60,010 nt of DNA from Rhodovulum adriaticum (GTDB lineage Bacteria > Pseudomonadota > Alphaproteobacteria > Rhodobacterales > Rhodobacteraceae), in the NCBI RefSeq assembly GCF_004345735.1, contig NZ_SLXL01000015.1:1-60010 (forward strand), written 5' to 3'. The notes beneath the pieces were generated by a model. It was given only the letters and a program-made list of their open reading frames with translations. It was not told the DNA's origin and made no database searches. A program made the position numbers and the translations under genes. Of this stretch, positions 1 through 60,010 are shown one piece after another. How positions within the stretch are numbered: position 1 is the stretch's first letter; every line of letters starts with the position of its first letter.

Positions 1-41
1 AGTTCGGACGGATAGGCGGGGGTGAATCTCTGCTTCGTCAT
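1..41 (-). CDS. IS3-like transposase OrfA, N-terminal 13 residues only (partial)
   Basis: Reading leftward from ATG at 41 gives MTKQRFTPAYPSE and then leaves the window. The start is preceded by AAAGGA with 7-base spacing. An upstream in-frame ATG at 50 is possible but less well placed. IS3-family OrfA proteins commonly begin with a short basic stretch followed by an F-T/S-P-E/A segment that leads into a helix-turn-helix. Only the first residues are visible, so this rests mainly on the IS end beside it. Confidence 0.55.
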   Translation of the reverse strand, partial: MTKQRFTPAYPSE

Positions 42-65
42 AGGGCTCATCCTTTGAGTGTTTTA

Positions 66-91
66 CTCTCCGGTAAACCCGGGGCGGTTCA
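66..91 (-). repeat. Terminal inverted repeat of the IS (left copy)
   Basis: These 26 bases are the exact reverse complement of 59917-59942. They mark the outer edge of the IS. The first three bases of the repeat, TGA, act as the stop codon of the neighbouring gene at 89-376. Confidence 0.9.
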
Positions 92-376
92 GACCGCCTC
101 GGGGTTGTTCTCGAAGCGCATCATCCACAGCCCGTCGCCCTCGCTCAGCAGCCCGCGCAACTGCGCCTCGGTCATCAGGACGTGAAGGCTGCCCGCCCGG
201 TCCAGCGGGACGCGCACACAGTCGCGCCCGTGCTGGTCCACACAAGGGGCCGGGAGGGGTCGCCCGGCCAGACACCAAGTGACGCAGAGGCGTTCCAGAG
301 CGGCGAGGCGCTGGGCTGCGTCCTTGGTGGTCGGGGCGATGGGCTGGAGGTTGTAGAGGCGGTAGGGGTCGCTCAT
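89..376 (-). CDS. Hypothetical protein, 3' end cut off by the IS
   Basis: This 95-residue protein begins MSDPYRLYNLQPIAPTT. ATG at 376 is preferred because GAGG lies 8 bases upstream; a GTG at 385 is less likely. The gene begins 10 bases after the stop of the next gene upstream, so the two are probably one transcript. The stop codon TGA (91-89) is made by the first bases of the IS repeat, so the native C-terminus is lost. I do not recognise a domain. Two internal cysteines (RLCVTWC) and a Leu/Arg-rich C-terminal half can be seen. A phage or plasmid accessory role is plausible from context only. Confidence 0.6.
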   Translation of the reverse strand: MSDPYRLYNLQPIAPTTKDAAQRLAALERLCVTWCLAGRPLPAPCVDQHGRDCVRVPLDRAGSLHVLMTEAQLRGLLSEGDGLWMMRFENNPEAV

Positions 377-386
377 CCCCAGCACC

Positions 387-1313
387 TCACACCCGCACCA
401 GACCCATGCGCACGGCTGCGCCGAACGACACCTCGGGATGACCCGGAACGGTGATGCGCCATTCCTTCGACAGGCGGTCCTGGCGGATCATCTTGCGTTC
501 CGCCGGGGTCATGCCTTCGACCATCTCAAGGAAGCCCTCGGGGTCCGTCTGGGGCATCTTCGCCAGTCGCTCGACAGCGATCCGGCCAAGTTCCTTCATG
601 TGGTCTGCATCGTTCTGGATTGCGGCGTGGCGGGCTTGCCGCAGTTCCTCGTCGGTCAGGGTCTCGCTCAGCGTGGCAATGGAGGCTCCGACCCCGGACA
701 GGGTGGCCTCGGACTGCGCCACATAGCCCGCGTAGACCTTGGCGACCATTTCCTCGGTCACGCCTTCGGGCATCCCCTCAGCGGTGGGGATTTCCCCGTG
801 GTCGGCGGCATCGTGAAGGGCGCGGTCCACGACATGGGAGCCGAGGGCCTGATCCGCGCCTTGCAGGATTTGCCCGGCCTGATCGGCGGCGGCTTGCCAT
901 TCCGCCTCTGTCCGGCTTGCGGCCTTGTCCTCGGTGTCGTTCTGGTCGCCCGCCGCGTTCGCTTTCTCAGTCCCCGCGACGGGCTGTTCAAAACCCTGTT
1001 CGGGCGTCCAGCCCTGGGGCAGCAGACCACCGGCAATGGCGGCGTCAATCGTGGTCTCCCCGAAGCCGGGGATCATCACATGACCGGGGCGCAGTTGCGA
1101 GGGGACATAGGCCGTCCTGGCGCGATAGTCGGTCAGCGACTCGATCTGCCCGCCACGCAGCCTGATCTCGCCTTTCTGGGCGATGATGATGTCGGCCTTC
1201 ACGGCATTCGGATCGGGCCTGTTGGGGTTCCTCGCCTCAAGCTCTTGTTGCCATTGGGCGAGTTGGTCGGCGCTGGGGGCGTCCGACATGTTCATTTCGA
1301 TGAAGTCAGCCAT
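387..1313 (-). CDS. Hypothetical acidic protein of the left accessory region
   Basis: The protein has 308 residues and starts MADFIEMNMSDAPSADQ at ATG 1313, with GAGGAAAG 10 bases upstream; an in-frame extension to 1460 has no such site. It is rich in Asp, Glu, Ala and Gln. A central Ala/Gln/Asp-rich stretch (about residues 120-220) looks helical and solvent-exposed, and the C-terminus contains EWRITVPGHPEVSFGAAVRMG. I see no signal peptide or membrane segment. It is followed by the truncated 95-residue gene with a 10-base gap. Composition and context would fit a phage structural or scaffold protein, but I do not recognise the family. Confidence 0.6.
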   Translation of the reverse strand: MADFIEMNMSDAPSADQLAQWQQELEARNPNRPDPNAVKADIIIAQKGEIRLRGGQIESLTDYRARTAYVPSQLRPGHVMIPGFGETTIDAAIAGGLLPQGWTPEQGFEQPVAGTEKANAAGDQNDTEDKAASRTEAEWQAAADQAGQILQGADQALGSHVVDRALHDAADHGEIPTAEGMPEGVTEEMVAKVYAGYVAQSEATLSGVGASIATLSETLTDEELRQARHAAIQNDADHMKELGRIAVERLAKMPQTDPEGFLEMVEGMTPAERKMIRQDRLSKEWRITVPGHPEVSFGAAVRMGLVRV

Positions 1314-1732
1314 GATCTTGGTCTTTCCTCTGGGGTTGTTGATGATGATTGGAGAGAGGGGACGCGGTAGGTGGGGGCACCTCACGCGGCAGCACATGGG
1401 ACCACTCGGGCACCAAGCCGGGCACCTCGTGCATCCCCGTGTAGGCAGCATGTATTTCACCCATTGGGGGCTGCTGTCCGATGATAGGCCCTAATCCCCC
1501 GAAGGTGGTCCGAAGGTGGAGCCCACCTCCCCCGTCCTCCCCTCCCTCCCCTAATCATGGTGTCAGCGCATTGCTGAGCGGATCAAGACCACCGCAGCCA
1601 CCGGCGTTCACGAGTCCTCAGCAGCCCCGTAGAGGGCCACCAAGGGGTTCCGGCAGGGGCAAGGCGGCGGCGGGCCGCAGGTGGCGCTGTCTGGGCCGCT
1701 CAGCCGCGCAGGGCGCTCAGAGTCGCTGTGGC
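1314..1732. other. 419-bp gap with a G-quadruplex-type motif on the minus strand
   Basis: I see no convincing gene here. Bases 1529-1551 read on the minus strand have runs GGGG-A-GGG-A-GGGG followed by GGGGG, which is a G-quadruplex-type pattern. It lies about 215 bases upstream of the minus-strand gene that starts at 1313. The rest is very GC-rich, and its overlapping open frames in several phases look like composition artefacts. Confidence 0.5.
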
Positions 1733-2047
1733 CTACGCCACCTCTGCCGCACCGAGTCCGGCGGAAACCTCCCCGGCGATGCCGTCCACGACCTCCTGCG
1801 ACAGCACCCCGGCCTCGGCCAGCTTGGCGAGCGCCACAGCCACCGCAAAGCGCGTCTCAGGGCCGTCCAGCGGTGCCCCGGTGCTGACCGCCTCGGCTGC
1901 CTGATAGAGGGCGTCAGCGGCGTTCCTGAGCGTTCTCACGGTGTCGCGGGTGTCGGGGTGCCAGTCGCGGTGGTGGCGCTGGGCGTTGGCGTCGAGGATG
2001 TCAGCGGCGGCGCAGAGGTGGTCCAGAATGGCGGTAGTGTTGGTCAT
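1733..2047 (-). CDS. Small helical hypothetical protein
   Basis: The protein has 104 residues and starts MTNTTAILDHLCAAAD at ATG 2047. AAGGA lies 8 bases upstream, which favours this over the longer frame starting at 2113. It is Ala/Asp-rich and predicted to be largely helical, with no signal peptide or membrane span. Histidines cluster around residue 25 (QRHHRDWH). I do not recognise the family. It is on the same strand as the recombinase and the two genes downstream, which suggests one accessory module. Confidence 0.55.
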   Translation of the reverse strand: MTNTTAILDHLCAAADILDANAQRHHRDWHPDTRDTVRTLRNAADALYQAAEAVSTGAPLDGPETRFAVAVALAKLAEAGVLSQEVVDGIAGEVSAGLGAAEVA

Positions 2048-2475
2048 CGGTGCTGTCCTTTTGGTGCGTTGAACAGGGCCAAGAGGGCAGCGCGGCGAGA
2101 CCAAGTAAAGCATTGATTTGGTTGCGATACAGGGACCATCTGGGGTCGCGTGAGAGATAGTCCCGACACGGGGAACAAGACCATTGGGAAGGCTGCGTTG
2201 AGGCGTTCGGCTCGGAGGCTGGAACGGGGCCGCGAAGGGTGAGCGAATGGTGCCTTTGCGGGGACGATGTGGACAAAGACAGATAGCCAGGCGATGTGGC
2301 TTAAATGCAACACATCAGGACCGCAGGGGGCCGGGAGTTGCCCAACAATCTCCCTACCACGCCCCACGGCCCCGCAGAGCCGCCATGAGCGGGGAGCGCG
2401 TCCACCTGCGCTCAACCCACCCGGCAGCCTAACCCCCGCTCAGTGACTCGCTCCGGGGCGCTCAGCCGCTACCGC
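2048..2475. other. 428-bp gap, nothing recognisable
   Basis: Short open frames exist in several phases, but none has a good ribosome binding site, a recognisable protein sequence or a start consistent with its neighbours. The part from 2420 to 2475 is GC-rich and lies just past the stop of the recombinase gene. Confidence 0.5.
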
Positions 2476-3042
2476 TCAGGCAACCCCATCGGCCTCGTTG
2501 AGTATCCGGTAGACGCTCGCCCTACCGATGCCCACGCGCCGCGCGATCTCGGTCCCGCCCACGCCCTCGCGGTGCAGCTTCAAGACCTCATCCGCCTTCG
2601 CCCGTGCCGTGGGCTTGCGGCCCTTGTATTTCCCCGCGGCCTTGGCCTTGGCGATGCCCTCCCGCTGGCGCTCTAGCATGATCTCCCGCTCAAACTGAGC
2701 GATGCCGCCAAGGACGGTGAGAAGCAGCCGCCCCGTGGGTGTCCCGGTGTCCAGGTTCAGGTCCAGCACCCGCAGCGCCGCGCCGCGTTCGGTCAGGGTG
2801 TCGAGGATGTCCAGAAGGTGGGCCACCGACCGGGCCAGCCGGTCCAGCTTGGTAACAACCAGCGTGTCACCCTCGCGGACATAGGCCAGCGCCTCGGCCA
2901 GCTTCGCCCGCTCTTTCACGTCCACCGATGAGACCTGTTCCACGAACAGCCGTTCGCACCCGGCAGCCCTCAAGTCCCGCTCCTGCCCCTCCAGGCCCGC
3001 TGTCTGGTCCAGCGTCGAGGTGCGCGCATATCCCACAAGCAT
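2476..3042 (-). CDS. Serine recombinase (resolvase/invertase family)
   Basis: This 188-residue protein has the full architecture of small serine recombinases. The N-terminal catalytic part begins MLVGYARTSTLDQ, with the nucleophile Ser at about residue 9. It is followed by VTKLDRLARS (about residues 63-72) and GGIAQFEREIMLERQREGI leading into the dimer-interface helix. The C-terminal helix-turn-helix (about residues 145-185) includes GGTEIARRVGIGRASVYRIL. Such enzymes resolve cointegrates or invert DNA at short crossover sites. The gene points away from a repeat-rich region at 3067-3185 that looks like its res site. It is the clearest mobility gene of the left accessory region. Confidence 0.93.
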   Translation of the reverse strand: MLVGYARTSTLDQTAGLEGQERDLRAAGCERLFVEQVSSVDVKERAKLAEALAYVREGDTLVVTKLDRLARSVAHLLDILDTLTERGAALRVLDLNLDTGTPTGRLLLTVLGGIAQFEREIMLERQREGIAKAKAAGKYKGRKPTARAKADEVLKLHREGVGGTEIARRVGIGRASVYRILNEADGVA

Positions 3043-3066
3043 CGTCTCGCCTCCTGCGTCTCGTAA

Positions 3067-3185
3067 TGTGTCTCACAAGGTCTAAAACGTGATAGGCCGT
3101 TGTGTCTCAGAATGTCAAGGCCATTCCATTGGGACAGCTTTCCGGGCAGCCCGAGACGACTCACTAGGGCAAGCCCTGTGAGACA
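3067..3185. other. Candidate res (recombination) site next to the serine recombinase
   Basis: TGTGTCTCA occurs at 3067-3075 and 3101-3109 as a direct repeat with a 34-base period. The reverse complement of TGTCTCACA is at 3177-3185, matching 3069-3077 exactly. The block is about 117 bp long and starts 25 bases upstream of the recombinase start. In Tn3-type systems the resolvase gene lies beside a res site of about this length with three binding subsites. The whole stretch 3043-3459 otherwise lacks a gene. The assignment is inferred from layout. Confidence 0.45.
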
Positions 3186-3459
3186 GAAGGAGGCAGCGCG
3201 AGCGTGGCGCGAAGGTGGTCCGGTGCGAGTGTCGCGCGGGAGTTCCGGGGGCTGGTGGGTGGGCCTCAGAGACCGGGGGCGCAGTGCTTGGGCGACATGC
3301 CCGGCCAGCTACACCGAGAACGCCACCCCCCACGGGGGGACGCGCGGAGCATCAACCGTCGAGTTCGGGGCCTGAGATTTTTCTACGATTTTCGAATGGG
3401 CTTTCCAGTGGTGCGCTTGACCGCATAGAAAGCGAAGTCGGCAGAAACGGAGATTGACA

Positions 3460-3714
3460 GTGTTCTTCACGAAGACGGCAAAGGCCATCGCTTGGTTGAT
3501 GGTCTTGCTTGGCGGCTCTCACGCAGTTCTCGGCTTCGCAATGGCGATCTTGGGAGATCAAGCAATGGCACCTAGGTATCTTGGGACAGACACCACCGGC
3601 GAGGCAATTGACGAGGGCCTAAAGGTGCTCTTGATCGGTGCTGTGGTGGGCATGTTGGCGGAGATCAGCGGTTCCATAGCGGCAATCGCGCCCAGGGATG
3701 CAGACGAGGAATAA
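3460..3714 (+). CDS. Small two-helix membrane protein, copy 1 of a tandem pair
   Basis: I place the start at GTG 3460, giving MFFTKTAKAIAW (84 residues). It has GGAGA 7 bases upstream and aligns with the next gene, which begins MFFTRVGRIVAW; TTG at 3454 is the alternative. Two hydrophobic segments are visible, at about residues 10-32 and 55-75. Between them is a short polar loop (DTTGEAIDEGLK), and the tail is acidic (PRDADEE). The second helix reads GAVVGMLAEISGSIA, close to ALVMGILTEISRSVA in the neighbour. The function is unknown. It is a paralogue of the gene at 3790. Confidence 0.65.
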   Translation: MFFTKTAKAIAWLMVLLGGSHAVLGFAMAILGDQAMAPRYLGTDTTGEAIDEGLKVLLIGAVVGMLAEISGSIAAIAPRDADEE

Positions 3715-3789
3715 CCTCCAGCCTTGTTATTCCTTCCAGAACGTTTCGGAGTGGAATAAACCGGCGATAGAAAAGTTGAAGGAGCGACG

Positions 3790-4077
3790 ATGTTTTTTAC
3801 GAGGGTCGGACGGATTGTCGCATGGATTGGAGCCGTTGTGGGCTTCCTCATCGTGATCCAAGGATACGAAATTCAAATAAATCAAACAGCGTCGGTGGCT
3901 GCAGATATACTTCCCATAGACACAGCACAAAAAGCGTCTGCACAGGCAAAGGCGTTCATCAGCCAAGGATATGTCGTGCTTTTTTGCGCCCTTGTCATGG
4001 GCATCTTGACCGAAATCAGCAGGTCAGTTGCCCGACGCAGCGAAGACCTCTTGCCAGAAGCCGAGGAAAGCCAGTAG
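3790..4077 (+). CDS. Small two-helix membrane protein, copy 2 of a tandem pair
   Basis: The protein has 95 residues, begins MFFTRVGRIVAWIGAVVGF, and has a good AAGGAG site 6 bases before the ATG. Hydrophobic segments lie at about residues 8-27 and 57-78, separated by a loop of some 30 polar residues (DTAQKASAQAKAF), with an acidic tail ending EAEESQ. N-terminus, spacing and second helix all match the gene at 3460, so the two are a diverged duplication. The base composition is noticeably less GC-rich than the backbone, which fits acquisition. I do not recognise the family. Confidence 0.7.
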   Translation: MFFTRVGRIVAWIGAVVGFLIVIQGYEIQINQTASVAADILPIDTAQKASAQAKAFISQGYVVLFCALVMGILTEISRSVARRSEDLLPEAEESQ

Positions 4078-4452
4078 TTTCAAGCACACAAATCCACCAC
4101 GTCCGGCACACACGCCGGGCATCCGGGTTGAAGCGCATGTCGCGCAAAGCGTTGATATAAAGGCGTTTGAGGCCAGTGAGACCACGTTGGGTTTGGTCCC
4201 GCCAGCCCTACCGCCGGAGCCAATCACCCTTGATTTTATTGGGGAAATTGGCGTGAAGCCAATCCTACTAACAACCTACTATCGCTTTAGCGTTGGTTGG
4301 CAAGGGCGGTTCGGCCCCGCCTTCGCTCACGAAGACGTGACCACATGTCGCCTTACCTACGGCTTGGCGCGCAATCCGTTCTAAGCCGCTGGCGATTGCT
4401 TCGCCTGAAGTTCGGGGGCCAATTGAGGTATGTTCCAAAGAAGGGTGTTTTC
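4078..4452. other. 375-bp gap, AT-richer, no gene recognised
   Basis: An open frame from 4028 to 4384 overlaps the preceding gene and gives a sequence without recognisable features, so I do not call it. The region's composition resembles the flanking accessory genes rather than the backbone. Confidence 0.4.
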
Positions 4453-4728
4453 ATGGACGATACTACGCTACGTGGCATTGCGGCGGTTTGTTCGGTTGCA
4501 GGATCAGTCCTGCTCGCTTGGCGGGTTACGGGCATACTAAAAGCGTTGGGCGAGGTTGCGACGATGCACGACCGCAACTTCAAGGAGTTAGCTAAGCCAA
4601 CCGGCGATGTGGTTCTTGCGGGCGGAACTTCAAAGTGGATTGAAAACGCTCAGAAACTCTGGCTGTTGATCTTGGGGTTTGGACTGTCGATTTTAGGCGG
4701 TGTCCTCCAATTCATTTCGATCCTTTGA
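4453..4728 (+). CDS. Third small two-helix membrane protein
   Basis: The protein has 91 residues and starts MDDTTLRGIAAVCSVAG at ATG 4453, with AAGG upstream; a longer frame from 4297 lacks such a site. One hydrophobic helix is at about residues 7-24. A polar middle section of about 40 residues (MHDRNFKELAKPTGDV) follows, then a second helix at about residues 68-90 (LWLLILGFGLSILGGVLQFI). It has the same overall plan as the two genes before it but no clear sequence match. The function is unknown. Confidence 0.6.
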   Translation: MDDTTLRGIAAVCSVAGSVLLAWRVTGILKALGEVATMHDRNFKELAKPTGDVVLAGGTSKWIENAQKLWLLILGFGLSILGGVLQFISIL

Positions 4729-4743
4729 TTTAGGCCATCGCAG

Positions 4744-4768
4744 AAAAAGCCGCCCCCGTAGGGACGGC
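4744..4768 (-). terminator. Possible intrinsic terminator, minus strand
   Basis: On the minus strand GCCGTCCC, loop TACG and GGGGCGGC form an 8-bp stem with one mismatch, followed by TTTTTC. It could end the tRNA-Arg transcript arriving from 4997 and faces the end of the plus-strand gene at 4728. Confidence 0.45.
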
Positions 4769-4996
4769 AGTTGCCCTTGGCACTTAAGGGAAGGATCGTC
4801 AGGCGGCGACTGCGTAGGTGCTGCGGCAAACTTCTAGTGTGCGGGCACGATGCGACGCGGTGACGGTGTAGAGCGGCACGGCAATCAAGGCGGTTTCGGT
4901 CAGGTCCGCGCCGGAAAATACCGCCTGACCCGGCACGGCCCCGGCCTTAAACGCCCCCCCGACGAAAAAGGGCAGCGTTACCCCATTCAGCGGAAA

Positions 4997-5073
4997 TGGC
5001 GGCCCCTGAAGGATTCGAACCCTCGACCTGCCGATTAGAAGTCGGCTGCTCTATCCAGCTGAGCTAAGGGGCC
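4997..5073 (-). tRNA. tRNA-Arg (anticodon TCT)
   Basis: Read on the minus strand, the sequence folds as a standard cloverleaf. The acceptor stem is GGCCCCT paired with AGGGGCC, followed by discriminator G and an encoded CCA. The anticodon loop CTTCTAA has anticodon TCT (reads AGA), and the T-loop is GGTTCGAATCC. Its 3' end faces the accessory region at 92-4990, which is the side where tRNA-targeting elements insert. Confidence 0.97.
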
Positions 5074-5115
5074 CCTGGGGGCGTTTTGCCTGCCGGGGCC
5101 GTGTTGCGCAAGCGT

Positions 5116-5427
5116 TCAGTGGGTCCAGGCGCCGCGGCGGTTGGTGGCGAAATTCTCGGCATAGCCCGCGGGGCGGACGTTATGCTTGCGCGGGCGGGGG
5201 CGCAGCACCACGGCCTCGATCCCGTGGCGGCGGGCATAATCCAGCGCGGCCTCGCGGCTGTCGAATTTCAGACGCACCTGCGTTTGGGTATCCGAAGACC
5301 CGGTCCAGCCCATCAGCGGGTCCAGTTCGCGGGCCTCGGCGGGGGCGAATTCCAGCACCCAGTGATGGGTCTTGGCCTGGCCGGACTGCATGGCGGTTTT
5401 CGAGGGCTGGTAGATGCGGGCGCGCAT
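5116..5427 (-). CDS. ETC complex I subunit (NDUFS4/AQDQ-like)
   Basis: The protein has 103 residues and starts MRARIYQPSKTAMQSG at ATG 5427 behind GGGAGGAG; the frame stays open to 5490 without a better start. The N-terminal motif ARIYQPSKTAMQSG, then HHWVLEF, LMGWTGSSDTQTQV and FDSREAALDYA, is typical of the small NDUFS4-like accessory subunit of NADH:ubiquinone oxidoreductase in alphaproteobacteria. It is expected to sit on the peripheral arm of complex I on the cytoplasmic side. The other complex I genes are not in the window. It lies between tRNA-Arg and fabI on the same strand. Confidence 0.88.
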   Translation of the reverse strand: MRARIYQPSKTAMQSGQAKTHHWVLEFAPAEARELDPLMGWTGSSDTQTQVRLKFDSREAALDYARRHGIEAVVLRPRPRKHNVRPAGYAENFATNRRGAWTH

Positions 5428-5507
5428 GTGGTGGTCTCCTCCCAGGAAATCATCCTGGTTTTTTTTGGGGCCGCGTTGCGGCCGGATCAAGAGCGGTGCC
5501 CCGCGCC

Positions 5508-6296
5508 TCAGATATTCTCGAAGCGCGGCATGCCCAGGACGTGATAGCCACCGTCCACGGTGATGATCTCACCGGTGGTGCAGGCCCCGTGATCCGAGGC
5601 CAGGTAGACGGCGGTGCCGCCGATGCATTCCAGCGTCGCGTTCTGGCGCAGCGGCGCGTTGCTTTCGGTGTGGCGAAAGGTCTTGCGCCCGCCACTGATC
5701 GCGGCGCCGGCCAGCGTCTTCATCGGGCCGGGCGAAATGGCGTTCACGCGGATCCCCTCGGGGCCCAGGTCAGAGGCCAGATAGCGCACGGTCGATTCCA
5801 GCGCCGCCTTGGCCACGCCCATCACGTTGTAGAACGGCGTGACACGGTTCGACCCCTGGTAGGTCAGGGTCAGGATCGTGCCGCCGTTCGGCATCAGCGG
5901 TTGCGCGCGGCGGGCCACGTCGATCAGCGAGTAGCAGGAAATCGCCAGGCTGTTCTTGAAATTGTCCCGTGTGGTGTTGATGAAACGGCCGGTCAGCTCG
6001 TTCTTGTCGGAATAGGCGATCGCGTGAACGAGGAAATCGAGCGTCCCCCATTCCTGCTCCAGCCGGCCGAACGCCTGTTCCAGCGACGCGTCGTCTGTCA
6101 CGTCCACATCGACCAAAAGGTTGGACCCCACGCTTTCGGCCAGCGGCTGGACGCGCTTGCCGAAATTTTCGCCCTGATGGGAAAAGGCCAGCTCGGCCCC
6201 CTCGTCGGCCAGGGCCTTGGCAATGCCCCAGGCGATCGAGCGGTCGTTGGCGACCCCCATGACAAGGCCGCGCTTTCCTTTCATCAACTCAGGCAT
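5508..6296 (-). CDS. fabI: Enoyl-[acyl-carrier-protein] reductase, NADH-dependent
   Basis: FabI performs the last reduction of each fatty-acid elongation cycle (trans-2-enoyl-ACP to acyl-ACP). The 262-residue protein has the expected length. The nucleotide-binding segment GVANDRSIAWG is at residues 14-24. The catalytic pair is Tyr156/Lys163 (YNVMGVAK), with the second conserved Tyr at 146, the same numbering as the E. coli enzyme. The C-terminal segment ends with the usual GEIITVDGGYHVLGM. It is the last gene of a fabA-fabB-fabI order, 6 bases after fabB, so the three are very likely co-transcribed. Confidence 0.96.
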   Translation of the reverse strand: MPELMKGKRGLVMGVANDRSIAWGIAKALADEGAELAFSHQGENFGKRVQPLAESVGSNLLVDVDVTDDASLEQAFGRLEQEWGTLDFLVHAIAYSDKNELTGRFINTTRDNFKNSLAISCYSLIDVARRAQPLMPNGGTILTLTYQGSNRVTPFYNVMGVAKAALESTVRYLASDLGPEGIRVNAISPGPMKTLAGAAISGGRKTFRHTESNAPLRQNATLECIGGTAVYLASDHGACTTGEIITVDGGYHVLGMPRFENI

Positions 6297-6302
6297 GGGA
6301 CA

Positions 6303-7532
6303 TCATCCGTGATACTTGCTGAGAACGAGGGAGGCATTGGTGCCGCCAAAGCCGAAGCTGTTGGACAGCACGCTGTCGATTTCCACGCCCTCACGCAGTT
6401 CGGTAACGATCTCTTCGGGCCGGATTTCGGGGTCGAGTTCGGTGATGTTGGCAGATGCGGCGACAAAGCCTTTCTGCATCATGATAAGCGAATAGATCGC
6501 CTCGTGTACGCCGGTGGCGCCCAGGGAATGGCCGGTCAGCGACTTGGTCGAGCCGATCACAGGCGCCTGGCCGTCGCCAAAGACGTTGCGCACGGCCTTC
6601 ACCTCGGTCACGTCGCCCGCGACGGTCGAGGTGCCGTGGGCGTTGATGTAATCGACCTTGCGCCCCTCGGGCAGGGTGGCCAGCGCCAGCTTCATCGAGC
6701 GTTCGCCGCCCTCGCCGGACGGTGCCACCATATCATAGCCGTCGGACGTGGCGCCGTAGCCGGTCACCTCGGCATGGATCTTGGCACCGCGGGCCTTGGC
6801 GTGTTCCAGTTCCTCCAGCACGACCGTCCCGCCGCCGCCGGCGATCACGAACCCGTCGCGCGTGGCGTCGAAGGGGCGCGAGGCGGTTTCGGGCGTGTCG
6901 TTGTATTTCGACGACATCGCGTTCATCGCATCGAACAGGCAGGACAGGGTCCAGTCCACCTCTTCGCCGCCGCCGGCAAAGACGATGTCCTGCTTGCCCA
7001 TCTGAATCAGCTCGGTGCCGTTGCCGATACAATGCGCACTGGTCGAACAGGCCGAGGTGATCGAGTAGTTCACCCCCTTGATCTTGAACGGCGTCGCCAG
7101 GCAGGCAGAGTTGGTGGACGACATGCAGCGCGTCACCATGAAGGGGCCCATGCGCTTGGGGCTGCCCTTTTCCTTGACGATGCTATGGGCGGTGAAGAAG
7201 TTCGAGGTCGACGGCCCGCCCGAGCCCATGATCAGGCCGGTACGCTCGTTCGAGACATCCGCCTCTTCCAGACCGGAATCGGCGATGGCCTGTTCCATCG
7301 CGATATAATTGTAGGCCGCGCCCATCCCCATGAAGCGCAGCTGCCGCTTGTCGATGGCCTCGGCCAGGTCGATCTGCGGGATGCCCGCCACCTGGCTGCG
7401 AAAGCCATTCTCGGCGTAGACGGGTTCGAACCGGATGCCGGATGTCCCGGCGCGCAGGGAGGCCTCGACCTCGGCGGCGTTGTTGCCGATGGGAGAGACG
7501 ATGCCGAACCCCGTGATGACGACGCGGCGCAT
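6303..7532 (-). CDS. fabB: Beta-ketoacyl-ACP synthase I
   Basis: This condensing enzyme extends acyl chains with malonyl-ACP and, together with FabA, is needed for unsaturated fatty acids. It has 409 residues. The active-site Cys162 lies in [12 protein letters not shown]. His299 is in [12 protein letters not shown] and His335 in [11 protein letters not shown], completing the Cys-His-His triad. The C-terminus [13 protein letters not shown] is typical. The fabA-fabB adjacency (20-base gap) marks the FabA/FabB anaerobic pathway for unsaturated fatty acids. Confidence 0.96.
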
Positions 7533-7552
7533 GGGTTCTCCTTTCCTGATGT

Positions 7553-8062
7553 TCAGCTTTCCGACAGGGCGACCTTCATGTCCTTGACATGATAGATCGT
7601 CTCGCCGTCGGCTTCGACCCGGCCATCGGCCACACCCATGGTCAGCCGGCGGGTCTGCACAGCCTTGGTGAAATCGACGTAATAGGTCAGCATCTTGCGG
7701 TCGGGGCGGACCATCCCGGTCAGCTTGACCTCACCCACGCCCAGCGCATAGCCGCGCCCCTGCCAGCCGCGCCAGCCCAGGTTGAAGCCGGTCAACTGCC
7801 ACAGCCCGTCCAGGCCCAGGCAGCCGGGCATGATCGGGTTGCCGGGGAAGTGACAGCCAAAAAACCAAAGATCGGGTTTGATATCGAACTCGGCCACGAC
7901 GTGGCCTTTGCCATGCGGTCCGCCATCGGCGCTGATCTCGGTGATGCGATCCATCATCAGCATGGGCGGTTCCGGCAGCTGCGCGTTGCCGGGGCCGAAC
8001 AGTTCGCCCCGCGCGCATTTCAGTAGCTCCTCGCGGTCGAAGCTTGTCGGATAATCACTCAT
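7553..8062 (-). CDS. fabA: 3-hydroxydecanoyl-ACP dehydratase/isomerase
   Basis: FabA dehydrates 3-hydroxydecanoyl-ACP and isomerises the double bond, the branch point to unsaturated fatty acids. I take ATG 8062 ([14 protein letters not shown], 169 residues), close to the usual length of about 170; the frame could extend to 8083. The catalytic His71 is in [10 protein letters not shown] and Asp85 in [10 protein letters not shown]. It is first in the fabA-fabB-fabI unit and is divergent from irr, sharing a 175-bp promoter region. Confidence 0.96.
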
Positions 8063-8189
8063 GCAGGCGCAGCCCCTTTCCATCGGCGTTTTTTATCAGC
8101 CCCCCGTCTATCACCCAGCCTCGCAGAGTGGCAATAGCGGCTGGAGCCTGCGCCAAATCTGCGCAGTTTGGGGGCCAGGCGCCCGATTG

Positions 8190-8206
8190 GGTTTAAAATT
8201 ATTTGA
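8190..8206 (+). promoter_or_regulatory. Degenerate iron-control-element-like palindrome upstream of irr
   Basis: TTTAAAATTATTTGAAT lies 32 bases before the irr start in an AT-rich patch. It matches most positions of the ICE-type palindrome TTTAGAATTATTCTAA seen ahead of mbfA at 43054, but the two arms pair poorly. It could be a weak autoregulatory site or simply the -10 region. Confidence 0.35.
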
Positions 8207-8237
8207 ATTCCGAGGGGCGAATCCCCATATATCAAGC

Positions 8238-8681
8238 ATGACACATTTCAACCTTACCCCCGATCAACCCGAGGCGCTCGAGCGCAGCAGTCGCTGGCTG
8301 TCCAAGGCCGGTTTGCGCCCGACGCGTCAGCGTGTCAGCCTCGCCGCCCTGCTGATCGGCGACGGCAAGGACCGCCACGTCACGGCCGAAAGTCTTTATG
8401 CGGCCTCTTGCGCGAGCGGCGAGAAGGTCTCGCTCGCGACCGTATACAACACCCTGCGCGCCTTCTGCGATGCGGGCCTCATGCAAGAGGTCATGGTCGA
8501 CGGCACCAAGAGCTATTTCGACACGCGCGTCGACGACCACCCCCATTTCTTCTGGGAAGGCGACGGGAAACTGACTGACGCCCCCTCGAACGAACTGGAA
8601 ATCGCCCGCCTGCCGAACCCGCCCGCTGGCGCCGAGATTTCCAAGGTGGACGTGGTGATCCGCCTGCGCAGGGCCAGCTAG
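8238..8681 (+). CDS. irr: Irr, heme/iron-responsive regulator of the Fur superfamily
   Basis: This 147-residue protein (start MTHFNLTPDQPEAL at ATG 8238) has the Fur-like winged helix with LRPTRQRVSLAALL at about residues 26-40 and SLATVYNTLRAF (about 65-76) as recognition helix. The dimerisation half contains DHPHFFWEGDG (residues 100-110). That His segment is HPH rather than the HHH of Bradyrhizobium Irr. The short C-terminus lacks a zinc Cys-x2-Cys site. In alphaproteobacteria Irr acts under low iron and binds ICE palindromes. The best such site in the window is upstream of mbfA. Confidence 0.9.
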   Translation: MTHFNLTPDQPEALERSSRWLSKAGLRPTRQRVSLAALLIGDGKDRHVTAESLYAASCASGEKVSLATVYNTLRAFCDAGLMQEVMVDGTKSYFDTRVDDHPHFFWEGDGKLTDAPSNELEIARLPNPPAGAEISKVDVVIRLRRAS

Positions 8682-8692
8682 GTCCAGCCTTT

Positions 8693-9286
8693 TCAGTTCC
8701 GCCGACTCAGGGCGATGATCGTGACCGCGATCATCGCCCCTGTTGCATTGAAGATCAGATCCAGGCCGGTGTTGTAGTAGCCCCCCACATTGGTATCGGG
8801 CAGGCCCAGCACGGCAATGAACTCTATGATCTCGTTCACCGCACCCAACCCCATCGCCCCAAGCGCGGGATAGGTCAGCGCCGTCCAACTGCCCCGCGCA
8901 TCCGGGAAATGGCGCGTCAAAAGGTGCCACAGCAGCCAGGCGGTCACGCCGAACCCGTAGGCATGCACGACCTGGTCGTATTTCAGGATCGTCAATTCGC
9001 CGCTGCCCATCAGCGGCCAGACCACCCAGGAATACAGCACCCCTTGCCCCACGGTGACCCCGCCGCCGGCCATATGCGCCAGCCCCCACAGGCTGAGCGC
9101 CCAAAGCAGCGGCGCGGGGAATTCCGCCTTGCGCAGCCCGCGCGCCACCAGGCCGATCACCGCCAGCATGGTCAGCACATACCAGATGAATTCCAGGTTG
9201 CCGCGCGCGATGAACCAGACCGCAAAGCCCGCCACATAGGCCGCAGTGAACCAGAACACCGCCCATTCCCGACGCTCGATCCTCAT
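8693..9286 (-). CDS. DUF2238 (YjdF-like) multi-pass membrane protein
   Basis: The protein has 197 residues with about six hydrophobic segments, starting right after MRIERREWAVFW. Conserved-looking features are LKYDQVVHAYGFG, a loop with VNEIIEF in the fourth or fifth segment, and DTNVGGYYNTGLDLIFNATGA near the C-terminus, the pattern I associate with DUF2238/YjdF. The molecular role is unknown. It is convergent with irr (11-base gap) and 10 bases from the stop of the next minus-strand gene at 9297. Confidence 0.75.
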   Translation of the reverse strand: MRIERREWAVFWFTAAYVAGFAVWFIARGNLEFIWYVLTMLAVIGLVARGLRKAEFPAPLLWALSLWGLAHMAGGGVTVGQGVLYSWVVWPLMGSGELTILKYDQVVHAYGFGVTAWLLWHLLTRHFPDARGSWTALTYPALGAMGLGAVNEIIEFIAVLGLPDTNVGGYYNTGLDLIFNATGAMIAVTIIALSRRN

Positions 9287-9296
9287 CCCGGCCTCC

Positions 9297-10172
9297 TCAG
9301 AACCATTGCCCCGGCTCCATCAGGCCCAGATCCAGCAATTGCTGCGAGGTCCATTCGAACGGGATCGAGTTGTGCCACCTGAAATCGTGGATATCAAAGC
9401 GCGAGCCGGCATTCCCCCGCAGCGCCTTTGCCGCACGGAACGAACAGATCGCCGCCGTCAGGTTGTGGTGCCAGGGGCAGGCGTAGGTATTGTATTCCTC
9501 GATATTGAACAGGTGCCCGGCCTTCATCTCCAGCCCCGGCTGGGCACGGAACAGCGCGACCCGGTCGATCCGGCGACCCGCCTTTGGTACATGCTCTTCG
9601 AATCGCCAGCGCAGCCCGCCGAAGAAATCCAGTTGCCGTTCCTTGGGATGGCCGGTGTCCGGGTCGGGTCGGGCCAGCGCGTAATAGCCTGCCTTGTCGA
9701 TCATCGCCGTTTCCAGCGACACCGCCTCGGGAAAGCGCGACAGATCCTCGGCATACAGGTCCACCACATAGGCCACCATCGCGTCGCGCCGCTCTTCGGT
9801 GTGGAAGGCCAGCATTTCGCCCACGGTGCGGGTCTCGCAGAACGGGTAGAACAGATATTCCGCGTTGTAGCAGTAATAGAACCACAGCCCCGGCGCCGCC
9901 GCGATCAGGCGGTTCACCGCCCGGGGCACGGCATTCTCGGCGCGCAGGTCGTAATCAACCCGAAAGACGTTGGTTGCGATCCCCTCGGGCAGGTCCAGCG
10001 CCGGCGGGGCAAAGCAGACGATGGCGCTGAACCCCAGTTGCGCATGGTGGCGGATGGTGGTGTCCAGTTCGACCCCGTCCTCGGCCATGATCAGCGCGAC
10101 CGGCCCCTTGTCCAGCGCCGCGCGCCCGCCTGCCAGGAACGCGTCCAGCCCGCCATAGCGCTGCCCTGACAT
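9297..10172 (-). CDS. Uncharacterised protein, possibly glycosyltransferase family 2-like
   Basis: This soluble 291-residue protein starts MSGQRYGGLDAFLAGG. The first 100 residues (ALIMAEDGVELDTTIRHHAQLGF, then DYDLRAENAVPRAVNRL) could be a degenerate Rossmann-like GT-A N-terminus. The C-terminal part is rich in aromatic residues (YYCYNAEYLFYPFCETRTV, FDIHDFRWHNSIPFEW). I recall similar proteins in Rhodobacteraceae annotated as family 2 glycosyltransferases, but no clear DxD motif is visible, so the activity is uncertain. It probably shares a transcript with the DUF2238 gene downstream. Confidence 0.6.
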   Translation of the reverse strand: MSGQRYGGLDAFLAGGRAALDKGPVALIMAEDGVELDTTIRHHAQLGFSAIVCFAPPALDLPEGIATNVFRVDYDLRAENAVPRAVNRLIAAAPGLWFYYCYNAEYLFYPFCETRTVGEMLAFHTEERRDAMVAYVVDLYAEDLSRFPEAVSLETAMIDKAGYYALARPDPDTGHPKERQLDFFGGLRWRFEEHVPKAGRRIDRVALFRAQPGLEMKAGHLFNIEEYNTYACPWHHNLTAAICSFRAAKALRGNAGSRFDIHDFRWHNSIPFEWTSQQLLDLGLMEPGQWF

Positions 10173-10302
10173 TCGCCCACTCTCCCGTATCTATCGCCTG
10201 CGCAAAGAAGGCTCTGACAATTGGGCGGTGGATGCAAGCGTTGCGGCAGCCGGACGCATTGTGTAGGGACACGGCCCAGACCCCGGACAGCACGGCAGCG
10301 CC

Positions 10303-11625
10303 ATGACCCAGCCCAAGAAGCTATATATCAAGACCTATGGCTGTCAGATGAACGTCTATGACAGCGAACGCATGGCCGAGGCCCTGGGCGCGTCGGGCTA
10401 CGTGCCCACCGACGCCCCCGAAGACGCAGACATGATCCTGCTGAACACCTGCCACATCCGCGAAAAGGCCGCCGAAAAAGTCTATTCCGAACTGGGCCGG
10501 CTGAAGGGGCTGAAGGCGGGCAATCCCGACCTCAAGATCGGCGTCGCCGGCTGCGTCGCCCAGGCCGAGGGCGAAGAGATCCTGCGCCGTCAGCCGCTGG
10601 TGGACCTGGTCGTCGGCCCGCAAAGCTATCACCGCCTGCCCGAGCTTGAGGCCCGCGCGCGCAGCGGAGCCAAGGCGCTGGACACCGATTTCCCCGAAGA
10701 GGACAAGTTTGACCGTCTGGGCGCCCGCCCCAAGGCACAGCGCGGTCCCACCGCCTTTCTGACCGTGCAGGAGGGCTGCGACAAGTTCTGCGCCTTCTGC
10801 GTGGTGCCCTATACCCGCGGGGCCGAGGTCAGCCGCCCCGCAGCCCGCATTCTGGACGAGGCCCGCGCACTGGTGGATCGCGGCGTGGCCGAGATCACGC
10901 TGCTGGGCCAGAACGTTAACGCCTATCACGGGGTCGGGCCGGATGGCGCCGATTGGGGTCTGGCGCGGCTGATCCGGGAACTGGCCCGGATCGAGGGGCT
11001 GGAACGGCTGCGCTACACCACCTCGCATCCCAACGACATGGAGGACGACCTGATCGCCGCCCATGGCGATTGCCCGGAATTGATGCCCTATCTGCACCTG
11101 CCGGTTCAGTCGGGCAGCGACCGCATCCTCAAGGCGATGAACCGCAAACACACGGCAGAAGAGTATCTGCGCCTGATCGACCGCATCCGCGCCGCACGGC
11201 CCGATATCCTGCTTTCGGGCGACTTAATCGTCGGTTTCCCCGGCGAAACGGACGCGGATTTCGAGGATACGATGTCCCTGGTGCGCACGGTTGGTTACGG
11301 CCAGTGCTACTCCTTCAAGTATTCGCCCCGCCCCGGCACCCCCGCCGCCGAGCATGACCAACTGCCCGAGGACGTGAAATCCGAACGGCTGGCCCGGTTG
11401 CAGGCCCTGCTGAACGCCCAGCAAGAGGCGGCACAGCAGGCGATGGTCGGCCGCACCGTCGGCGTGCTGTTCGAAAAACCGGGCCGGATGCCCGGCCAGC
11501 TGGTCGGCAAGTCGGATCACCTGCAGGCGGTCCACGTGGACGCCCCGGCCGAGCTGGTGGGCCGGATCGCCCCCGTGCGCATCGTCAAGGCCGCACCCAA
11601 TTCGCTGGGCGGCGAACTGGCCTGA
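10303..11625 (+). CDS. miaB: tRNA-2-methylthio-N6-dimethylallyladenosine synthase
   Basis: MiaB adds the methylthio group to i6A37 of tRNAs that read codons starting with U, using radical SAM chemistry. The 440-residue protein carries the N-terminal cluster cysteines Cys14 (YGCQMN), Cys50 ([10 protein letters not shown]) and Cys84 (VAGCVAQ). The radical-SAM CxxxCxxC is at Cys159, Cys163 and Cys166. A C-terminal TRAM domain runs from about residue 375 (VGVLFEKPG). Its order before phoH and ybeY is the usual alphaproteobacterial one, interrupted here by two envelope genes. Confidence 0.96.
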
Positions 11626-11864
11626 CCCGCAGCGGGGCTGTCGCTATCAGGCCACACGTCCAGCGCGAAAGGCCGCCCGCGCGCGGCGCCATGCCGTAGG
11701 CGGCCACAATCCCGCATCTGGCAGACTATTGTTTCCCAATTCACCCCAATACGTTGGAAAAGCTTGTTCACAAGACCGGCAGATTTGCTAAGCTTCCGGG
11801 TACGCGGTGACCGATAACCGCCTTGGGCATCGGGGGGCCGCGACCAAGGTCTGGGGGCAAAGCT

Positions 11865-12440
11865 GTGATTTCTAGTAAATTTTTCAGGGTCCGGCGCGCA
11901 CTTGGGATCGGCCTGCTGGCCGTCGGGGCCGTTGCGCTGATCGCGGCGGAACCGGCCGCGGCGCAACAGCGGGTGATCCAGGGCGAACGCTACGTGCCCA
12001 CCATCTGGGTCGATCCCGATGGCTGCGAACACTGGGTTATGGATGACGGCTGGGAGGGGTACATGACCCCGCACGTGACCCGGCAAGGCATCCCGGTCTG
12101 CCGCCGTGGCAACACCTGCGGCGTAATCAATGCGGATCAGCTGTTCGCCACCGACAGCGCGCATATCACCACCGCCGGCCGGGCGCGGTTGCAGGACTTC
12201 TTCCGCACCACCAAGGCGCGGGCCTTCATCATCTCGGGGCACACCGACAGCCGCGCCAGCGACGAATACAACATGGCCCTGTCCACGCGCCGCGCCAACG
12301 CCGTGGCCCAGGTGGCCAGGCAGATGGGCGCCCGCATTTCCGACGTGCGCGGCTATGGCGAACGCATGCCGGTCGCCACCAACCGAACCGCGGCGGGCAT
12401 GCAGCAGAACCGCCGCGTCGAAATCACCTGCCTTCGCTGA
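11865..12440 (+). CDS. OmpA-family outer-membrane/peptidoglycan-binding protein with GCEHW module
   Basis: I start at GTG 11865 (MISSKFFRVRRALGIG, 191 residues), which has GGGGG 9 bases upstream; TTG at 11823 is possible. A signal peptide ends at about AEPAAAQQ. Next comes a module with WVDPDGCEHWVMDDGWEGY (about residues 51-70), then PVCRRGNTC, then an OmpA C-like domain (about 85-190). That domain contains ISGHTDSRASDEYN, STRRANAVAQ and QNRRVEI, the peptidoglycan-binding signature. The same module recurs in the lipoprotein 13 bases downstream, so the two are probably functional partners. Confidence 0.85.
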   Translation: MISSKFFRVRRALGIGLLAVGAVALIAAEPAAAQQRVIQGERYVPTIWVDPDGCEHWVMDDGWEGYMTPHVTRQGIPVCRRGNTCGVINADQLFATDSAHITTAGRARLQDFFRTTKARAFIISGHTDSRASDEYNMALSTRRANAVAQVARQMGARISDVRGYGERMPVATNRTAAGMQQNRRVEITCLR

Positions 12441-12453
12441 GGGAGCGAGCACC

Positions 12454-12753
12454 ATGAACAAGCTCAAGGTCATCGCGATTGCCGCGCTCGCCGCCTCGGT
12501 CGCGGGGTGCGTCGACAACAAGGTCGACAAGACGGTGGACCGTTTCGTCGACGCCAAGGATCTCAGCCAGTTGCGCGCGGGCATCTGGGTCGATCCCAAC
12601 GGCTGCGAACACTGGATCATCGACGACGGGATCGAGGGGTACTTGTCGGCGCGGCTGGACAAGTATGGCAAGCCGGTCTGCTCGGGCATCGCGCCGCCCA
12701 ATACCGCCATCGGCCCCTACAAATCGGGCACGCGCGTCGGCGACCCGATCTGA
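12454..12753 (+). CDS. Small lipoprotein sharing the GCEHW module with the upstream OmpA protein
   Basis: The protein has 99 residues. The N-terminus MNKLKVIAIAALAASVAGC ends in a lipobox (SVAGC, Cys19), predicting an outer-membrane-anchored lipoprotein. The mature part contains WVDPNGCEHWIIDDGIEGY and YGKPVC, closely matching the OmpA gene 13 bases upstream. There is no OmpA domain. The pair arose by duplication and fusion or by splitting of one ancestral module. A strong terminator follows. The function is unknown. Two Cys (GCEHW and PVC) may form a disulphide. Confidence 0.8.
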   Translation: MNKLKVIAIAALAASVAGCVDNKVDKTVDRFVDAKDLSQLRAGIWVDPNGCEHWIIDDGIEGYLSARLDKYGKPVCSGIAPPNTAIGPYKSGTRVGDPI

Positions 12754-12782
12754 CGGAATGCGGCGCCACGCGCCCGTGTTTC

Positions 12783-12815
12783 GACCGCCAGGCCCCGGCC
12801 TGGCGGTCATTTTTG
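12783..12815 (+). terminator. Intrinsic terminator after the lipoprotein gene
   Basis: GACCGCCAGGCC and GGCCTGGCGGTC form a 12-bp perfect stem with a minimal loop, followed by ATTTTTG. It ends the OmpA/lipoprotein unit and separates it from phoH. Confidence 0.85.
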
Positions 12816-12906
12816 TATCAAACCCATGAAACATTACACCGAATGCTTGCGGTATAGCCGGGCCGTTGGCACCATATCTGGGTAATTCTCACAGACGGAG
12901 TCGCTC

Positions 12907-13923
12907 TTGCCCCTCAGCGCGCTGTCCCCTCCGCAAAGCGATGCGGACCAGTCGGAAACCCGCCTGGAATTTGCCGACAACCGCCTTTTGATCGACCTGT
13001 GCGGCGAGTTCGACCGCAACCTTGCCCAGATCGAGCACAAGCTGGGGGTGCACATCCTGCGCCGCGGCAATCAGCTGTCCGTCATCGGCGAAGGGCCTGC
13101 GCGCGGACAGGCCGCCGATGTTCTGGGGCAACTTTACGCACGGCTTGAAAGCGGCAAAGAGGTCGACGCTGGCGATATCGACGGGGCGATCCGCCTGGGC
13201 GATTCCGCCGACGGCACAGGCGCCCGCGACGGCGACCAGCTGGAGATGTTCCAGGGCGGGCGCGTTGAAATCCACACCCGCAAGAAGCTGATCGAACCGC
13301 GGACCGAGGCACAGCGCGCCTATGTCCGGTCGCTGTTCGAAAACGAACTGGCCTTTGGCATCGGCCCGGCCGGCACCGGCAAGACCTACCTGGCCGTCGC
13401 GGTGGCGGTGAACATGTTCATCGGCGGTCATGTGGACCGGATCATCCTGTCCCGCCCGGCGGTAGAGGCGGGCGAAAGGCTGGGTTTTCTGCCCGGCGAC
13501 ATGAAGGAAAAGGTCGACCCCTACATGCAGCCGCTATATGACGCGCTGCACGATTTCCTGCCGGGCAAGCAATTGGCCAAGCTGATGGAGGAAAAGCGGA
13601 TCGAGATCGCGCCGCTGGCCTTCATGCGGGGGCGCACGCTGGCCAATGCCTTCGTCGTGCTGGACGAGGCACAGAACGCCACCACGATGCAGATGAAGAT
13701 GTTCCTGACGCGCCTTGGCGAAGGGTCGCGCATGGTCATCACCGGCGACCGGTCCCAGGTGGACCTGCCGCGCGGCGTGGCCAGCGGGCTGGCCGATGCG
13801 GAACGGCTGTTGGGCGATGTCGAGGGCATTTCCTTCAACTACTTCACCGCCAAGGACGTGGTGCGCCACCCGCTGGTGGCCCGGATCATCCAAGCCTATG
13901 ATGCGGCCGACGCCAACGCCTAG
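12907..13923 (+). CDS. PhoH-like ATPase (YbeZ)
   Basis: The protein has 338 residues from a TTG start at 12907, with CGGAG 7 bases upstream and no better ATG before the conserved N-terminal domain. The Walker A motif GPAGTGKTYLA (about residue 153 onward) and Walker B VVLDEAQNATTMQMKMFLTR, followed by SRMVITGDRSQVDLP, define the PhoH family. The family is linked to RNA metabolism and ribosome maturation and is nearly always next to ybeY, as here (18-base gap). It heads a phoH-ybeY-corC-lnt run of tightly spaced genes. Confidence 0.93.
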   Translation: MPLSALSPPQSDADQSETRLEFADNRLLIDLCGEFDRNLAQIEHKLGVHILRRGNQLSVIGEGPARGQAADVLGQLYARLESGKEVDAGDIDGAIRLGDSADGTGARDGDQLEMFQGGRVEIHTRKKLIEPRTEAQRAYVRSLFENELAFGIGPAGTGKTYLAVAVAVNMFIGGHVDRIILSRPAVEAGERLGFLPGDMKEKVDPYMQPLYDALHDFLPGKQLAKLMEEKRIEIAPLAFMRGRTLANAFVVLDEAQNATTMQMKMFLTRLGEGSRMVITGDRSQVDLPRGVASGLADAERLLGDVEGISFNYFTAKDVVRHPLVARIIQAYDAADANA

Positions 13924-13941
13924 CCGCGAAACGGACCCTTG

Positions 13942-14457
13942 ATGCCCCTTGTCGACACGCTGAGCGAGGATGCCCGCTGGGACGCCCTGGGCCTGCCCGA
14001 TCTGGCCGAAAGCGCCGCGCGCGCCACGCTGGACCATCTGGGCCTGCCCCCCGAGACCTGCGAGATTGCGCTACTGGCCTGTGACGACGCCCGCATCGCG
14101 GACCTGAACGCCGAATTCCGCGACAAGCCCGGCCCCACCAATGTCCTGTCCTGGCCGGCCGAGGAGCTGGCGCCAGACGCAGATGGCGGCGCCCCTATCC
14201 AGCCCACGCCCCCGCTGCCCGGCATGGCGCTGGAACTGGGCGACATCGCCATCGCCTATGACACCTGCGCGCGCGAGGCCGCCGAACAGGCCAAGCCATT
14301 GGCCGATCACGTCACCCATCTGGTGGTGCATGGCTGCCTGCACCTGTTGGGATATGACCACATCCGGCCGAAAGATGCCGCACGGATGGAGGGGCTGGAG
14401 GTCGAAATACTTGCAAAGCTGGGCCTGCCCGACCCATATGGCGAGCACGGGGCATGA
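13942..14457 (+). CDS. ybeY: Endoribonuclease/rRNA maturation factor YbeY
   Basis: YbeY takes part in 16S rRNA 3' maturation and late 30S quality control. The 171-residue protein starts MPLVDTLSEDARWDAL at ATG 13942. The zinc-binding signature HLVVHGCLHLLGYDH is at about residues 131-145. The segment LNAEFRDKPGPTNVLSWP is also typical. The N-terminal tail and the insertion APDADGGAPIQPTPPLPG before the third strand make it slightly longer than the E. coli protein. It lies between phoH and the CBS-domain gene. Confidence 0.95.
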   Translation: MPLVDTLSEDARWDALGLPDLAESAARATLDHLGLPPETCEIALLACDDARIADLNAEFRDKPGPTNVLSWPAEELAPDADGGAPIQPTPPLPGMALELGDIAIAYDTCAREAAEQAKPLADHVTHLVVHGCLHLLGYDHIRPKDAARMEGLEVEILAKLGLPDPYGEHGA

Positions 14458-14481
14458 CCCCAAAGCATCTGGACCGGAGAG

Positions 14482-15372
14482 ATGGGCGACGAAATCGACG
14501 GATCGTCTAGCGCCGCGCAGGGCGCGCTTGAGACTGAACAATCCGAAAACCGCGGCCTGCTGGGCCGTCTTGTAGCCGCGATACGGCCTGACCCGGCCCT
14601 GTCAGATGCAGAATCTGATGGCAATCCGGGGGGCGATGCCACCCACGGGGCCGGCATACCGCCGGGTATCGTCAACCTGCGCCGCATGCGGATCGAGGAC
14701 GTGGCCGTCCCCAAGGCCGAGATCGAGGCCGTCCCCCTGGACATCGAAAAGGACGATCTGGTCGCGGTGTTCCGCGAAACGGGCCTGACCCGGCTGCCGG
14801 TCTATGACGGGACGCTGGACACCCCGGTGGGGATGATCCACCTCAAGGATTTCGCGCTGCGGCACGGCTTCAACGGCAAGGGCGCGCCCTTCGCGCTGAA
14901 GGATATGGTCCGCCCGCTGCTGTACGCGCCCCCCTCGATGCCGCTGGGGGTGCTGCTGCAAAAGATGCAAAGCCAGCGGATGCATATGGCACTGGTGATC
15001 GACGAATATGGCGGCGTCGACGGTCTGGTCACGATCGAGGATCTGATCGAACAGGTCGTGGGCGAGATCGAGGACGAGCACGACATCGACGAGGGCAACC
15101 TGTGGTCGGTTGAGAAGCCCGGCGTCTACCTGGTACAGGCCCGCGCGCCGCTGGAGGATTTCGAGGCCGAGATCGGCCTGAAGCTGGCCGATGCCGAGGA
15201 CGAGGAAGAGATCGACACGCTGGGCGGGCTGCTGTTCATGATGATCGGCCGGGTGCCCGTGCGCGGCGAGGTCATCCGCCACCGCGACGGGGTGGAATTC
15301 GAGGTCATCGATGCCGACCCGCGCCGGATCAAGCGGCTGCGCGTCACGCTGCCCGATCAGGGCGATGCTTGA
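14482..15372 (+). CDS. CBS-domain protein of the CorC/HlyC family
   Basis: This 296-residue protein has a variable N-terminal tail (about 60 residues), a CBS pair (about 65-200, with DEYGGVDGLVTIEDLIEQVVGEIEDEHD) and a CorC_HlyC domain (about 215-295, with DTLGGLLFMMIGRVPVRGE). There is no transmembrane DUF21 part. It therefore resembles E. coli CorC (YbeX), implicated in Mg/Co efflux and, with YbeZ and YbeY, in ribosome metabolism. The position between ybeY and lnt is the standard one. Its stop overlaps the start region of lnt. Confidence 0.9.
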   Translation: MGDEIDGSSSAAQGALETEQSENRGLLGRLVAAIRPDPALSDAESDGNPGGDATHGAGIPPGIVNLRRMRIEDVAVPKAEIEAVPLDIEKDDLVAVFRETGLTRLPVYDGTLDTPVGMIHLKDFALRHGFNGKGAPFALKDMVRPLLYAPPSMPLGVLLQKMQSQRMHMALVIDEYGGVDGLVTIEDLIEQVVGEIEDEHDIDEGNLWSVEKPGVYLVQARAPLEDFEAEIGLKLADAEDEEEIDTLGGLLFMMIGRVPVRGEVIRHRDGVEFEVIDADPRRIKRLRVTLPDQGDA

Positions 15373-16891
15373 CCCCATGCAGGCGCGGCTGACCCGTCTG
15401 TGGCAGCGGCGCGGCGTGCAGATGGCAACCGCCATTGGCCTGGGCGTAGCGCTGGCCCTTGGGCAGGCGCCCTATGGGCTGTGTCCGCTGGCCCTGGCGG
15501 GGCTGACGGGGCTGACCTTTCTGATCTCGCGCGCGGATGGCCCCGGACAGGCGGCCCGGCTGGCCTGGGCCGGGGGGGCGGGGCATTTCGCGCTGGCCCT
15601 GTCCTGGATCGTCGAACCCTTCCTTGTCGATATCCGCACCCATGGCTGGATGGCCCCCTTTGCGCTGGCGGGCATGGCCGGGGGGCTGGCGCTGTTCTGG
15701 ATGGCGGCGGGGGCGTTCGCGGGCTGGGCCGGGCGCGGGCCGCGCGGGCGCGCGCTGGCCTTTGCCCTTGCGCTGGCGGCGGTGGAACTGGCGCGCGGCT
15801 ATGTTCTGACCGGCTTTCCCTGGGCGCTGGCGGGCCATATCTGGATCGGCACCGCGCCGGTGCAACTGGCCGCGCTGACCGGGCAATACGGGCTGACGCT
15901 GGTCACAGCGCTGGCCGTGGCACTGCCCTTTGCCCTGCCCCATGGCCCCGGTCGGATGCTGGGCGCGGGGCTGGGCGCGGCCCTGCTGGGCGGGGTGGCG
16001 CTGTGGGGCGCGGCCCGACTGGACACGCCCCTGCCCCCACGACCCGAGGCCCCGCAGATCCGCCTGGTCCAGCCCAACGCGGCGCAGCACCTGAAATGGC
16101 GGCGCGACATGGTGCCCGTCTTCTGGGAACGGCTGATCGGTTACACCGCCGCGCCCGGCGTCCCGGTGCCCGACCTGATCGTCTGGCCCGAAACCTCTGT
16201 CCCCTACCTGCTGAACCACGCCGACGGCGCGCTGGCCACGATCGCCCTGGCGGCGGACGGGCCGCCGGTCATGCTGGGCATCCAGCGCCGCGACGGGCCG
16301 CGCACCCATAACAGCCTGGCCGTCATCGGGGCGGGCGGGCGCGTGACGCAGCTTTACGACAAGCACCATCTGGTGCCCTTTGGCGAATATATCCCGCTGG
16401 GCCATATCCTGGGCCGTTTCGGGATCAAGGGGCTGGCCGCGAACGATGTCTATGGCTACGCCCCCGGCCCCGGCCCCCGCGTGCTGAACCTTGGCCCGCA
16501 TCTTGGCCAAGCCCTGCCGCTGATCTGCTACGAGGCGGTGTTTCCCCAGGATCTGCGCACTGACACCCGGCCGGGCTGGCTGGTGCAGATCACCAACGAC
16601 GCCTGGTTCGGCACCCGGTCCGGCCCCTACCAGCACCTTGCACTTGCACAATTGCGCGCGGTGGAAACCGGCCTGCCGATGGTGCGCGCGGCCAATACCG
16701 GCGTTTCGGCAGTGATCGACCCGATGGGCCGCATCACCCACAGCCTGCCGCTGCACACCGAGGGCGCGCTGACCGCCCCCCTGCCGCCGGCGCTGAGCGC
16801 AACACCCTATGCCAGAACCGGCGATTGGCCGATCGCTGCGCTGCTGCTGGCAGCGCTTGCTGGATTCGTCGCACGCCGGGCCCGGAAATAG
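15365..16891 (+). CDS. lnt: Apolipoprotein N-acyltransferase
   Basis: Lnt adds the third acyl chain to the N-terminal Cys of lipoproteins at the periplasmic face of the inner membrane. The 508-residue protein (ATG 15365; ATG 15377 also possible) starts with about seven hydrophobic segments up to residue 215. A nitrilase-like domain follows, with a Glu in VWPETSVPYL, Lys in YDKHHLVPFGEY and Cys in ICYEAVFP as catalytic triad. A final membrane helix (IAALLLAALAGFVARR) closes it. The start overlaps the corC stop by 8 bases, implying translational coupling. Confidence 0.95.
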   Translation: MLDPMQARLTRLWQRRGVQMATAIGLGVALALGQAPYGLCPLALAGLTGLTFLISRADGPGQAARLAWAGGAGHFALALSWIVEPFLVDIRTHGWMAPFALAGMAGGLALFWMAAGAFAGWAGRGPRGRALAFALALAAVELARGYVLTGFPWALAGHIWIGTAPVQLAALTGQYGLTLVTALAVALPFALPHGPGRMLGAGLGAALLGGVALWGAARLDTPLPPRPEAPQIRLVQPNAAQHLKWRRDMVPVFWERLIGYTAAPGVPVPDLIVWPETSVPYLLNHADGALATIALAADGPPVMLGIQRRDGPRTHNSLAVIGAGGRVTQLYDKHHLVPFGEYIPLGHILGRFGIKGLAANDVYGYAPGPGPRVLNLGPHLGQALPLICYEAVFPQDLRTDTRPGWLVQITNDAWFGTRSGPYQHLALAQLRAVETGLPMVRAANTGVSAVIDPMGRITHSLPLHTEGALTAPLPPALSATPYARTGDWPIAALLLAALAGFVARRARK

Positions 16892-16939
16892 CGATTGATT
16901 CCCGGCTGTGTCGGGCGTAAGCCATTAAACTTGAACCGC

Positions 16940-16985
16940 TACAACGGCTTCCTGGCGTGGCGGGGATATTCATAACGGAGCACCT
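16940..16985 (+). ncRNA. SAM/SAH riboswitch (Rhodobacterales metK class)
   Basis: The sequence has the hallmark blocks of the compact SAM/SAH riboswitch that precedes metK in Rhodobacterales. ACAACGGCTTCCTGGCGTGG is followed by a short linker and then ACGGAGCA. The 3' GGAG both pairs into the pseudoknot and is the metK ribosome binding site (16977-16980, 9 bases before ATG 16990). Ligand binding would therefore hide the Shine-Dalgarno sequence and lower MetK synthesis when SAM or SAH is abundant. Confidence 0.88.
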
Positions 16986-16989
16986 TCAC

Positions 16990-18156
16990 ATGACCCGCGA
17001 AAACTACGTCTTCACCTCCGAATCCGTTTCGGAGGGCCACCCCGACAAGGTCTGCGACCGCATTTCCGACGCGATCCTGGATGCCTTCCTCGCCGAAGAG
17101 GCCAACGCCCGCGTCGCCTGCGAGACCTTCGCCACGACCGGCATGGTCGTGATCGGCGGCGAGGTGGGGCTGTCGGACCAGGACAAGCTGAAGAATTACA
17201 TGGGCCGCATCGCCGAGATCGCCCGCGATTGCATCAAGGATATCGGCTACGAACAGGAACAGTTCCACTGGAACACCTGCCATGTGCTGAACTTCCTGCA
17301 CGAACAGTCGGCCCATATCGCGCAAGGCGTCGACAAGGACGGCGCCGGCGACCAGGGCATCATGTTCGGCTATGCCACGAACGAAACGCCCGAACTGATG
17401 CCCGCGCCGATCCAGTATTCCCACGCGATCCTGCGCCGCCTGACCGAGGCCCGCAAATCCGGCGCCGAACCCACCCTGCGCCCGGACGCAAAATCGCAGC
17501 TGACCGTGCGCTACGAACACGGCAAGCCGGTGGCGGTCGACTCCATCGTGCTGTCCACCCAGCACGCCAGCGAAAGCCAGACCTCGGACGACATCCGCCA
17601 GATCGTGGAACCCTATATCCGCGAGGTGCTGCCCGACGGCTGGATCCATGACGGGACCGAATGGCACGTCAACCCGACCGGCACCTTCGTGATCGGCGGC
17701 CCTGACGGCGATGCGGGTCTGACGGGCCGCAAGATCATCGTGGATACCTATGGCGGCGCGGCCCCCCATGGCGGCGGCGCGTTCTCCGGCAAGGATCCGA
17801 CCAAGGTGGACCGCTCGGCCGCCTATGCGGCACGGTACCTGGCCAAGAACATCGTTGCGGCCGAACTGGCCGACCGCTGCACGCTGCAACTGTCCTACGC
17901 CATCGGCGTGGCCAAGCCGCTGTCGATCTATGTCGACACCTACGGCACCGGCAAGGTTCCCGAAGGGGTGATCGAACAGGCCGTGGCCAAGGTCATGGAC
18001 CTGACCCCGCGCGGCATCCGCGAACACCTGGCGCTGAATCGCCCGATCTACGCGCGCACCGCCGCCTATGGCCATTTCGGCCGCGCGCCCGAGGCCGATG
18101 GCGGCTTCAGCTGGGAACGCACCGACTTGGCCGCCGAGTTGAAGGCCAACGTCTGA
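16990..18156 (+). CDS. metK: S-adenosylmethionine synthetase
   Basis: MetK makes SAM from methionine and ATP. The 388-residue protein starts [20 protein letters not shown] at ATG 16990. A frame reading upstream from 16957 lies inside the riboswitch and is rejected. Signature motifs are [10 protein letters not shown] near the N-terminus, [13 protein letters not shown] at about residues 117-129, and [19 protein letters not shown] at about residues 258-276. The N-terminal half is typical of the alphaproteobacterial form. Expression is under the riboswitch just upstream, and a GC-rich hairpin follows the stop. Confidence 0.97.
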
Positions 18157-18189
18157 ACCACGGCGCCGGGCCAGGGCCCGACGCTTGGC

Positions 18190-18222
18190 GGGGGCGCGTA
18201 CCTGACGGTGCGCGCCCCCTTT
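18190..18222 (+). terminator. Probable terminator after metK
   Basis: GGGGGCGCG and CGCGCCCCC form a 9-bp perfect stem with a 12-base loop, followed by only TTT. It lies 34 bases past the metK stop. Confidence 0.6.
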
Positions 18223-18318
18223 GCCATCCGGCCGCCGGTCTCGCGAACGCACCGGGCGCTTGTGCCCCACCGCCACTCGTTTACCGTTCTACCCCGAGGG
18301 AGAACACGGGAGGACGGG

Positions 18319-18768
18319 ATGAGCGGGGAAACCTTGCGCCACGCGGCACTGATGCTGGCGGCCGGGAGCGGCATACCCGTTCTCGCCGCGCTGAACGCGC
18401 AGCTTGGCGCACGCATCGGTTCACCGGCGGCGGCAGCGGTCGTGCTGTTCTGCGTCGCCCTGACCGGGGCGGCGGCCACGATGGTTGCGACGGGTGGGGC
18501 GGACGGGCTGGCCCGGCTGCCCGGCCAGCCCAAGCACCTGTTCCTTGCCGGGCTTTTGGTGGCCTTCTACGTCCTGTCGATCACCTATGTCGCGCCACGC
18601 TTTGGCGTGGGCAACGCGATCTTCGTGGTGCTGTTGGGGCAAATGATCTCGGCCGCGGCGATCGACCAGTTCGGATTGTTCGGTGCGGCCATCCGCCCCC
18701 TGACGGCAATGCGGGCCTCGGGGATCGGGTTCATGGTGCTGGGGCTTTTCCTGATCCAGCGCGGCTGA
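18319..18768 (+). CDS. DMT-type small membrane transporter (YdcZ/DUF606 family)
   Basis: The protein has 149 residues with five hydrophobic segments (about 5-25, 35-52, 70-90, 97-117 and 128-146). It begins MSGETLRHAALMLAAGSG behind a strong GGGAGGA site. The N-terminus GSGIPVLAALNAQLGARIGSP and the ending SGIGFMVLGLFLIQRG fit the half-size YdcZ (DUF606) group of the drug/metabolite transporter superfamily, usually active as dimers. The substrate is unknown. It is inserted between metK and trmB and has its own ribosome binding site. Confidence 0.8.
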   Translation: MSGETLRHAALMLAAGSGIPVLAALNAQLGARIGSPAAAAVVLFCVALTGAAATMVATGGADGLARLPGQPKHLFLAGLLVAFYVLSITYVAPRFGVGNAIFVVLLGQMISAAAIDQFGLFGAAIRPLTAMRASGIGFMVLGLFLIQRG

Positions 18769-18808
18769 GGGTTGACCGCCGCGCAGACCGGGCCTAAGGC
18801 CGCGCCCC

Positions 18809-19525
18809 ATGAGCGACAGCACCGATCAGCCCCGCCGCGCCTGGCGCAATTTCTACGGCCGCCGCCACGGCAAGACCCTGCGCGACAGCCAGCGCGGCTA
18901 CCTCGACCAGGACCTGGCCCGGCTGTCCCCCGGCCCGGTAGACTGGGACGACAACCCCGACCGCCAACCGCTGGACCTGGACGCCCGCTTCGGCAACGGG
19001 CGCGAGATCTGGCTGGAAATCGGCTTTGGCGGCGGGGAACACATGGTGCACCAGGCCAGCCTGAACCCGGATGCGGCGATCATCGGGTGCGAGCCGTTCA
19101 TCAACGGCGTCGCCATGCTGCTGGGCAAGATCCGCGCGGCGGGGGTGGACAACGTCGCCGTCCACCCGGGCGATGCGCGCGACCTCTTCGACGTGCTGCC
19201 CGCGGCCAGCCTGTCGCGGGCCTTCCTGCTCTACCCCGACCCCTGGCCGAAAAAGAAACACCACCGCCGCCGCTTCGTCACGCCCGAACACTTGGACCCG
19301 CTGGCCCGCGCGATGAAACCCGGCGCGATCCTGCGGGTGGCCACCGACATCCCCGACTATGTCCGCCAGGCGCTGATAGAGGTGCCGCGCGCCGGCTTCG
19401 ACTGGCTGGCCGAACGCCCCGCCGACTGGCGCACGCCCTGGGACGACTGGATTTCCACCCGCTACGAACAAAAGGCCCTGCGCGAGGGACGCACGCCCCA
19501 TTACCTGACCTTCCGCCGCCGATAG
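18809..19525 (+). CDS. trmB: tRNA (guanine-46-N7)-methyltransferase
   Basis: TrmB methylates G46 in the variable loop of tRNAs. The 238-residue protein contains the SAM-binding segment WLEIGFGGGEHMVHQA (about residues 69-84), then IGCEPFINGVAMLLGKI and the family signature LLYPDPWPKKKHHRRRFV (about 139-156). It ends RYEQKALREGRTPHYLTFRRR, also typical. The sense-strand element CCCCCTTCTTCTTGG lies 11 bases past its stop. Confidence 0.95.
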   Translation: MSDSTDQPRRAWRNFYGRRHGKTLRDSQRGYLDQDLARLSPGPVDWDDNPDRQPLDLDARFGNGREIWLEIGFGGGEHMVHQASLNPDAAIIGCEPFINGVAMLLGKIRAAGVDNVAVHPGDARDLFDVLPAASLSRAFLLYPDPWPKKKHHRRRFVTPEHLDPLARAMKPGAILRVATDIPDYVRQALIEVPRAGFDWLAERPADWRTPWDDWISTRYEQKALREGRTPHYLTFRRR

Positions 19526-19535
19526 GGGCGCACCG

Positions 19536-19563
19536 TCCCCCTTCTTCTTGGTGAAAATACCCA
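19536..19563 (+). repeat. 3'-end element, copy 1 (after trmB)
   Basis: CCCCCTTCTTCTTGG, three variable bases, then AAATACCC. Close copies lie at 29501-29527 (plus) and 44109-44135 (minus). Each is just past a stop codon, in the sense direction. The sequence has no strong stem-loop. Its function is unknown. Confidence 0.8.
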
Positions 19564-19667
19564 AATCCCGACCGCGCGACCGGGCACCCCGCAGGGGGCT
19601 TGGCGCTGGACCGCAGCCCGCGCATGCGCTACCCCGCCGGTGCAGATGACGTGAAAGGATGCGCCCC

Positions 19668-21026
19668 ATGTCCGTCCATGGCGACCCGATCCCGATGACC
19701 GCCCGCCGGGGCGCTGCGCTGAGCGGCACGGCAGAGGTGCCCGGCGACAAATCGATCAGCCACCGCGCGCTGATCCTGGGCGCGCTCAGCGTCGGCGAAA
19801 CCCGGATCACCGGCCTGCTGGAGGGGCAGGACGTGCTGGATACCGCCCACGCGATGCGCGCCATGGGGGCAGAGGTCACCCATCACGGCCCCGGCGAATG
19901 GACGGTCCAAGGTGTGGGCGTGGGCGGCTTTGCCGAGCCTGCGGACGTGATCGATTGCGGCAATTCCGGCACCGGCGTGCGGCTGATCATGGGGGCGATG
20001 GCGACCTGCCCGATCACCGCGACCTTTACCGGCGATGCCTCGCTGCGCAAACGTCCGATGGGGCGCGTCACCGACCCGCTGGCGCTGTTCGGGGCACAGG
20101 CGGTGGGCCGCGCGGGCGGGCGGCTGCCGATGACGATCGTCGGCGCGGCGCAGCCGGTTCCGGTGCGCTATTCCGTGCCGGTGCCCTCGGCCCAGGTGAA
20201 ATCAGCGGTGCTGCTGGCCGGCCTGAACGCGCCGGGCGAAACCGTGGTGATCGAGCGCGAGGCGACGCGCGATCATACCGAACGCATGCTGGCCGGTTTC
20301 GGCGCCGAAATCCGGGTAGAGGACAGCGACGAAGGCCGCATCATCACCCTGACCGGCCAGCCGGAACTGACCCCGCAAACCATCGCCGTGCCGCGCGATC
20401 CCAGCTCTGCCGCCTTCCCGGTCTGCGCCGCCCTGATCGTCGAGGGATCGGACGTACTGGTACCCGGCATCGGGCTGAACCCCACCCGCGCGGGGCTGTT
20501 CACCACCCTGCGCGAAATGGGCGCCGGCCTGACCTATGAGAATGAGCGCGAAGAGGGCGGCGAGCCGGTGGCCGACCTGCGCGCCCGCTTCTCGCCCGAC
20601 ATGCGCGGCATAGAGGTTCCGCCCGAGCGCGCGCCCAGCATGATCGACGAATACCCGATCCTGTCGGTCGTCGCGGCCTTTGCCCAGGGGCCGACCGTGA
20701 TGCGCGGGATCAAGGAATTACGCGTCAAGGAAAGCGACCGCATCGCCGCCATGGCGGACGGACTGACTGCCTGCGGGGCGCGGGTCGAAACCGGTGCGGA
20801 CTGGATGACCGTGCACGGCATGGGGCCGGGCGGCCTGCCGGGCGGGGCCACCTGCGCCACCCATCTGGATCACCGCATCGCCATGTCGTTCCTGGTTGCG
20901 GGGCTGGCCGCACAGGCGCCCGTCACCGTGGACGATGCCGGGCCGATCGCCACGTCTTTCCCGGTGTTCGAACCGCTGATGGAACGGCTGGGCGCGACCT
21001 TCGACGGGGCAGAACGGTGCGTGTGA
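19668..21026 (+). CDS. aroA: 3-phosphoshikimate 1-carboxyvinyltransferase (EPSP synthase), class II-like
   Basis: AroA makes EPSP from shikimate-3-phosphate and PEP on the aromatic amino-acid path. I start at ATG 19668 ([15 protein letters not shown], 452 residues), which has AAAGG 9 bases upstream. The sequence closely follows the Agrobacterium CP4-type enzyme, with [71 protein letters not shown] and [12 protein letters not shown]. At the PEP/glyphosate loop it reads NSGTG where CP4 has NAATG. Its end overlaps the next gene by 10 bases. Confidence 0.96.
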
Positions 21027-21421
21027 CCGGCAGTTGCCTGTGCGGCGCGGTGCGCTACCGCGTGAACGGCCCCCTGCGCCCGGTGATCGCCTGCCATTGC
21101 ACCCAGTGCCGCAAGACCAGCGGCCACCACGTCGCCGCCACATCCGCCCCGCGCGACAGCGTGGAAATCGCGGGACAGGTGAACTGGTATCGTTCTTCGC
21201 CCGCGGCGCGGCGCGGGTTCTGCCCGGTCTGCGGGTCAAACCTGTTCTGGGATGGGCCGGGCACGCATCTGTCCATCTTTGCCGGCACGCTTGATGGCGA
21301 TCCGGGCGTTCGGCTTGCGGGCCATATCTTTTGCGCCGACAAGGGCGCCTATTACGAAATCGAGGGCCCCCTGCCGCGCGCCGACGGGGCGGACCCGGAA
21401 CTGACGACGCAGGTGTCATGA
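21017..21421 (+). CDS. GFA-family zinc protein (glutathione-dependent formaldehyde-activating-like)
   Basis: The protein has 134 residues from GTG 21017, overlapping the aroA end. Cysteines are arranged as in GFA/CENP-V folds: SCLCGAVRY (about residue 6), [11 protein letters not shown] (about 27-37) and [13 protein letters not shown] (about 69-81). Members bind zinc, and a few have been linked to glutathione or formaldehyde, but most are uncharacterised. It overlaps both neighbours (aroA by 10 bases, cmk by ATGA), so it has been built into the aroA-cmk transcript and is probably translationally coupled. Confidence 0.85.
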
Positions 21422-22026
21422 GCTTTACGGTTGCCATCGACGGACCCGCCGCAGCGGGCAAGGGCACGATCAGCCGCGCGGTGGCCGCGCATTTCGGCTT
21501 TGCCCATCTGGACACGGGCCTTTTGTATCGCGCGGTGGGGGCGCGCATGCTGGACGGGCTGGACCCGGTCGAGGCCGCCCAGACCCTGGACCCGGCCAGC
21601 CTGGAACGCGACGACCTGCGCAGCCCGGCCGTTTCCCAGGCCGCCAGCAAGGTGGCCCCGATCCCCGAGGTGCGCGCTGCCCTGCTGGATTTCCAGCGCG
21701 CCTTTGCCGCGCGTGCCGGGGGGGCGGTGTTGGACGGGCGCGATATCGGAACGGTGATCTGCCCCGACGCGCCGGTCAAACTGTTCGTGACCGCATCCGA
21801 CACCGTGCGGGCCGAACGCCGCTACCGCGAATTGGCGGAAAAGGGCGTCGAAACCACGTTCGACGAGGTGCTGGCCGAGATGCAAGAACGCGACCGCCGC
21901 GACAGCGAGCGGGCCGCCGCACCGCTGAAACCGGCCAAGGACGCGGTGGTGCTGGATACCTCGCAGATGTCGATCGACGAGGCTGTGGCCGCAGCGGTGG
22001 CCGCGATCGAGGAACGGCGCGGCTGA
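21418..22026 (+). CDS. cmk: Cytidylate kinase
   Basis: Cmk phosphorylates CMP and dCMP for nucleotide synthesis. The protein has 202 residues. The P-loop [11 protein letters not shown] is at residues 7-17, followed by [12 protein letters not shown]. The lid region contains [23 protein letters not shown], then RAERRYREL and [13 protein letters not shown]. The C-terminal [14 protein letters not shown] is typical. The start ATG overlaps the stop of the GFA gene (ATGA). The aroA-cmk-rpsA order is a conserved bacterial arrangement. Confidence 0.95.
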
Positions 22027-22152
22027 CCCCTTGCGGCCCGCTGTTGCCGGAAAACCCCAACGCTGGACCTTTGCCCCGGTGGGGCTGTGCGACTCGCCCG
22101 ATCCGTGACATCAGGTCGGCGTCCGAAACACGCAACACACAGGAGGCGTGAC

Positions 22153-22239
22153 ATGCATATCACCCATCACGCCCCCGTATCGCGTTTCGGCCAATGTGTC
22201 GGCTTCCAGGTATCGTGGCGAACTTTTTCGCGGCGATGA
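22153..22239 (+). CDS. Possible 28-residue small ORF with an ideal ribosome binding site
   Basis: In the 362-bp gap between cmk and the DUF1127-like gene, ATG 22153 follows a perfect AGGAGG with 6-base spacing. It opens a frame beginning MHITHHAPVSRFGQCVGF and ending SRR at a TGA (22237-22239). It contains three His, one Cys and a basic end. There is no recognisable family. It may be a real small protein, a leader peptide, or an accidental site. The rest of the gap shows nothing else I can name. Confidence 0.4.
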   Translation: MHITHHAPVSRFGQCVGFQVSWRTFSRR

Positions 22240-22388
22240 TCTGCCCGGCCTGACCCGTCAGGCCCCCGCCGTCACCCCTTCCGACCAGCCACCGTCCCGA
22301 CCGTAAGCGCACGCGCGTTTCCCGTCTGGACTCTCACCATTTCAGCACAGGGCGCAGTGTCTCGGGAACGGGGCCTGTGAAACGAAAC

Positions 22389-22622
22389 ATGAACAGCATC
22401 GCAGACCGGCGGGCGGGCCGGATCGAACCGCCAATACCCATCGCCATCGTCATCGAACAGCACGGCGCCTGGCGCGTGCTGGGCGTGGCGGTGGCCGCCA
22501 TTCTGGACGGGCGGGGGCGGCCGGGGGATACCCGGCTTCACCTGCTCAGCAACCATTTGCGGCAGGATATCGGGCTGCCGCCCCTGCCCCAGCGGCGCCG
22601 CGGTCCGCCGCCGTGGCTTTAG
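22389..22622 (+). CDS. Small protein with DUF1127-like C-terminus
   Basis: From ATG 22389 the protein is 77 residues, MNSIADRRAGRIEPPIP; GTG 22377 would add four. Neither start has a strong ribosome binding site. A weakly hydrophobic helix (AWRVLGVAVAAIL) is followed by LLSNHLRQDIGLPP, matching the LSDHxLxDIGL ending of DUF1127 proteins. It then has a basic tail (PQRRRGPPPWL). DUF1127 proteins are small, arginine-rich, and in several alphaproteobacteria affect RNA turnover or phosphate and stress responses. A terminator follows immediately. Confidence 0.6.
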   Translation: MNSIADRRAGRIEPPIPIAIVIEQHGAWRVLGVAVAAILDGRGRPGDTRLHLLSNHLRQDIGLPPLPQRRRGPPPWL

Positions 22623-22626
22623 GCAG

Positions 22627-22657
22627 GACCCCGCCCGGGCCGCGCCGGGCGGGTCTT
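22627..22657 (+). terminator. GC-rich hairpin terminator after the DUF1127-like gene
   Basis: GACCCCGCCCGG and CCGGGCGGGTC pair with one bulged C around a 6-base loop, followed by TTCCCCCTT. It isolates rpsA, whose own promoter region (TATATA at about 22684) follows. Confidence 0.55.
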
Positions 22658-22857
22658 CCCCCTTGCGGGAAAAGGTGAAACGCTATATAGCAGCGCCCGT
22701 CGACAAGGCGCCAAGACCGAACAACGAAGACGAGCAGGGGTCGGAAATATCCTCCGGCCCTCTTTGTTTTACGGCACCGCCCGCACAGACCAACCCAAGA
22801 CCGGCGGAGACAACCGCCCGGCCAGACAAAGCGTTAGTAAAGGAAACCAGAGACCAC

Positions 22858-24540
22858 ATGGCTCAGAACGCATCCATGGAGGAATTCGAAGCCCTCCTGA
22901 ACGAAAGCTTCGAAATCGACACGCCTGCCGAGGGCAGCGTCGTCAAAGGCCGCGTCATCGCCGTAGAGGCGGGCCAGGCCATCATCGATGTCGGCTACAA
23001 GATGGAAGGCCGCGTCGATCTGAAAGAATTCGCCAACCCGGGTGAACCCGCCGAAATCGCCGTCGGCGACGAGGTCGAGGTCTTCCTCGACCGGGTCGAG
23101 AACGCCCGCGGAGAGGCCGTCATCAGCCGTGAAAAGGCCCGCCGCGAAGAGGCCTGGGACCGCCTGGAAAAAGCCTATGCCGAGGAACAGCGCGTCGAAG
23201 GCGCGATCTTCGGTCGCGTCAAGGGCGGCTTCACCGTCGATCTGGGCGGCGCCGTTGCGTTCCTGCCCGGGTCTCAGGTGGACGTGCGCCCCGTGCGCGA
23301 TGCCGGCCCGCTGATGGGTCTGAAACAGCCCTTCCAGATCCTCAAGATGGACCGCCGCCGCGGCAATATCGTGGTCTCGCGCCGCGCCATCCTGGAAGAG
23401 TCCCGCGCCGAGCAGCGCGCCGAGATCATCGCCAAGCTGACCGAAGGCGACGCCGTGGACGGTGTGGTCAAGAACATCACCGAATACGGTGCGTTCGTGG
23501 ATCTGGGCGGTGTGGACGGCCTGCTGCACGTCACCGACATGGCCTGGCGCCGCGTCAACCACCCGTCCGAGATCCTGTCGATCGGCGAGACCGTCAAGGT
23601 TCAGGTCATCAAGATCAACAAGGAAACCCACCGTATCAGCCTGGGCATGAAACAGCTGCAGGACGATCCGTGGGATGCGGTCGAGGCCAAGTTCCCGATG
23701 GGCACCGTGCACAAGGGCCGCGTGACCAACATCACCGACTACGGCGCCTTCGTGGAGCTGGAACCGGGCGTCGAGGGCCTGGTTCACGTCAGCGAAATGT
23801 CCTGGACCAAGAAGAACGTCCATCCCGGCAAGATCGTGTCCACCTCGCAAGAGGTCGATGTCATGGTGCTGGAAATCGACACCGCCAAGCGCCGCGTGTC
23901 GCTGGGCCTGAAACAGACCATGCGCAACCCGTGGGAAGTCTTCGCCGAGACCCACCCCGCCGGGACCGAGGTCGAGGGCGAGGTCAAGAACATCACCGAG
24001 TTCGGTCTGTTCATCGGCCTGGACAACGACATCGACGGCATGGTGCACCTGTCGGACCTGTCCTGGGATCAGCGCGGCGAAGACGCGATCCAAGACTACC
24101 GCAAGGGCGACATGGTCAAGGCCGTGGTCACCGAGGTGGATGTCGACAAAGAACGCATCTCGCTGTCGGTCAAGGCCCTGGGCGGCGATCCGTTCGCTGA
24201 GGCCGTGGGCGGCGTCAAACGTGGCTCGATCATCACCGTCACCGTGACGGCGATCGAGGAAGGCGGGATCGAAGTGGAATACGAGGGCATGAAGTCCTTT
24301 ATCCGCCGCTCCGACCTGTCGCGTGACCGCGCCGAACAGCGCCCCGAGCGTTTCCAAGTGGGCGATCACATCGACGTTCGCGTGACCAACATCGACAACA
24401 AGTCCCGCCGTCTGGGCCTGTCGATCAAGGCCCGCGAAATCGCCGAAGAGAAAGAGGCCGTCGAACAGTATGGCAGCTCGGACTCGGGCGCCTCGCTGGG
24501 CGACATCCTGGGCGCCGCGCTGAAGGGCGACGACGACTAA
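22858..24540 (+). CDS. rpsA: 30S ribosomal protein S1
   Basis: S1 binds mRNA on the 30S subunit and aids initiation. The 560-residue protein starts MAQNASMEEFEALLNESF at ATG 22858; the frame upstream to 22663 is leader and not coding. Six S1/OB repeats are visible, with internal units marked by VKNITEYGAFVDLGGVDGLLH, VTNITDYGAFVELEPGVEGLVH and VKNITEFGLFIGLDNDIDGMVH. The length matches the usual alphaproteobacterial S1. A 235-bp leader precedes it, which could allow autoregulation. A perfect hairpin follows its stop. Confidence 0.97.
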   Translation: MAQNASMEEFEALLNESFEIDTPAEGSVVKGRVIAVEAGQAIIDVGYKMEGRVDLKEFANPGEPAEIAVGDEVEVFLDRVENARGEAVISREKARREEAWDRLEKAYAEEQRVEGAIFGRVKGGFTVDLGGAVAFLPGSQVDVRPVRDAGPLMGLKQPFQILKMDRRRGNIVVSRRAILEESRAEQRAEIIAKLTEGDAVDGVVKNITEYGAFVDLGGVDGLLHVTDMAWRRVNHPSEILSIGETVKVQVIKINKETHRISLGMKQLQDDPWDAVEAKFPMGTVHKGRVTNITDYGAFVELEPGVEGLVHVSEMSWTKKNVHPGKIVSTSQEVDVMVLEIDTAKRRVSLGLKQTMRNPWEVFAETHPAGTEVEGEVKNITEFGLFIGLDNDIDGMVHLSDLSWDQRGEDAIQDYRKGDMVKAVVTEVDVDKERISLSVKALGGDPFAEAVGGVKRGSIITVTVTAIEEGGIEVEYEGMKSFIRRSDLSRDRAEQRPERFQVGDHIDVRVTNIDNKSRRLGLSIKAREIAEEKEAVEQYGSSDSGASLGDILGAALKGDDD

Positions 24541-24566
24541 GGCAGCCTTTCCCGGCCTGCCAACGA

Positions 24567-24594
24567 ACGGCCCCGCCGCAAAGCGGGGCCGTTT
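24567..24594 (+). terminator. Intrinsic terminator after rpsA
   Basis: ACGGCCCCGC and GCGGGGCCGT form a perfect 10-bp stem with loop CGCAAA, 27 bases past the rpsA stop, followed by TTC. Confidence 0.8.
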
Positions 24595-24742
24595 CGCGTC
24601 TGTCGAATCAACTTCGACAACGACAGCGCGACCGGGCAAGGCGTGACGAACGATTCCCCCGGTCAAGCCTGAAAATGCGCGCTGAAACGGCGCAGGTTGC
24701 CATCCTCCGCCACGTTCTTTCTGGGTTTTCAAGGCTTTCTGT

Positions 24743-24775
24743 TTCGTCACAGGGCAAAACGGGACTATAGTCCCG
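24743..24775 (+). promoter_or_regulatory. Probable ihfB promoter with a 16-bp palindrome over the -10
   Basis: CGGGACTATAGTCCCG (24760-24775) is a perfect 16-bp palindrome with TATAGT in the centre. A TTCGTC hexamer lies 17 bases upstream and the ihfB start is 47 bases downstream. The palindrome may be an operator or an extended symmetrical -10. Confidence 0.45.
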
Positions 24776-24821
24776 CACAATTCGCCGGGGCATAACTGGG
24801 TTAGAACAGGGACAGGGCGAC

Positions 24822-25100
24822 ATGATTCGATCCGAGTTGATCCAAAAGATTGCCGAAGAGCACCAGCTCCAGCTCAACCAGGCCGAGAGTGTGGTGAACA
24901 CCATCTTCGAAGAGATCATCGACGCCATGGCACATGGCGACCGGGTGGAACTGCGCGGCTTTGGCGCCTTCTCGGTCAAGAAGCGGGACGCGCGCACCGG
25001 GCGGAACCCGCGGACCGGCGAATCCGTCGAGGTCGAGGAAAAGCACGTTCCCTTCTTCAAGACTGGCAAGCTCCTGCGGGACCGCCTGAACGGAAAATAA
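24822..25100 (+). CDS. ihfB: Integration host factor subunit beta
   Basis: IHF-beta pairs with IHF-alpha to bend DNA at specific sites. The 92-residue protein has the HU/IHF signature [25 protein letters not shown] split across residues 45-69, with the intercalating Pro of the beta arm in RNPRTGE. The N-terminal [13 protein letters not shown] is typical of the beta chain. It follows rpsA and precedes lapA, the usual order. The promoter region carries a 16-bp palindrome. Confidence 0.95.
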
Positions 25101-25116
25101 AAGAGATACATCCAAA

Positions 25117-25482
25117 ATGCGCTACATCCGCCTTCTCTTCCTGCTCGCCCTCGCGATCTGTCTGGTCGTCGTCGCCATCGCCAACGGCACGCCGGTGACG
25201 CTGACCCTGCTGCCCGAAGAGCTTGCCACCTTTACGGGTGTTTCCCAGTCCGTCGAACTGCCGCTTTATGCCGTGGGCTTCGGTGGCGTGCTGACCGGGC
25301 TGCTGATCGGCTTTTTCTGGGAATGGGCGCGCGAGGGCAAATATCGGGCCACCGCCTCGCGGCAAAAGCGTGAAATGGCGCGGATGCAGCGCGAGCTGGA
25401 CAAGCTGAAGGCCGAGCAGCACCGCAACGAGGGCCGGGACGAGGTTCTGGCCCTGCTTGAAAAGGGCGGGTCGGCCAAGTAA
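25117..25482 (+). CDS. LapA-domain (DUF1049) inner-membrane protein
   Basis: The protein has 121 residues. Hydrophobic segments at about residues 5-24 and 49-70 (LYAVGFGGVLTGLLIGFFWEW) are followed by a cytoplasmic coiled coil (about 75-110, ATASRQKREMARMQRELDKLKAEQ). This is the layout of LapA/YciS proteins, which act with LapB in controlling LPS synthesis in gamma-proteobacteria. No LapB homologue is adjacent. It is 16 bases after ihfB and 9 before trpF. Confidence 0.88.
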   Translation: MRYIRLLFLLALAICLVVVAIANGTPVTLTLLPEELATFTGVSQSVELPLYAVGFGGVLTGLLIGFFWEWAREGKYRATASRQKREMARMQRELDKLKAEQHRNEGRDEVLALLEKGGSAK

Positions 25483-25491
25483 GGCCGCGCC

Positions 25492-26160
25492 ATGTCCGCT
25501 GACATCCGTATCAAGATCTGCGGCCTGCAAACGCCGGCCGTAGTCGCCTGCGCCGCACAACTGGGCGTAGCCTATATCGGGCTGGTCTTTTTCCCGAAAT
25601 CGCCCCGCCACCTGGGGATAGAGGCCGCGCGCGCCCTGGCGCTGGACGCCCCGCCGGGCCTGGCCAAGGTGGCGCTGACCGTGAACGCGGACGATGCGCA
25701 GTTGCAGGCGATGCTGGACCGCGTCCCGATCGACATGTTGCAACTGCACGGCACCGAACCGCCCGAGCGCGTCGCAGAGATCCGCGCCCGCTTTGGCCTG
25801 CCAGTGATGAAGGCCGTGGGCGTCGCCGATGCCGACGATCTGCCCGCGCTGGACACCTATGCAAAGGTCGCCGACCAGTTGCTGGTCGATGCCAAACCGC
25901 CGAAAGGGGCCGATCTGCCCGGCGGCAACGGGCTGGCCTTTGATTGGCGGCTGATCGCGAACCGTCGCTGGGCGGTGCCCTGGATGCTGGCCGGGGGGCT
26001 GACGCCGGAAAACGTAGCCCAGGCCATCGCGCTGACCGGCGCGCGACAGGTCGATGTGTCCTCTGGCGTCGAATCGGCGCCCGGGGTCAAGGATGAGGCA
26101 AGGATGGCCCGTTTCGTGGCCGCCGCACGGGGAGAGTCCGAAACATGCGCACCCTGCTGA
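25492..26160 (+). CDS. trpF: Phosphoribosylanthranilate isomerase
   Basis: TrpF isomerises phosphoribosylanthranilate in tryptophan synthesis. The 222-residue protein has the barrel N-terminus [12 protein letters not shown] with the catalytic Cys at about residue 9. It continues with [26 protein letters not shown], and [13 protein letters not shown] leading to [15 protein letters not shown], a phosphate-binding and product-binding signature. It overlaps the next small gene by 16 bases. trpB follows after two small genes. Confidence 0.95.
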
Positions 26161-26483
26161 CCCTGATCGTTCTGGTTGTCGGGCTGGCCCTGGCCGCCGC
26201 CTTTACCAAGCCGACAGAGCCCGATTTCACCGCCCAACTGGAAACCTGGCTGATGGCGCAGATCGACGCCGCCGAGATCGACAGCGAAACCGACCCGGCC
26301 CGCGCCGCGCTGTTGGCCGCGTGCAAGCTGGGCCGCAGCCAATGCGTGCAGGTGCTGCGCGCGATGATCGAAGTGGAGTACGAGGACCGCGTCCTGTATT
26401 CGCGGGCCACGGTGACCACCGGTCGCCAGGATCCGGCCATCTGCTACGGCCTGTTCACAAAGATCGTCTGCACGCGCCCCTGA
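26145..26483 (+). CDS. Small exported protein, DUF4359-like
   Basis: The protein has 112 residues. An N-terminal hydrophobic segment [20 protein letters not shown] is probably an uncleaved anchor or signal. The mature part begins [15 protein letters not shown] and ends with [23 protein letters not shown]. Three or four Cys could form disulphides. The TKPTEPDF start and CYGLFTKI ending resemble DUF4359, but I am not certain. It overlaps the trpF end by 16 bases and so is probably co-translated. The function is unknown. Confidence 0.7.
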
Positions 26484-26540
26484 CCCCTTGCCGATACAGT
26501 TGGAGGCGGCTAGGCGCGTCCAAGCCACCGGAGTTTTTCA

Positions 26541-26774
26541 ATGGCCTTTGTGCGACATATCCAGAGAGATGATCGCGAGATCCGTTCGATTCATCCAACT
26601 CAGCTTGACTGTAAATACATCGTCCAAGACAAGGATGGACGGAAAGTCCTCCAACTGAATACCTACGGCTCTGAGGATCGTGACATCCCAGGAAAACTAA
26701 GCCAAACCCTGCAGTTCAGTGAAGGCTCCGCGAAAGAACTATACGAAATCCTAAAGCGGGAATTTGGATTCTAG
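26541..26774 (+). CDS. AT-richer small protein inserted ahead of trpB
   Basis: The protein has 77 residues, [20 protein letters not shown], with GGAG 7 bases before the ATG. Its codons use many A/T-ending forms (aaatac, gatcgt, ctaaag), unlike trpF and trpB on either side, which suggests recent acquisition. Visible features are [24 protein letters not shown], split around residues 21-44, and [22 protein letters not shown], at the C-terminal end. Similar small proteins occur scattered in bacteria, sometimes carrying a probably wrong formyltransferase label. The function is unknown. Confidence 0.75.
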
Positions 26775-26782
26775 GGGGCACC

Positions 26783-28012
26783 ATGGCCAACGATCTGTTC
26801 AACTCCTTCATGACCGGCCCGGACGACAAGGGCCGCTTCGGCGATTTTGGCGGGCGTTTCGTGTCGGAAACGCTGATGCCGCTGATCCTGGAGCTTGAGG
26901 CGCAATACGAACACGCCAAGACCGACCAAAGCTTCTGGGACGAGATGCACCACCTGTGGACGCACTACGTCGGCCGTCCCTCGCCCCTCTACTTCGCGGA
27001 ACGGATGACCGAGCGTCTGGGCGGGGCCAAGATCTATCTGAAACGTGACGAGCTGAACCACACCGGCGCGCACAAGATCAACAACGTGCTGGGCCAGTTG
27101 CTGCTGGCCCGCCGCATGGGCAAGACGCGGATCATCGCCGAAACCGGCGCCGGTCAGCACGGCGTCGCCACCGCCACGGTTTGCGCGAAATTCGGCATGA
27201 AATGCGTGGTCTACATGGGTGCCCATGATGTCGAACGGCAGAAACCCAACGTCTTCCGCATGCGCCTGCTGGGCGCCGAGGTGGTGCCGGTCACCTCTGG
27301 CCGCGGCACGCTGAAGGACGCGATGAACGACGCGCTGCGCGATTGGGTGACCAATGTGCGCGACACCTTCTACTGCATCGGCACGGTGGCGGGGCCGCAC
27401 CCCTACCCGGCCATGGTCCGCGATTTCCAGTCGATCATCGGCAAGGAAGCCCGTGAACAGATGATGGCCGCCGAGGGACGCCTGCCCGACACGCTGATCG
27501 CCGCCATCGGGGGCGGATCGAACGCGATGGGCCTGTTCTATCCCTTCCTCGACGACAAGGACGTCCGCATCATCGGGGTAGAGGCCGGCGGCCACGGCGT
27601 GGACATGAAGATGGAACATTGCGCCAGCCTGACCGGCGGGCGCCCCGGCGTGCTGCACGGCAACCGCACCTACCTGTTGCAGGACGAGGACGGGCAGATC
27701 CTTGAGGGGCACTCGATCTCGGCCGGGCTGGATTATCCCGGCATCGGCCCGGAACACGCCTGGCTGCACGACACCGGCCGCGCCGAATACGTTGCGATCA
27801 CCGATGCCGAGGCGCTGGAGGCGTTCCAGTTCTCCTGCGCGACCGAGGGCATCATTCCCGCGCTGGAACCCAGCCACGCCCTGGCCCATGTGATGAAGAT
27901 CGCGCCCGAGTTGCCCGCAGATCACATCCTCTGCATGAATATGTGCGGCCGTGGCGACAAGGATATCTTTGCCGTGGCGCGTCACCTGGGCGAGGAGATG
28001 GAGGGCGAATAA
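26783..28012 (+). CDS. trpB: Tryptophan synthase beta chain
   Basis: TrpB joins indole and serine with PLP. The 409-residue protein has the PLP lysine at Lys98 ([15 protein letters not shown]), the phosphate-binding loop GGGSNAMG at about residues 248-255, and [13 protein letters not shown] at about 128-140. The N-terminal stretch [14 protein letters not shown] is typical. trpA is not in the window; alphaproteobacteria often have trpF-trpB-trpA, and here a minus-strand gene follows instead. An AT-rich small gene sits 8 bases upstream. Confidence 0.97.
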
Positions 28013-28028
28013 CGCCCTCCCTGACCGC

Positions 28029-28394
28029 TTACAGCGCGTAACGCTCCAGAATCTCCAACGGCACGATCCGGCAGGCGGCCTGGTGCGTGGCCGCCAGATC
28101 CACCTGCGGCGCGCAGCCCTCGTCATGGGCCTGCAGGAACCGCGCCGCGCACAGGCACCAGCGATCCCCCGGCTTCAGCCCCGCGAAACCGTATTCTGGG
28201 CGCGGGGTGGACAGGTCGTTGCCGACATAGGCCGAATAGGCCAGGAATTCCGCCGTCATCACCGCGCAGACGGTATGGCTGCCCGCATCTTCCGGCCCGG
28301 TGTCGCAGCAACCGTTGCGATAGAATCCGGTCATCGGCGCGGTGGAACAGGGTTTCAGTGGTTCCCCGTGAACGTTCAGCGACGGGACAGGCAT
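28029..28394 (-). CDS. DUF2237 family protein
   Basis: The protein has 121 residues and starts MPVPSLNVHGEPLKPCS at ATG 28394 behind AGGAGG; the frame stays open upstream without a better start. Motifs are MTGFYRNGCCDTGPEDAGSHTVCAVMT split over residues 21-47, EFLAYSAYVGNDLSTPRP, and LKPGDRWCLCAARFLQA, which together mark DUF2237. Five or six conserved Cys suggest metal or disulphide roles. The function is unknown. It is 11 bases after pth on the same strand. Confidence 0.85.
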   Translation of the reverse strand: MPVPSLNVHGEPLKPCSTAPMTGFYRNGCCDTGPEDAGSHTVCAVMTAEFLAYSAYVGNDLSTPRPEYGFAGLKPGDRWCLCAARFLQAHDEGCAPQVDLAATHQAACRIVPLEILERYAL

Positions 28395-28405
28395 AGGCAC
28401 TCCTC

Positions 28406-29089
28406 CTACCGGAATCGGTCGACCAGCTTTTCCAGGGGCGTTCGGGTGTCCTGCTGCGGCTCCTCGGCCCTGGCGGGTTTCGCGGGGGCCTCGGCCTTGG
28501 CCGCGCCGCCGGAACTGCGCGGCGGCGCCACCCGCAATCCCACCGCGTTGGAAAACCCAGCGGCGTCGCCCTCGGCCAGGGGCACCGCCCCGTCGGAAAT
28601 CCCGCGCATCAGATCGTCCAGCCAATCGCGGTCGGCCTTTGCGAAATCGCTCAGCACATAGCCGGACACCCGATCCTTGTGGCCGGGATGCCCGATCCCC
28701 AGCCGCACCCGGCCATAGTCGGCCCCCAGATGCGCATGGATCGACCGCAGGCCGTTATGACCCGCATGCCCGCCGCCCTGCTTCACCCGGCATTTGCCCG
28801 GCGCAAGGTCCAGCTCGTCGTGGAACACCACCACATCGCCCGCCTCCAGCTTGAAGAACTGCACCGCCGCGGCCACGCAATCCCCGGATCGGTTCATGTA
28901 GGTCTCGGGCTTCAACAGCACCACTTTTTCGCGGCCCAGCCGCCCCTCGGCCATCTGGCCCTGAAACTTGGCCCGCCACGGCGTGAATCCGTGATCGGCG
29001 GCAATCCGATCCACCGCCATGAAACCGATATTGTGCCGGTTGCCCGCGTATTTCGCGCCGGGATTGCCCAGCCCCACGAAGAGACGCAT
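28406..29089 (-). CDS. pth: Peptidyl-tRNA hydrolase
   Basis: Pth releases tRNA from peptidyl-tRNAs dropped by ribosomes. I start at ATG 29089 ([16 protein letters not shown], 227 residues). Signature elements are [20 protein letters not shown] (catalytic His at residue 20), [33 protein letters not shown] and [10 protein letters not shown]-terminal extension of about 45 residues, rich in Ala, Pro and Lys ([17 protein letters not shown]), goes beyond the usual 190 residues. The extension is common in this order of bacteria and is probably disordered. Confidence 0.94.
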
Positions 29090-29178
29090 TCGTGATGTCC
29101 TCGCGCTTGCAGTTTGCGCCTTGATGCCCTGAACTGCCCCGAAAAACCAGTCTTGCACCACAAAAGGAAGGGATCGCG

Positions 29179-29490
29179 ATGTACCTGACAATGAACCGGT
29201 TCAAGGTGGCCCCCGGCCACGAAGAGGCGTTCGAGGCGATGTGGAAGAACCGCGACAGCCACCTGGAAACGGTGCCCGGCTTCGTCTCTTTCCATCTTCT
29301 CAAGGGGCCGGAAAAAGACGGCTACACGCTCTACGCCTCGCATACCTTCTGGGAAAGCGAGGCCGCCTTTACCGCCTGGACCAAATCAGAGGCCTTCCGC
29401 GCCGCCCACAAAGAGGCCAAGGGCGCCTCGGACATGTATCTGGACGCCCCCGAACTGGAACTGTTCGACTCGGTCCAGTCGATGGGTTGA
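29179..29490 (+). CDS. ABM-domain protein, heme-degrading monooxygenase-like
   Basis: The protein has 103 residues in the compact ferredoxin-like ABM fold. [21 protein letters not shown] is followed by [29 protein letters not shown] and FRAAHKEA. The pattern NRFKV..G.E..FE..W..R and a central His (HTFW or AAHK) recalls IsdG/HmoA-type heme oxygenases and related antibiotic-biosynthesis monooxygenases. Which substrate it uses cannot be told from sequence. It is transcribed opposite to pth and followed 10 bases later by the repeated 3'-end element. Confidence 0.75.
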
Positions 29491-29500
29491 GGGCACACCG

Positions 29501-29527
29501 CCCCCTTCTTCTTGGCAAAAATACTCA
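29501..29527 (+). repeat. 3'-end element, copy 2 (after the ABM gene)
   Basis: CCCCCTTCTTCTTGG, then CAA, then AAATACTC, starting 10 bases after the stop at 29490, in the sense direction. It matches copies at 19536 and 44109. The upstream bases GCACACCG also resemble copy 1 (GCACCGT). Confidence 0.8.
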
Positions 29528-29573
29528 TGGCCCCACGCGTGGGGCCGGGCGCCAGCTGGGGGCAAGGGCGCAT

Positions 29574-29601
29574 AAAAAACGGGGCCCCGCAGGGCCCCGT
29601 T
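29574..29601 (-). terminator. Intrinsic terminator for rplY
   Basis: On the minus strand AACGGGGCCC and GGGCCCCGTT form a perfect 10-bp stem with loop TGCG, followed by TTTTTATG. It lies 25 bases past the rplY stop. Confidence 0.85.
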
Positions 29602-29626
29602 CGGATCGGCACGCGATGGGCGGGGA

Positions 29627-30256
29627 TTACTCCTCGCCGCCCTCTTCGCCTTCGTCCTCTTCTCCGTCATCCGAGGCACGCAGCCCCGACGGGGCCGAGA
29701 TGTTGGCGATCACGAAATCGCGGTCGGTAATCATCGGACGGGTGCCCTGGGGCAGATCGACATCCGAGATGTGCACGATGTCGTTGATGTCCAGGCCGGA
29801 CACGTCGACGGTGATCTTTTCCGGGATATCGCCGGCGGTCACCTTCAGTTCCACCTCGGGGCGGACCACGGTCAGCACGCCGCCACGCTTCAGGCCCGGC
29901 GACTGTTCTTCGCCCACGAATTCCACGGGGATGAACAGGTTGATCCGCGAGGTGCGGCGCAGGCGCATCAGGTCGACGTGGATCGGCAGATCCTTGACCA
30001 CGTCACGCTGCACGCCGCGGCAGATCACGCGCACGTCCTCTTGGCCCTCGACCTTGAGGTTGAACAGCGTGGACAGGAACCGACCGGCCTTCAGGCGCTT
30101 GATCAGTTCGTTGTATTTCAGGTCGATCGGCAGCGGATCGGCGCCGCCACCATAAACGATGCCCGGAACGAGATTGTCGCGGCGCGACTGACGAGCGGCC
30201 CCCTTGCCTGTCCCCGTCCGTTCCGTGGCGTGAAGATCAGGGATCTCACCAGCCAT
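29627..30256 (-). CDS. rplY: 50S ribosomal protein L25/general stress protein Ctc
   Basis: L25 binds 5S rRNA. I start at ATG 30256 ([19 protein letters not shown], 209 residues), with AGGAG 8 bases upstream. The N-terminal L25 domain (about 1-95) contains [20 protein letters not shown] split over residues 13-32 and [13 protein letters not shown]5-like C-terminal domain (about 100-190) contains [14 protein letters not shown] and [16 protein letters not shown]. An acidic tail ends [14 protein letters not shown]. This long two-domain form is typical of alphaproteobacteria. It has its own terminator. Confidence 0.95.
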
Positions 30257-30339
30257 GTTTCGGTCTCCTAGATTAAAGGGCATCCTCCAAGGGTGTATGC
30301 CCGGATGAAGCCGTGCCCTTAACCGAGACTCGCCACGAT

Positions 30340-30375
30340 GGAAAGGGCAAAAGGGCCGCTCAGGCCCATTTGCCC
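30340..30375 (-). terminator. Hairpin terminator overlapping the lldD stop codon
   Basis: On the minus strand GGGCAAATGGGCC and GGCCCTTTTGCCC pair 12 of 13 bases around loop TGAGC, followed by TTTCC. The TGA stop of lldD is inside the loop, so terminator and gene end overlap. Confidence 0.6.
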
Positions 30376-31523
30376 TCGAAATCCTCGGGCACCAGCAGGA
30401 TGTCGCGGGTCAGCCCCTCGATGGACTTGCGCCCGCACAGCGCCATGGTGGTGTCCAGCTCCTTGTGGATGACCTCCAGCGCGCGGGTCACGCCCGCCTC
30501 TCCCATGGCGCCCAGCCCATAGATGTAGGCGCGGCCGATATAGGTGCCCTTGGCCCCCAGGGCCAGCGCCTTCAGCACGTCCTGGCCCGACCGGATGCCA
30601 CTGTCGAAATGCACCTCGATCTGGTCGCCCACGGCCCGCACGATAGAGGGCAGTGCCCGGATCGCCGACAGCGCGCCATCCAGTTGCCGCCCGCCATGGT
30701 TGGACACGACGATCGCATCGGCGCCCACGTCCAGCGCGCGGCGGGCGTCCTCGGCATCCAGAATGCCCTTGAGGATCAGCTTGCCGCCCCATTGTTCCTT
30801 CAGCTTCCTGACCTTTTCCCAGTCCAGGCTGGGGTCGAACTGTTCCGCCGTCCAGGTCATCAGGCTGGAGGCATCGGTCACCCCCTTGGCGTGGCCGATG
30901 ATATTGCCGAAGAAGCGGCGTTTCGTGCCCAACATGCCCAGGCCCCAGCCCCATTTGGTCGCCAGGTTGGCCATCGTGGGCAGGGTCAGTTTCGGCGGGG
31001 CGGACAGGCCGTTTTTCAGATCCCTGTGCCGCTGGCCCAGGATCTGCAAATCCAGCGTCAGCACCAGCGCGGAACAATTCGCATCCTTGGCCCGCTGGAT
31101 GATGTTGGCGACGTATTCCTCGTCGCGCATCACGTAAAGCTGGAACCAGAAGGGTTTTGTCGTGTGCGCGGCGACATCCTCGATCGAACAGATCGACATG
31201 GTGGACAGGGTAAAGGGCACCCCGAATTTTTCCGCCGCGCGCGCGGCCTTGATCTCGCCATCGGCGGCGTTCATCCCGGTCAGCCCCACGGGGGCCAGCG
31301 CCACGGGCATTGCTACGTCCTGCCCGATCATCCGCGACGCGGTGGACCGCCCCTCCATATCCACGGCAACGCGCTGGCGCAGGCGGATATCGGCGAAATC
31401 GGTGGTGTTCTCGCGAAAGGTCTGCTGCGTCCAGCTGCCGGTTTCGCAGTAGTCGTAGAACATCCGGGGCACGCGGCGCTGGTACAGGCGGCGCAGATCT
31501 TCGATTTCGGTGATAACGGGCAT
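30360..31523 (-). CDS. lldD: L-lactate dehydrogenase (FMN-dependent alpha-hydroxy-acid oxidase family)
   Basis: The enzyme oxidises L-lactate to pyruvate and feeds electrons to the respiratory chain. The 387-residue protein starts [19 protein letters not shown] at ATG 31523 with AGGAG upstream. Family features are the [10 protein letters not shown] start, FMN-binding [47 protein letters not shown] and the catalytic [12 protein letters not shown], then [20 protein letters not shown]. Related glycolate or mandelate oxidases share these, so substrate assignment is probable, not certain. No lactate permease is adjacent. Confidence 0.88.
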
Positions 31524-31604
31524 GGGGCAGGCTCCTGCGAGTGGTAAAGGGGAATTACCAATCGCAGCAAGCGGCCGCAACGCCCATTCCCGCGCGCGCC
31601 CGGA

Positions 31605-31838
31605 TCATTTGCCGTCGGTCGCGTCCGTCTTCAGGAAATCGTAATCCACCACCTGGCAGGTATTCCCGCTGGCACAGCCGCCGCAACTGGAACAGGCGGG
31701 GGCCGCGCCCCGGCGCCGGCGCAGCATGCCGCGAAACAGAAAGGCCAGCGCCAGCCCAACGGCCAGGGCGATCAGGCCGATTTCATACCCGGCCAGGCTG
31801 GTTTCCGCCGCCAGATCGATCTGCGGGGTCTCGGTCAT
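31605..31838 (-). CDS. FeoB-associated Cys-rich membrane protein
   Basis: The protein has 77 residues. One hydrophobic helix (about 20-38, IGLIALAVGLALAFLFRGML) is followed by a basic stretch RRRR and a Cys-rich segment ACSSCGGCASGNTCQ (about residues 48-62). It overlaps the end of feoB by 4 bases (ATGA). It matches the FeoB-associated family that accompanies ferrous-iron permeases, and the Cys cluster might bind iron or a cluster on the cytoplasmic side. It is the last gene of the five-gene operon. Confidence 0.88.
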   Translation of the reverse strand: MTETPQIDLAAETSLAGYEIGLIALAVGLALAFLFRGMLRRRRGAAPACSSCGGCASGNTCQVVDYDFLKTDATDGK

Positions 31839-34318
31839 GGGCTTTCCTCCCTTGCCGCCTGCCCGGGCAGCCGTAGCCAGGGCTTGGGCAACGCCACCAC
31901 CAGCAGCGCCCCCAGCCCCAGCAGGTAGATCGCGGTCATCGTTTGCAGCCCCGTCAGGTGCAGCGCACTACCCGCCGTGAATACCGCGCTGGCCACGCCC
32001 AGCCCCAGGGCCGTCGGGAAGATGATGGAAAAGGCCATCCAGCGATAGCTGTCAGTCTGCACGCGCACCATGATCACGGTGGCCAGGCAGGGCGGGTAAA
32101 GCGCAAAGAACAGCATCAGCGCGACAGCCGACAGCGCGGTGCGCCCCTCGGCGGCCTGCTCGGTGCCCATGCGTTCCTCCAGCGTCTGGTTCTGCCCGTC
32201 ATCCTGATCGAACAGCACGCCCAGCGTCGCGACCGAACTTTCCCGCGCCGCGAAAGAGGCCAGAAGCGCGACGTTGATCTTCCAGTCGAAATCCGCGAAC
32301 TGCGTCACCGGCTCCAGGCTGCGGCCGATCATGCCCAGGAAACTGGACTCGATCTTGTCCGAGCGCATCTCGCGGCGCAGGGTCGTGCGGGTGCTGGCCA
32401 GCGTCCGCAGGGCGCGCGCCGCGGCCTTGTCATCGGCCTCGCGCGAGCGGAGCATGAAGGGCGCGAACGCGGGGTGGCGTTCGGCAATGCGTTCGTCGAT
32501 AGCCTCGGCCGCCGCCCGCCCGCCCGCGTTCAAACGCGCGGACTTGTAGCCGGTGTAGACATTGACCAGATCGATCAGCGCCGCCTGGTCGGGCACGGCG
32601 GCACGGTGCGGGTTGCCCGCCAGATCGTCATAGAACTGCGTGATCGCCGCCTCTGCCCGATCCTGATAGGCAATCTGACGCTCGGCCGGCACGCCGGGGA
32701 ATTGCAGCAGCACGTAGATTACCACGGCGATCGCGACGACCACGGTGCCCACCTTCTTGATATACAGCCATGTCCGGTCAAAGGCGCGCTGCGCCACGCC
32801 GCGCAGGGTCGGCAGGTGGTAGTTGGGCAACTCCATCACGAAGGGGGCGGTTTCATGCCCGCGCAGCACCGATGTCGTCAGCAGCTTGGCCACCAGCAAC
32901 GCCGCAATCACCGTGATCGTGGACAGGTAGAACAGCATCAGCCCCTTGGCATCGGGGAAGTAGATGTTGATCAGCAGGGTATAAAGCGGGATCTTGGCCA
33001 TGCAGTTCATGAACGGCACGGTCAGGATCGTGGCCATTCGCGCCCGGTGATCGGGAATACCCTTGGTCGCCATCACGCCGGGCACCGCACAGCCGCCCGC
33101 GAACACCCCGGCCAGGATAAAGGGCAGCGTGGACTGCCCGTGCAGCCCGAACCTGTTCAGAATGCGATCCAGAATGAAGGCGATCCGCGCCATATAGCCC
33201 GAATCCTCCAGGATCGCGATCAGCGCGAACAGGATCAGGAAGATCGGCACATAGTTCAGCAGCGTGTTGGCGGAATCCACCATCCACAGCCCCAGCGACC
33301 GAATTTGCGGGTCCACCAGGAACCCCGCATCGGGCAGCACCCCCGCAGCCAGATTGCGAAAGCCCGCCAGGATCGGCCAGGTGACCTTGGTCAGTTCATA
33401 GCCCTGAACGATGGACAGCTGGTAGATCGCCCAGACCGTCGCCATCAGAAAGACCGGCGCCAGCCAGCGGTTCAGCAGAAAGCGGTCGATCCGTTCCGAG
33501 ATCGGCACATGGTCTGCCTTGGTATTGGTGATGCAGGTCGCAACGATGTCGGCGGCCAGCCCGTCGCGGGCACGGGCGATGCGGTCTGCGGCACTTTCCT
33601 GTCCGGGCGCGGCGGCCCGCAGGCGGTGCGCCCGGTCCAGGATCGGATGGGGGTTGTCCAGCCGTTCGGTCAGCAGCCGCTCGGCCTCGCTGTCATCCTC
33701 CAGCAGCTTGACCGCCAGCCACCGGGCCGAGACATCCCGCAGCGCCGGTTCGTCGGCCAGCAGCGCCTGCAAGTCCTCAACGGCCGGTTCCAGCGGCCCG
33801 TAATTCAGCGTGGCAGGCTGGGTGTGGCGGGCCTGTGCGATCGCATCGCGCAGAATCTCGCCGCCCTGCCCCTTGCGGCCGATGACGGGGATGATCGGGA
33901 CGCACAACCGGCGTTCCAGTGCCGCCAGGTCGATCTCCAGCCCGCGCGACTCGGCCACGTCCATCATGTTCAGCGCGACGATGACCGGCACGCCCATTTC
34001 CAGCAGCTGAAAGGTCAGCGGCAAGCCCCGGCGCAGGTTCGAGGCGTCCAGCACGTTGACGACGACATCGGGCCCATCGTCCAGCAGGAATTCGCGCGCG
34101 ACGCGTTCCTCGGGCGAATAAGAGGTCAGCGAATAGCAGCCGGGCAGGTCCACCACTTCGACTGTCTGGCCCGCATGGGTGTAGCGGCCCGATTTCTTGT
34201 CGACGGTGACCCCGGGATAGTTGGCGATGTGCTGCGTCAGCCCAGTCAGCAGATTGAACAGCGTGGATTTGCCTGCGTTCTGTTGCCCGGCAAGCGCGAC
34301 AAGGCGGCGGTCAGACAT
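31835..34318 (-). CDS. feoB: Ferrous iron permease FeoB
   Basis: FeoB imports Fe(II) across the inner membrane. The 827-residue protein has an N-terminal G domain: P-loop AGQQNAGKSTLFN at residues 10-22, switch and G3 DLPGCYSL, G4 ALNMMD. A GDI-like helical part (about 165-275) precedes the multi-pass membrane part, which contains two Gate motifs (GCAVPGVMATKGI and FAARESSVATLGVLFDQ). An unusually long soluble segment between membrane halves (about 565-660, KSARLNAGGRAAAEAID) resembles the long alphaproteobacterial and gamma FeoB form. It overlaps feoA by 8 bases. Confidence 0.96.
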   Translation of the reverse strand: MSDRRLVALAGQQNAGKSTLFNLLTGLTQHIANYPGVTVDKKSGRYTHAGQTVEVVDLPGCYSLTSYSPEERVAREFLLDDGPDVVVNVLDASNLRRGLPLTFQLLEMGVPVIVALNMMDVAESRGLEIDLAALERRLCVPIIPVIGRKGQGGEILRDAIAQARHTQPATLNYGPLEPAVEDLQALLADEPALRDVSARWLAVKLLEDDSEAERLLTERLDNPHPILDRAHRLRAAAPGQESAADRIARARDGLAADIVATCITNTKADHVPISERIDRFLLNRWLAPVFLMATVWAIYQLSIVQGYELTKVTWPILAGFRNLAAGVLPDAGFLVDPQIRSLGLWMVDSANTLLNYVPIFLILFALIAILEDSGYMARIAFILDRILNRFGLHGQSTLPFILAGVFAGGCAVPGVMATKGIPDHRARMATILTVPFMNCMAKIPLYTLLINIYFPDAKGLMLFYLSTITVIAALLVAKLLTTSVLRGHETAPFVMELPNYHLPTLRGVAQRAFDRTWLYIKKVGTVVVAIAVVIYVLLQFPGVPAERQIAYQDRAEAAITQFYDDLAGNPHRAAVPDQAALIDLVNVYTGYKSARLNAGGRAAAEAIDERIAERHPAFAPFMLRSREADDKAAARALRTLASTRTTLRREMRSDKIESSFLGMIGRSLEPVTQFADFDWKINVALLASFAARESSVATLGVLFDQDDGQNQTLEERMGTEQAAEGRTALSAVALMLFFALYPPCLATVIMVRVQTDSYRWMAFSIIFPTALGLGVASAVFTAGSALHLTGLQTMTAIYLLGLGALLVVALPKPWLRLPGQAAREESP

Positions 34319-34748
34319 CTTCGACCTCGATCTGCGCGGCCTCGCGGCGCCGCAGAACGATGAAGCTGTCGCCCACCTGCAATTCGATCGGGTCGTTCAG
34401 CGGCGCGTTGCGCACCACCTTGACCTCGCGGTCGGGGCGAATGCCCAGATCCAGCAGGCGCTGGCGGACCGCGCCGCACCCCATCAGGCGGCGGATGCGG
34501 CAGGTCGTGCCGGGCGCACAATCGTTCAGGCTGTCGCCCACCGGGCAGACCGCGCACAGCCCCATTCCCATGCCGTGGCCCTGCCCGGACCCCTGACCAA
34601 GGCGCCCGCCACCGCCCGAACCACGACAGGCACCCTGCCCGCCCTGACCCGCGCCGCGCTTGCCCCAGCCTTTGCGCCCGAAAAATCCACGTCCCATGCG
34701 TGCCGTCCCATCCTGCTGATGCAGGCTGCCGCCTGGCGGCAGCCCCAT
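34311..34748 (-). CDS. feoA: FeoA-domain protein with glycine-rich Cys-containing N-terminus
   Basis: The protein has 145 residues from ATG 34748, which has AGGA 6 bases upstream; ATG 34697 (MGRGFFGRKGWGKRG) is an alternative of 128 residues. The C-terminal half is an SH3-like FeoA domain with VRQRLLDLGIRPDREVKVVRNAPL and DSFIVLRRREAAQIEV. In front is a Gly/Gln-rich stretch (GWGKRGAGQGGQGAC) and then LCAVCPVGDSLNDCAPGTTCR, five cysteines that could bind a metal or cluster. FeoA is thought to act on FeoB from the cytoplasm. The Cys segment is an unusual addition. Confidence 0.88.
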   Translation of the reverse strand: MGLPPGGSLHQQDGTARMGRGFFGRKGWGKRGAGQGGQGACRGSGGGGRLGQGSGQGHGMGMGLCAVCPVGDSLNDCAPGTTCRIRRLMGCGAVRQRLLDLGIRPDREVKVVRNAPLNDPIELQVGDSFIVLRRREAAQIEVEDV

Positions 34749-34782
34749 GTGTTTCCTGTCGCGCGATCCCTCAGGACTGGCG

Positions 34783-35571
34783 CTATTTCAACTCGTATGC
34801 CTTGATCCAGATCACCGCATCCTGGCTGAGTTCCTTGCCCTGGTGTTCGGTTTCGGGGCCGGAGCCGAGGGCGGCGAAGCCCCAGTGGCCGGCGCGCGGG
34901 ATGCCGAAGGTGAACACGCCGTTTTCATCGGTGATCGCCACCAGCGCGCCACCCGGCATCGCGCCCACGCTGGCCGCGCCCGCGGCGTTGGTGTCCATGT
35001 CGGGTTCGGCCGCGATGTATTCGATCTCGATCTCGGCGCCGGGCACCGGTTCCCCCTCGGACAGCAGCTGCGCCGAGAAGGTGGAGCCCGCGATCACGTT
35101 GTTCGGCTTGTTCAGCGGCACGAATTCCGTGGGCAGGCCGGCCGGTTCGTTCCACCCCGTGGGCACCCCGCCCTTGTTGAAGAAGACCTTGGTGATCTGC
35201 TGGATATAGATGTCCTCGGACCCCTCGTAATAGGGCGCGGGCGTCAGCGCGACGATATAGTCGCCGTTGCGTTTCACCGGCAGCGTGGCCTGATAGGCGG
35301 CGGCCGTGTTGTCCGCCCCGGCAAAGGTGATCGGCGACAGCGACCCGGTCAGGTCGATCCTGTCGCCCTTGAACAGGGCGAACAGATCCTCGGGCGTGCC
35401 CATGTCCATGGCGTGCCCGTTTTCCATCGGGTGCCAAAAGATCAGCTTCAGCGGCACGTCGCCGGGCCGCTCGATGTTCGGGTCGGGGCTGTAGACCAGC
35501 TGGAAATGGGCAAAGGCGGGCGCGGCGGTCAGCGCCGCCAGGGCGGCAGAGGCGAAAAGGCGTTTCATCAT
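34783..35571 (-). CDS. DUF4198 periplasmic protein of the feo operon
   Basis: The protein has 262 residues from ATG 35571 (GAGG 6 bases upstream; an in-frame ATG at 35577 is too close to it). A signal peptide MKRLFASAALAALTAAPAFA precedes a mature start HFQLVYSPDP, so a His follows the cleavage site. It continues with LIFWHPMENGHAMDMGTPEDL, PYYEGSEDIYIQQ and an Ig-like C-terminal part (GEPVPGAEIEIEY, ENGVFTFGIPRAGHWGF). This is the DUF4198 pattern, best known beside nickel/cobalt uptake genes. Here it precedes feoA and feoB, so I infer a role in periplasmic metal delivery. Confidence 0.85.
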   Translation of the reverse strand: MMKRLFASAALAALTAAPAFAHFQLVYSPDPNIERPGDVPLKLIFWHPMENGHAMDMGTPEDLFALFKGDRIDLTGSLSPITFAGADNTAAAYQATLPVKRNGDYIVALTPAPYYEGSEDIYIQQITKVFFNKGGVPTGWNEPAGLPTEFVPLNKPNNVIAGSTFSAQLLSEGEPVPGAEIEIEYIAAEPDMDTNAAGAASVGAMPGGALVAITDENGVFTFGIPRAGHWGFAALGSGPETEHQGKELSQDAVIWIKAYELK

Positions 35572-35588
35572 GGTCATCCTCGGATGGG

Positions 35589-35909
35589 TCAGTAGATCTC
35601 GTCGGCGGGCACTTCGATGGTGTGCCCCTCGCCGGCGTCGAACAGCACGCTGAAGGCGCCCGCAGGCTTGTCGAAGGTGAACTCGCTGTTCTCGTCCATC
35701 TTGGCGTCGATCAGGATGTTGCCGTCGCCATCCCGCACCGCCATGCGCACCCCCGCCGCAGAAGAGCCATCCGAAAAGCCCCCCTCGCACAGAACCGTGC
35801 CGTCCCCGTTGTCATAGCACGCGCAAAGCGGCGTATGCGCCTGCGCAAGACCCCCAAAAGAAATAAGAGCCGCGGCAAGCGAAAGGGTGGATATCGTCGA
35901 AATGCGCAT
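35589..35909 (-). CDS. Small Cys-containing periplasmic protein, first gene of the feo operon
   Basis: The protein has 106 residues. A signal peptide ends LISFGGLAQA, giving a mature protein starting HTPLCACYDNGDGTVLCEGG. His plus three Cys at the mature N-terminus are plausible metal ligands. The rest (FSDGSSAAGVRMAVRDGDG, ILIDAKMDENSEFTF) looks like a small beta-sandwich similar to the C-terminal part of the DUF4198 gene. It is 17 bases before that gene and the first gene after the promoter region. I know of similar small proteins beside nickel/cobalt systems, but not in Feo. Confidence 0.78.
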   Translation of the reverse strand: MRISTISTLSLAAALISFGGLAQAHTPLCACYDNGDGTVLCEGGFSDGSSAAGVRMAVRDGDGNILIDAKMDENSEFTFDKPAGAFSVLFDAGEGHTIEVPADEIY

Positions 35910-36014
35910 GGTGTCCTCGTTGTTCTCGCGGCACCGGCAGGCGCCGCGCTATGCGACCAGCGATACCCCTGGCGGCGGGCTTGGGGCGGTGATGGGGTCA
36001 GGCAACTATAACCA

Positions 36015-36057
36015 AGTAATACTGTCAAGAATGCCAACCGCGGCATTCTGTCAAGAC
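36015..36057 (-). promoter_or_regulatory. Candidate operator/promoter of the feo operon
   Basis: GAATGCC and GGCATTC form a palindrome with a 6-base spacer (36029-36048). On the minus strand it is flanked by two direct copies of TCTTGACAG, the second followed by TATTAC and an AT-rich stretch (GGTTATAGT). TTGACA is a consensus -35 hexamer but no well-spaced -10 is clear. It lies about 110-150 bases before the first gene of the operon. Confidence 0.5.
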
Positions 36058-36058
36058 C

Positions 36059-36097
36059 GAAAAAGAAATACGCGGCGCCCAGGATTTGGGCGCCGCG
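36059..36097 (-). terminator. Intrinsic terminator after argF
   Basis: On the minus strand CGCGGCGCCC and GGGCGCCGCG form a perfect 10-bp stem with a 7-base loop, followed by TATTTCTTTTT. It lies about 56 bases past the argF stop and separates argDF from the feo operon. Confidence 0.85.
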
Positions 36098-36152
36098 CCG
36101 CAGCATAGTCCGAAAGCAGAGCGGAGATGACGCAGATCGCGCGCCCGGTGGC

Positions 36153-37079
36153 CTACACCCCCAGGCAGTAGCGCATGACCGCCTTTTGTGCGTGCAGGCG
36201 GTTTTCGGCCTCGTCGAACACGACCGAGGCGGGGCCGTCCATCACCGCGTTGGTGACCTCTTCCTCGCGGTGGGCGGGCAGGCAGTGCATGAACAGCGCA
36301 TCCGGTTTCGCCGCGGCCATCAGCCGGTCGTTCACCTGGTAGGGGCGCAACTGGTTGTGCCGCCGCTCGCGTGCCGACTGGGGATCGTGCATTGAGATCC
36401 AGGTATCGGTGACGATCAGGTCCGCCCCCTCGACCGCACGCATCGGGTCGCGCTCGATTTCCGCCTTCACGCCGGCGGCGCGGGCCTCTTCCAGGAAGCC
36501 TGCCTCGGGGTCCAGCGTCGGCGGGCCGGTAAAGGTGAAGTCGAACCCGAACCGACCCGCCGCATGGATGAAGGAGGCACAGACATTGTTGCCGTCGCCC
36601 GACCAGACCACCTTGCGCCCCGCGATCGGGCCGCGATGTTCCTCATAGGTCAGGATGTCGGCCATGATCTGGCAGGGGTGGCTGCGGTTGGTCAGCCCAT
36701 TGATGACCGGCACGCTGGCGTATTCCGCCATTTCCAGCAGCGTGGCCTCTTCGAACGTGCGGATCATGATCAGGTCGACATAGCGCGACAGCACGCGGGC
36801 GGTGTCGGCGATGGTCTCGCCATGGCCCAACTGCATGTCGTTGCCCGACAGCACCATGGTCTGCCCGCCCATCTGGCGCACGCCCACGTCAAAGCTGACC
36901 CGCGTCCGGGTCGAGGGTTTTTCGAAGATCAGCGCCACCATCCGCCCGGCCAGGGGCTGATCGTCGTCGGGCGCCCCCCGGGGGCGGCTGTTGCGGGCCT
37001 CTTTCATGGCGCGGGCCTGGTCGATCATGGCCCGCAGGTCAGCGGTATCGGTGGCGTTGATGTCCAGGAAATGGGTCAT
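36153..37079 (-). CDS. argF: Ornithine carbamoyltransferase
   Basis: The enzyme makes citrulline from ornithine and carbamoyl phosphate. The 308-residue protein has the carbamoyl-phosphate motif [13 protein letters not shown] (about residues 54-66), then [22 protein letters not shown], and the ornithine-loop [12 protein letters not shown] (about 266-277). The start overlaps the argD stop (ATGA), so argD-argF is translationally coupled. A strong terminator follows. Confidence 0.96.
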
Positions 37080-38269
37080 TGCGTGGCCTCCTTTCCGGCC
37101 AGCGCCGCGGCGGCGGCATCGAGCCGGGACAGGGCCTCGGCGATTTCGTCATCGGTGATCGTCAGGGGCGGCAACAGACGCACCACGTTGTCGGCGGCAG
37201 GCACCGTCAGCAGGTGCCGGGCATAGCCCGCCTGCACCACGTCCGTATTCGTCACCTTGCATTTCAGACCCAGCATCAGGCCCATGCCGCGCACCTCTTC
37301 GAAGATGTCGGGATGGCTGGCGACCAACCCCTCCAGACGCTGGCGCAGCAGGCCGGCCTTGCGGTTCACCTCGTCCAGGAAATCGGGCTGGGCGACGATG
37401 TCCAGCACCGTCTTGCCGACCGCACAGGCCAGCGGGTTGCCGCCATAGGTGGACCCGTGGGTGCCCGCGGTCATGCCGCTGGCGGCCTGTTCCGTGGCCA
37501 GCACCGCGCCCAGCGGAAAGCCGCCGCCGATGCCCTTGGCCACCATCATGATGTCGGGCGCCGCGCCTGCGGCCCATTCATGGGCGAACAGCCGTCCGGT
37601 CCGGCCCATGCCGCACTGCACCTCGTCATAGATCAACAGCGAGCCGGTCTGATCGCACAATTCGCGCAGCCCTTGCAGGCAGGGGGCGGGCAACGGGCGA
37701 ATGCCGCCCTCGCCCTGTACGGGTTCGACCAGGATGGCGGCGACGTTTTCGTCGATGGCGTTCTGCAGAACCGACCCGTGCACGCCAAAGGGCAGATGGA
37801 TGAACCCCGGCAACAGCGGGCCAAAGCCGTGGGTCATCTTTTCCGATCCAGCCGCGGCGATCCCGGCCGAGGACCGGCCATGGAATGCGCCCGAGAAGGT
37901 GACGATGTTCACCCGGTCCGGCTGGCCCCGGTCGTGCCAGTACTTGCGGGCCATCTTGACCGCCAGTTCACAGGATTCCGTGCCCGAATTGGTGAAGAAC
38001 ACCGTATCGGCAAAGGTCTTTTCCACCAGCGCGTCGGCCAGGGCCACCTGTTCGGGGATCTGGTAGAGGTTGGACAGGTGCCACAACCGGCCCGCCTGCG
38101 CGGTCAGTGCCGCCACCAGCGCAGGATGGGCATGCCCCAGGGCATTGACGGCGATCCCCGCCCCGAAATCCAGGTATCGGGTGCCGTCCGCCGCGATCAG
38201 CCAGGTGCCTTCGCCCCGCTCAAAGGCAAGCGGCGCGCGGTTATAGGTCGGCAGGACAGAGGGGATCAT
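37076..38269 (-). CDS. argD: Acetylornithine/ornithine-type aminotransferase
   Basis: This PLP enzyme converts N-acetylglutamate semialdehyde to N-acetylornithine, the step before argF substrates. The 397-residue protein starts [19 protein letters not shown] at ATG 38269 with GAGG upstream. Class-III features are [61 protein letters not shown], and the PLP lysine in [15 protein letters not shown]. argF starts inside its stop codon. Confidence 0.94.
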
Positions 38270-38473
38270 CGGTGAAAACCTCAAAAGTGGAAGCCAAAGG
38301 GGTGCCCCAGCCAAGGGGCCAAGTCAATGTCGGGAAAGAGAGGCGCGTTGGCGCACGCGCGGGCGGCCGATCCTGGGGATCAGCGGCGGCGTCGGCGGGC
38401 GACGATATGAAACGCGATGTTCATGGCCGTGGCTTTAGCGGGGCCGGGCCGGTCTGTCCAGTGCGCCGATGCC

Positions 38474-39247
38474 TCAGCCCAGGGTGACATCCAGCACCAT
38501 CATCAGGATCAGCCCCGCCGTCAGCCCGGCCGTGGCGCGGTTCTGGTGGCCGTGGCGGTGGGTTTCGGGGATGATCTCGTGGCTGATGATGTAGATCATC
38601 GCCCCCGCAGCAAAGGCCAGCCCCCAGGGCAACAGGTGCACCGACACCGACACGGCGCCCGCCCCGATCAGCCCGCCCACCGGCTCGATCAGGCCGGTGG
38701 CCAGCGCGATGGCAAAGGCGCGCAGGCGCGAATAGCCCTGCCCGCGCAAGGCCACGGCCACGGCCAGCCCCTCGGGCGCGTTCTGCAGACCGATGCCGGT
38801 TGCCAGCGACAGCCCGTTGGCGACGTTGCCGCCGCCGAACCCCACGCCGACGGCCATGCCCTCAGGGAAATTGTGGATGGTGATGGCAATGACAAAAAGC
38901 CAGATCTTGGCCAGCGCGGCGGCCTCTGCGCCCTCGCGGCCCTCGATGAAATGTTCGTGCGGCAGCGCCTCGTTCATCGCGGCCACGGCCAGCGCGCCCA
39001 GGGCGATCCCCGCCCCTGACAATAACGCGGCCAGCACCACGCTGCCGTAAAGATCCTGCGCCGCATCGATCCCCGGCAGGATCAGCGAAAAGAACGAGGC
39101 CGACAGCATCACCCCCGCAGCGAAACCCAGCATCGTGTCATTGGCCTGGCGCGACACGCTGCGCCCGACCAGCACCGGCAGCGCGCCGACCCCGGTCATC
39201 AGACCAGCGGCGAGCGAGGCAAGAAGCCCGAGGAGGAGAACGCTCAT
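38474..39247 (-). CDS. ZIP-family metal (zinc/iron) transporter
   Basis: The protein has 257 residues with eight hydrophobic segments, beginning MSVLLLGLLASLAAGLM at ATG 39247. The longer frame upstream of this lies in fghA and is not coding. Helix IV carries HNFPEGMAVGVGFG and helix V carries LQNAPEGLAVAVAL, the paired His-Asn/Pro-Glu-Gly metal sites of ZupT-type importers. A His-rich EALPHEHF loop and the C-terminal ETHRHGHQN are further potential ligands. Metal preference cannot be told from sequence. Confidence 0.9.
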   Translation of the reverse strand: MSVLLLGLLASLAAGLMTGVGALPVLVGRSVSRQANDTMLGFAAGVMLSASFFSLILPGIDAAQDLYGSVVLAALLSGAGIALGALAVAAMNEALPHEHFIEGREGAEAAALAKIWLFVIAITIHNFPEGMAVGVGFGGGNVANGLSLATGIGLQNAPEGLAVAVALRGQGYSRLRAFAIALATGLIEPVGGLIGAGAVSVSVHLLPWGLAFAAGAMIYIISHEIIPETHRHGHQNRATAGLTAGLILMMVLDVTLG

Positions 39248-39442
39248 AGGCTGCACCCTGCGATGCGCGGCCGACATGTACGGACGCGCGGACGGGTTCA
39301 GCCTGCCGCACGGGCCGGTCCGTATGCAATGCGACCGCCGCGCCCAGCGGAACGCGGCACCGCCGGCGATGCCCCGCCACCACGGCCCTTGCCCGCGCGC
39401 GGCCCCCGCGTTACGCCCAAGGCAGGCCAGATGGAGGGTACC

Positions 39443-40273
39443 ATGGAAGCGATTTCGGAAAGCCGGTGTTTCGGCGGGGTGCAGGGGGTTTACAAGCATG
39501 CCTCGGATGCCTGCGGCTGCGACATGACCTTTGGCCTGTTCCTGCCCGCCGAGGCAGAGGACGGCCCGGTGCCTGTGCTGTGGTACCTCTCGGGCCTGAT
39601 GTGCACCCACGCCGAGGCGATGGAAAAGACGGGCGCCCAGCAATGGGCCGCCGAACAGGGGATCGCGCTGGTCTTTCCCGACACCTCGCCGCGCGGCGAG
39701 GGCGTGGCGGACGATCCGGCCTATAATCTGGGATCGGGCGCCGGGTTCTACGTCAACGCCACGCAAGCGCCCTGGGCGCAGAACTACCAGATGTGGGATT
39801 ACGTGGCCGAGGAACTGCCGCGCCTGCTGGTCAACAACGCCGCCATCGACGAGAACCGGCAGGCGATCATGGGCCATTCCATGGGCGGGCACGGCGCGCT
39901 GACCATCGCCATGGCCTATCCGGGGCGTTTCACATCCGTTTCCGCACTGGCGCCGGTCAGCCATCCCAGCACCTCTGACTGGGCGAAAAAGCCGATCCAC
40001 GCCTATCTGGGCGAGGGCAACGTGGACTGGACGCGCCACGACGCCTGCCTGTCGCTGCGCGCCAACGGGTTCAACGGGCCGATGCTGATCGACCAGGGCA
40101 CGGCGGACCCCTTCATTGATGCGCTGATGCCCGAGGCGCTGGCCGCCGCGATCATCGAAACCCGGCACCAGGGCACGGTGCGGATGCAGCCGGGATACGA
40201 CCACAGCTATTTCTTCATCTCCACCTTCATGGAGGATCACGTCGCCTTCCACGCCGAGGCGCTTTACGCGTGA
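39443..40273 (+). CDS. fghA: S-formylglutathione hydrolase
   Basis: FghA hydrolyses S-formylglutathione to formate and glutathione, the second step of glutathione-dependent formaldehyde oxidation. The 276-residue protein starts at ATG 39443, 5 bases after GGAGGG (ATG 39431 is the alternative). The nucleophile Ser is in IMGHSMGGHGALT (about residues 145-157). GTADPFID and QPGYDHSYFF supply the Asp and His of the triad. It overlaps the next gene by 4 bases. Confidence 0.94.
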   Translation: MEAISESRCFGGVQGVYKHASDACGCDMTFGLFLPAEAEDGPVPVLWYLSGLMCTHAEAMEKTGAQQWAAEQGIALVFPDTSPRGEGVADDPAYNLGSGAGFYVNATQAPWAQNYQMWDYVAEELPRLLVNNAAIDENRQAIMGHSMGGHGALTIAMAYPGRFTSVSALAPVSHPSTSDWAKKPIHAYLGEGNVDWTRHDACLSLRANGFNGPMLIDQGTADPFIDALMPEALAAAIIETRHQGTVRMQPGYDHSYFFISTFMEDHVAFHAEALYA

Positions 40274-40737
40274 GCCGGGTTCTGGTCGATGCCGACGCCT
40301 GCCCGGTCAAGGCAGAGGTGCTGCGCGTGGCCGAACGCCACGGGGCGCAGGTGATCTATGTGGCCAACGGCGGCCTGCGCCCGGTCCAGCACCCGCTGGT
40401 GCAGATGATCTATGTCGCCGAGGGCCCGGACGAGGCCGACAAATGGATCGCCGAGGCCGCCGGGCCGGGCGACGTGGTGGTCACGGCCGATGTGCCGCTG
40501 GCCGCGAAAGGCGTGGCCGCGGGCGCGGCGGTGCTGAACCACAATGGCGACGCCTTCACCCAGGCCAACATGGGTGAAAAACTGGCCACCCGCGACCTGA
40601 TGGCCGACCTGCGCGCCGCCGACCCGTTCCGGCAAGGCGGCGGCAAGGGGTTTTCCAAGGCCGACCGCGCGCGCTTTCTGGATGCGCTGGAACGGGCGTT
40701 GCGGGCGGCACGGAACGCCGCGAAAGATGGGGCCTGA
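40270..40737 (+). CDS. YaiI/YqxD family protein (DUF188)
   Basis: The protein has 155 residues from a GTG start overlapping the fghA stop (GTGA). Motifs are VLVDADACPVKAEVLRVA at the N-terminus, GPDEADKWIAEAAGPGDVVVTADVPLAAK split over residues 57-85, and NMGEKLATRDLMADLR. The family is related to PIN-like nuclease folds (Asp-rich start DADACP) but its activity is undefined. It is in a compact fghA-yaiI-HAD-OCD run of overlapping genes. Confidence 0.9.
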   Translation: MSRVLVDADACPVKAEVLRVAERHGAQVIYVANGGLRPVQHPLVQMIYVAEGPDEADKWIAEAAGPGDVVVTADVPLAAKGVAAGAAVLNHNGDAFTQANMGEKLATRDLMADLRAADPFRQGGGKGFSKADRARFLDALERALRAARNAAKDGA

Positions 40738-40738
40738 C

Positions 40739-41365
40739 ATGACAGCGGATGCAGTGGTTTTCGACATCGGCCGGGTGCTGATCGACTGGCAGCCCGAGGA
40801 ATTCTATGACCGCGCCCTGGGCCCCGACCGGCGGCGCACGCTGTTCGACGCGGTGGACCTTTACACCATGAACGCCCATGTCGATCGCGGCGCCGATCTG
40901 CACGACGCGGTCGAGGCGCTGGCCGCCGCCCATCCCGGTTGGGCCGCCGAAATCCGGCTGTGGCGCGACAGCTGGCTGGACATGGCGCAGCCCGAAATCC
41001 CCGGCTCGGTCCGCCTGCTGCGGGCGCTGAAGGCGCGCGGCGTACCGGTCTATGCGCTGACGAATTTCGGCATCCAGACCTTCGAGATCGCCCGCGCCGC
41101 CTATCCCTTCCTGGATCTGTTCGACGCGCGCTTTGTCTCTGGCCACCTGCGGGTGATGAAACCCGAGGCGGAAATCTACGCGATCCTGGAGGCCGAGACC
41201 GGCCACGCGCCGGAACGGTTGATCTTTACCGACGACAATGCCGACAATGTGGCCGCCGCCGCAGCGCGCGGCTGGCAGGCGCATCTGTTCACCGGGCCCG
41301 ACGGCTGGGCCGCACAACTGGTGCGCGCCGGGCTATTGACGGAACAGGAGGCCGCCCATGGCTGA
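40739..41365 (+). CDS. HAD-superfamily hydrolase, YihX-like
   Basis: The protein has 208 residues. The first HAD motif is VVFDIGRVLIDW (Asp9), with the FD-x-G-x-V-L-ID form typical of YihX-type sugar-phosphate phosphatases. It continues with YALTNFG (motif II), SGHLRVMKPEAEIY (motif III lysine) and LIFTDDNADNVAAA (motif IV). The cap is a small helical insertion (residues about 18-85). The substrate is unknown. It starts one base after the upstream stop codon, and its end overlaps the ornithine-cyclodeaminase-like gene by 8 bases. Confidence 0.88.
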   Translation: MTADAVVFDIGRVLIDWQPEEFYDRALGPDRRRTLFDAVDLYTMNAHVDRGADLHDAVEALAAAHPGWAAEIRLWRDSWLDMAQPEIPGSVRLLRALKARGVPVYALTNFGIQTFEIARAAYPFLDLFDARFVSGHLRVMKPEAEIYAILEAETGHAPERLIFTDDNADNVAAAAARGWQAHLFTGPDGWAAQLVRAGLLTEQEAAHG

Positions 41366-42284
41366 AATCATCGGGTACGACGAGGGCGAGGCGCGCATGA
41401 CATGGCCGGGCCTCTGCACCGCGCTGGAGGTCGGGCATACCCTGCCCCGCGCGCAGATCACCGACAGTTTTCTCTATCGCGGCGCCGATACGCTGTTGTC
41501 GCGCGCGGCCTGGATCGACGGGCTGGGGCTGGCGGTGAAATCGGCAACGATCTTTCCCGGCAACGCAGCACGCGACCTGCCCAGCGTGAATGGCGGGGTC
41601 AGCCTGTATTCCGACAGCGACGGCACGCTGTCCGCGATCATCGACTTTCACCTTGTGACCAAGTGGAAAACCGCGGGCGACAGCCTGCTGGCCGCGACCA
41701 AACTGGCCCGCAAGGACAGCCGCGACATCCTGATCGTGGGCGCGGGCAGCGTGGCGCGATCCCTGCATGCGGCTTATTCCAGCGCCTTTCCCGATGCACG
41801 TTTCACCGTCTGGAACCGCTCGCGCGCCGGGGCGGAACGGCTGGCCGCCGCCTGTCCGGGCGTCACCATCGCCGACGACCTGGAAACCGCCGTGCGCAGC
41901 GCCGATATCGTCACATCCGCCACCATGGCAACGGAACCGCTGATCCGGGGCGACTGGCTGCAACCGGGCCAGCATGTGGACCTGATCGGCGCCTTCCGCC
42001 CCGACATGCGCGAGGCCGACGATACAGCGTTGCAGCGGGCGCGCGTCTTCGTCGACAGCCGGGACACGACCCTGGATCATATTGGCGAGTTGAAGATCCC
42101 GCTGCAAAGCGGCGCGATCAGCCGCGACACGGTGCTGGCCGATTACTACGACCTGCAAGGCGGGGCCTTTGCCCGCCGCACGGATGACGAGATCACGCTG
42201 TTCAAGAATGGCGGCGGCGCGCATCTGGACCTGATGACCAGCCGTTACATCCTGGATGCCTGGCAGACGCGCCCCGCCTCTTGA
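41358..42284 (+). CDS. Ornithine cyclodeaminase/mu-crystallin family protein
   Basis: The protein has 308 residues. The N-terminal half is a split dimerisation domain (MTWPGLCTALEVGH, GLAVKSATIFPGNAA, FHLVTKWKTAGDSLLAATKLA). The Rossmann part has DILIVGAGSVARSLHAAY at about residues 123-140. ATMATEPLIRGDWLQPGQHVDLIGAFRPDMRE is spread over residues 190-222. Family members convert ornithine to proline or act as imine reductases or alanine dehydrogenases. The activity is undecided here. It is coupled to the HAD gene by an 8-base overlap. Confidence 0.87.
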   Translation: MAEIIGYDEGEARMTWPGLCTALEVGHTLPRAQITDSFLYRGADTLLSRAAWIDGLGLAVKSATIFPGNAARDLPSVNGGVSLYSDSDGTLSAIIDFHLVTKWKTAGDSLLAATKLARKDSRDILIVGAGSVARSLHAAYSSAFPDARFTVWNRSRAGAERLAAACPGVTIADDLETAVRSADIVTSATMATEPLIRGDWLQPGQHVDLIGAFRPDMREADDTALQRARVFVDSRDTTLDHIGELKIPLQSGAISRDTVLADYYDLQGGAFARRTDDEITLFKNGGGAHLDLMTSRYILDAWQTRPAS

Positions 42285-42302
42285 TCGCGGGGGGGGCGGC
42301 CT

Positions 42303-42920
42303 TCAGGCCCGGTAGCGGGCCAGGAACATGTCCACCGCCCCGTCGATCACGCGGGTCATCTCGGCCTCGGCAAAGCTGTGGCCGCCGCCGAACATCGTGC
42401 GGGTATAAAGGTCCACCTTGCACAGCTCTGCGAACTGGTCGGCGGCAAGTTCCAGATCGTCGATGGCCAACTCGCCGCGGGCGCGGGCCTCGGCCAGGTG
42501 CCCGACGATTTCCTGCCGCAAGCGGAGCGGCCCGGATTCGTAGAAGGCCGCGCCCAGGTCGGGGAAACGGTCGGCCTCTGCCACGCAGATACGGAACACC
42601 GCCTGGTTGAACGGCGCCAGGAACGAGGCCAGCATGTGCCGCGCGGCCTGTCGCAGGACGGTGTCGATGGGCGCGGAAAAGTCGATCTCGCTCAGCGCCT
42701 CGCCGGTCTGGCGGTCGCATTCCAGGCGGAACACCTCCATGAACAGCAGGCGCTTGTCCGGGAAATAGCTGTAAAGCGTGGCCTTGGACACGCCGGCGGC
42801 GCGGGCGATCTCGTCCACGCTGGCCCCTTCGAAGCCGTCGCGCAAAAACACCTCGCGCGCGCCTTCCAGCACCTGGTCGAACTTGCGACCCCGTTTGATC
42901 CTGTCGCTGGGTGCGTTCAT
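42303..42920 (-). CDS. TetR-family transcriptional regulator
   Basis: The protein has 205 residues. The N-terminal helix-turn-helix reads FDQVLEGAREVFLRDGFEGAS and VDEIARAAGVSKATLYSYFPDKRLLF (about residues 14-60). The C-terminal ligand domain (about 65-205) contains ALSEIDFSAPIDTVLRQ and a long Ala-rich helix bundle. The ligand is unknown. It is transcribed away from mbfA, separated by 166 bases that include the ICE palindrome nearer mbfA. It could regulate itself or the ornithine-cyclodeaminase operon, whose end it faces. Confidence 0.9.
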   Translation of the reverse strand: MNAPSDRIKRGRKFDQVLEGAREVFLRDGFEGASVDEIARAAGVSKATLYSYFPDKRLLFMEVFRLECDRQTGEALSEIDFSAPIDTVLRQAARHMLASFLAPFNQAVFRICVAEADRFPDLGAAFYESGPLRLRQEIVGHLAEARARGELAIDDLELAADQFAELCKVDLYTRTMFGGGHSFAEAEMTRVIDGAVDMFLARYRA

Positions 42921-43052
42921 CGGTGCCTCTCTGCTCCCCCGCAGTCTAAACCCGCCGGTTCACTTTTCGCAAGCCGGGCGCGGCGATTGGCGGACTGGCC
43001 TGTTTTCGCGGTTGCGGCATGATCGGGCTTGCACACGGTGCCAGCCACCTTA

Positions 43053-43071
43053 TTTTAGAATTATTCTAACA
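43053..43071 (+). promoter_or_regulatory. Iron control element (Irr box) upstream of mbfA
   Basis: TTAGAATTATTCTAA (43055-43069) is a perfect 7-1-7 palindrome with a flanking T on the left, matching the ICE consensus TTTAGAA-N3-TTCTAAA closely. It ends about 17 bases before the mbfA ATG, so binding by Irr would block transcription or its start, as reported for mbfA in other alphaproteobacteria. Confidence 0.85.
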
Positions 43072-43086
43072 AACCGGAGCCTGCCC

Positions 43087-44064
43087 ATGATTCCCGGTCT
43101 GAGCCAACGCCGCCGATTTTCCGACCTGTCCGAACAGGAAGTCCTTGCACTCGCCATTTCCTCGGAAGAGGACGACGCGCGCATCTATCGCAGCTATGCG
43201 GAACAGCTGCGCGCCGATTACCCCGACAGTGCCCGCATCTTCGAGGACATGGCCCGCGAAGAGGACGGCCACCGCCAGCGCCTGATCGAAAAGCACCGCG
43301 AACGGTTCGGCGATGTGATCCCGCTGATCCGGCGCGAACATGTGTCGGGCTATTACGCCCGCCGCCCGGTCTGGCTGGTGCAGAACCTCGGGATCGAACG
43401 CATCCGCGAAGAGGCCGAGATGATGGAACGCGACGCCCATCATTTCTACCTGAAAGCCGCGCAAAAGACGCAGGATGCCGCCACGCGCAAAATGCTGGGC
43501 GACCTGGCCGCTGCCGAGGCCGGGCATTCCGCCTCTGCCGAGCGGCTGACCGAACGCCACCTGGACGAGGACAGCAAGGAGGCTGAGGAACGCACCGCCC
43601 ACCGGCAATTCGTGCTGACCTGGGTGCAGCCGGGACTGGCGGGGCTGATGGACGGGTCGGTATCCACCCTGGCGCCGATCTTTGCCACCGCCTTTGCCAC
43701 GCAGGACACCTGGACGACCTTCCTGGTCGGTCTGGCCGCGTCGGTCGGCGCGGGGATTTCCATGGGCTTTACCGAGGCCGCGTCCGATGACGGCGAAATC
43801 TCGGGCCGCGGCTCGCCCATCAAGCGCGGCATCGCCTCGGGGGTGATGACAACGCTCGGCGGCCTGGGTCACGCGCTGCCCTACCTCATCCCGCATTTCT
43901 GGACGGCCACGATCATCGCAATGATCGTTGTGTTCGTGGAACTGTGGGCCATCGCCTGGATCCAGAAGAAATATATGGAAACGCCATTCTTCCGCGCGGC
44001 CTTCCAGGTGGTGCTGGGGGGGGCGCTGGTATTTGGCGCAGGGGTACTGATCGGATCGGCCTAG
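43087..44064 (+). CDS. mbfA: MbfA: membrane-bound ferritin-like/VIT1 iron transporter
   Basis: MbfA exports iron and protects against iron overload and peroxide. The 325-residue protein starts MIPGLSQRRRFSDLSEQE at ATG 43087. The N-terminal ferritin-like domain (about residues 10-165) has EEDDARIYRSYAEQLR, EDMAREEDGHRQRL and EEAEMMERDAHHFY, i.e. several E-x-x-H di-iron ligands. The C-terminal VIT1-like domain (about 175-325) has FVLTWVQPGLAGLMDGSVS and about five membrane segments. An Irr box lies just upstream, so repression at low iron is expected. Confidence 0.93.
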   Translation: MIPGLSQRRRFSDLSEQEVLALAISSEEDDARIYRSYAEQLRADYPDSARIFEDMAREEDGHRQRLIEKHRERFGDVIPLIRREHVSGYYARRPVWLVQNLGIERIREEAEMMERDAHHFYLKAAQKTQDAATRKMLGDLAAAEAGHSASAERLTERHLDEDSKEAEERTAHRQFVLTWVQPGLAGLMDGSVSTLAPIFATAFATQDTWTTFLVGLAASVGAGISMGFTEAASDDGEISGRGSPIKRGIASGVMTTLGGLGHALPYLIPHFWTATIIAMIVVFVELWAIAWIQKKYMETPFFRAAFQVVLGGALVFGAGVLIGSA

Positions 44065-44108
44065 GCTGCCGCAAGGGGTTTCGCCGCGCCTGCGCGCGGC
44101 GACCCGCC

Positions 44109-44135
44109 GGGGTATTTGGACCAAGAAGAAGGGGG
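44109..44135 (-). repeat. 3'-end element, copy 3 (after zapE, minus strand)
   Basis: On the minus strand CCCCCTTCTTCTTGG, then TCC, then AAATACCCC. It begins 16 bases past the zapE stop (44152), in the sense direction, preceded by CCTCCGCC. It matches copies at 19536 and 29501. Confidence 0.8.
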
Positions 44136-44151
44136 CGGAGGCGCGTTGTCC

Positions 44152-45231
44152 CTAGCTGCGGCCCCAGTCGGTGGCCTGCATTTCGCGCAGACGGCTGGCG
44201 GTGCGTTCGAATTCGAACACGCCCGCGCCCTCTAGATACAGCATTTCGGGGGCGGCTGCGGCCGAGGCGATCAGGCGCACGCGGGCCTCGTAGAGGGCAT
44301 CGATCAGGGTGACGAAGCGGCGGGCCTCGTTGTAGTTTTCGCTCGACAGCATGGGGATGTCTTCCAGCAGCAGCACGCGCACGGCCTGGGCGATGGCCAG
44401 GTAATCGGCCGGCCCCAGCGGTTTGGCGCAGAAATCCCAGAAGGTGGCGCGGCCCACGCCATTGTGGAACTGCGGGATTTCGACATCGCGCCCCTGCACC
44501 TGCAGGATCAGCGGCGCGCCCGCCCCTTCGGTGAAATCGGCCCAGATCGCGGCCATGGCCTCGCGCGCAAGGCGGTCGGCGGGGGTGAAGTAAATATCCG
44601 CCCCACTCAGCCGGTTCTGCCGGTAATCGGTGGGCGAGGCCAGGTGCATGACCTCCAGCCGGTCCTTGATCAGCGCGATGAAGGGCAGGAAGCGGTCCCG
44701 TTGCAACCCGTCCTTGTACAGGTCGTCGGGCACCCGGTTCGAGGTGGTCACGACGCTGACCCCGGCGGCGAAGAGCAGCTCGAACAGGCGGCCCACGATC
44801 ATCGCGTCGGTAATGTCGGTGATCTGCATTTCGTCCAGGCACAGCAGGCGCAGCCCGTCGGCCATCTGTGCCGCGACCGGGCGCAGGGCATCATCCGCCC
44901 CGTCGGCGCGCGCGGCATGCAGCCCGGCATGGACCTCTTGCATGAAGGCGTGGAAATGGACGCGCCGCTTGCCCTCGATCCCGGTGTGTTCCATGAAAAA
45001 GTCCATCAGCATGGACTTGCCGCGCCCCACGCCGCCCCACAGGTACAGCCCGCGCACAGGTTCGGGCGGGGGGGCCTTGCGGAAAAGCCGTTTCCTGGGC
45101 GGGGGCGGGGCGTTTTCCAGCGCGCTGCGGATGCGTTCCAGGGGCGCCAGCGCAGCGATCTGGGCCGGGTCGGGCCGCAAGTCCCCCGCGGCCACCCGTG
45201 CATCGTAAAGGTTGCGCAGCGTCTTGCCCAT
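44152..45231 (-). CDS. zapE: Cell-division ATPase ZapE (AFG1-like)
   Basis: ZapE/AFG1 is an AAA+-type ATPase linked to the division ring in E. coli and to protein quality control in mitochondria. The 359-residue protein has Walker A LWGGVGRGKSMLMD (about residues 64-77), Walker B LRLLCLDEMQITDITDAM and a sensor segment VVTTSNRVPDDLYKDGLQRDRF. HFHAFMQEVH is also diagnostic. The C-terminus (RTASRLREMQATDWGRS) is typical of the family. It is followed by the repeated 3'-end element on its own strand. Confidence 0.93.
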   Translation of the reverse strand: MGKTLRNLYDARVAAGDLRPDPAQIAALAPLERIRSALENAPPPPRKRLFRKAPPPEPVRGLYLWGGVGRGKSMLMDFFMEHTGIEGKRRVHFHAFMQEVHAGLHAARADGADDALRPVAAQMADGLRLLCLDEMQITDITDAMIVGRLFELLFAAGVSVVTTSNRVPDDLYKDGLQRDRFLPFIALIKDRLEVMHLASPTDYRQNRLSGADIYFTPADRLAREAMAAIWADFTEGAGAPLILQVQGRDVEIPQFHNGVGRATFWDFCAKPLGPADYLAIAQAVRVLLLEDIPMLSSENYNEARRFVTLIDALYEARVRLIASAAAAPEMLYLEGAGVFEFERTASRLREMQATDWGRS

Positions 45232-45293
45232 GAAAGGGTTCTAGGATGCTGCGCCGCAGAAGGAAAGAGGGGCGCGGGCGGGGGGGGGCGCCC

Positions 45294-46016
45294 CTAATCC
45301 ACCCGCCGGATGTGCAACTGGTTGCCGATATTCTTGGTCTCGAAGCGTTTCAGCTCGCGCACCAGGTCGGACAGCTTGCGCTTGCCGTAGGTGCGGGTAT
45401 CGAAATCGGGGTTGTCGGCGGTGATATACTGGCCGATCTGACCCAAGGCGTACCAGTCGTCGCCTTCCTGTTCGATCTTGTCCATGGCCCGCAGGATCAG
45501 TTCGATCGCCTCGCGCGGGGCGCGTTTGCCGGCCGGGGCGGGTTCGGCGCTGTCGCGTTTGACGGGGGCCGGATCCTCGACGATGTTCTCGATCAGAATG
45601 AAGCGGTTGCACACGTTGCGCAGGGCGACCGGCGTCTTGGATTCGCCGATACCGATCACGTCCAGCCCCTGTTCGCGGATGCGGCTGGCCAGACGGGTAA
45701 AATCGCTGTCCGAGGAAATCAGCACGAAGCCGTCGAAGCGGCCCGAATGCAGGATGTCCATCGCATCGATCACCAGCCCGATATCGCTGGCGTTCTTGCC
45801 CTTGGTATTGGCGGTTTCCTGGTGCGCGACCAGGCCCAGTTCCAGCACCTTGCCGGCCCAGGGTTTCAGCCGGTCCGACGACCAGTCGCCATAGACCCGG
45901 CGCAGCGCCGGTTCGCCATAGGCGGTGATCTCTTTCAGGATCGCCTCGGCATAGCGGGCGGGGATGTTGTCGGCGTCGATCAGGACGGCCAAGAGCGGCG
46001 GCTTGGGATCGGGCAT
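45294..46016 (-). CDS. NYN-domain RNase-like protein with C-terminal LOTUS/OST-HTH domain
   Basis: The protein has 240 residues. The N-terminal NYN (LabA-like, PIN-related) domain has LAVLIDADNIPARYA (Asp at about 13 and 15) and GLVIDAMDILHSG. FVLISSDSDFTRLASRIREQG (about 97-117) completes the acidic nuclease-like centre. A linker of Ala, Pro and Glu precedes a C-terminal winged helix (about 165-240, DDWYALGQIGQYITADNPDF) like OST-HTH/LOTUS, which binds RNA. Such proteins are proposed RNA-degrading or RNA-binding factors. It is divergent from imuB with a 124-bp gap. Confidence 0.86.
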   Translation of the reverse strand: MPDPKPPLLAVLIDADNIPARYAEAILKEITAYGEPALRRVYGDWSSDRLKPWAGKVLELGLVAHQETANTKGKNASDIGLVIDAMDILHSGRFDGFVLISSDSDFTRLASRIREQGLDVIGIGESKTPVALRNVCNRFILIENIVEDPAPVKRDSAEPAPAGKRAPREAIELILRAMDKIEQEGDDWYALGQIGQYITADNPDFDTRTYGKRKLSDLVRELKRFETKNIGNQLHIRRVD

Positions 46017-46112
46017 GTCGGTCCTTCGGATTGGGATGCGGCACCTTCGCCCAGAGCGGCGGCAGGGGCAATGGGGCGGACTCGACTCTGTGCCGGGCGG
46101 GGGTTAATTTTG

Positions 46113-46127
46113 GAACATTAAGGGAAC
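46113..46127 (+). promoter_or_regulatory. LexA (SOS) box upstream of imuB
   Basis: GAAC-ATTAAGG-GAAC is the exact GAAC-N7-GAAC form of the alphaproteobacterial LexA box (reverse complement of GTTC-N7-GTTC). It ends 14 bases before the imuB ATG and contains the AGGG that serves as the ribosome binding site. Confidence 0.85.
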
Positions 46128-46140
46128 ATTTGCCATTGCC

Positions 46141-47691
46141 ATGCCCGCCCGCCGCATCCTGTCCCTGTGGTTTCCCCGGCTCGCCACCGAGCGCGCCTTG
46201 CGCAAGATGCGCACCCTGCCCGCCGACCCGCTGGCCGTGGTGGCGGATCGGGGCGGCGCGCAGGTCATCGCGTCCCTGACGGTTCAGGCCGAGGCCGCGG
46301 GCCTGCACCGAGGCCAGCCCCTGCGCGATGCGATGGCGATCTGTCCCGATCTGCTGACCCGGCCCGCCGATCCGGGGGGCGAGGCTGCCTTTCTGGCCGG
46401 ATTGGCCCGCTGGGCGGACAGGTTTTCGCCCTGGGTCGCGACCGAGGGGGATGCCGCGCTGGTGCTGGACATCACCGGCTGTGCCCACCTGTTCGGCGGA
46501 GAGGAGGGGATGATCGCCGCCGCGCAGGCCGATTGCACGGCCCTGGGGCTGAGCCTGCACGCAGGGCTGGCCGATACGCGCGGCGCGGCCTGGGCCCTGG
46601 CGCGCTTTGCCGGGCGGACGGCGCGGCATCACCGATCCGGGACCACCGCCGCCCCCTGCATCGCACCACCGGGCCAGACGCGTGCGGCCCTGGCCCCCCT
46701 GCCCCTGGCCGCGCTGCGGCTGGACGCGGACACCGTGGCCGCCCTGGCCCGACTGGGGGTGCGGCGGATAGAGGATCTGCTGGGCATGCCGCGCGCGCCG
46801 CTGGCCCGCCGGTTCGGGCAAGGGGTGGTGCTGCGGCTGGATCAGGCCCTGGGCGCGGTGCCCGAGCCGGTCTCGCCCACCCGCCCCGCGCCGCGTTTCG
46901 CCGTGCGGCTGTCCCTGCCCGACCCGATCGGGCTGGAGGACGACATCCTGGCCGGGATCGACCGCCTGCTGCCCGTGCTGTGCGACCGGCTGCGGGCGGC
47001 GGGACAGGGCGCGCGGCGGCTGCGGTTGCAGGCCTTTCGCTGCGATCATGGGGTAGAGCAGGTGGAAATCGGCCTGGCCCGCGCCGGCGACAGCCCCGCG
47101 CGGATACGGCCCCTGCTGGCGCTGAAACTGGCCGGGATCGATGCCGGTCCCGGCCTCGACCGTCTGCGGCTGGAGGCCCATGTGACCGAGCCGCTGCCCC
47201 CCCGCCAGCAGCCGGGCCACGCCGCGCCCCCGCACGGGGCGGCGGACGGCGACACCGCGCTGGACGACCTGATCGGCCGGATCGGCGCACGCGTGGGGCT
47301 GGAGGCCGTGACGCGCCTGGCCCCGGCCGACAGCCATATTCCCGAAAAGGCGTACCGGGTGCTGTCCGCCGCCTGGTCGGCCCCGGTGACCGACTGGCCC
47401 GCCCGCGGGCGCACCCGCCCGCTGATCCTGTTCGCGCCGGAACTGGTCAACGCCCCCGACCGGCCCGGCCCACCCGCACGGTTTCGCTGGCGGCGGCGCG
47501 ACTTTGTCACCGCCAGCGCCACGGGGCCGGAACGGATCGCGCCGGAATGGTGGCTGGACGATCCGGCCTGGCGGTCGGGGCCGCGGGATTACTGGCGGGT
47601 GGAAACGACGAACGGTGCGCGGCTGTGGCTGTATTACGCCCACGGGGGCGAGATGTCCTCTGGCTGGTTTTGCCAGGGGCAATTCGGCTGA
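46141..47691 (+). CDS. imuB: ImuB, catalytically inactive Y-family polymerase-like protein
   Basis: ImuB belongs to the mutasome that allows error-prone DNA synthesis with ImuA and DnaE2. The 516-residue protein starts MPARRILSLWFPRLATERALR. The place where Pol IV has its first catalytic Asp (VDMDCFF) reads ILSLWFPRLATE, and SIDEAYLD is replaced by LDITGCAHLFGGE, so the polymerase centre is dead, as in other ImuB proteins. Palm, thumb and little-finger parts continue to about residue 350. The C-terminal third is ImuB-specific. imuA and dnaE2 are absent from either side. Confidence 0.93.
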   Translation: MPARRILSLWFPRLATERALRKMRTLPADPLAVVADRGGAQVIASLTVQAEAAGLHRGQPLRDAMAICPDLLTRPADPGGEAAFLAGLARWADRFSPWVATEGDAALVLDITGCAHLFGGEEGMIAAAQADCTALGLSLHAGLADTRGAAWALARFAGRTARHHRSGTTAAPCIAPPGQTRAALAPLPLAALRLDADTVAALARLGVRRIEDLLGMPRAPLARRFGQGVVLRLDQALGAVPEPVSPTRPAPRFAVRLSLPDPIGLEDDILAGIDRLLPVLCDRLRAAGQGARRLRLQAFRCDHGVEQVEIGLARAGDSPARIRPLLALKLAGIDAGPGLDRLRLEAHVTEPLPPRQQPGHAAPPHGAADGDTALDDLIGRIGARVGLEAVTRLAPADSHIPEKAYRVLSAAWSAPVTDWPARGRTRPLILFAPELVNAPDRPGPPARFRWRRRDFVTASATGPERIAPEWWLDDPAWRSGPRDYWRVETTNGARLWLYYAHGGEMSSGWFCQGQFG

Positions 47692-47899
47692 CCATGGGGG
47701 CGTTCCGCGAAAAGGGCCCGGTGCCGCGCGCTGGGTGGGGGCTGTTGAACCGCGACACCGGGCAGGCTCTTCGCTACGGGGTCAGGATCGCGGGAAAAGG
47801 CGACAACGCCATGCCGGGCGGGGGAAATTCCGGTGGAAAAATCGCGGCAAAATCCGGGCAGGTCTTGATTTGCGCGGGCAGGGGCGGCACCGTTGCCGG

Positions 47900-48244
47900 A
47901 TGAACGTCGTGACGCCTCCGCCGTTTTCCGGCCCAGCCGCCCCCGACAGGGTTGCCTTCGACCGGGTAGAGATGGGCGTGATCCTGACCGTTTACGGCCG
48001 CATGGTCGCCGCGGGCGAGTGGCGCGATTACGGCATTTCCTGCCTGCGCGAGGTTGCGGTTTTCGCGGTCTTCCGGCGCACGGCGGAACACCCCCTGTAC
48101 CGGATCGAGAAACGGCCCAAGCTGCGCCAGCGACAGGGCATGTATGCTGTCATCGGCATGGACGGTCAGGTTCTGAAACGCGGGCACGACCTGAAAACCG
48201 TGCTGCGCGTGCTGGAGAAAAAGCTGATCCGCCCGGTCGATTAG
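47900..48244 (+). CDS. DUF2794 family protein
   Basis: The protein has 114 residues and starts MNVVTPPPFSGPAAPDRV at ATG 47900; the frame upstream overlaps imuB and is not coding. Motifs are VAFDRVEMGVILTVYGRMVAAGEWRDYG spread over residues 18-46, VFRRTAEHPLYRIEKRPKL, and QGMYAVIGMDGQVLKRGHDL. This is the DUF2794 pattern, conserved in alphaproteobacteria with unknown function. Its TAG stop overlaps the TAA stop of the opposite-strand NlpC/P60 gene by two bases. Confidence 0.86.
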   Translation: MNVVTPPPFSGPAAPDRVAFDRVEMGVILTVYGRMVAAGEWRDYGISCLREVAVFAVFRRTAEHPLYRIEKRPKLRQRQGMYAVIGMDGQVLKRGHDLKTVLRVLEKKLIRPVD

Positions 48245-49071
48245 GGCCGTTTATGCGCGGTCACCGGGCCGTCGCCCTGCGCCTCGATCCGGGCGATGGC
48301 ATCTTCGATCCGTTCATAGGCCACGGACATGGTATGCGCGTTGGCGTGGATCATCACGTCCCGTTCCACCACCAGCGCGACATGCCCCTTCCAGAACAGC
48401 AGGTCGCCCCGTTCGGGCGGCGTGCCCGGGGGCAGAACCCGGCCCAGGTCGCGCGCCTGTTGGTCGCTGTCGCCGGGGCAGGGCCGGTGGCAGGCCAGAT
48501 GCGCCATCTGGACCAGCGCGGAACAATCCAGCCCCCAGATCGCGTTGCCGCCCCACAGGTAGGGCGCGCCGAACAGCATCTGCGCCACGGTCACCGGATC
48601 GGCAAAGGGCGCATTGGCAGGCCGCAGATGCGGTTTGGGCACGAACCAGCCCTGCGCGGTTTCGAAAAACGCGCCAGAGGCCGACACCACCCGCAGCCGC
48701 GTGCCAAAGGACAGCGCCCAAATCTCGGGCCGCTTCAGGTCGGGGGCGGAATAGGCGTGGCTGGCGGGCACGGCGACAATATGGGTCGGCTCGGGCACAT
48801 CGGCGGCCAGCGCATCGGCGGGGATATAGCCCACATAACCGTCGCGTGCGGCGCGGCCAAAGGCGTGGCCGTCGTGGATGTCCAGAACCTCGAACCCCTC
48901 GCCCAGCACAAGCTGGCGGTCGCGCGCGCCGCCCGGCAGGGCCAGCAGGTCCACCAGCGGGCGGGTCACGCGGTGCAGGACCGGCGCGACATAACGCTGG
49001 GCCGCCACCTGACCGCGCAAGGTTTCGGCCGCGACGCGCCCATTGCCAAAGGTTTCGCGCCGGTCGGTCAC
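48241..49071 (-). CDS. NlpC/P60 family cysteine peptidase with SH3-like N-terminus
   Basis: The protein has 276 residues from GTG 49071, which overlaps the aminopeptidase stop (GTGA). An N-terminal SH3b-like region (about 20-150) with LVLGEGFEVLDIHDGHAFGRA and YVGYIPADAL precedes the catalytic domain. The Cys is in NAIWGLDCSALVQMA (about residue 178), and the His in GHVALVVERDV and HANAHTMSV complete the site. It probably cleaves peptidoglycan peptides such as recycled murein tripeptides. No clear signal peptide is visible, so it may act in the cytoplasm. Confidence 0.88.
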   Translation of the reverse strand: MTDRRETFGNGRVAAETLRGQVAAQRYVAPVLHRVTRPLVDLLALPGGARDRQLVLGEGFEVLDIHDGHAFGRAARDGYVGYIPADALAADVPEPTHIVAVPASHAYSAPDLKRPEIWALSFGTRLRVVSASGAFFETAQGWFVPKPHLRPANAPFADPVTVAQMLFGAPYLWGGNAIWGLDCSALVQMAHLACHRPCPGDSDQQARDLGRVLPPGTPPERGDLLFWKGHVALVVERDVMIHANAHTMSVAYERIEDAIARIEAQGDGPVTAHKRP

Positions 49072-50459
49072 AGCCCCAGCACCTGCGGCAGCGCGCCCAG
49101 CAGCGCCCGCGCCCCCTGCCCCACGCCGCCCTTGGGCCGGGCGGGGGCATCCGCGGGTTGCCAACCGTAGATGTCGAAATGGGCATACCGCGCGCCGCCG
49201 GCAAAGCGGCGCAGGAACAGCGCGGCAGTGATCGACCCCGCGAACCCGCCCGCAGGCGCGTTATCCAGATCGGCGATCCCCGGTTCGATCATCTTTTCAT
49301 AGGGCGCGTGGAACGGCATTCGCCAGACCGGATCGGCCCCCGCCGCACCGCCCGCCGCGATTTCATCGGCCAGCCCGCCGTCATCGGTGTAGAACGGCGC
49401 GATATCGGGGCCGACGGCCACCCGCGCCGCGCCCGTCAGCGTAGCCATCGAGATCAGCAAATCGCTGTCCGCCTCTGCCGCCAGGGCCAGCGCGTCGGCC
49501 AGCACCAGCCGCCCCTCTGCATCGGTGTTGTTCACCTCGACCGTCAGGCCGTTGCGGGCGGTCAGGATGTCCTGCGGGCGGAAAGAGGTGGACGCGACGC
49601 TGTTTTCCACCGCCGGGATCAGCACGCGCAACCGCAGCGGCAGGTTCAGCGCCATGATCGTTTCGGCCAGGCCCAGAACGGTCGCCGCGCCGCCCATGTC
49701 CTTTTTCATCAGGCCCATGGAGGCGCCCGGCTTGATGTTCAGACCGCCGGTGTCGAAACACACGCCCTTGCCCACCAGCGTCAGGCGAGGGCCGGCATCG
49801 CCCCAGGTCATCTCCAGCAGGCGGGGGGCCTGCGGCCCGGCGCGCCCCACCGCGTGGATCAGCGGAAAGTTCTGCGCAAGCAGGTCGTCGCCGCGAACCG
49901 CGCTGGCGGTGGCCCCGTGGCGCGCTGCCAGGGCAAAAACCGCATCCTCCAGCGCCTCGGGGCCCATGTCCGCGGCGGGGGTGTTGATCAGATCGCGGGT
50001 CAGGAATTCGCCCGCTGCCAACGCCTCGACCCGTGTGGCATTCACGCCCGCGGGCGCCACGAAACCCGCCTGCACCGGCGCCTGCGCGCGGTAGCGGTCG
50101 AACCTGTAGGTGGACAGCAGCAGGCCCAGGGCCTCGGCCTCCAGCGCGGGGCCGGTCAGGGGGCTGTCCAGCCGGTAGGTGCCTTGCGGCAGGCGCGCGG
50201 CAGCACCGGCCAGGTGGAACCGGCCCCGCGCCTGCGCCGCAGCATCGCCCAGCCCGGCCACGGCCCCGGCAAGCCCGCCCCCGTCGCCCGGCAGCAGGGC
50301 CAACTCGCCCAAGCCTGCGGCAAAACCCGTGCTGCGCAGCCATGCGCCCTGCTCTGCCGGGCGCGCCGCCAGAAACGCCTCCAGCCCATCCTCTGGCACC
50401 GCGAAAAGCGGCAGCGCATCGGCATCGTTGGCGGCGAAACGGGGGGTTTGGGGCGTCAT
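49068..50459 (-). CDS. M17 leucyl aminopeptidase
   Basis: The protein has 463 residues from ATG 50459 (AAGGA 9 bases upstream; ATG 50465 is too close to it). The zinc/manganese site is intact: LVGKGVCFDTGGLNIKPG, MKKDMGGAATV and the signature NTDAEGRLVLADAL. It removes N-terminal residues, typically Leu. It is translationally coupled to the NlpC/P60 peptidase by GTGA, suggesting that the two degrade muropeptides or peptides in sequence. PepA-type enzymes can also bind DNA, which is untested here. Confidence 0.9.
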   Translation of the reverse strand: MTPQTPRFAANDADALPLFAVPEDGLEAFLAARPAEQGAWLRSTGFAAGLGELALLPGDGGGLAGAVAGLGDAAAQARGRFHLAGAAARLPQGTYRLDSPLTGPALEAEALGLLLSTYRFDRYRAQAPVQAGFVAPAGVNATRVEALAAGEFLTRDLINTPAADMGPEALEDAVFALAARHGATASAVRGDDLLAQNFPLIHAVGRAGPQAPRLLEMTWGDAGPRLTLVGKGVCFDTGGLNIKPGASMGLMKKDMGGAATVLGLAETIMALNLPLRLRVLIPAVENSVASTSFRPQDILTARNGLTVEVNNTDAEGRLVLADALALAAEADSDLLISMATLTGAARVAVGPDIAPFYTDDGGLADEIAAGGAAGADPVWRMPFHAPYEKMIEPGIADLDNAPAGGFAGSITAALFLRRFAGGARYAHFDIYGWQPADAPARPKGGVGQGARALLGALPQVLGL

Positions 50460-50529
50460 CGGCATCGGTCCTTGGCTGGTGTCGCGTCTGCCGCCAACGT
50501 AATCGCCCCCGCGCCGCCCGCAAGCGCGA

Positions 50530-50910
50530 TCAGCCCGAACGGTGCTGAAGCTCCGCCGCGATCCGCTGCGAACGCCGGGCAATTCGGATCAGCCGAGCCT
50601 GTGTCGCCGCCAGCGCCACCGCATCCCCCGAGGCCGCCGCCCGCACCACGCCGCGCGCCGCATCGCCCAGGCTGAGCAGACCCAGCGCATCGCCCAGCGC
50701 CGCGATCTGCCCGGCAAAGTCGATGCAATCCGCCGCCCGGCCGTGCCCCACCGCCAGGGCCAATGCCTCTAGCAGGCCCTCAAGCCGGACCAGCGACAGC
50801 GACAGCAGGTCCGCGGCGCGGGCCTCTCCAAGATCCAGGAACATGTCCGCCAGCCGTTCGCTATCCAGCCTCAGCGGTTCGTCCTGCCGCATCGTGACAA
50901 TCACGCTCAC
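50530..50910 (-). CDS. Small helical hypothetical protein
   Basis: From GTG 50910, which has GGAGGG 6 bases upstream, the protein is 126 residues, MSVIVTMRQDEPLRLDSER. ATG 50892 would give a shorter form. It is strongly helical and Ala/Leu-rich (MFLDLGEARAADLLSLSLVRLE, IAALGDALGLLSLGDAARG). A histidine in LALAVGHGRAADCIDF sits mid-helix and might hint at an HPt-like bundle, but the motif is not convincing. There are no membrane spans. It is about 71 bases before the aminopeptidase gene on the same strand. Confidence 0.6.
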   Translation of the reverse strand: MSVIVTMRQDEPLRLDSERLADMFLDLGEARAADLLSLSLVRLEGLLEALALAVGHGRAADCIDFAGQIAALGDALGLLSLGDAARGVVRAAASGDAVALAATQARLIRIARRSQRIAAELQHRSG

Positions 50911-51045
50911 TCGAAACCCTCCACGCACCCCCGGGGCAGAGTCGCGCGGCAAGCGTCAAGAAAGTCTTGCCCCGTGGGTACGAAATCACTCGAATTCCAT
51001 GAAAACCGACAGTATTCACGTTTGTCGGAAAAACAGGAGAGACGG

Positions 51046-51696
51046 ATGCCGCCCATCACCCCCCTGCCGCAGTACCTGGCGCAACGCTACCACGGCTGGC
51101 GCGCCATGTCCTATGCCGAGAACAAGGCCTGGTACCGGCGCCTGGCCGAAGAGGGGCAGCGCCCGCGGGCCATGGTGATTTCCTGCTGCGATTCGCGCAT
51201 TCACGTCACCTCGATCTTTGGCGCCGATGAGGGCGAGTTCTTCATTCACCGCAACATCGCCAATGTGGTGCCGCCCTATGCGCCGGACGGCGACCACCAT
51301 GGCACCTCTGCGGCGGTGGAATACGCGGTCACCGTGTTGCGGGTCGCCAACCTGGTTGTTCTGGGCCATTCCCAATGCGGCGGCGTGAAGGGCTGCCATG
51401 ACATGTGCGCGGGCAACGCCCCGCATCTGGAAGAGAAAACCAGTTTCGTCGGGCGCTGGCTGGACATCCTACGCCCCACCTACGAGCGCAACGCCGACAT
51501 CGCGGATGAGGCCGAGCGCCTGCGCGCGATGGAGAAAGAGGCGGTGCTGGTATCGCTGGAAAACCTGATGACCTTCCCCTTCGTGCGCGAGGCGGTCGAG
51601 GCCGAAACGCTGACCCTGCACGGGCTGTGGAACGATATCGGCGCGGGCATCATAGAAAGCTACGACCCGGAAAAGGACAGCTTTCAGCCGGTGTGA
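51046..51696 (+). CDS. Beta-class carbonic anhydrase
   Basis: The enzyme interconverts CO2 and bicarbonate with a zinc ion. The 216-residue protein starts MPPITPLPQYLAQRYHGW at ATG 51046 behind AGGAG. Zinc ligands are visible in ISCCDSRIHVTSIFG (Cys, about residue 44) and VVLGHSQCGGVKG (His and Cys, about residues 106-109). The Asp-Arg pair in CDSR is the catalytic dyad. Other features are HRNIANVVPP and AVEYAVTVLRVANLV. No neighbouring gene explains its role; it probably serves general bicarbonate supply. Confidence 0.94.
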   Translation: MPPITPLPQYLAQRYHGWRAMSYAENKAWYRRLAEEGQRPRAMVISCCDSRIHVTSIFGADEGEFFIHRNIANVVPPYAPDGDHHGTSAAVEYAVTVLRVANLVVLGHSQCGGVKGCHDMCAGNAPHLEEKTSFVGRWLDILRPTYERNADIADEAERLRAMEKEAVLVSLENLMTFPFVREAVEAETLTLHGLWNDIGAGIIESYDPEKDSFQPV

Positions 51697-51717
51697 TCTC
51701 AGGGCGGCCTGGCGCCG

Positions 51718-52536
51718 CTAGTGCGCCGGGGCGTTGACCGGGTCCAGCAGCGTGCGCCCGCCATCGATCGTCATGATCTGCCCGGTCAGGAACTGCGCCC
51801 CGTCCGAGGCCAGGAACTGCACGGCCTCGGCGACCTCGCCGGGTTTGGCGATGCGGCCCAGCGGGGTATGGTCCTTGATGTCCGACCGATAGGCGGCGTT
51901 GTCCTTCAGGGTTTCCTGCAAACTGGCCGACAGCACCGAACCGAAAGCCACGGCGTTCACCCGGATGCGATGCGGGGCCAGCGCCACCGCCATCGAGCGG
52001 GTCAGCTGGTCCAGCGCGGCGGTACTGACCGAGTAGCCCAGCAACGCCGGGTGGGTGCGGCGCGCGGCGATCGAGGACAGGTTGATGATCGTGCCAGCGG
52101 CCGTGGGGGCGGTGACGCTTTCTGGGCTTTCATCCTCTTCAGCCTGGCGGATCATCCGTTTCGCGACGCATTGGCTCAGCCGCAGGCTGGTCATCAGGTT
52201 CTGCTGCAACAACTCCTCGACCGCATCCCCGTCAGGGTCCAGCGGGTCCGAGGGCTGCATCTGCCGGCTGGCATTCACCAGAATGTCGATCCGGTCGAAG
52301 GCGTCGATCGTGGCCGACAGCAGGTTGGCGATGGTCAGCCGCTCGCGCAGGTCGCCGGCAAAGAACCGCCGGTTGTCCTCGGGTTCGGCGCCCAGTTCCT
52401 CGACCAGGCGGGCCTCGTCGATATCGGCGAACATGACGTTGGCCCCGGCCTGGGCGAAATGGCAGGCGATGGCACGGCCCACGCCATTGGCCGCGCCGGT
52501 GACGATGGCGGTCTTGCCAGCAATCGAGAAGGACAT
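51718..52536 (-). CDS. Short-chain dehydrogenase/reductase (SDR)
   Basis: This 272-residue classical SDR has an N-terminal cofactor site TGAANGVGRAIA (about residues 14-25). FADIDEARL suggests an Asp favouring NAD. DILVNASRQMQ, INLSSIAARR, the YSVSTAALDQ segment in place of Y-x3-K and IMTIDGG follow. The catalytic position reads GYSVSTAAL: Tyr is present but the expected Lys (YxxxK) is Thr, so catalysis may be impaired. An insertion with acidic residues (QAEEDESPESVTAPT) precedes it. The substrate is unknown. It faces carbonic anhydrase tail-to-tail. Confidence 0.85.
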   Translation of the reverse strand: MSFSIAGKTAIVTGAANGVGRAIACHFAQAGANVMFADIDEARLVEELGAEPEDNRRFFAGDLRERLTIANLLSATIDAFDRIDILVNASRQMQPSDPLDPDGDAVEELLQQNLMTSLRLSQCVAKRMIRQAEEDESPESVTAPTAAGTIINLSSIAARRTHPALLGYSVSTAALDQLTRSMAVALAPHRIRVNAVAFGSVLSASLQETLKDNAAYRSDIKDHTPLGRIAKPGEVAEAVQFLASDGAQFLTGQIMTIDGGRTLLDPVNAPAH

Positions 52537-52560
52537 CGGATCACTCCTGTTAGGTGGCGA

Positions 52561-53586
52561 TCAGCCCGGGCGGCCCGCCCCCGGACCACGGACGCCACGG
52601 CGCGGATGCGACGCGCGCAGAACCTTGAAACCGGGATCACCCCCGATTTCTTCTACCTTGGTGAACAGCCGGTCAAGGTCACGCTCATAGGGCAGGTGAC
52701 GATTGGCAACGACATAGGCCACCCCATGAGGGGCCAGCAGCCCCGCCGCAGACATCAGAAACGCCTGCCCCAGGGCGGGATCGGCGGCCCGCGCGGTATG
52801 GAAGGGCGGGTTCGTCAGCACAATGTCGAACCGTGTCTCTGACCGGAACGCCGTTGCGTCAGCCCAATGAAAGCTTGCGCGCGGGTCTGAAACATTGGCG
52901 CGCGCGCAGTCCAGCGCGGCATGATCTGCCTCGACCAGGTGCATTTCCTTGATGCCGGGATGGGCGGCCAGCGCCTCGCCCGCCAGATAGCCCCAGCCCG
53001 CCCCCAGATCGGCGACGCGCCCCTTCAGCTTGGGCGGCAGCGCCGCCAGCAGCAGCGCAGAGCCGCGATCGACATCATCGGCGGAAAACACCCCCGGCGC
53101 GGTGCGATAGCGCCCGTCGATCAGCGCGCCCGGCCCCGGCACCCAATCGGCGAACGCGGCGGGATCGCCCTGCATCGCGAAGGTCTTTCCATGGGCCTTG
53201 GCAAAGGCTTCGCTCAGCTCTGCCCCGGTCTTGCGGGCGGCGCGCAACAGGCTGTCCACGCCGTCGGTCTTGGCCCCGTCGACGATAACAGGCCCCCCGC
53301 CGGTCAGGCGCAGCGCCTGTTCCACGCGGGCACGCGCCACCGCCTTGGCCCGCGGCACGAATACCAGCGCGGCGGCGAAATCGCCCTGGGCGGCGATATC
53401 CACTTGCCAGCCGCGCGCCGCCCAGGCCGCGTGATCGGGGGCAAAGCCCTGCACGATCTGCACGCGTTCTTTGGGCAGGGCGGACAGGTCCGCATCAGCA
53501 GTGGGACCGATCACCAGGATACGGCCGGCTTGGGGCAGCGCGACGGCGCCGGCCTCCAACGCGAGGGTCAGACGGGACTGGGACAT
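52561..53586 (-). CDS. RsmC-like 16S rRNA guanine-N2 methyltransferase
   Basis: The protein has 341 residues with two MTS-type domains. The N-terminal half is degenerate, and the C-terminal catalytic half has GRVADLGAGWGYLAG (about residues 187-200) and the NPPF motif FDIVLTNPPFHTA (about 255-267). This is the RsmC/RlmG architecture; RsmC methylates G1207 of 16S rRNA. A tail with basic residues (SHPRRGVRGPGAGRPG) follows. It lies 15 bases downstream of clpS on the same strand. Confidence 0.88.
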   Translation of the reverse strand: MSQSRLTLALEAGAVALPQAGRILVIGPTADADLSALPKERVQIVQGFAPDHAAWAARGWQVDIAAQGDFAAALVFVPRAKAVARARVEQALRLTGGGPVIVDGAKTDGVDSLLRAARKTGAELSEAFAKAHGKTFAMQGDPAAFADWVPGPGALIDGRYRTAPGVFSADDVDRGSALLLAALPPKLKGRVADLGAGWGYLAGEALAAHPGIKEMHLVEADHAALDCARANVSDPRASFHWADATAFRSETRFDIVLTNPPFHTARAADPALGQAFLMSAAGLLAPHGVAYVVANRHLPYERDLDRLFTKVEEIGGDPGFKVLRASHPRRGVRGPGAGRPG

Positions 53587-53601
53587 GGGCGGGCGCGGGC
53601 C

Positions 53602-53943
53602 CTATTCCTTTTCCATGGTGCATTGCAGCGGGTGCTGGTGGCGGCGGGCGAAATCCATCACCTGCGCGACCTTGGTCTCTGCCACCTCGAAGGAAAACAC
53701 GCCGACCACCGCGACGCCCTTCTTGTGCACGACCAGCATCAGTTCGAACGCCTGAGAGTGGTTCATCCCGAAAAAGCGTTCCAGAACATGCACGACGAAT
53801 TCCATCGGCGTGTAGTCGTCGTTCAGCAACAGCACCTTGTACATCGGCGGGCGCTGCGTTTTCGGGCGCGTCTTGGTGATGACCCCGGTTTCACCCTCGG
53901 GATCGTCCCCCTTTTCGGCCATCATGCGCAGGTCGGTCGTCAC
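53602..53943 (-). CDS. clpS: ATP-dependent Clp protease adaptor ClpS
   Basis: ClpS delivers N-end-rule substrates to ClpAP. The 113-residue protein starts with GTG 53943, which has GGAG upstream; internal ATGs lack such a site. Signature elements are [25 protein letters not shown] (split over residues 34-58), including the NDDYTPM substrate-binding stretch, then [17 protein letters not shown] and [17 protein letters not shown]. clpA, the usual neighbour, is not adjacent; rsmC follows instead. Confidence 0.94.
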
Positions 53944-54162
53944 GGGTACTGACTCCGGAACAGGAAAGACTGGTCAGGTCGTTGGTTGAGCGCCTTTATA
54001 TATCCCACGCCGCCCCCGTGAAAAGGGCCGAGCCCACGGCGCGCGGCGATTGCGGTCATGACGATCACATCTTTGTCCGGGGTGTTTGCGGCATCGTCCA
54101 AGCGTGCTAAGGTCCGCTGCAGAAAAGCGCTTGGCACGAACCGGGCGACACCGAGGCAGAAT

Positions 54163-55587
54163 ATGACTGGCGAGATGCACCGTCCGGGGCGGTATGCCCG
54201 AATCGTGCTGTTCCTATGTGCCCTGACGGTCGGTCTGACTGTCGGGGGTGTGTCCGTGCGCGCCGCGCCCTATGCGGCGATGGTCGTGGATGCACGGACG
54301 GGCGAGGTCCTGCACGCCCGTAACGCGGATACCCGCCTGCACCCGGCCTCTTTGACCAAGATGATGACGCTGTACATCGCGTTTCAGGCCGTAGAACATG
54401 GCGAAATCGGTCTGGACGACATGATAACCATCTCGCGCAATGCCGCGGCCGAACCCCCGTCCAAGCTGGGGTTGCGCACAGGCCAAAAGATCAAGTTGCG
54501 CTACCTGATCCGCGCGGCCGCCGTGCGGTCGGCCAACGACGCAGCCACTGCCATCGGCGAGGCGATCTCGGGCTCGGAAGAGGCGTTTGCCGCCCGGATG
54601 ACCCGCACCGCGCGCGCGATGGGCATGACACGCACCACCTTTAAAAACGCCAATGGCCTGACCGCCGAGGGGCACCTGTCCACGGCACGCGACATGACGA
54701 CGCTGGGGCGGCACATCCTTTACGACTACCCCGAGTATTACAACCTGTTCTCGCGGATATCGACCCATGCGGGGATCAAGACGGTGAACAACACCAACCG
54801 GCGGTTGCTGAGCAGCTATCAGGGCGCGGACGGGATCAAGACCGGCTATACCAGCGCGGCGGGCTTCAATCTGGTGGCCTCGGCGCAGCGCGGGGGCAAG
54901 CGGGTGATCGCCACGGTGTTCGGCGGGCGCTCGACCGTAACCCGCAATGCCAAGGTGGCCGAATTGCTGGACTTGGGGTTCAAGCGCGCCCCGGCCAGCG
55001 TGGCAATGCGCCGCCCACCGCTGCCCGACTACCGATCGGTCGCCAGCGGCCGCACGGTGACAGCCGATCTGGTGCTGCGCCGGTCCATGCGCCCGGTCCC
55101 GCGCCCGGGGGCGGCCCCGGCGCCCGAACTGATCGCCACGCTGACCGAAAGCGTGGCCACGACGGTAGAGCAGGCGCAGGCGGAGCTGGCCGCAAGCGCA
55201 GCCGCGCAGCGGCCCGGGGTCCTGCCCCTGGCACGCCCGGACACCCTGGCGGCGGCAACGCCCGCACCTGCCCCCATGCCCCTGCCCGCCGCCGAGCCCG
55301 AGGCCGGGCCGGTTCGGGAAATCGTGACGCGGATGTCCTCTTCGGGCGGGCGGCACTGGGGCATCGAGGTGGGGCGCTATCCCTCTCGCTACAAGGCGGA
55401 ACGCGTCCTTTTGCAAACCGCCCTGCGCGAGATTGACACCCTGGACGAGGCCCTGCGCAAGGTGGTGCGCGACCCGCGCGGCTATCAGGCCCAGTTCGTC
55501 GGCATGTCCCAGCAAGAGGCCGCCCGCGCCTGCCGCCGGCTGGAGGCACGCGGAACCACCTGCACCCCGATCGGCCCGTCGTCCTGA
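54163..55587 (+). CDS. D-alanyl-D-alanine carboxypeptidase with C-terminal SPOR domain
   Basis: This penicillin-binding protein trims peptidoglycan peptides in the periplasm. The 474-residue protein starts MTGEMHRPGRYARIVLFL at ATG 54163 with a signal or anchor helix to about residue 36. The active-site motifs are PASLTKMM (SxxK), VRSANDAA (SxN) and DGIKTGYTS (KTG). A Pro/Ala-rich linker (about 310-405) leads to a SPOR domain (about 405-474, HWGIEVGRYPSRYKAERV), which binds denuded glycan at the septum. The fusion localises the enzyme to the division site. Confidence 0.93.
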   Translation: MTGEMHRPGRYARIVLFLCALTVGLTVGGVSVRAAPYAAMVVDARTGEVLHARNADTRLHPASLTKMMTLYIAFQAVEHGEIGLDDMITISRNAAAEPPSKLGLRTGQKIKLRYLIRAAAVRSANDAATAIGEAISGSEEAFAARMTRTARAMGMTRTTFKNANGLTAEGHLSTARDMTTLGRHILYDYPEYYNLFSRISTHAGIKTVNNTNRRLLSSYQGADGIKTGYTSAAGFNLVASAQRGGKRVIATVFGGRSTVTRNAKVAELLDLGFKRAPASVAMRRPPLPDYRSVASGRTVTADLVLRRSMRPVPRPGAAPAPELIATLTESVATTVEQAQAELAASAAAQRPGVLPLARPDTLAAATPAPAPMPLPAAEPEAGPVREIVTRMSSSGGRHWGIEVGRYPSRYKAERVLLQTALREIDTLDEALRKVVRDPRGYQAQFVGMSQQEAARACRRLEARGTTCTPIGPSS

Positions 55588-55593
55588 ACCGGA

Positions 55594-56637
55594 CTAGCGG
55601 CGCGGCAGGCGCAGCGTATCGCCCGGATCAAGGAGCGGCGATAGGGCAACGCGGGCATGGGCGTTGGGCCGGCCCGCAGCCACGCAATCGGCGATGATCT
55701 CGGCGGCCTTGGCCCCGATTTCCCGGCGCCGGATGTCGATGGTGGCCAGCTTCATCGGCAGCCCGTCCAGCAATTCGATCCCGTTGAACCCGCCCAGCCC
55801 CAGATCGCCGGGCACGTCGATCCCCTCGCCCAGACAGTACAGCAGCCCGCCCGCGGCGATCATGTCGTTGGAGTAATACAGGAAATCCAGATCCGGGTTG
55901 CGGGACAGGATCGCGCGCGTCATCTCGCGCCCCTTGGCCAGGCCCGAACCGCCCGAGTAGAACTCGTGATCGGCAACCTCGATCCCCTCGCGCGCCAGCG
56001 CCCCGGTAAAGCCCTCGAACCGTTTGCGCGCGCGGTGGTCCATCGGCATCTTGGTGCCCAGGAACCCGATCCGGCGATACCCCGCCGCAGCAATGGCGCG
56101 GGCCATGTCGGCCCCCGCCCGACGATGCGAGACTCCGACGACAGAATCCACCGGCTCGCCATCCAGGTCCATGATTTCCACCACCGGAATGTCGGCCGCA
56201 CGCAGCATGGCACGGGTGGCCTCGGAATGTTCCAAGCCGGCCAGGATGATGCCCGAGGGACGCCAGGACAGCATCTCGTACAGCACCTTTTCCTCGTGCG
56301 GGGGATCGTAGCGGGACAGGCCCACAACCGCCTGTAGGGACGTGTGTTCCAGAACCTCGTTGATGCCCGACAGAACCTCGGGGAAGACCATGTTCGACAG
56401 CGAGGGGATGATGACACCGACCAGGTTCACCCGCTGGCTGGCCAGCCCGCCCGCGATCTTGTTGGGCACATAGCCCAGCCGCTTGGCCGCCGCCAGCACC
56501 CGCGCGCGCGTCTTGGCGGACACATCGGCACTGCCGCGCAGCACGCGGCTGACCGTCATCTCGGACACGCCAGAGGCTTCGGACACGTCGCGCAGCGTCA
56601 GCGGACGGCGCGGTGGGGGCGGGTCGGATATTGTCAA
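55594..56637 (-). CDS. LacI-family transcriptional regulator
   Basis: The protein has 347 residues from TTG 56637. The N-terminal helix-turn-helix LTLRDVSEASGVSEMTVSRVLRG (about residues 13-35) is followed by the hinge NKIAGGLASQRVNLVGVIIPSL and a periplasmic-binding-protein-like ligand domain with GFLGTKMPMDHRARKRFEGF and GFNGIELLDGLPM. It resembles the GntR (gluconate) branch, but the ligand is not certain. No sugar transport or catabolic operon is next to it. It is convergent with the D,D-carboxypeptidase gene (6-base gap). Confidence 0.9.
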   Translation of the reverse strand: MTISDPPPPRRPLTLRDVSEASGVSEMTVSRVLRGSADVSAKTRARVLAAAKRLGYVPNKIAGGLASQRVNLVGVIIPSLSNMVFPEVLSGINEVLEHTSLQAVVGLSRYDPPHEEKVLYEMLSWRPSGIILAGLEHSEATRAMLRAADIPVVEIMDLDGEPVDSVVGVSHRRAGADMARAIAAAGYRRIGFLGTKMPMDHRARKRFEGFTGALAREGIEVADHEFYSGGSGLAKGREMTRAILSRNPDLDFLYYSNDMIAAGGLLYCLGEGIDVPGDLGLGGFNGIELLDGLPMKLATIDIRRREIGAKAAEIIADCVAAGRPNAHARVALSPLLDPGDTLRLPRR

Positions 56638-56749
56638 GGCAGGGCCCTGTACTGTCGCGGTGTCCGCCGTGATACCCGGATGCGGCCGAAATGTCCAAGC
56701 CGATCCACCCTTGCATGGCCACCGCTTTCCGAGGACAAAGGCGACACGC

Positions 56750-56826
56750 GGCCCCGTGGCTCAACAGGATAGAGCAGCCCCCTCCTAAGGGGCAGGTTGC
56801 AGGTTCGAATCCTGCCGGGGTCGCCA
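56750..56826 (+). tRNA. tRNA-Arg (anticodon CCT)
   Basis: The acceptor stem GGCCCCG pairs with CGGGGTC (one G-U), followed by discriminator G and an encoded CCA. The anticodon loop CTCCTAA has anticodon CCT (reads AGG), and the T-loop is AGGTTCGAATCC. Its 3' end borders an accessory stretch to the right, the usual position for island insertion. An arginine tRNA also borders the left accessory region. Confidence 0.97.
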
Positions 56827-56978
56827 TCTTCCCCTTGATTTCACTCGATACTTTGCACGCGAACCGTGTTCTTGCGGACTGCGAGCCGTCGCCCAAAAGG
56901 TTCGGTGTGCGCCCTTTGTTCCATCTCCCCGTGTGTCATGCTATGGCTTGGGCGATTTCCAGCATCAGCGAGTTGCCT

Positions 56979-57653
56979 ATGAAGTACGTCCCGCCGTCTC
57001 TTGATCTTAACGCCTTCAACTGCCCGTATTGCCGGGCATTCGCGCATCAAGATTGGTTCGCGGGAGGTGCCCGCCATTTCGCTCGGAACCTGCCCCTAGG
57101 CGACATTTTCAAGAACGCTGCGCTCACACAGCGTAATGATCCGGCGCTCTTTAACACTGAAAGCAGTCAGTCCTGCCTTGCCTTAAGCAGCGTCATGTTC
57201 AGCAAATGTGCGAGTTGTCATAAAGTGACGGTGTGGGTCCATGACAGAATTGTTTTCCCACAAACCGGGGAAGCTCCGGCGGCAAACCCGGACATGCCCG
57301 ACGACATCCGGCGGGACTATGACGAGGCAAGCACGATCCTCGACCAGTCGCCCAGAGGGGCAGCAGCTCTTATACGCCTCGCTATCCAGAAGCTTTGCAA
57401 AGAGTTGGGCCAACCCGGAAAAAACATCAACGACGACATTGGCGCATTGGTGAGGGGTGGGCTCGACCCAAGGGTGCAGCAGGCTCTCGATGCCGTCCGC
57501 GTCATCGGGAACAGCGCCGTGCATCCCGGTCAAATCGACCTGCGGGACGACCGGGCGACAGCGGAGACGCTCTTCAAGCTCCTCAACCTCATCGTGGACA
57601 AGACCATATCCGAGCCCAAGCACGTCGCAGAGGTCTATGCCTCGCTGCCGTAA
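56979..57653 (+). CDS. DUF4145 domain-containing protein
   Basis: The protein has 224 residues from ATG 56979 (MKYVPPSLDLNAFNCP). The frame continues upstream through the tRNA and is not coding there. The N-terminal half has two Cys-x2-Cys knuckles, NCPYCRAF (about residue 14) and KCASCHKVTVW (about 72), likely one zinc ribbon. The C-terminal helical half (about 115-215) has RRDYDEASTILDQSPRGAAALIRLAIQKLCKEL and VRVIGNSAVHPG, the DUF4145 pattern. DUF4145 proteins are often found with restriction or other defence genes. It is AT-richer than the backbone. Confidence 0.85.
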   Translation: MKYVPPSLDLNAFNCPYCRAFAHQDWFAGGARHFARNLPLGDIFKNAALTQRNDPALFNTESSQSCLALSSVMFSKCASCHKVTVWVHDRIVFPQTGEAPAANPDMPDDIRRDYDEASTILDQSPRGAAALIRLAIQKLCKELGQPGKNINDDIGALVRGGLDPRVQQALDAVRVIGNSAVHPGQIDLRDDRATAETLFKLLNLIVDKTISEPKHVAEVYASLP

Positions 57654-57793
57654 GGCGCGGTGAAGGCTATCGAAAAGCGCGACGGCAAGGCATAGGTCTG
57701 CCCCTTTCTCGGGAACGAGTTGCTATTTACCTACGAAACGGCCCGGGCGCAGCAACACGGGCCTACACCCTCCTGTCTCCTGTCTCCCGACGT

Positions 57794-58264
57794 TCAGGGC
57801 GCGGGCGTAAGGGCGTAGATCGGGATCGGTCCCTGTGGGGTGACGGTAAAACGCCCCTTTACCCGAATGATCCGGCTGAAGCTTACGGATTGTGCCAGGC
57901 CATAGTCCGCGGGCTGCACCCTGAGAACGATACCGCCGCCCACGTCGCAAGAGTCGAGGTTACCCGGAATGAAAAAGTATTCTTCGGGTGCATCCATATA
58001 GGGGTTCTTGTCGATGCATCCGGCGTTGTAGTCCCCTGTGCCGATCGGAACATCGATCAACAGGTCCAGGGTCACGCTGTGCCCGGCCATTTGCGGCACG
58101 CTGCGGACAAGGCGCGCGTTATCCTCGGCGCAGCGGGGATAGTTGCACAGCATCATGTCGGAAAGGTCGAACTCTGCCGCGGCGGCGGACCGTCCGCCCA
58201 GCCCCGAAAGCGTGGCGATCACGGCCAGCAGGGCAAAGGCGAACCGGGGGTGTTGCATCCTCAT
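57794..58264 (-). CDS. Secreted protein of unknown function (pair member 2)
   Basis: The protein has 156 residues from ATG 58264, which overlaps the stop of the upstream gene (ATGA) and has GGAGGG upstream. An N-terminal signal peptide (RFAFALLAVIATLSGLGGRSAAAA) is followed by MLCNYPRCAEDNARLVRS and NAGCIDKNPYMDAPEEYFF. The ending is beta-rich (IIRVKGRFTVTPQGPIPIYAL). Four to five Cys may form disulphides. I do not recognise the family. It is co-translated with the gene at 58261-59085. Confidence 0.75.
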   Translation of the reverse strand: MRMQHPRFAFALLAVIATLSGLGGRSAAAAEFDLSDMMLCNYPRCAEDNARLVRSVPQMAGHSVTLDLLIDVPIGTGDYNAGCIDKNPYMDAPEEYFFIPGNLDSCDVGGGIVLRVQPADYGLAQSVSFSRIIRVKGRFTVTPQGPIPIYALTPAP

Positions 58265-59085
58265 TTGCAGAACCCTCCCTTGCTGACGAACCCCCAGAAT
58301 TCCTTTTCCTTTTCGTAGGCGATGCGCATGATCTGTCCGTCGAACAGCCCCCAACGTTCGAAGAACGCAAGCGCCTCGGGTTCATGCGCGCGAACGTGGG
58401 CCTCGAAGTCGGCCTCTTGCGTCTTGGAAAGCACATCCCCCGCGATCCGGTAGGCCACCACGACATCCAGCGCGGGGGCCATCCGAACACAGGACCCCTC
58501 TGCATAAAGTGAACTGTCCAGGTACCAGCCGGGTCCGGCGTCCAGAAGGTCAAGGTAGGACCTCACCAGATCCACCAGATCATGCCCGGTGCCGTTCTGC
58601 GATATCGCATCGTAGCGGATCTTGAACTTGATCGCGTCCTGGGGAATGCGCATTTCCAGGAAATCTGCGAAACGCGCGCGTCTGGTCGTGGGCTCGTGGT
58701 CCTTGGCGGGTTCTTGCGCCGCGCTGGCACCGCTGCCCGGCGAATAGTCCGAGGGCGGAACAACCGCGACATAGCCCTGCCCGGCAGAGCAATAGGCATC
58801 CTCTGGCAACAGGCCCCGCGCCACGAGTTGGGGTTTGTGTTGCTCAAAGCTGCCGACCGGAAGGGTGCCGACGGTGATGGCATACCAGCCATTGTTTGTC
58901 TGCACGACATCCAAGCTGGGGCGGAGCACTTCGGGCAGGTCGAACTGGACATAGATGCGCACGTCGTCAAGCGTCGGCCGCGATGCCACCGTGACCGCGC
59001 ACTTCCCCTCGGGAACGATCTGGGCGGGGGCCTGCTGGGCGGCCAGCGCCGCGACGAGGGAGATTGAAAAAACTGCTGCTCTCAC
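58261..59085 (-). CDS. Secreted protein of unknown function (pair member 1)
   Basis: The protein has 274 residues from GTG 59085 (MRAAVFSISLVAALAAQ), which has AAAGG 7 bases upstream. A signal peptide ends at about QQAPAQ. The N-terminal part (VRIYVQFDLPEVL, WYAITVGTLPVGSFEQHKPQL, LPEDAYCSAGQGYVAV) has a SPOR-like feel without the full motif. A short linker (SGASAAQEPAKDHEP) precedes a C-terminal globular part with Cys (SCVRMAPALDVVVAYR, GFCK). It is coupled to the 156-residue secreted protein by ATGA. Confidence 0.75.
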   Translation of the reverse strand: MRAAVFSISLVAALAAQQAPAQIVPEGKCAVTVASRPTLDDVRIYVQFDLPEVLRPSLDVVQTNNGWYAITVGTLPVGSFEQHKPQLVARGLLPEDAYCSAGQGYVAVVPPSDYSPGSGASAAQEPAKDHEPTTRRARFADFLEMRIPQDAIKFKIRYDAISQNGTGHDLVDLVRSYLDLLDAGPGWYLDSSLYAEGSCVRMAPALDVVVAYRIAGDVLSKTQEADFEAHVRAHEPEALAFFERWGLFDGQIMRIAYEKEKEFWGFVSKGGFCK

Positions 59086-59229
59086 GGCGGGGCCTTTCTG
59101 GATTTTCCTTATGAAATAGCCACTTGCCCCGAAACCCTTCGGCACCATGGCGCATTGGCGGGACGTTCGCCGCTTCGGATGGTCAGGTCAACCGCCCACC
59201 CGCCGCGTGCGGCGATGTCACCCTGCATG

Positions 59230-59460
59230 CCGCCTGACGGCGCAGGAATCCGGCGTGGGGACATTGCACGAATCCAGACGGCGTTCGCCGATCCGGCACA
59301 GGCCGCCTATTTCAACGGCCGCCCGGGCCGAGGCGCCGGGAAACATAGATTTGGTGATTTCGCAGGACACCATCGCCAATATCCGCGAACGTCTGCGCAT
59401 CATCGCCGAGAACGGGCTACAAGGCCTGGCGTTGTTCGTGACGGCTGCAGGCTTCTTAGT
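59230..59460 (+). pseudogene. Decayed fragment of an RND (HAE1-type) efflux permease
   Basis: In one frame 59236-59325 encodes PDGAGIRRGDIARIQTAFAD followed by PAQAAYFNGRP. This closely fits the segment of RND permeases that reads LGDIA-x-I-x-x-F-x-DP...FNG-x-P. In another frame 59342-59460 encodes DTIANIRERLRIIAENGLQG and then LALFVTAAGF, matching the RERL-x-x-L-x-x-NGLQGL stretch before the next membrane helix. The frame change and missing sequence between them show a dead remnant. No other RND part or membrane-fusion protein gene is present. Confidence 0.6.
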
Positions 59461-59916
59461 CCTGCGCGATCTGGGTCTGATCCGCGGCAACTACCGCCAA
59501 GGCAAACCCGTAGCGAAGCCGGGCTAGATCACCAACGGTGGGGAAAGGTCCAAGTGGCGCGCTGGGGAGGACTGCCAGATTCTATATATTTCAGAGAGTT
59601 AGGTGAGACTTAGACATTTTGCGCCCTCATACATTTTCAATGGGTTATATCACCCAATGTCAAACCCCTGGCACCTTGGCTTGCGTCAAGCATGAAATTG
59701 AGGAGGGGCGCATACACTTTTTCGACGGGGCCACGCCAACCAGAACCCGGAGAAAGAGAAAAACGGTAGCGTCACCGCAGAGGGTACCTCCGACACCCGA
59801 TAATACCACAATCTGATAGCCGACCGTTGCGCTCATTCCATCACCCCACACCGCAATACGCTAAGCCGTGGAAGGCCCTCGCAGCCGGCGCCATTGCCCG
59901 CAACGGAACAGACCCT
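59461..59916. other. 456-bp gap before the right-hand IS, no gene recognised
   Basis: Short open frames exist (for example 59619-59816, starting with TTG) but lack good ribosome binding sites and recognisable sequence. Composition is AT-richer than the backbone, consistent with accessory DNA left by earlier insertions. Confidence 0.5.
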
Positions 59917-59942
59917 TGAACCGCCCCGGGTTTACCGGAGAG
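59917..59942 (+). repeat. Terminal inverted repeat of the IS (right copy)
   Basis: This is the exact 26-bp reverse complement of 66-91. It is the outer edge of the right-hand IS fragment. Confidence 0.9.
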
Positions 59943-59957
59943 TTTCTGGTTCAATGA

Positions 59958-60010
59958 TTAGGCTGCTTTTTCGTTGGCTTTCAAGCGTGCGTAGAATGCC
60001 TCCTCTGCTT
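59958..60010 (-). CDS. IS3-like transposase C-terminus (partial)
   Basis: The minus strand encodes AEEAFYARLKANEKAA followed by TAA at 59960-59958, 16 bases inside the terminal repeat. The position, immediately before the IS end, fits the last residues of an OrfB-type transposase. The sequence is too short to name a group. Confidence 0.5.
   Translation of the reverse strand, partial: AEEAFYARLKANEKAA

Follow-up and report, generated by a model that had tools for sequence, protein, structure and literature searches.

The window, a stretch of 60,010 nucleotides from Rhodovulum adriaticum, contains three copies of a short element, each lying just past the stop codon of an unrelated gene. All three match the pattern given in a preliminary description with zero mismatches (19537-19562 and 29501-29526 on the plus strand, 44110-44135 on the minus strand), and 100 dinucleotide shuffles yielded no match. 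The distances to the preceding stops were also given correctly: 11 bases for trmB (stop ending at 19525), 10 for the ABM gene (stop ending at 29490) and 16 for zapE (minus strand, stop at 44152). Domain and profile matches uphold the three gene names: TrmB scores 106.3 bits against an NCBIfam cut-off of 112.65 and also matches Pfam Methyltransf_4, the ABM gene encodes an HmuQ-type ABM protein, and the third gene encodes ZapE. Two details of the pattern need correction, as it counts 26 bases when written out, not 27, and its leading CCCC is not a general part of the element, whose conserved unit is CTTCTTCTTGG-N3-AAATACCC.

The sites take on a different appearance when read on the opposite, purine-rich strand. 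Site 1 (19541..19562, minus strand) reads GGGTATTT-TCA-CCAAGAAGAAG and lies between trmB and aroA, both on the plus strand; no minus-strand gene was called there. Folding predicts a hairpin at 19568..19583 (minus strand), 5 nt before GGGTATTT. Site 2 (29505..29526, minus strand) reads GAGTATTT-TTG-CCAAGAAGAAG and separates the plus-strand ABM/hmuQ gene from the minus-strand ribosomal protein L25 gene (29627-30256), with a predicted hairpin at 29529..29546 (minus strand), 2 nt before GAGTATTT. A second hairpin with six T behind it (29574..29599, minus strand) lies apart from this one, on the way from the L25 stop to site 2, and has the look of a normal intrinsic terminator serving L25. Site 3 (44110..44131, plus strand) reads GGGTATTT-GGA-CCAAGAAGAAG, lies between a plus-strand rubrerythrin/VIT1-domain gene (stop ending at 44064) and the minus-strand zapE, and is preceded by a predicted hairpin at 44081..44102 (plus strand), 7 nt before GGGTATTT. 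The preliminary description had seen no hairpin, but all three sites have a predicted one on the strand opposite to the one it chose, with 2 to 7 nt between its end and G[GA]GTATTT. A simple terminator scan, whose output lacks the L25-proximal hairpin, reported neither site 2 nor site 3 within 26001-46000. At gathering score, the Rfam 15 matches in the window are two tRNAs and a SAM/SAH riboswitch, and none falls on the three sites.

Copy number, spelling and distribution

The genome contains 76 exact cores of the form CTTCTTCTTGG-N3-AAATAC, all outside called genes (as called by our own gene caller, trained on high-GC genes). The claim of a dispersed, non-random gene-end element common to unrelated genes holds, far above chance. 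Edge-sensitive counts leave out one locus (L110) and hence refer to 75 of the 76 sites; a further stretch (L120), a duplicate of another, was left out. On the purine strand the unit is G[GA]GTATTT-N3-[CG]CAAGA[AT]GAAG, preceded by a hairpin. Nineteen positions are near-fixed (75 copies exact, 10 one-off, 1 two-off), and the mismatch distribution has no tail of decaying copies. Stretches of GCCTCCGGCGG and GGGGGTCCGGGGG recur before GTATTT.

Genus-specific spellings within CTTC[AT]TCTTG[GC]-N3-AAATAC[CT]C were found, at up to one mismatch, in 31 of 61 genomes of the family and in none of 140 that were sampled from the other families of the Alphaproteobacteria. Copies number about 90 per genome. 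The contig scan refers to the matches listed, 80 of 108. One genome, G002, retains only four exact copies, and its trmB and zapE sites have diverged to four mismatches; another, G010, has no copy. A switch to another dialect was considered and rejected there: the zapE spelling occurs only once in G002 at up to two mismatches, so we read it as decay. In comparisons between G000 and G012, N3 differs in 24 of 26 cases and orientation is the same in 24 of 26, and both exceptions belong to G000 pairs. The G012 loci were chosen for carrying the element, so that presence and exactness there hold by construction and only orientation and N3 divergence are informative; flank matching paired 29 of 47 G012 sites, a few of them with a neighbouring site.

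Orientation and gene context

The element had been described as always following a stop codon in the sense direction. This is true of the three window copies, but not of the genome, where a gene on the same (CUUCUU) strand ends on the 5' side of 50 of the 76 sites, and within 20 nt of 27. Of the 75 sites for which a 3' neighbour was called, 56 face an opposite-strand stop, and such a stop lies 10-105 nt away on the AAATAC side at 53 of 75. At 15 of the 76 sites, neither flanking gene is on the purine strand. Convergent gaps are enriched for the element and divergent gaps depleted. Random orientation or distance had been named as grounds for refutation; orientation to the upstream gene is indeed mixed, but location is non-random.

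Polarity emerges when genes on both sides point the same way: unpaired co-directional sites favour the purine strand 55:31 (p 0.013). Pairs of elements are head-to-head by 21 to 1 among the collected loci, some of these pairs being orthologous. The trmB gap, collected regardless of the element, has it on the purine strand in 9 of 11 genomes and on the CUUCUU strand in two, and both orientations occur in this same gap in sister species. Some sites lie inside likely operons (hypD-hypE, and nrdE-nrdF, where the copy is a diverged variant), and some 4-16 nt before a start codon.

Several other readings were rejected. A peptide reading is disfavoured by the location of all 76 sites outside called genes and, in the frame TCT-TCT-TGG-NNN, by an N3 that is TAA or TGA in several copies. 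Promoters on the purine strand of head-to-head pairs would be directed at one another over a distance of 3-25 bp. A search for the gene of a reader protein beside the sites singled out no family: among 480 flanking proteins, the largest two clusters have 22 and 11 members.

Hairpins preceding the element

Hairpins with z below -2 occur on the AAATAC side of 25-27 of the 75 sites in this genome, compared with 5-7 of 75 on the other side. A stable hairpin just upstream is thus enriched here, and present at all three window sites, with a weaker signal elsewhere: for unpaired sites the fraction below -2 is 27/58 here, 7/39 in G012 and 17/102 in other genomes. Stems vary from site to site and between species, with no fixed sequence. 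T-runs are not enriched before GTATTT (T4 or longer in 16 of 293 sites versus 10 of 293 control stretches), and the only fixed T-rich part after the hairpin is TATTT. The idea that a pair itself folds as an RNA hairpin was considered and rejected: the N3 bases of 7 of 49 pairs are complementary, where shuffling gives 2.8, a weak effect (p 0.014). That a pair takes the place of a hairpin is not claimed (p 0.016 here, 0.06 in G012, 0.70 elsewhere, 0.09 pooled).

Viral contigs and GTA-type clusters

On high-GC viral contigs, all 12 co-directional sites have the purine strand in gene direction. Eleven of them occupy three positions of a terminase-portal-capsid-tail cluster, and seven of the 12 lie between the terminase and portal genes. 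Low-GC viral contigs (10 contigs, with 10 of 24 sites) were left out. In one viral-contig copy, GAGTATTT follows immediately on a hairpin and a run of seven T; a hairpin z of -2 or lower was found at 2 of 15 viral-contig sites. In Caulobacter, the available text of PMC11150451 describes a reporter-tested terminator, terGTA, after the GTA terminase gene. We count the nearby position of the terminase-portal sites in favour of a role in transcription end; the likeness is one of position just past the large terminase gene. The Caulobacter region, in that text, consists of three 150-bp GC-rich direct repeats.

A putative transcription-end module

The copy number, the genus dialects, the intergenic location at gene ends and the 19 near-invariant positions are established, as are the head-to-head polarity of pairs and, in GTA-type clusters, the use of a single strand wherever the genes are co-directional. 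The element is probably linked to terminators at Rhodobacteraceae gene ends. The dismissal of a terminator in the preliminary description, and its choice of strand, are not supported, as hairpins and polarity favour the opposite strand; its interpretation is upheld in part.

We consider it about an even bet (probability roughly 0.5) that the element is a Rhodobacteraceae transcription-end module on the purine strand, with a putative sequence part read in trans. The module would comprise a hairpin of free sequence, followed by G[GA]GTATTT, by a spacer of three bases under loose constraint and finally by [CG]CAAGA[AT]GAAG. RNA polymerase leaving a gene would pause at the hairpin and stop near GTATTT; the purine part would then lie ahead of it as DNA, where a trans-acting factor may hold or read it, giving efficient release. 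Between convergent genes, one module might serve one gene, or a head-to-head pair both, and opposite-facing copies such as site 1 may terminate antisense transcripts or, once bound, serve as a roadblock. Near-fixed positions that are respelled genus by genus imply a recognising partner, and the decay in G002, together with the dialects, favours one that is trans-acting and can be lost. Against the module, a reversed orientation is found at 31 of the 86 co-directional sites that are unpaired, and their hairpin rate is similar (7/31, compared with 14/55 on the purine strand). The unenriched T-runs, the terminator scan that lists neither site 2 nor site 3, the weaker hairpins outside this genome and on viral contigs, and the sites within likely operons or close to start codons also count against it.

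What defines intrinsic (Rho-independent) terminators is their structure together with a T-run, and not a fixed sequence. The element resembles them in its position at gene ends, in the hairpin followed by GTATTT on one strand and in the viral-contig copy with seven T, but differs in its unenriched T-runs, its genus dialects and its 19 near-fixed positions, 11 of which lie beyond the T-rich part.

Alternative explanations and related systems

The element might instead be a strand-neutral, double-stranded DNA site bound by a sequence-specific protein, with a role in insulating neighbouring genes, in marking topology where genes converge or in organising the chromosome, the hairpins being the genes' own. 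We find this doubtful. The occurrence of both orientations, which sister species show at trmB itself, the 38.6 bits per site where 16.2 are needed, the freely diverging N3 and the distances within pairs, which cluster at 16-21 and 8-12 bp among those of up to 30 bp, would suit such a site, but the polarities of 55:31, 12:0 and 21:1 would not. Furthermore, these distances have no sharp period (R stays at 0.41-0.43 from 9 to 12), and spacing is near random in two tested genomes (CV 1.10 and 1.00). A chromosome-position signal was likewise rejected, as neither orientation nor position follows a consistent ori-ter pattern in G001, G013 and G015. The earlier proposal of a signal in the CUUCUU-strand RNA shortly past the stop (Rho entry, an RNA-binding protein, an sRNA or a processing site) draws on the C/U-rich strand and the 27 sites that begin within 20 nt of a same-strand stop. 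It appears quite improbable because genes have the element either way round, a mixture that the trmB gap alone displays among sister species; upstream of 26 of the 76 sites no gene ends on that strand, and the other strand is used at 9 of 11 trmB gaps and at all 12 co-directional high-GC viral-contig sites.

A mobile, REP-like dispersed repeat is improbable to much the same degree. REP/BIME elements, as described in the available text of PMC3733652, are similarly short, intergenic and patchily distributed, avoid divergent gaps and form head-to-head dimers; their stem-loops, however, are family-specific with a GTAG/CGTC foot, whereas here the hairpin, N3 and flanks are free, the tail is fixed, the consensus lacks a GTAG or CGTC foot and no tail of decaying copies exists. 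Least credible is a long signal of the DNA-uptake type, which biased transformation or transfer by GTAs would have spread and which would be tolerated only between genes. Genus dialects, inverted pairs at gene ends and decay in one lineage would fit, and Haemophilus uptake signals also form terminators from a fixed word in inverted pairs, but uptake signals would be expected in hundreds to thousands, within genes too: H. influenzae has about 1300 copies against about 90 per genome here (available text of PMC5217627), and none of the 75 exact collected copies lies inside a called gene. The same text reports unexplained spaced intergenic motif pairs, such as GCTTAT-N5-AAGCG in A. ebreus, which are comparable in number (about 100 copies) and placement (mostly intergenic, 44 convergent, 4 divergent), but are palindromic, of other sequence and from other bacteria.

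Possible implications for the Rhodobacteraceae

Extending the transcription-end module, we offer a scenario that we regard as rather unlikely in its entirety: a dispensable Rhodobacteraceae trans-acting factor would read a 22-bp double-stranded site past gene-end hairpins and enforce polar termination, site and reader would co-evolve into genus dialects, and GTA clusters would use the site as a gate for the GafA anti-terminator. Such a system would be a bacterial counterpart of protein-bound terminators. In eukaryotes, mTERF, TTF-I and Reb1 halt polymerase at long asymmetric sites at transcript ends; the likeness to the long asymmetric site at gene ends described here is by analogy, with a putative factor. 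The literature searches turned up no recognising partner for the element. Finding it would provide a testable handle on how transcription ends in an abundant marine, phototrophic family, and on the silencing of gene-transfer-agent operons.

Copy number and sequence constraint

The preliminary description had reported three copies of CCCCCTTCTTCTTGG-N3-AAATACYC in the window; each is an exact match at the stated position, 100 shuffled sequences gave no match, and their distances from the stop codon (11 bases for trmB, 10 for the ABM/HmuQ gene and 16 for zapE) were confirmed. In the whole genome (3.35 Mb, 36 contigs), the exact core CTTCTTCTTGG-N3-AAATAC is present in 76 copies, and the reversed core, used as a control, gave no match. 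When the core is extended by the trailing CCC, 75 copies match without a difference, ten have one difference and one has two, and spacers of two (n = 4) or four bases (n = 2) also occur; no tail of decaying copies was found in this genome. Each site carries 38.6 bits of information (83 copies), compared with 16.2 bits sufficient to mark 90 places. The N3 spacer leans to TCC and TCA without being fixed. Loci L078 and L081 of this genome have in common a longer stretch past AAATACCC, namely CCGGCCCGGAACGGGCCGGAAAAAGGAATGCGCC, which forms a small separate repeat.

Gene context

Genes were called with a codon-usage script, and none of the 76 sites falls within one. Read on the CTTCTT strand, 34 lie in convergent gaps and 4 in divergent ones; 22 are flanked on both sides by other-strand genes and 15 by same-strand genes, and 1 is at a contig end. 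Other genomes contributed 122 sites in 108 loci; six sites overlap called genes, and the 110 with both neighbours comprise 44 convergent, 41 other-strand, 23 same-strand and 2 divergent gaps. Convergent over divergent gaps have an odds ratio of 29 relative to background gaps, which include those of the sites themselves. Among window gaps of at least 30 bp, a site is held by 2/3 convergent, 1/24 co-directional and 0/10 divergent ones. In Sagittula, a site with one mismatch occupies a convergent gap. The window also contains a SAM/SAH riboswitch (Rfam RF01727; 16933-16982, plus strand) just upstream of a gene called at 16990-18156 (plus strand). On the chromosome of the congener G015, sites form long single-strand blocks (eight plus, then nine minus); G001 and G013 differ.

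Polarity and hairpins

Our main reading is that the element, on its purine strand, would be a transcription-end module, in which the gene stop is followed by a hairpin, G[GA]GTATTT, N3 and [CG]CAAGA[AT]GAAG. A predicted hairpin lies on the AAATAC side at all three window sites. Against dinucleotide shuffles, 25-27 of 75 sites in this genome reach z < -2 on that side, compared with 5-7 on the other side and 6 further out, and at 53 of the 75 an opposite-strand stop codon lies 10-105 nt off on the AAATAC side. Unpaired co-directional sites favour the purine strand (55 versus 31, p = 0.013). Paired copies are head-to-head in 21 cases and reversed in one among the analysed loci, so arranged that each neighbouring gene reaches its own copy from the hairpin side. 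Among 53 pairs with gaps of up to 30 bp, gap lengths concentrate at 16-21 and 8-12 bp, a pattern suggestive of helical phasing but no proof of it. At some sites of this genome (e.g. L074, L088, L090 and L094), purine-strand AAGAAGAAGG lies 4-10 nt upstream of an opposite-strand start codon and may have a second role as a ribosome-binding site.

Several results count against a transcription-end module. The 31 reversed sites among the 86 unpaired co-directional ones have a similar hairpin rate (7/31 versus 14/55), hairpins are weaker outside this genome, and only 2/15 viral-contig sites reach z -2. T-runs before GTATTT are not enriched (16/293 versus 10/293 in the control), and a simple terminator scan picked up neither site 2 (ABM/hmuQ-L25 gap) nor site 3 (rubrerythrin/VIT1-zapE gap). 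Also counting against it are an exact-dialect site in the Fuscovulum hypD-hypE gap and a divergent variant with a four-base spacer in the Paracoccus nrdE-nrdF gap.

Distribution across genomes and viral contigs

Exact cores are present in 15 of 16 genomes of the genus, this one included (4 to 94 copies each), and G010 has none. Within the family, CTTC[AT]TCTTG[GC]-N3-AAATAC[CT]C occurs at up to one mismatch in 31/61 genomes with genome-specific spellings, a count that rests on one degenerate pattern and may miss differently spelled copies. The matches listed for the family genome G070 show two spellings, mostly CTTCATCTTGG with AAATACCC, and also CTTCTT[CT]TTGC or CTTCTTCTTTG with AAATACTC, whose coexistence would fit two readers. 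The class search covered 142 genomes, including this one and another family member (no copies), and exact matches were absent from all 140 genomes of other families. Matches listed in a scan of genome contigs carry mainly Rhodobacteraceae-type names, alongside a few others.

Viral contigs yielded 24 sites on 23 contigs. Fourteen of these sites are on the 13 contigs of high GC content, and 12 of the 14 lie in co-directional gaps, every one of them on the purine strand; because one is common to two contigs, the 12 represent 11 distinct sites. The other two occupy near-identical divergent gaps. Homology places seven sites between the large-terminase and portal genes, one after a capsid gene and three between the tail-terminator and major-tail genes, and one site has a hairpin and seven T immediately 5' of GAGTATTT. 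From this gene order we infer that the contigs are GTA clusters, not phages. A Caulobacter study (PMC11150451) describes a reporter-tested terminator that follows the large-terminase gene in the GTA cluster there and is partly bypassed with GafZ, a protein similar to the C-terminal domain of GafA from R. capsulatus; its correspondence with the element between the terminase and portal genes is claimed for position and not for sequence.

Orthologous sites and interpretation

Collecting trmB from 16 genomes by protein, without selecting for the element, revealed it 3' of the stop codon in 11: on the purine strand in nine (two with one mismatch) and on the CTTCTT strand in two, this genome and G011. 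The trmB gaps of G003, G010, G012 and G013 contain no element. At 26 sites of this genome whose flanks both match a single G012 locus, orientation is the same in 24 and N3 different in 24; the exact core in G012 is there by construction, which does not apply to the surrounding divergence, including replaced hairpins.

The main rival is a strand-neutral double-stranded DNA site. The orientation flip in the trmB gap is easier to reconcile with a site in double-stranded DNA than with one that acts purely at the RNA level, which is why we rank this rival first among alternatives and why the transcription-end module is proposed to be recognised by a trans-acting reader. Searches of an open-access library listed no description of the element; its novelty is provisional, since most subscription papers lie outside that coverage.

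Among the genomes compared, the zapE 3' site is intact in this genome only. The congener G002 has four mismatches there and in its CTTCTT-strand trmB copy, and four exact copies genome-wide; the element therefore seems no longer to be used in G002. This apparent loss speaks for selection on the element in the other genomes, together with a partner that can be lost.
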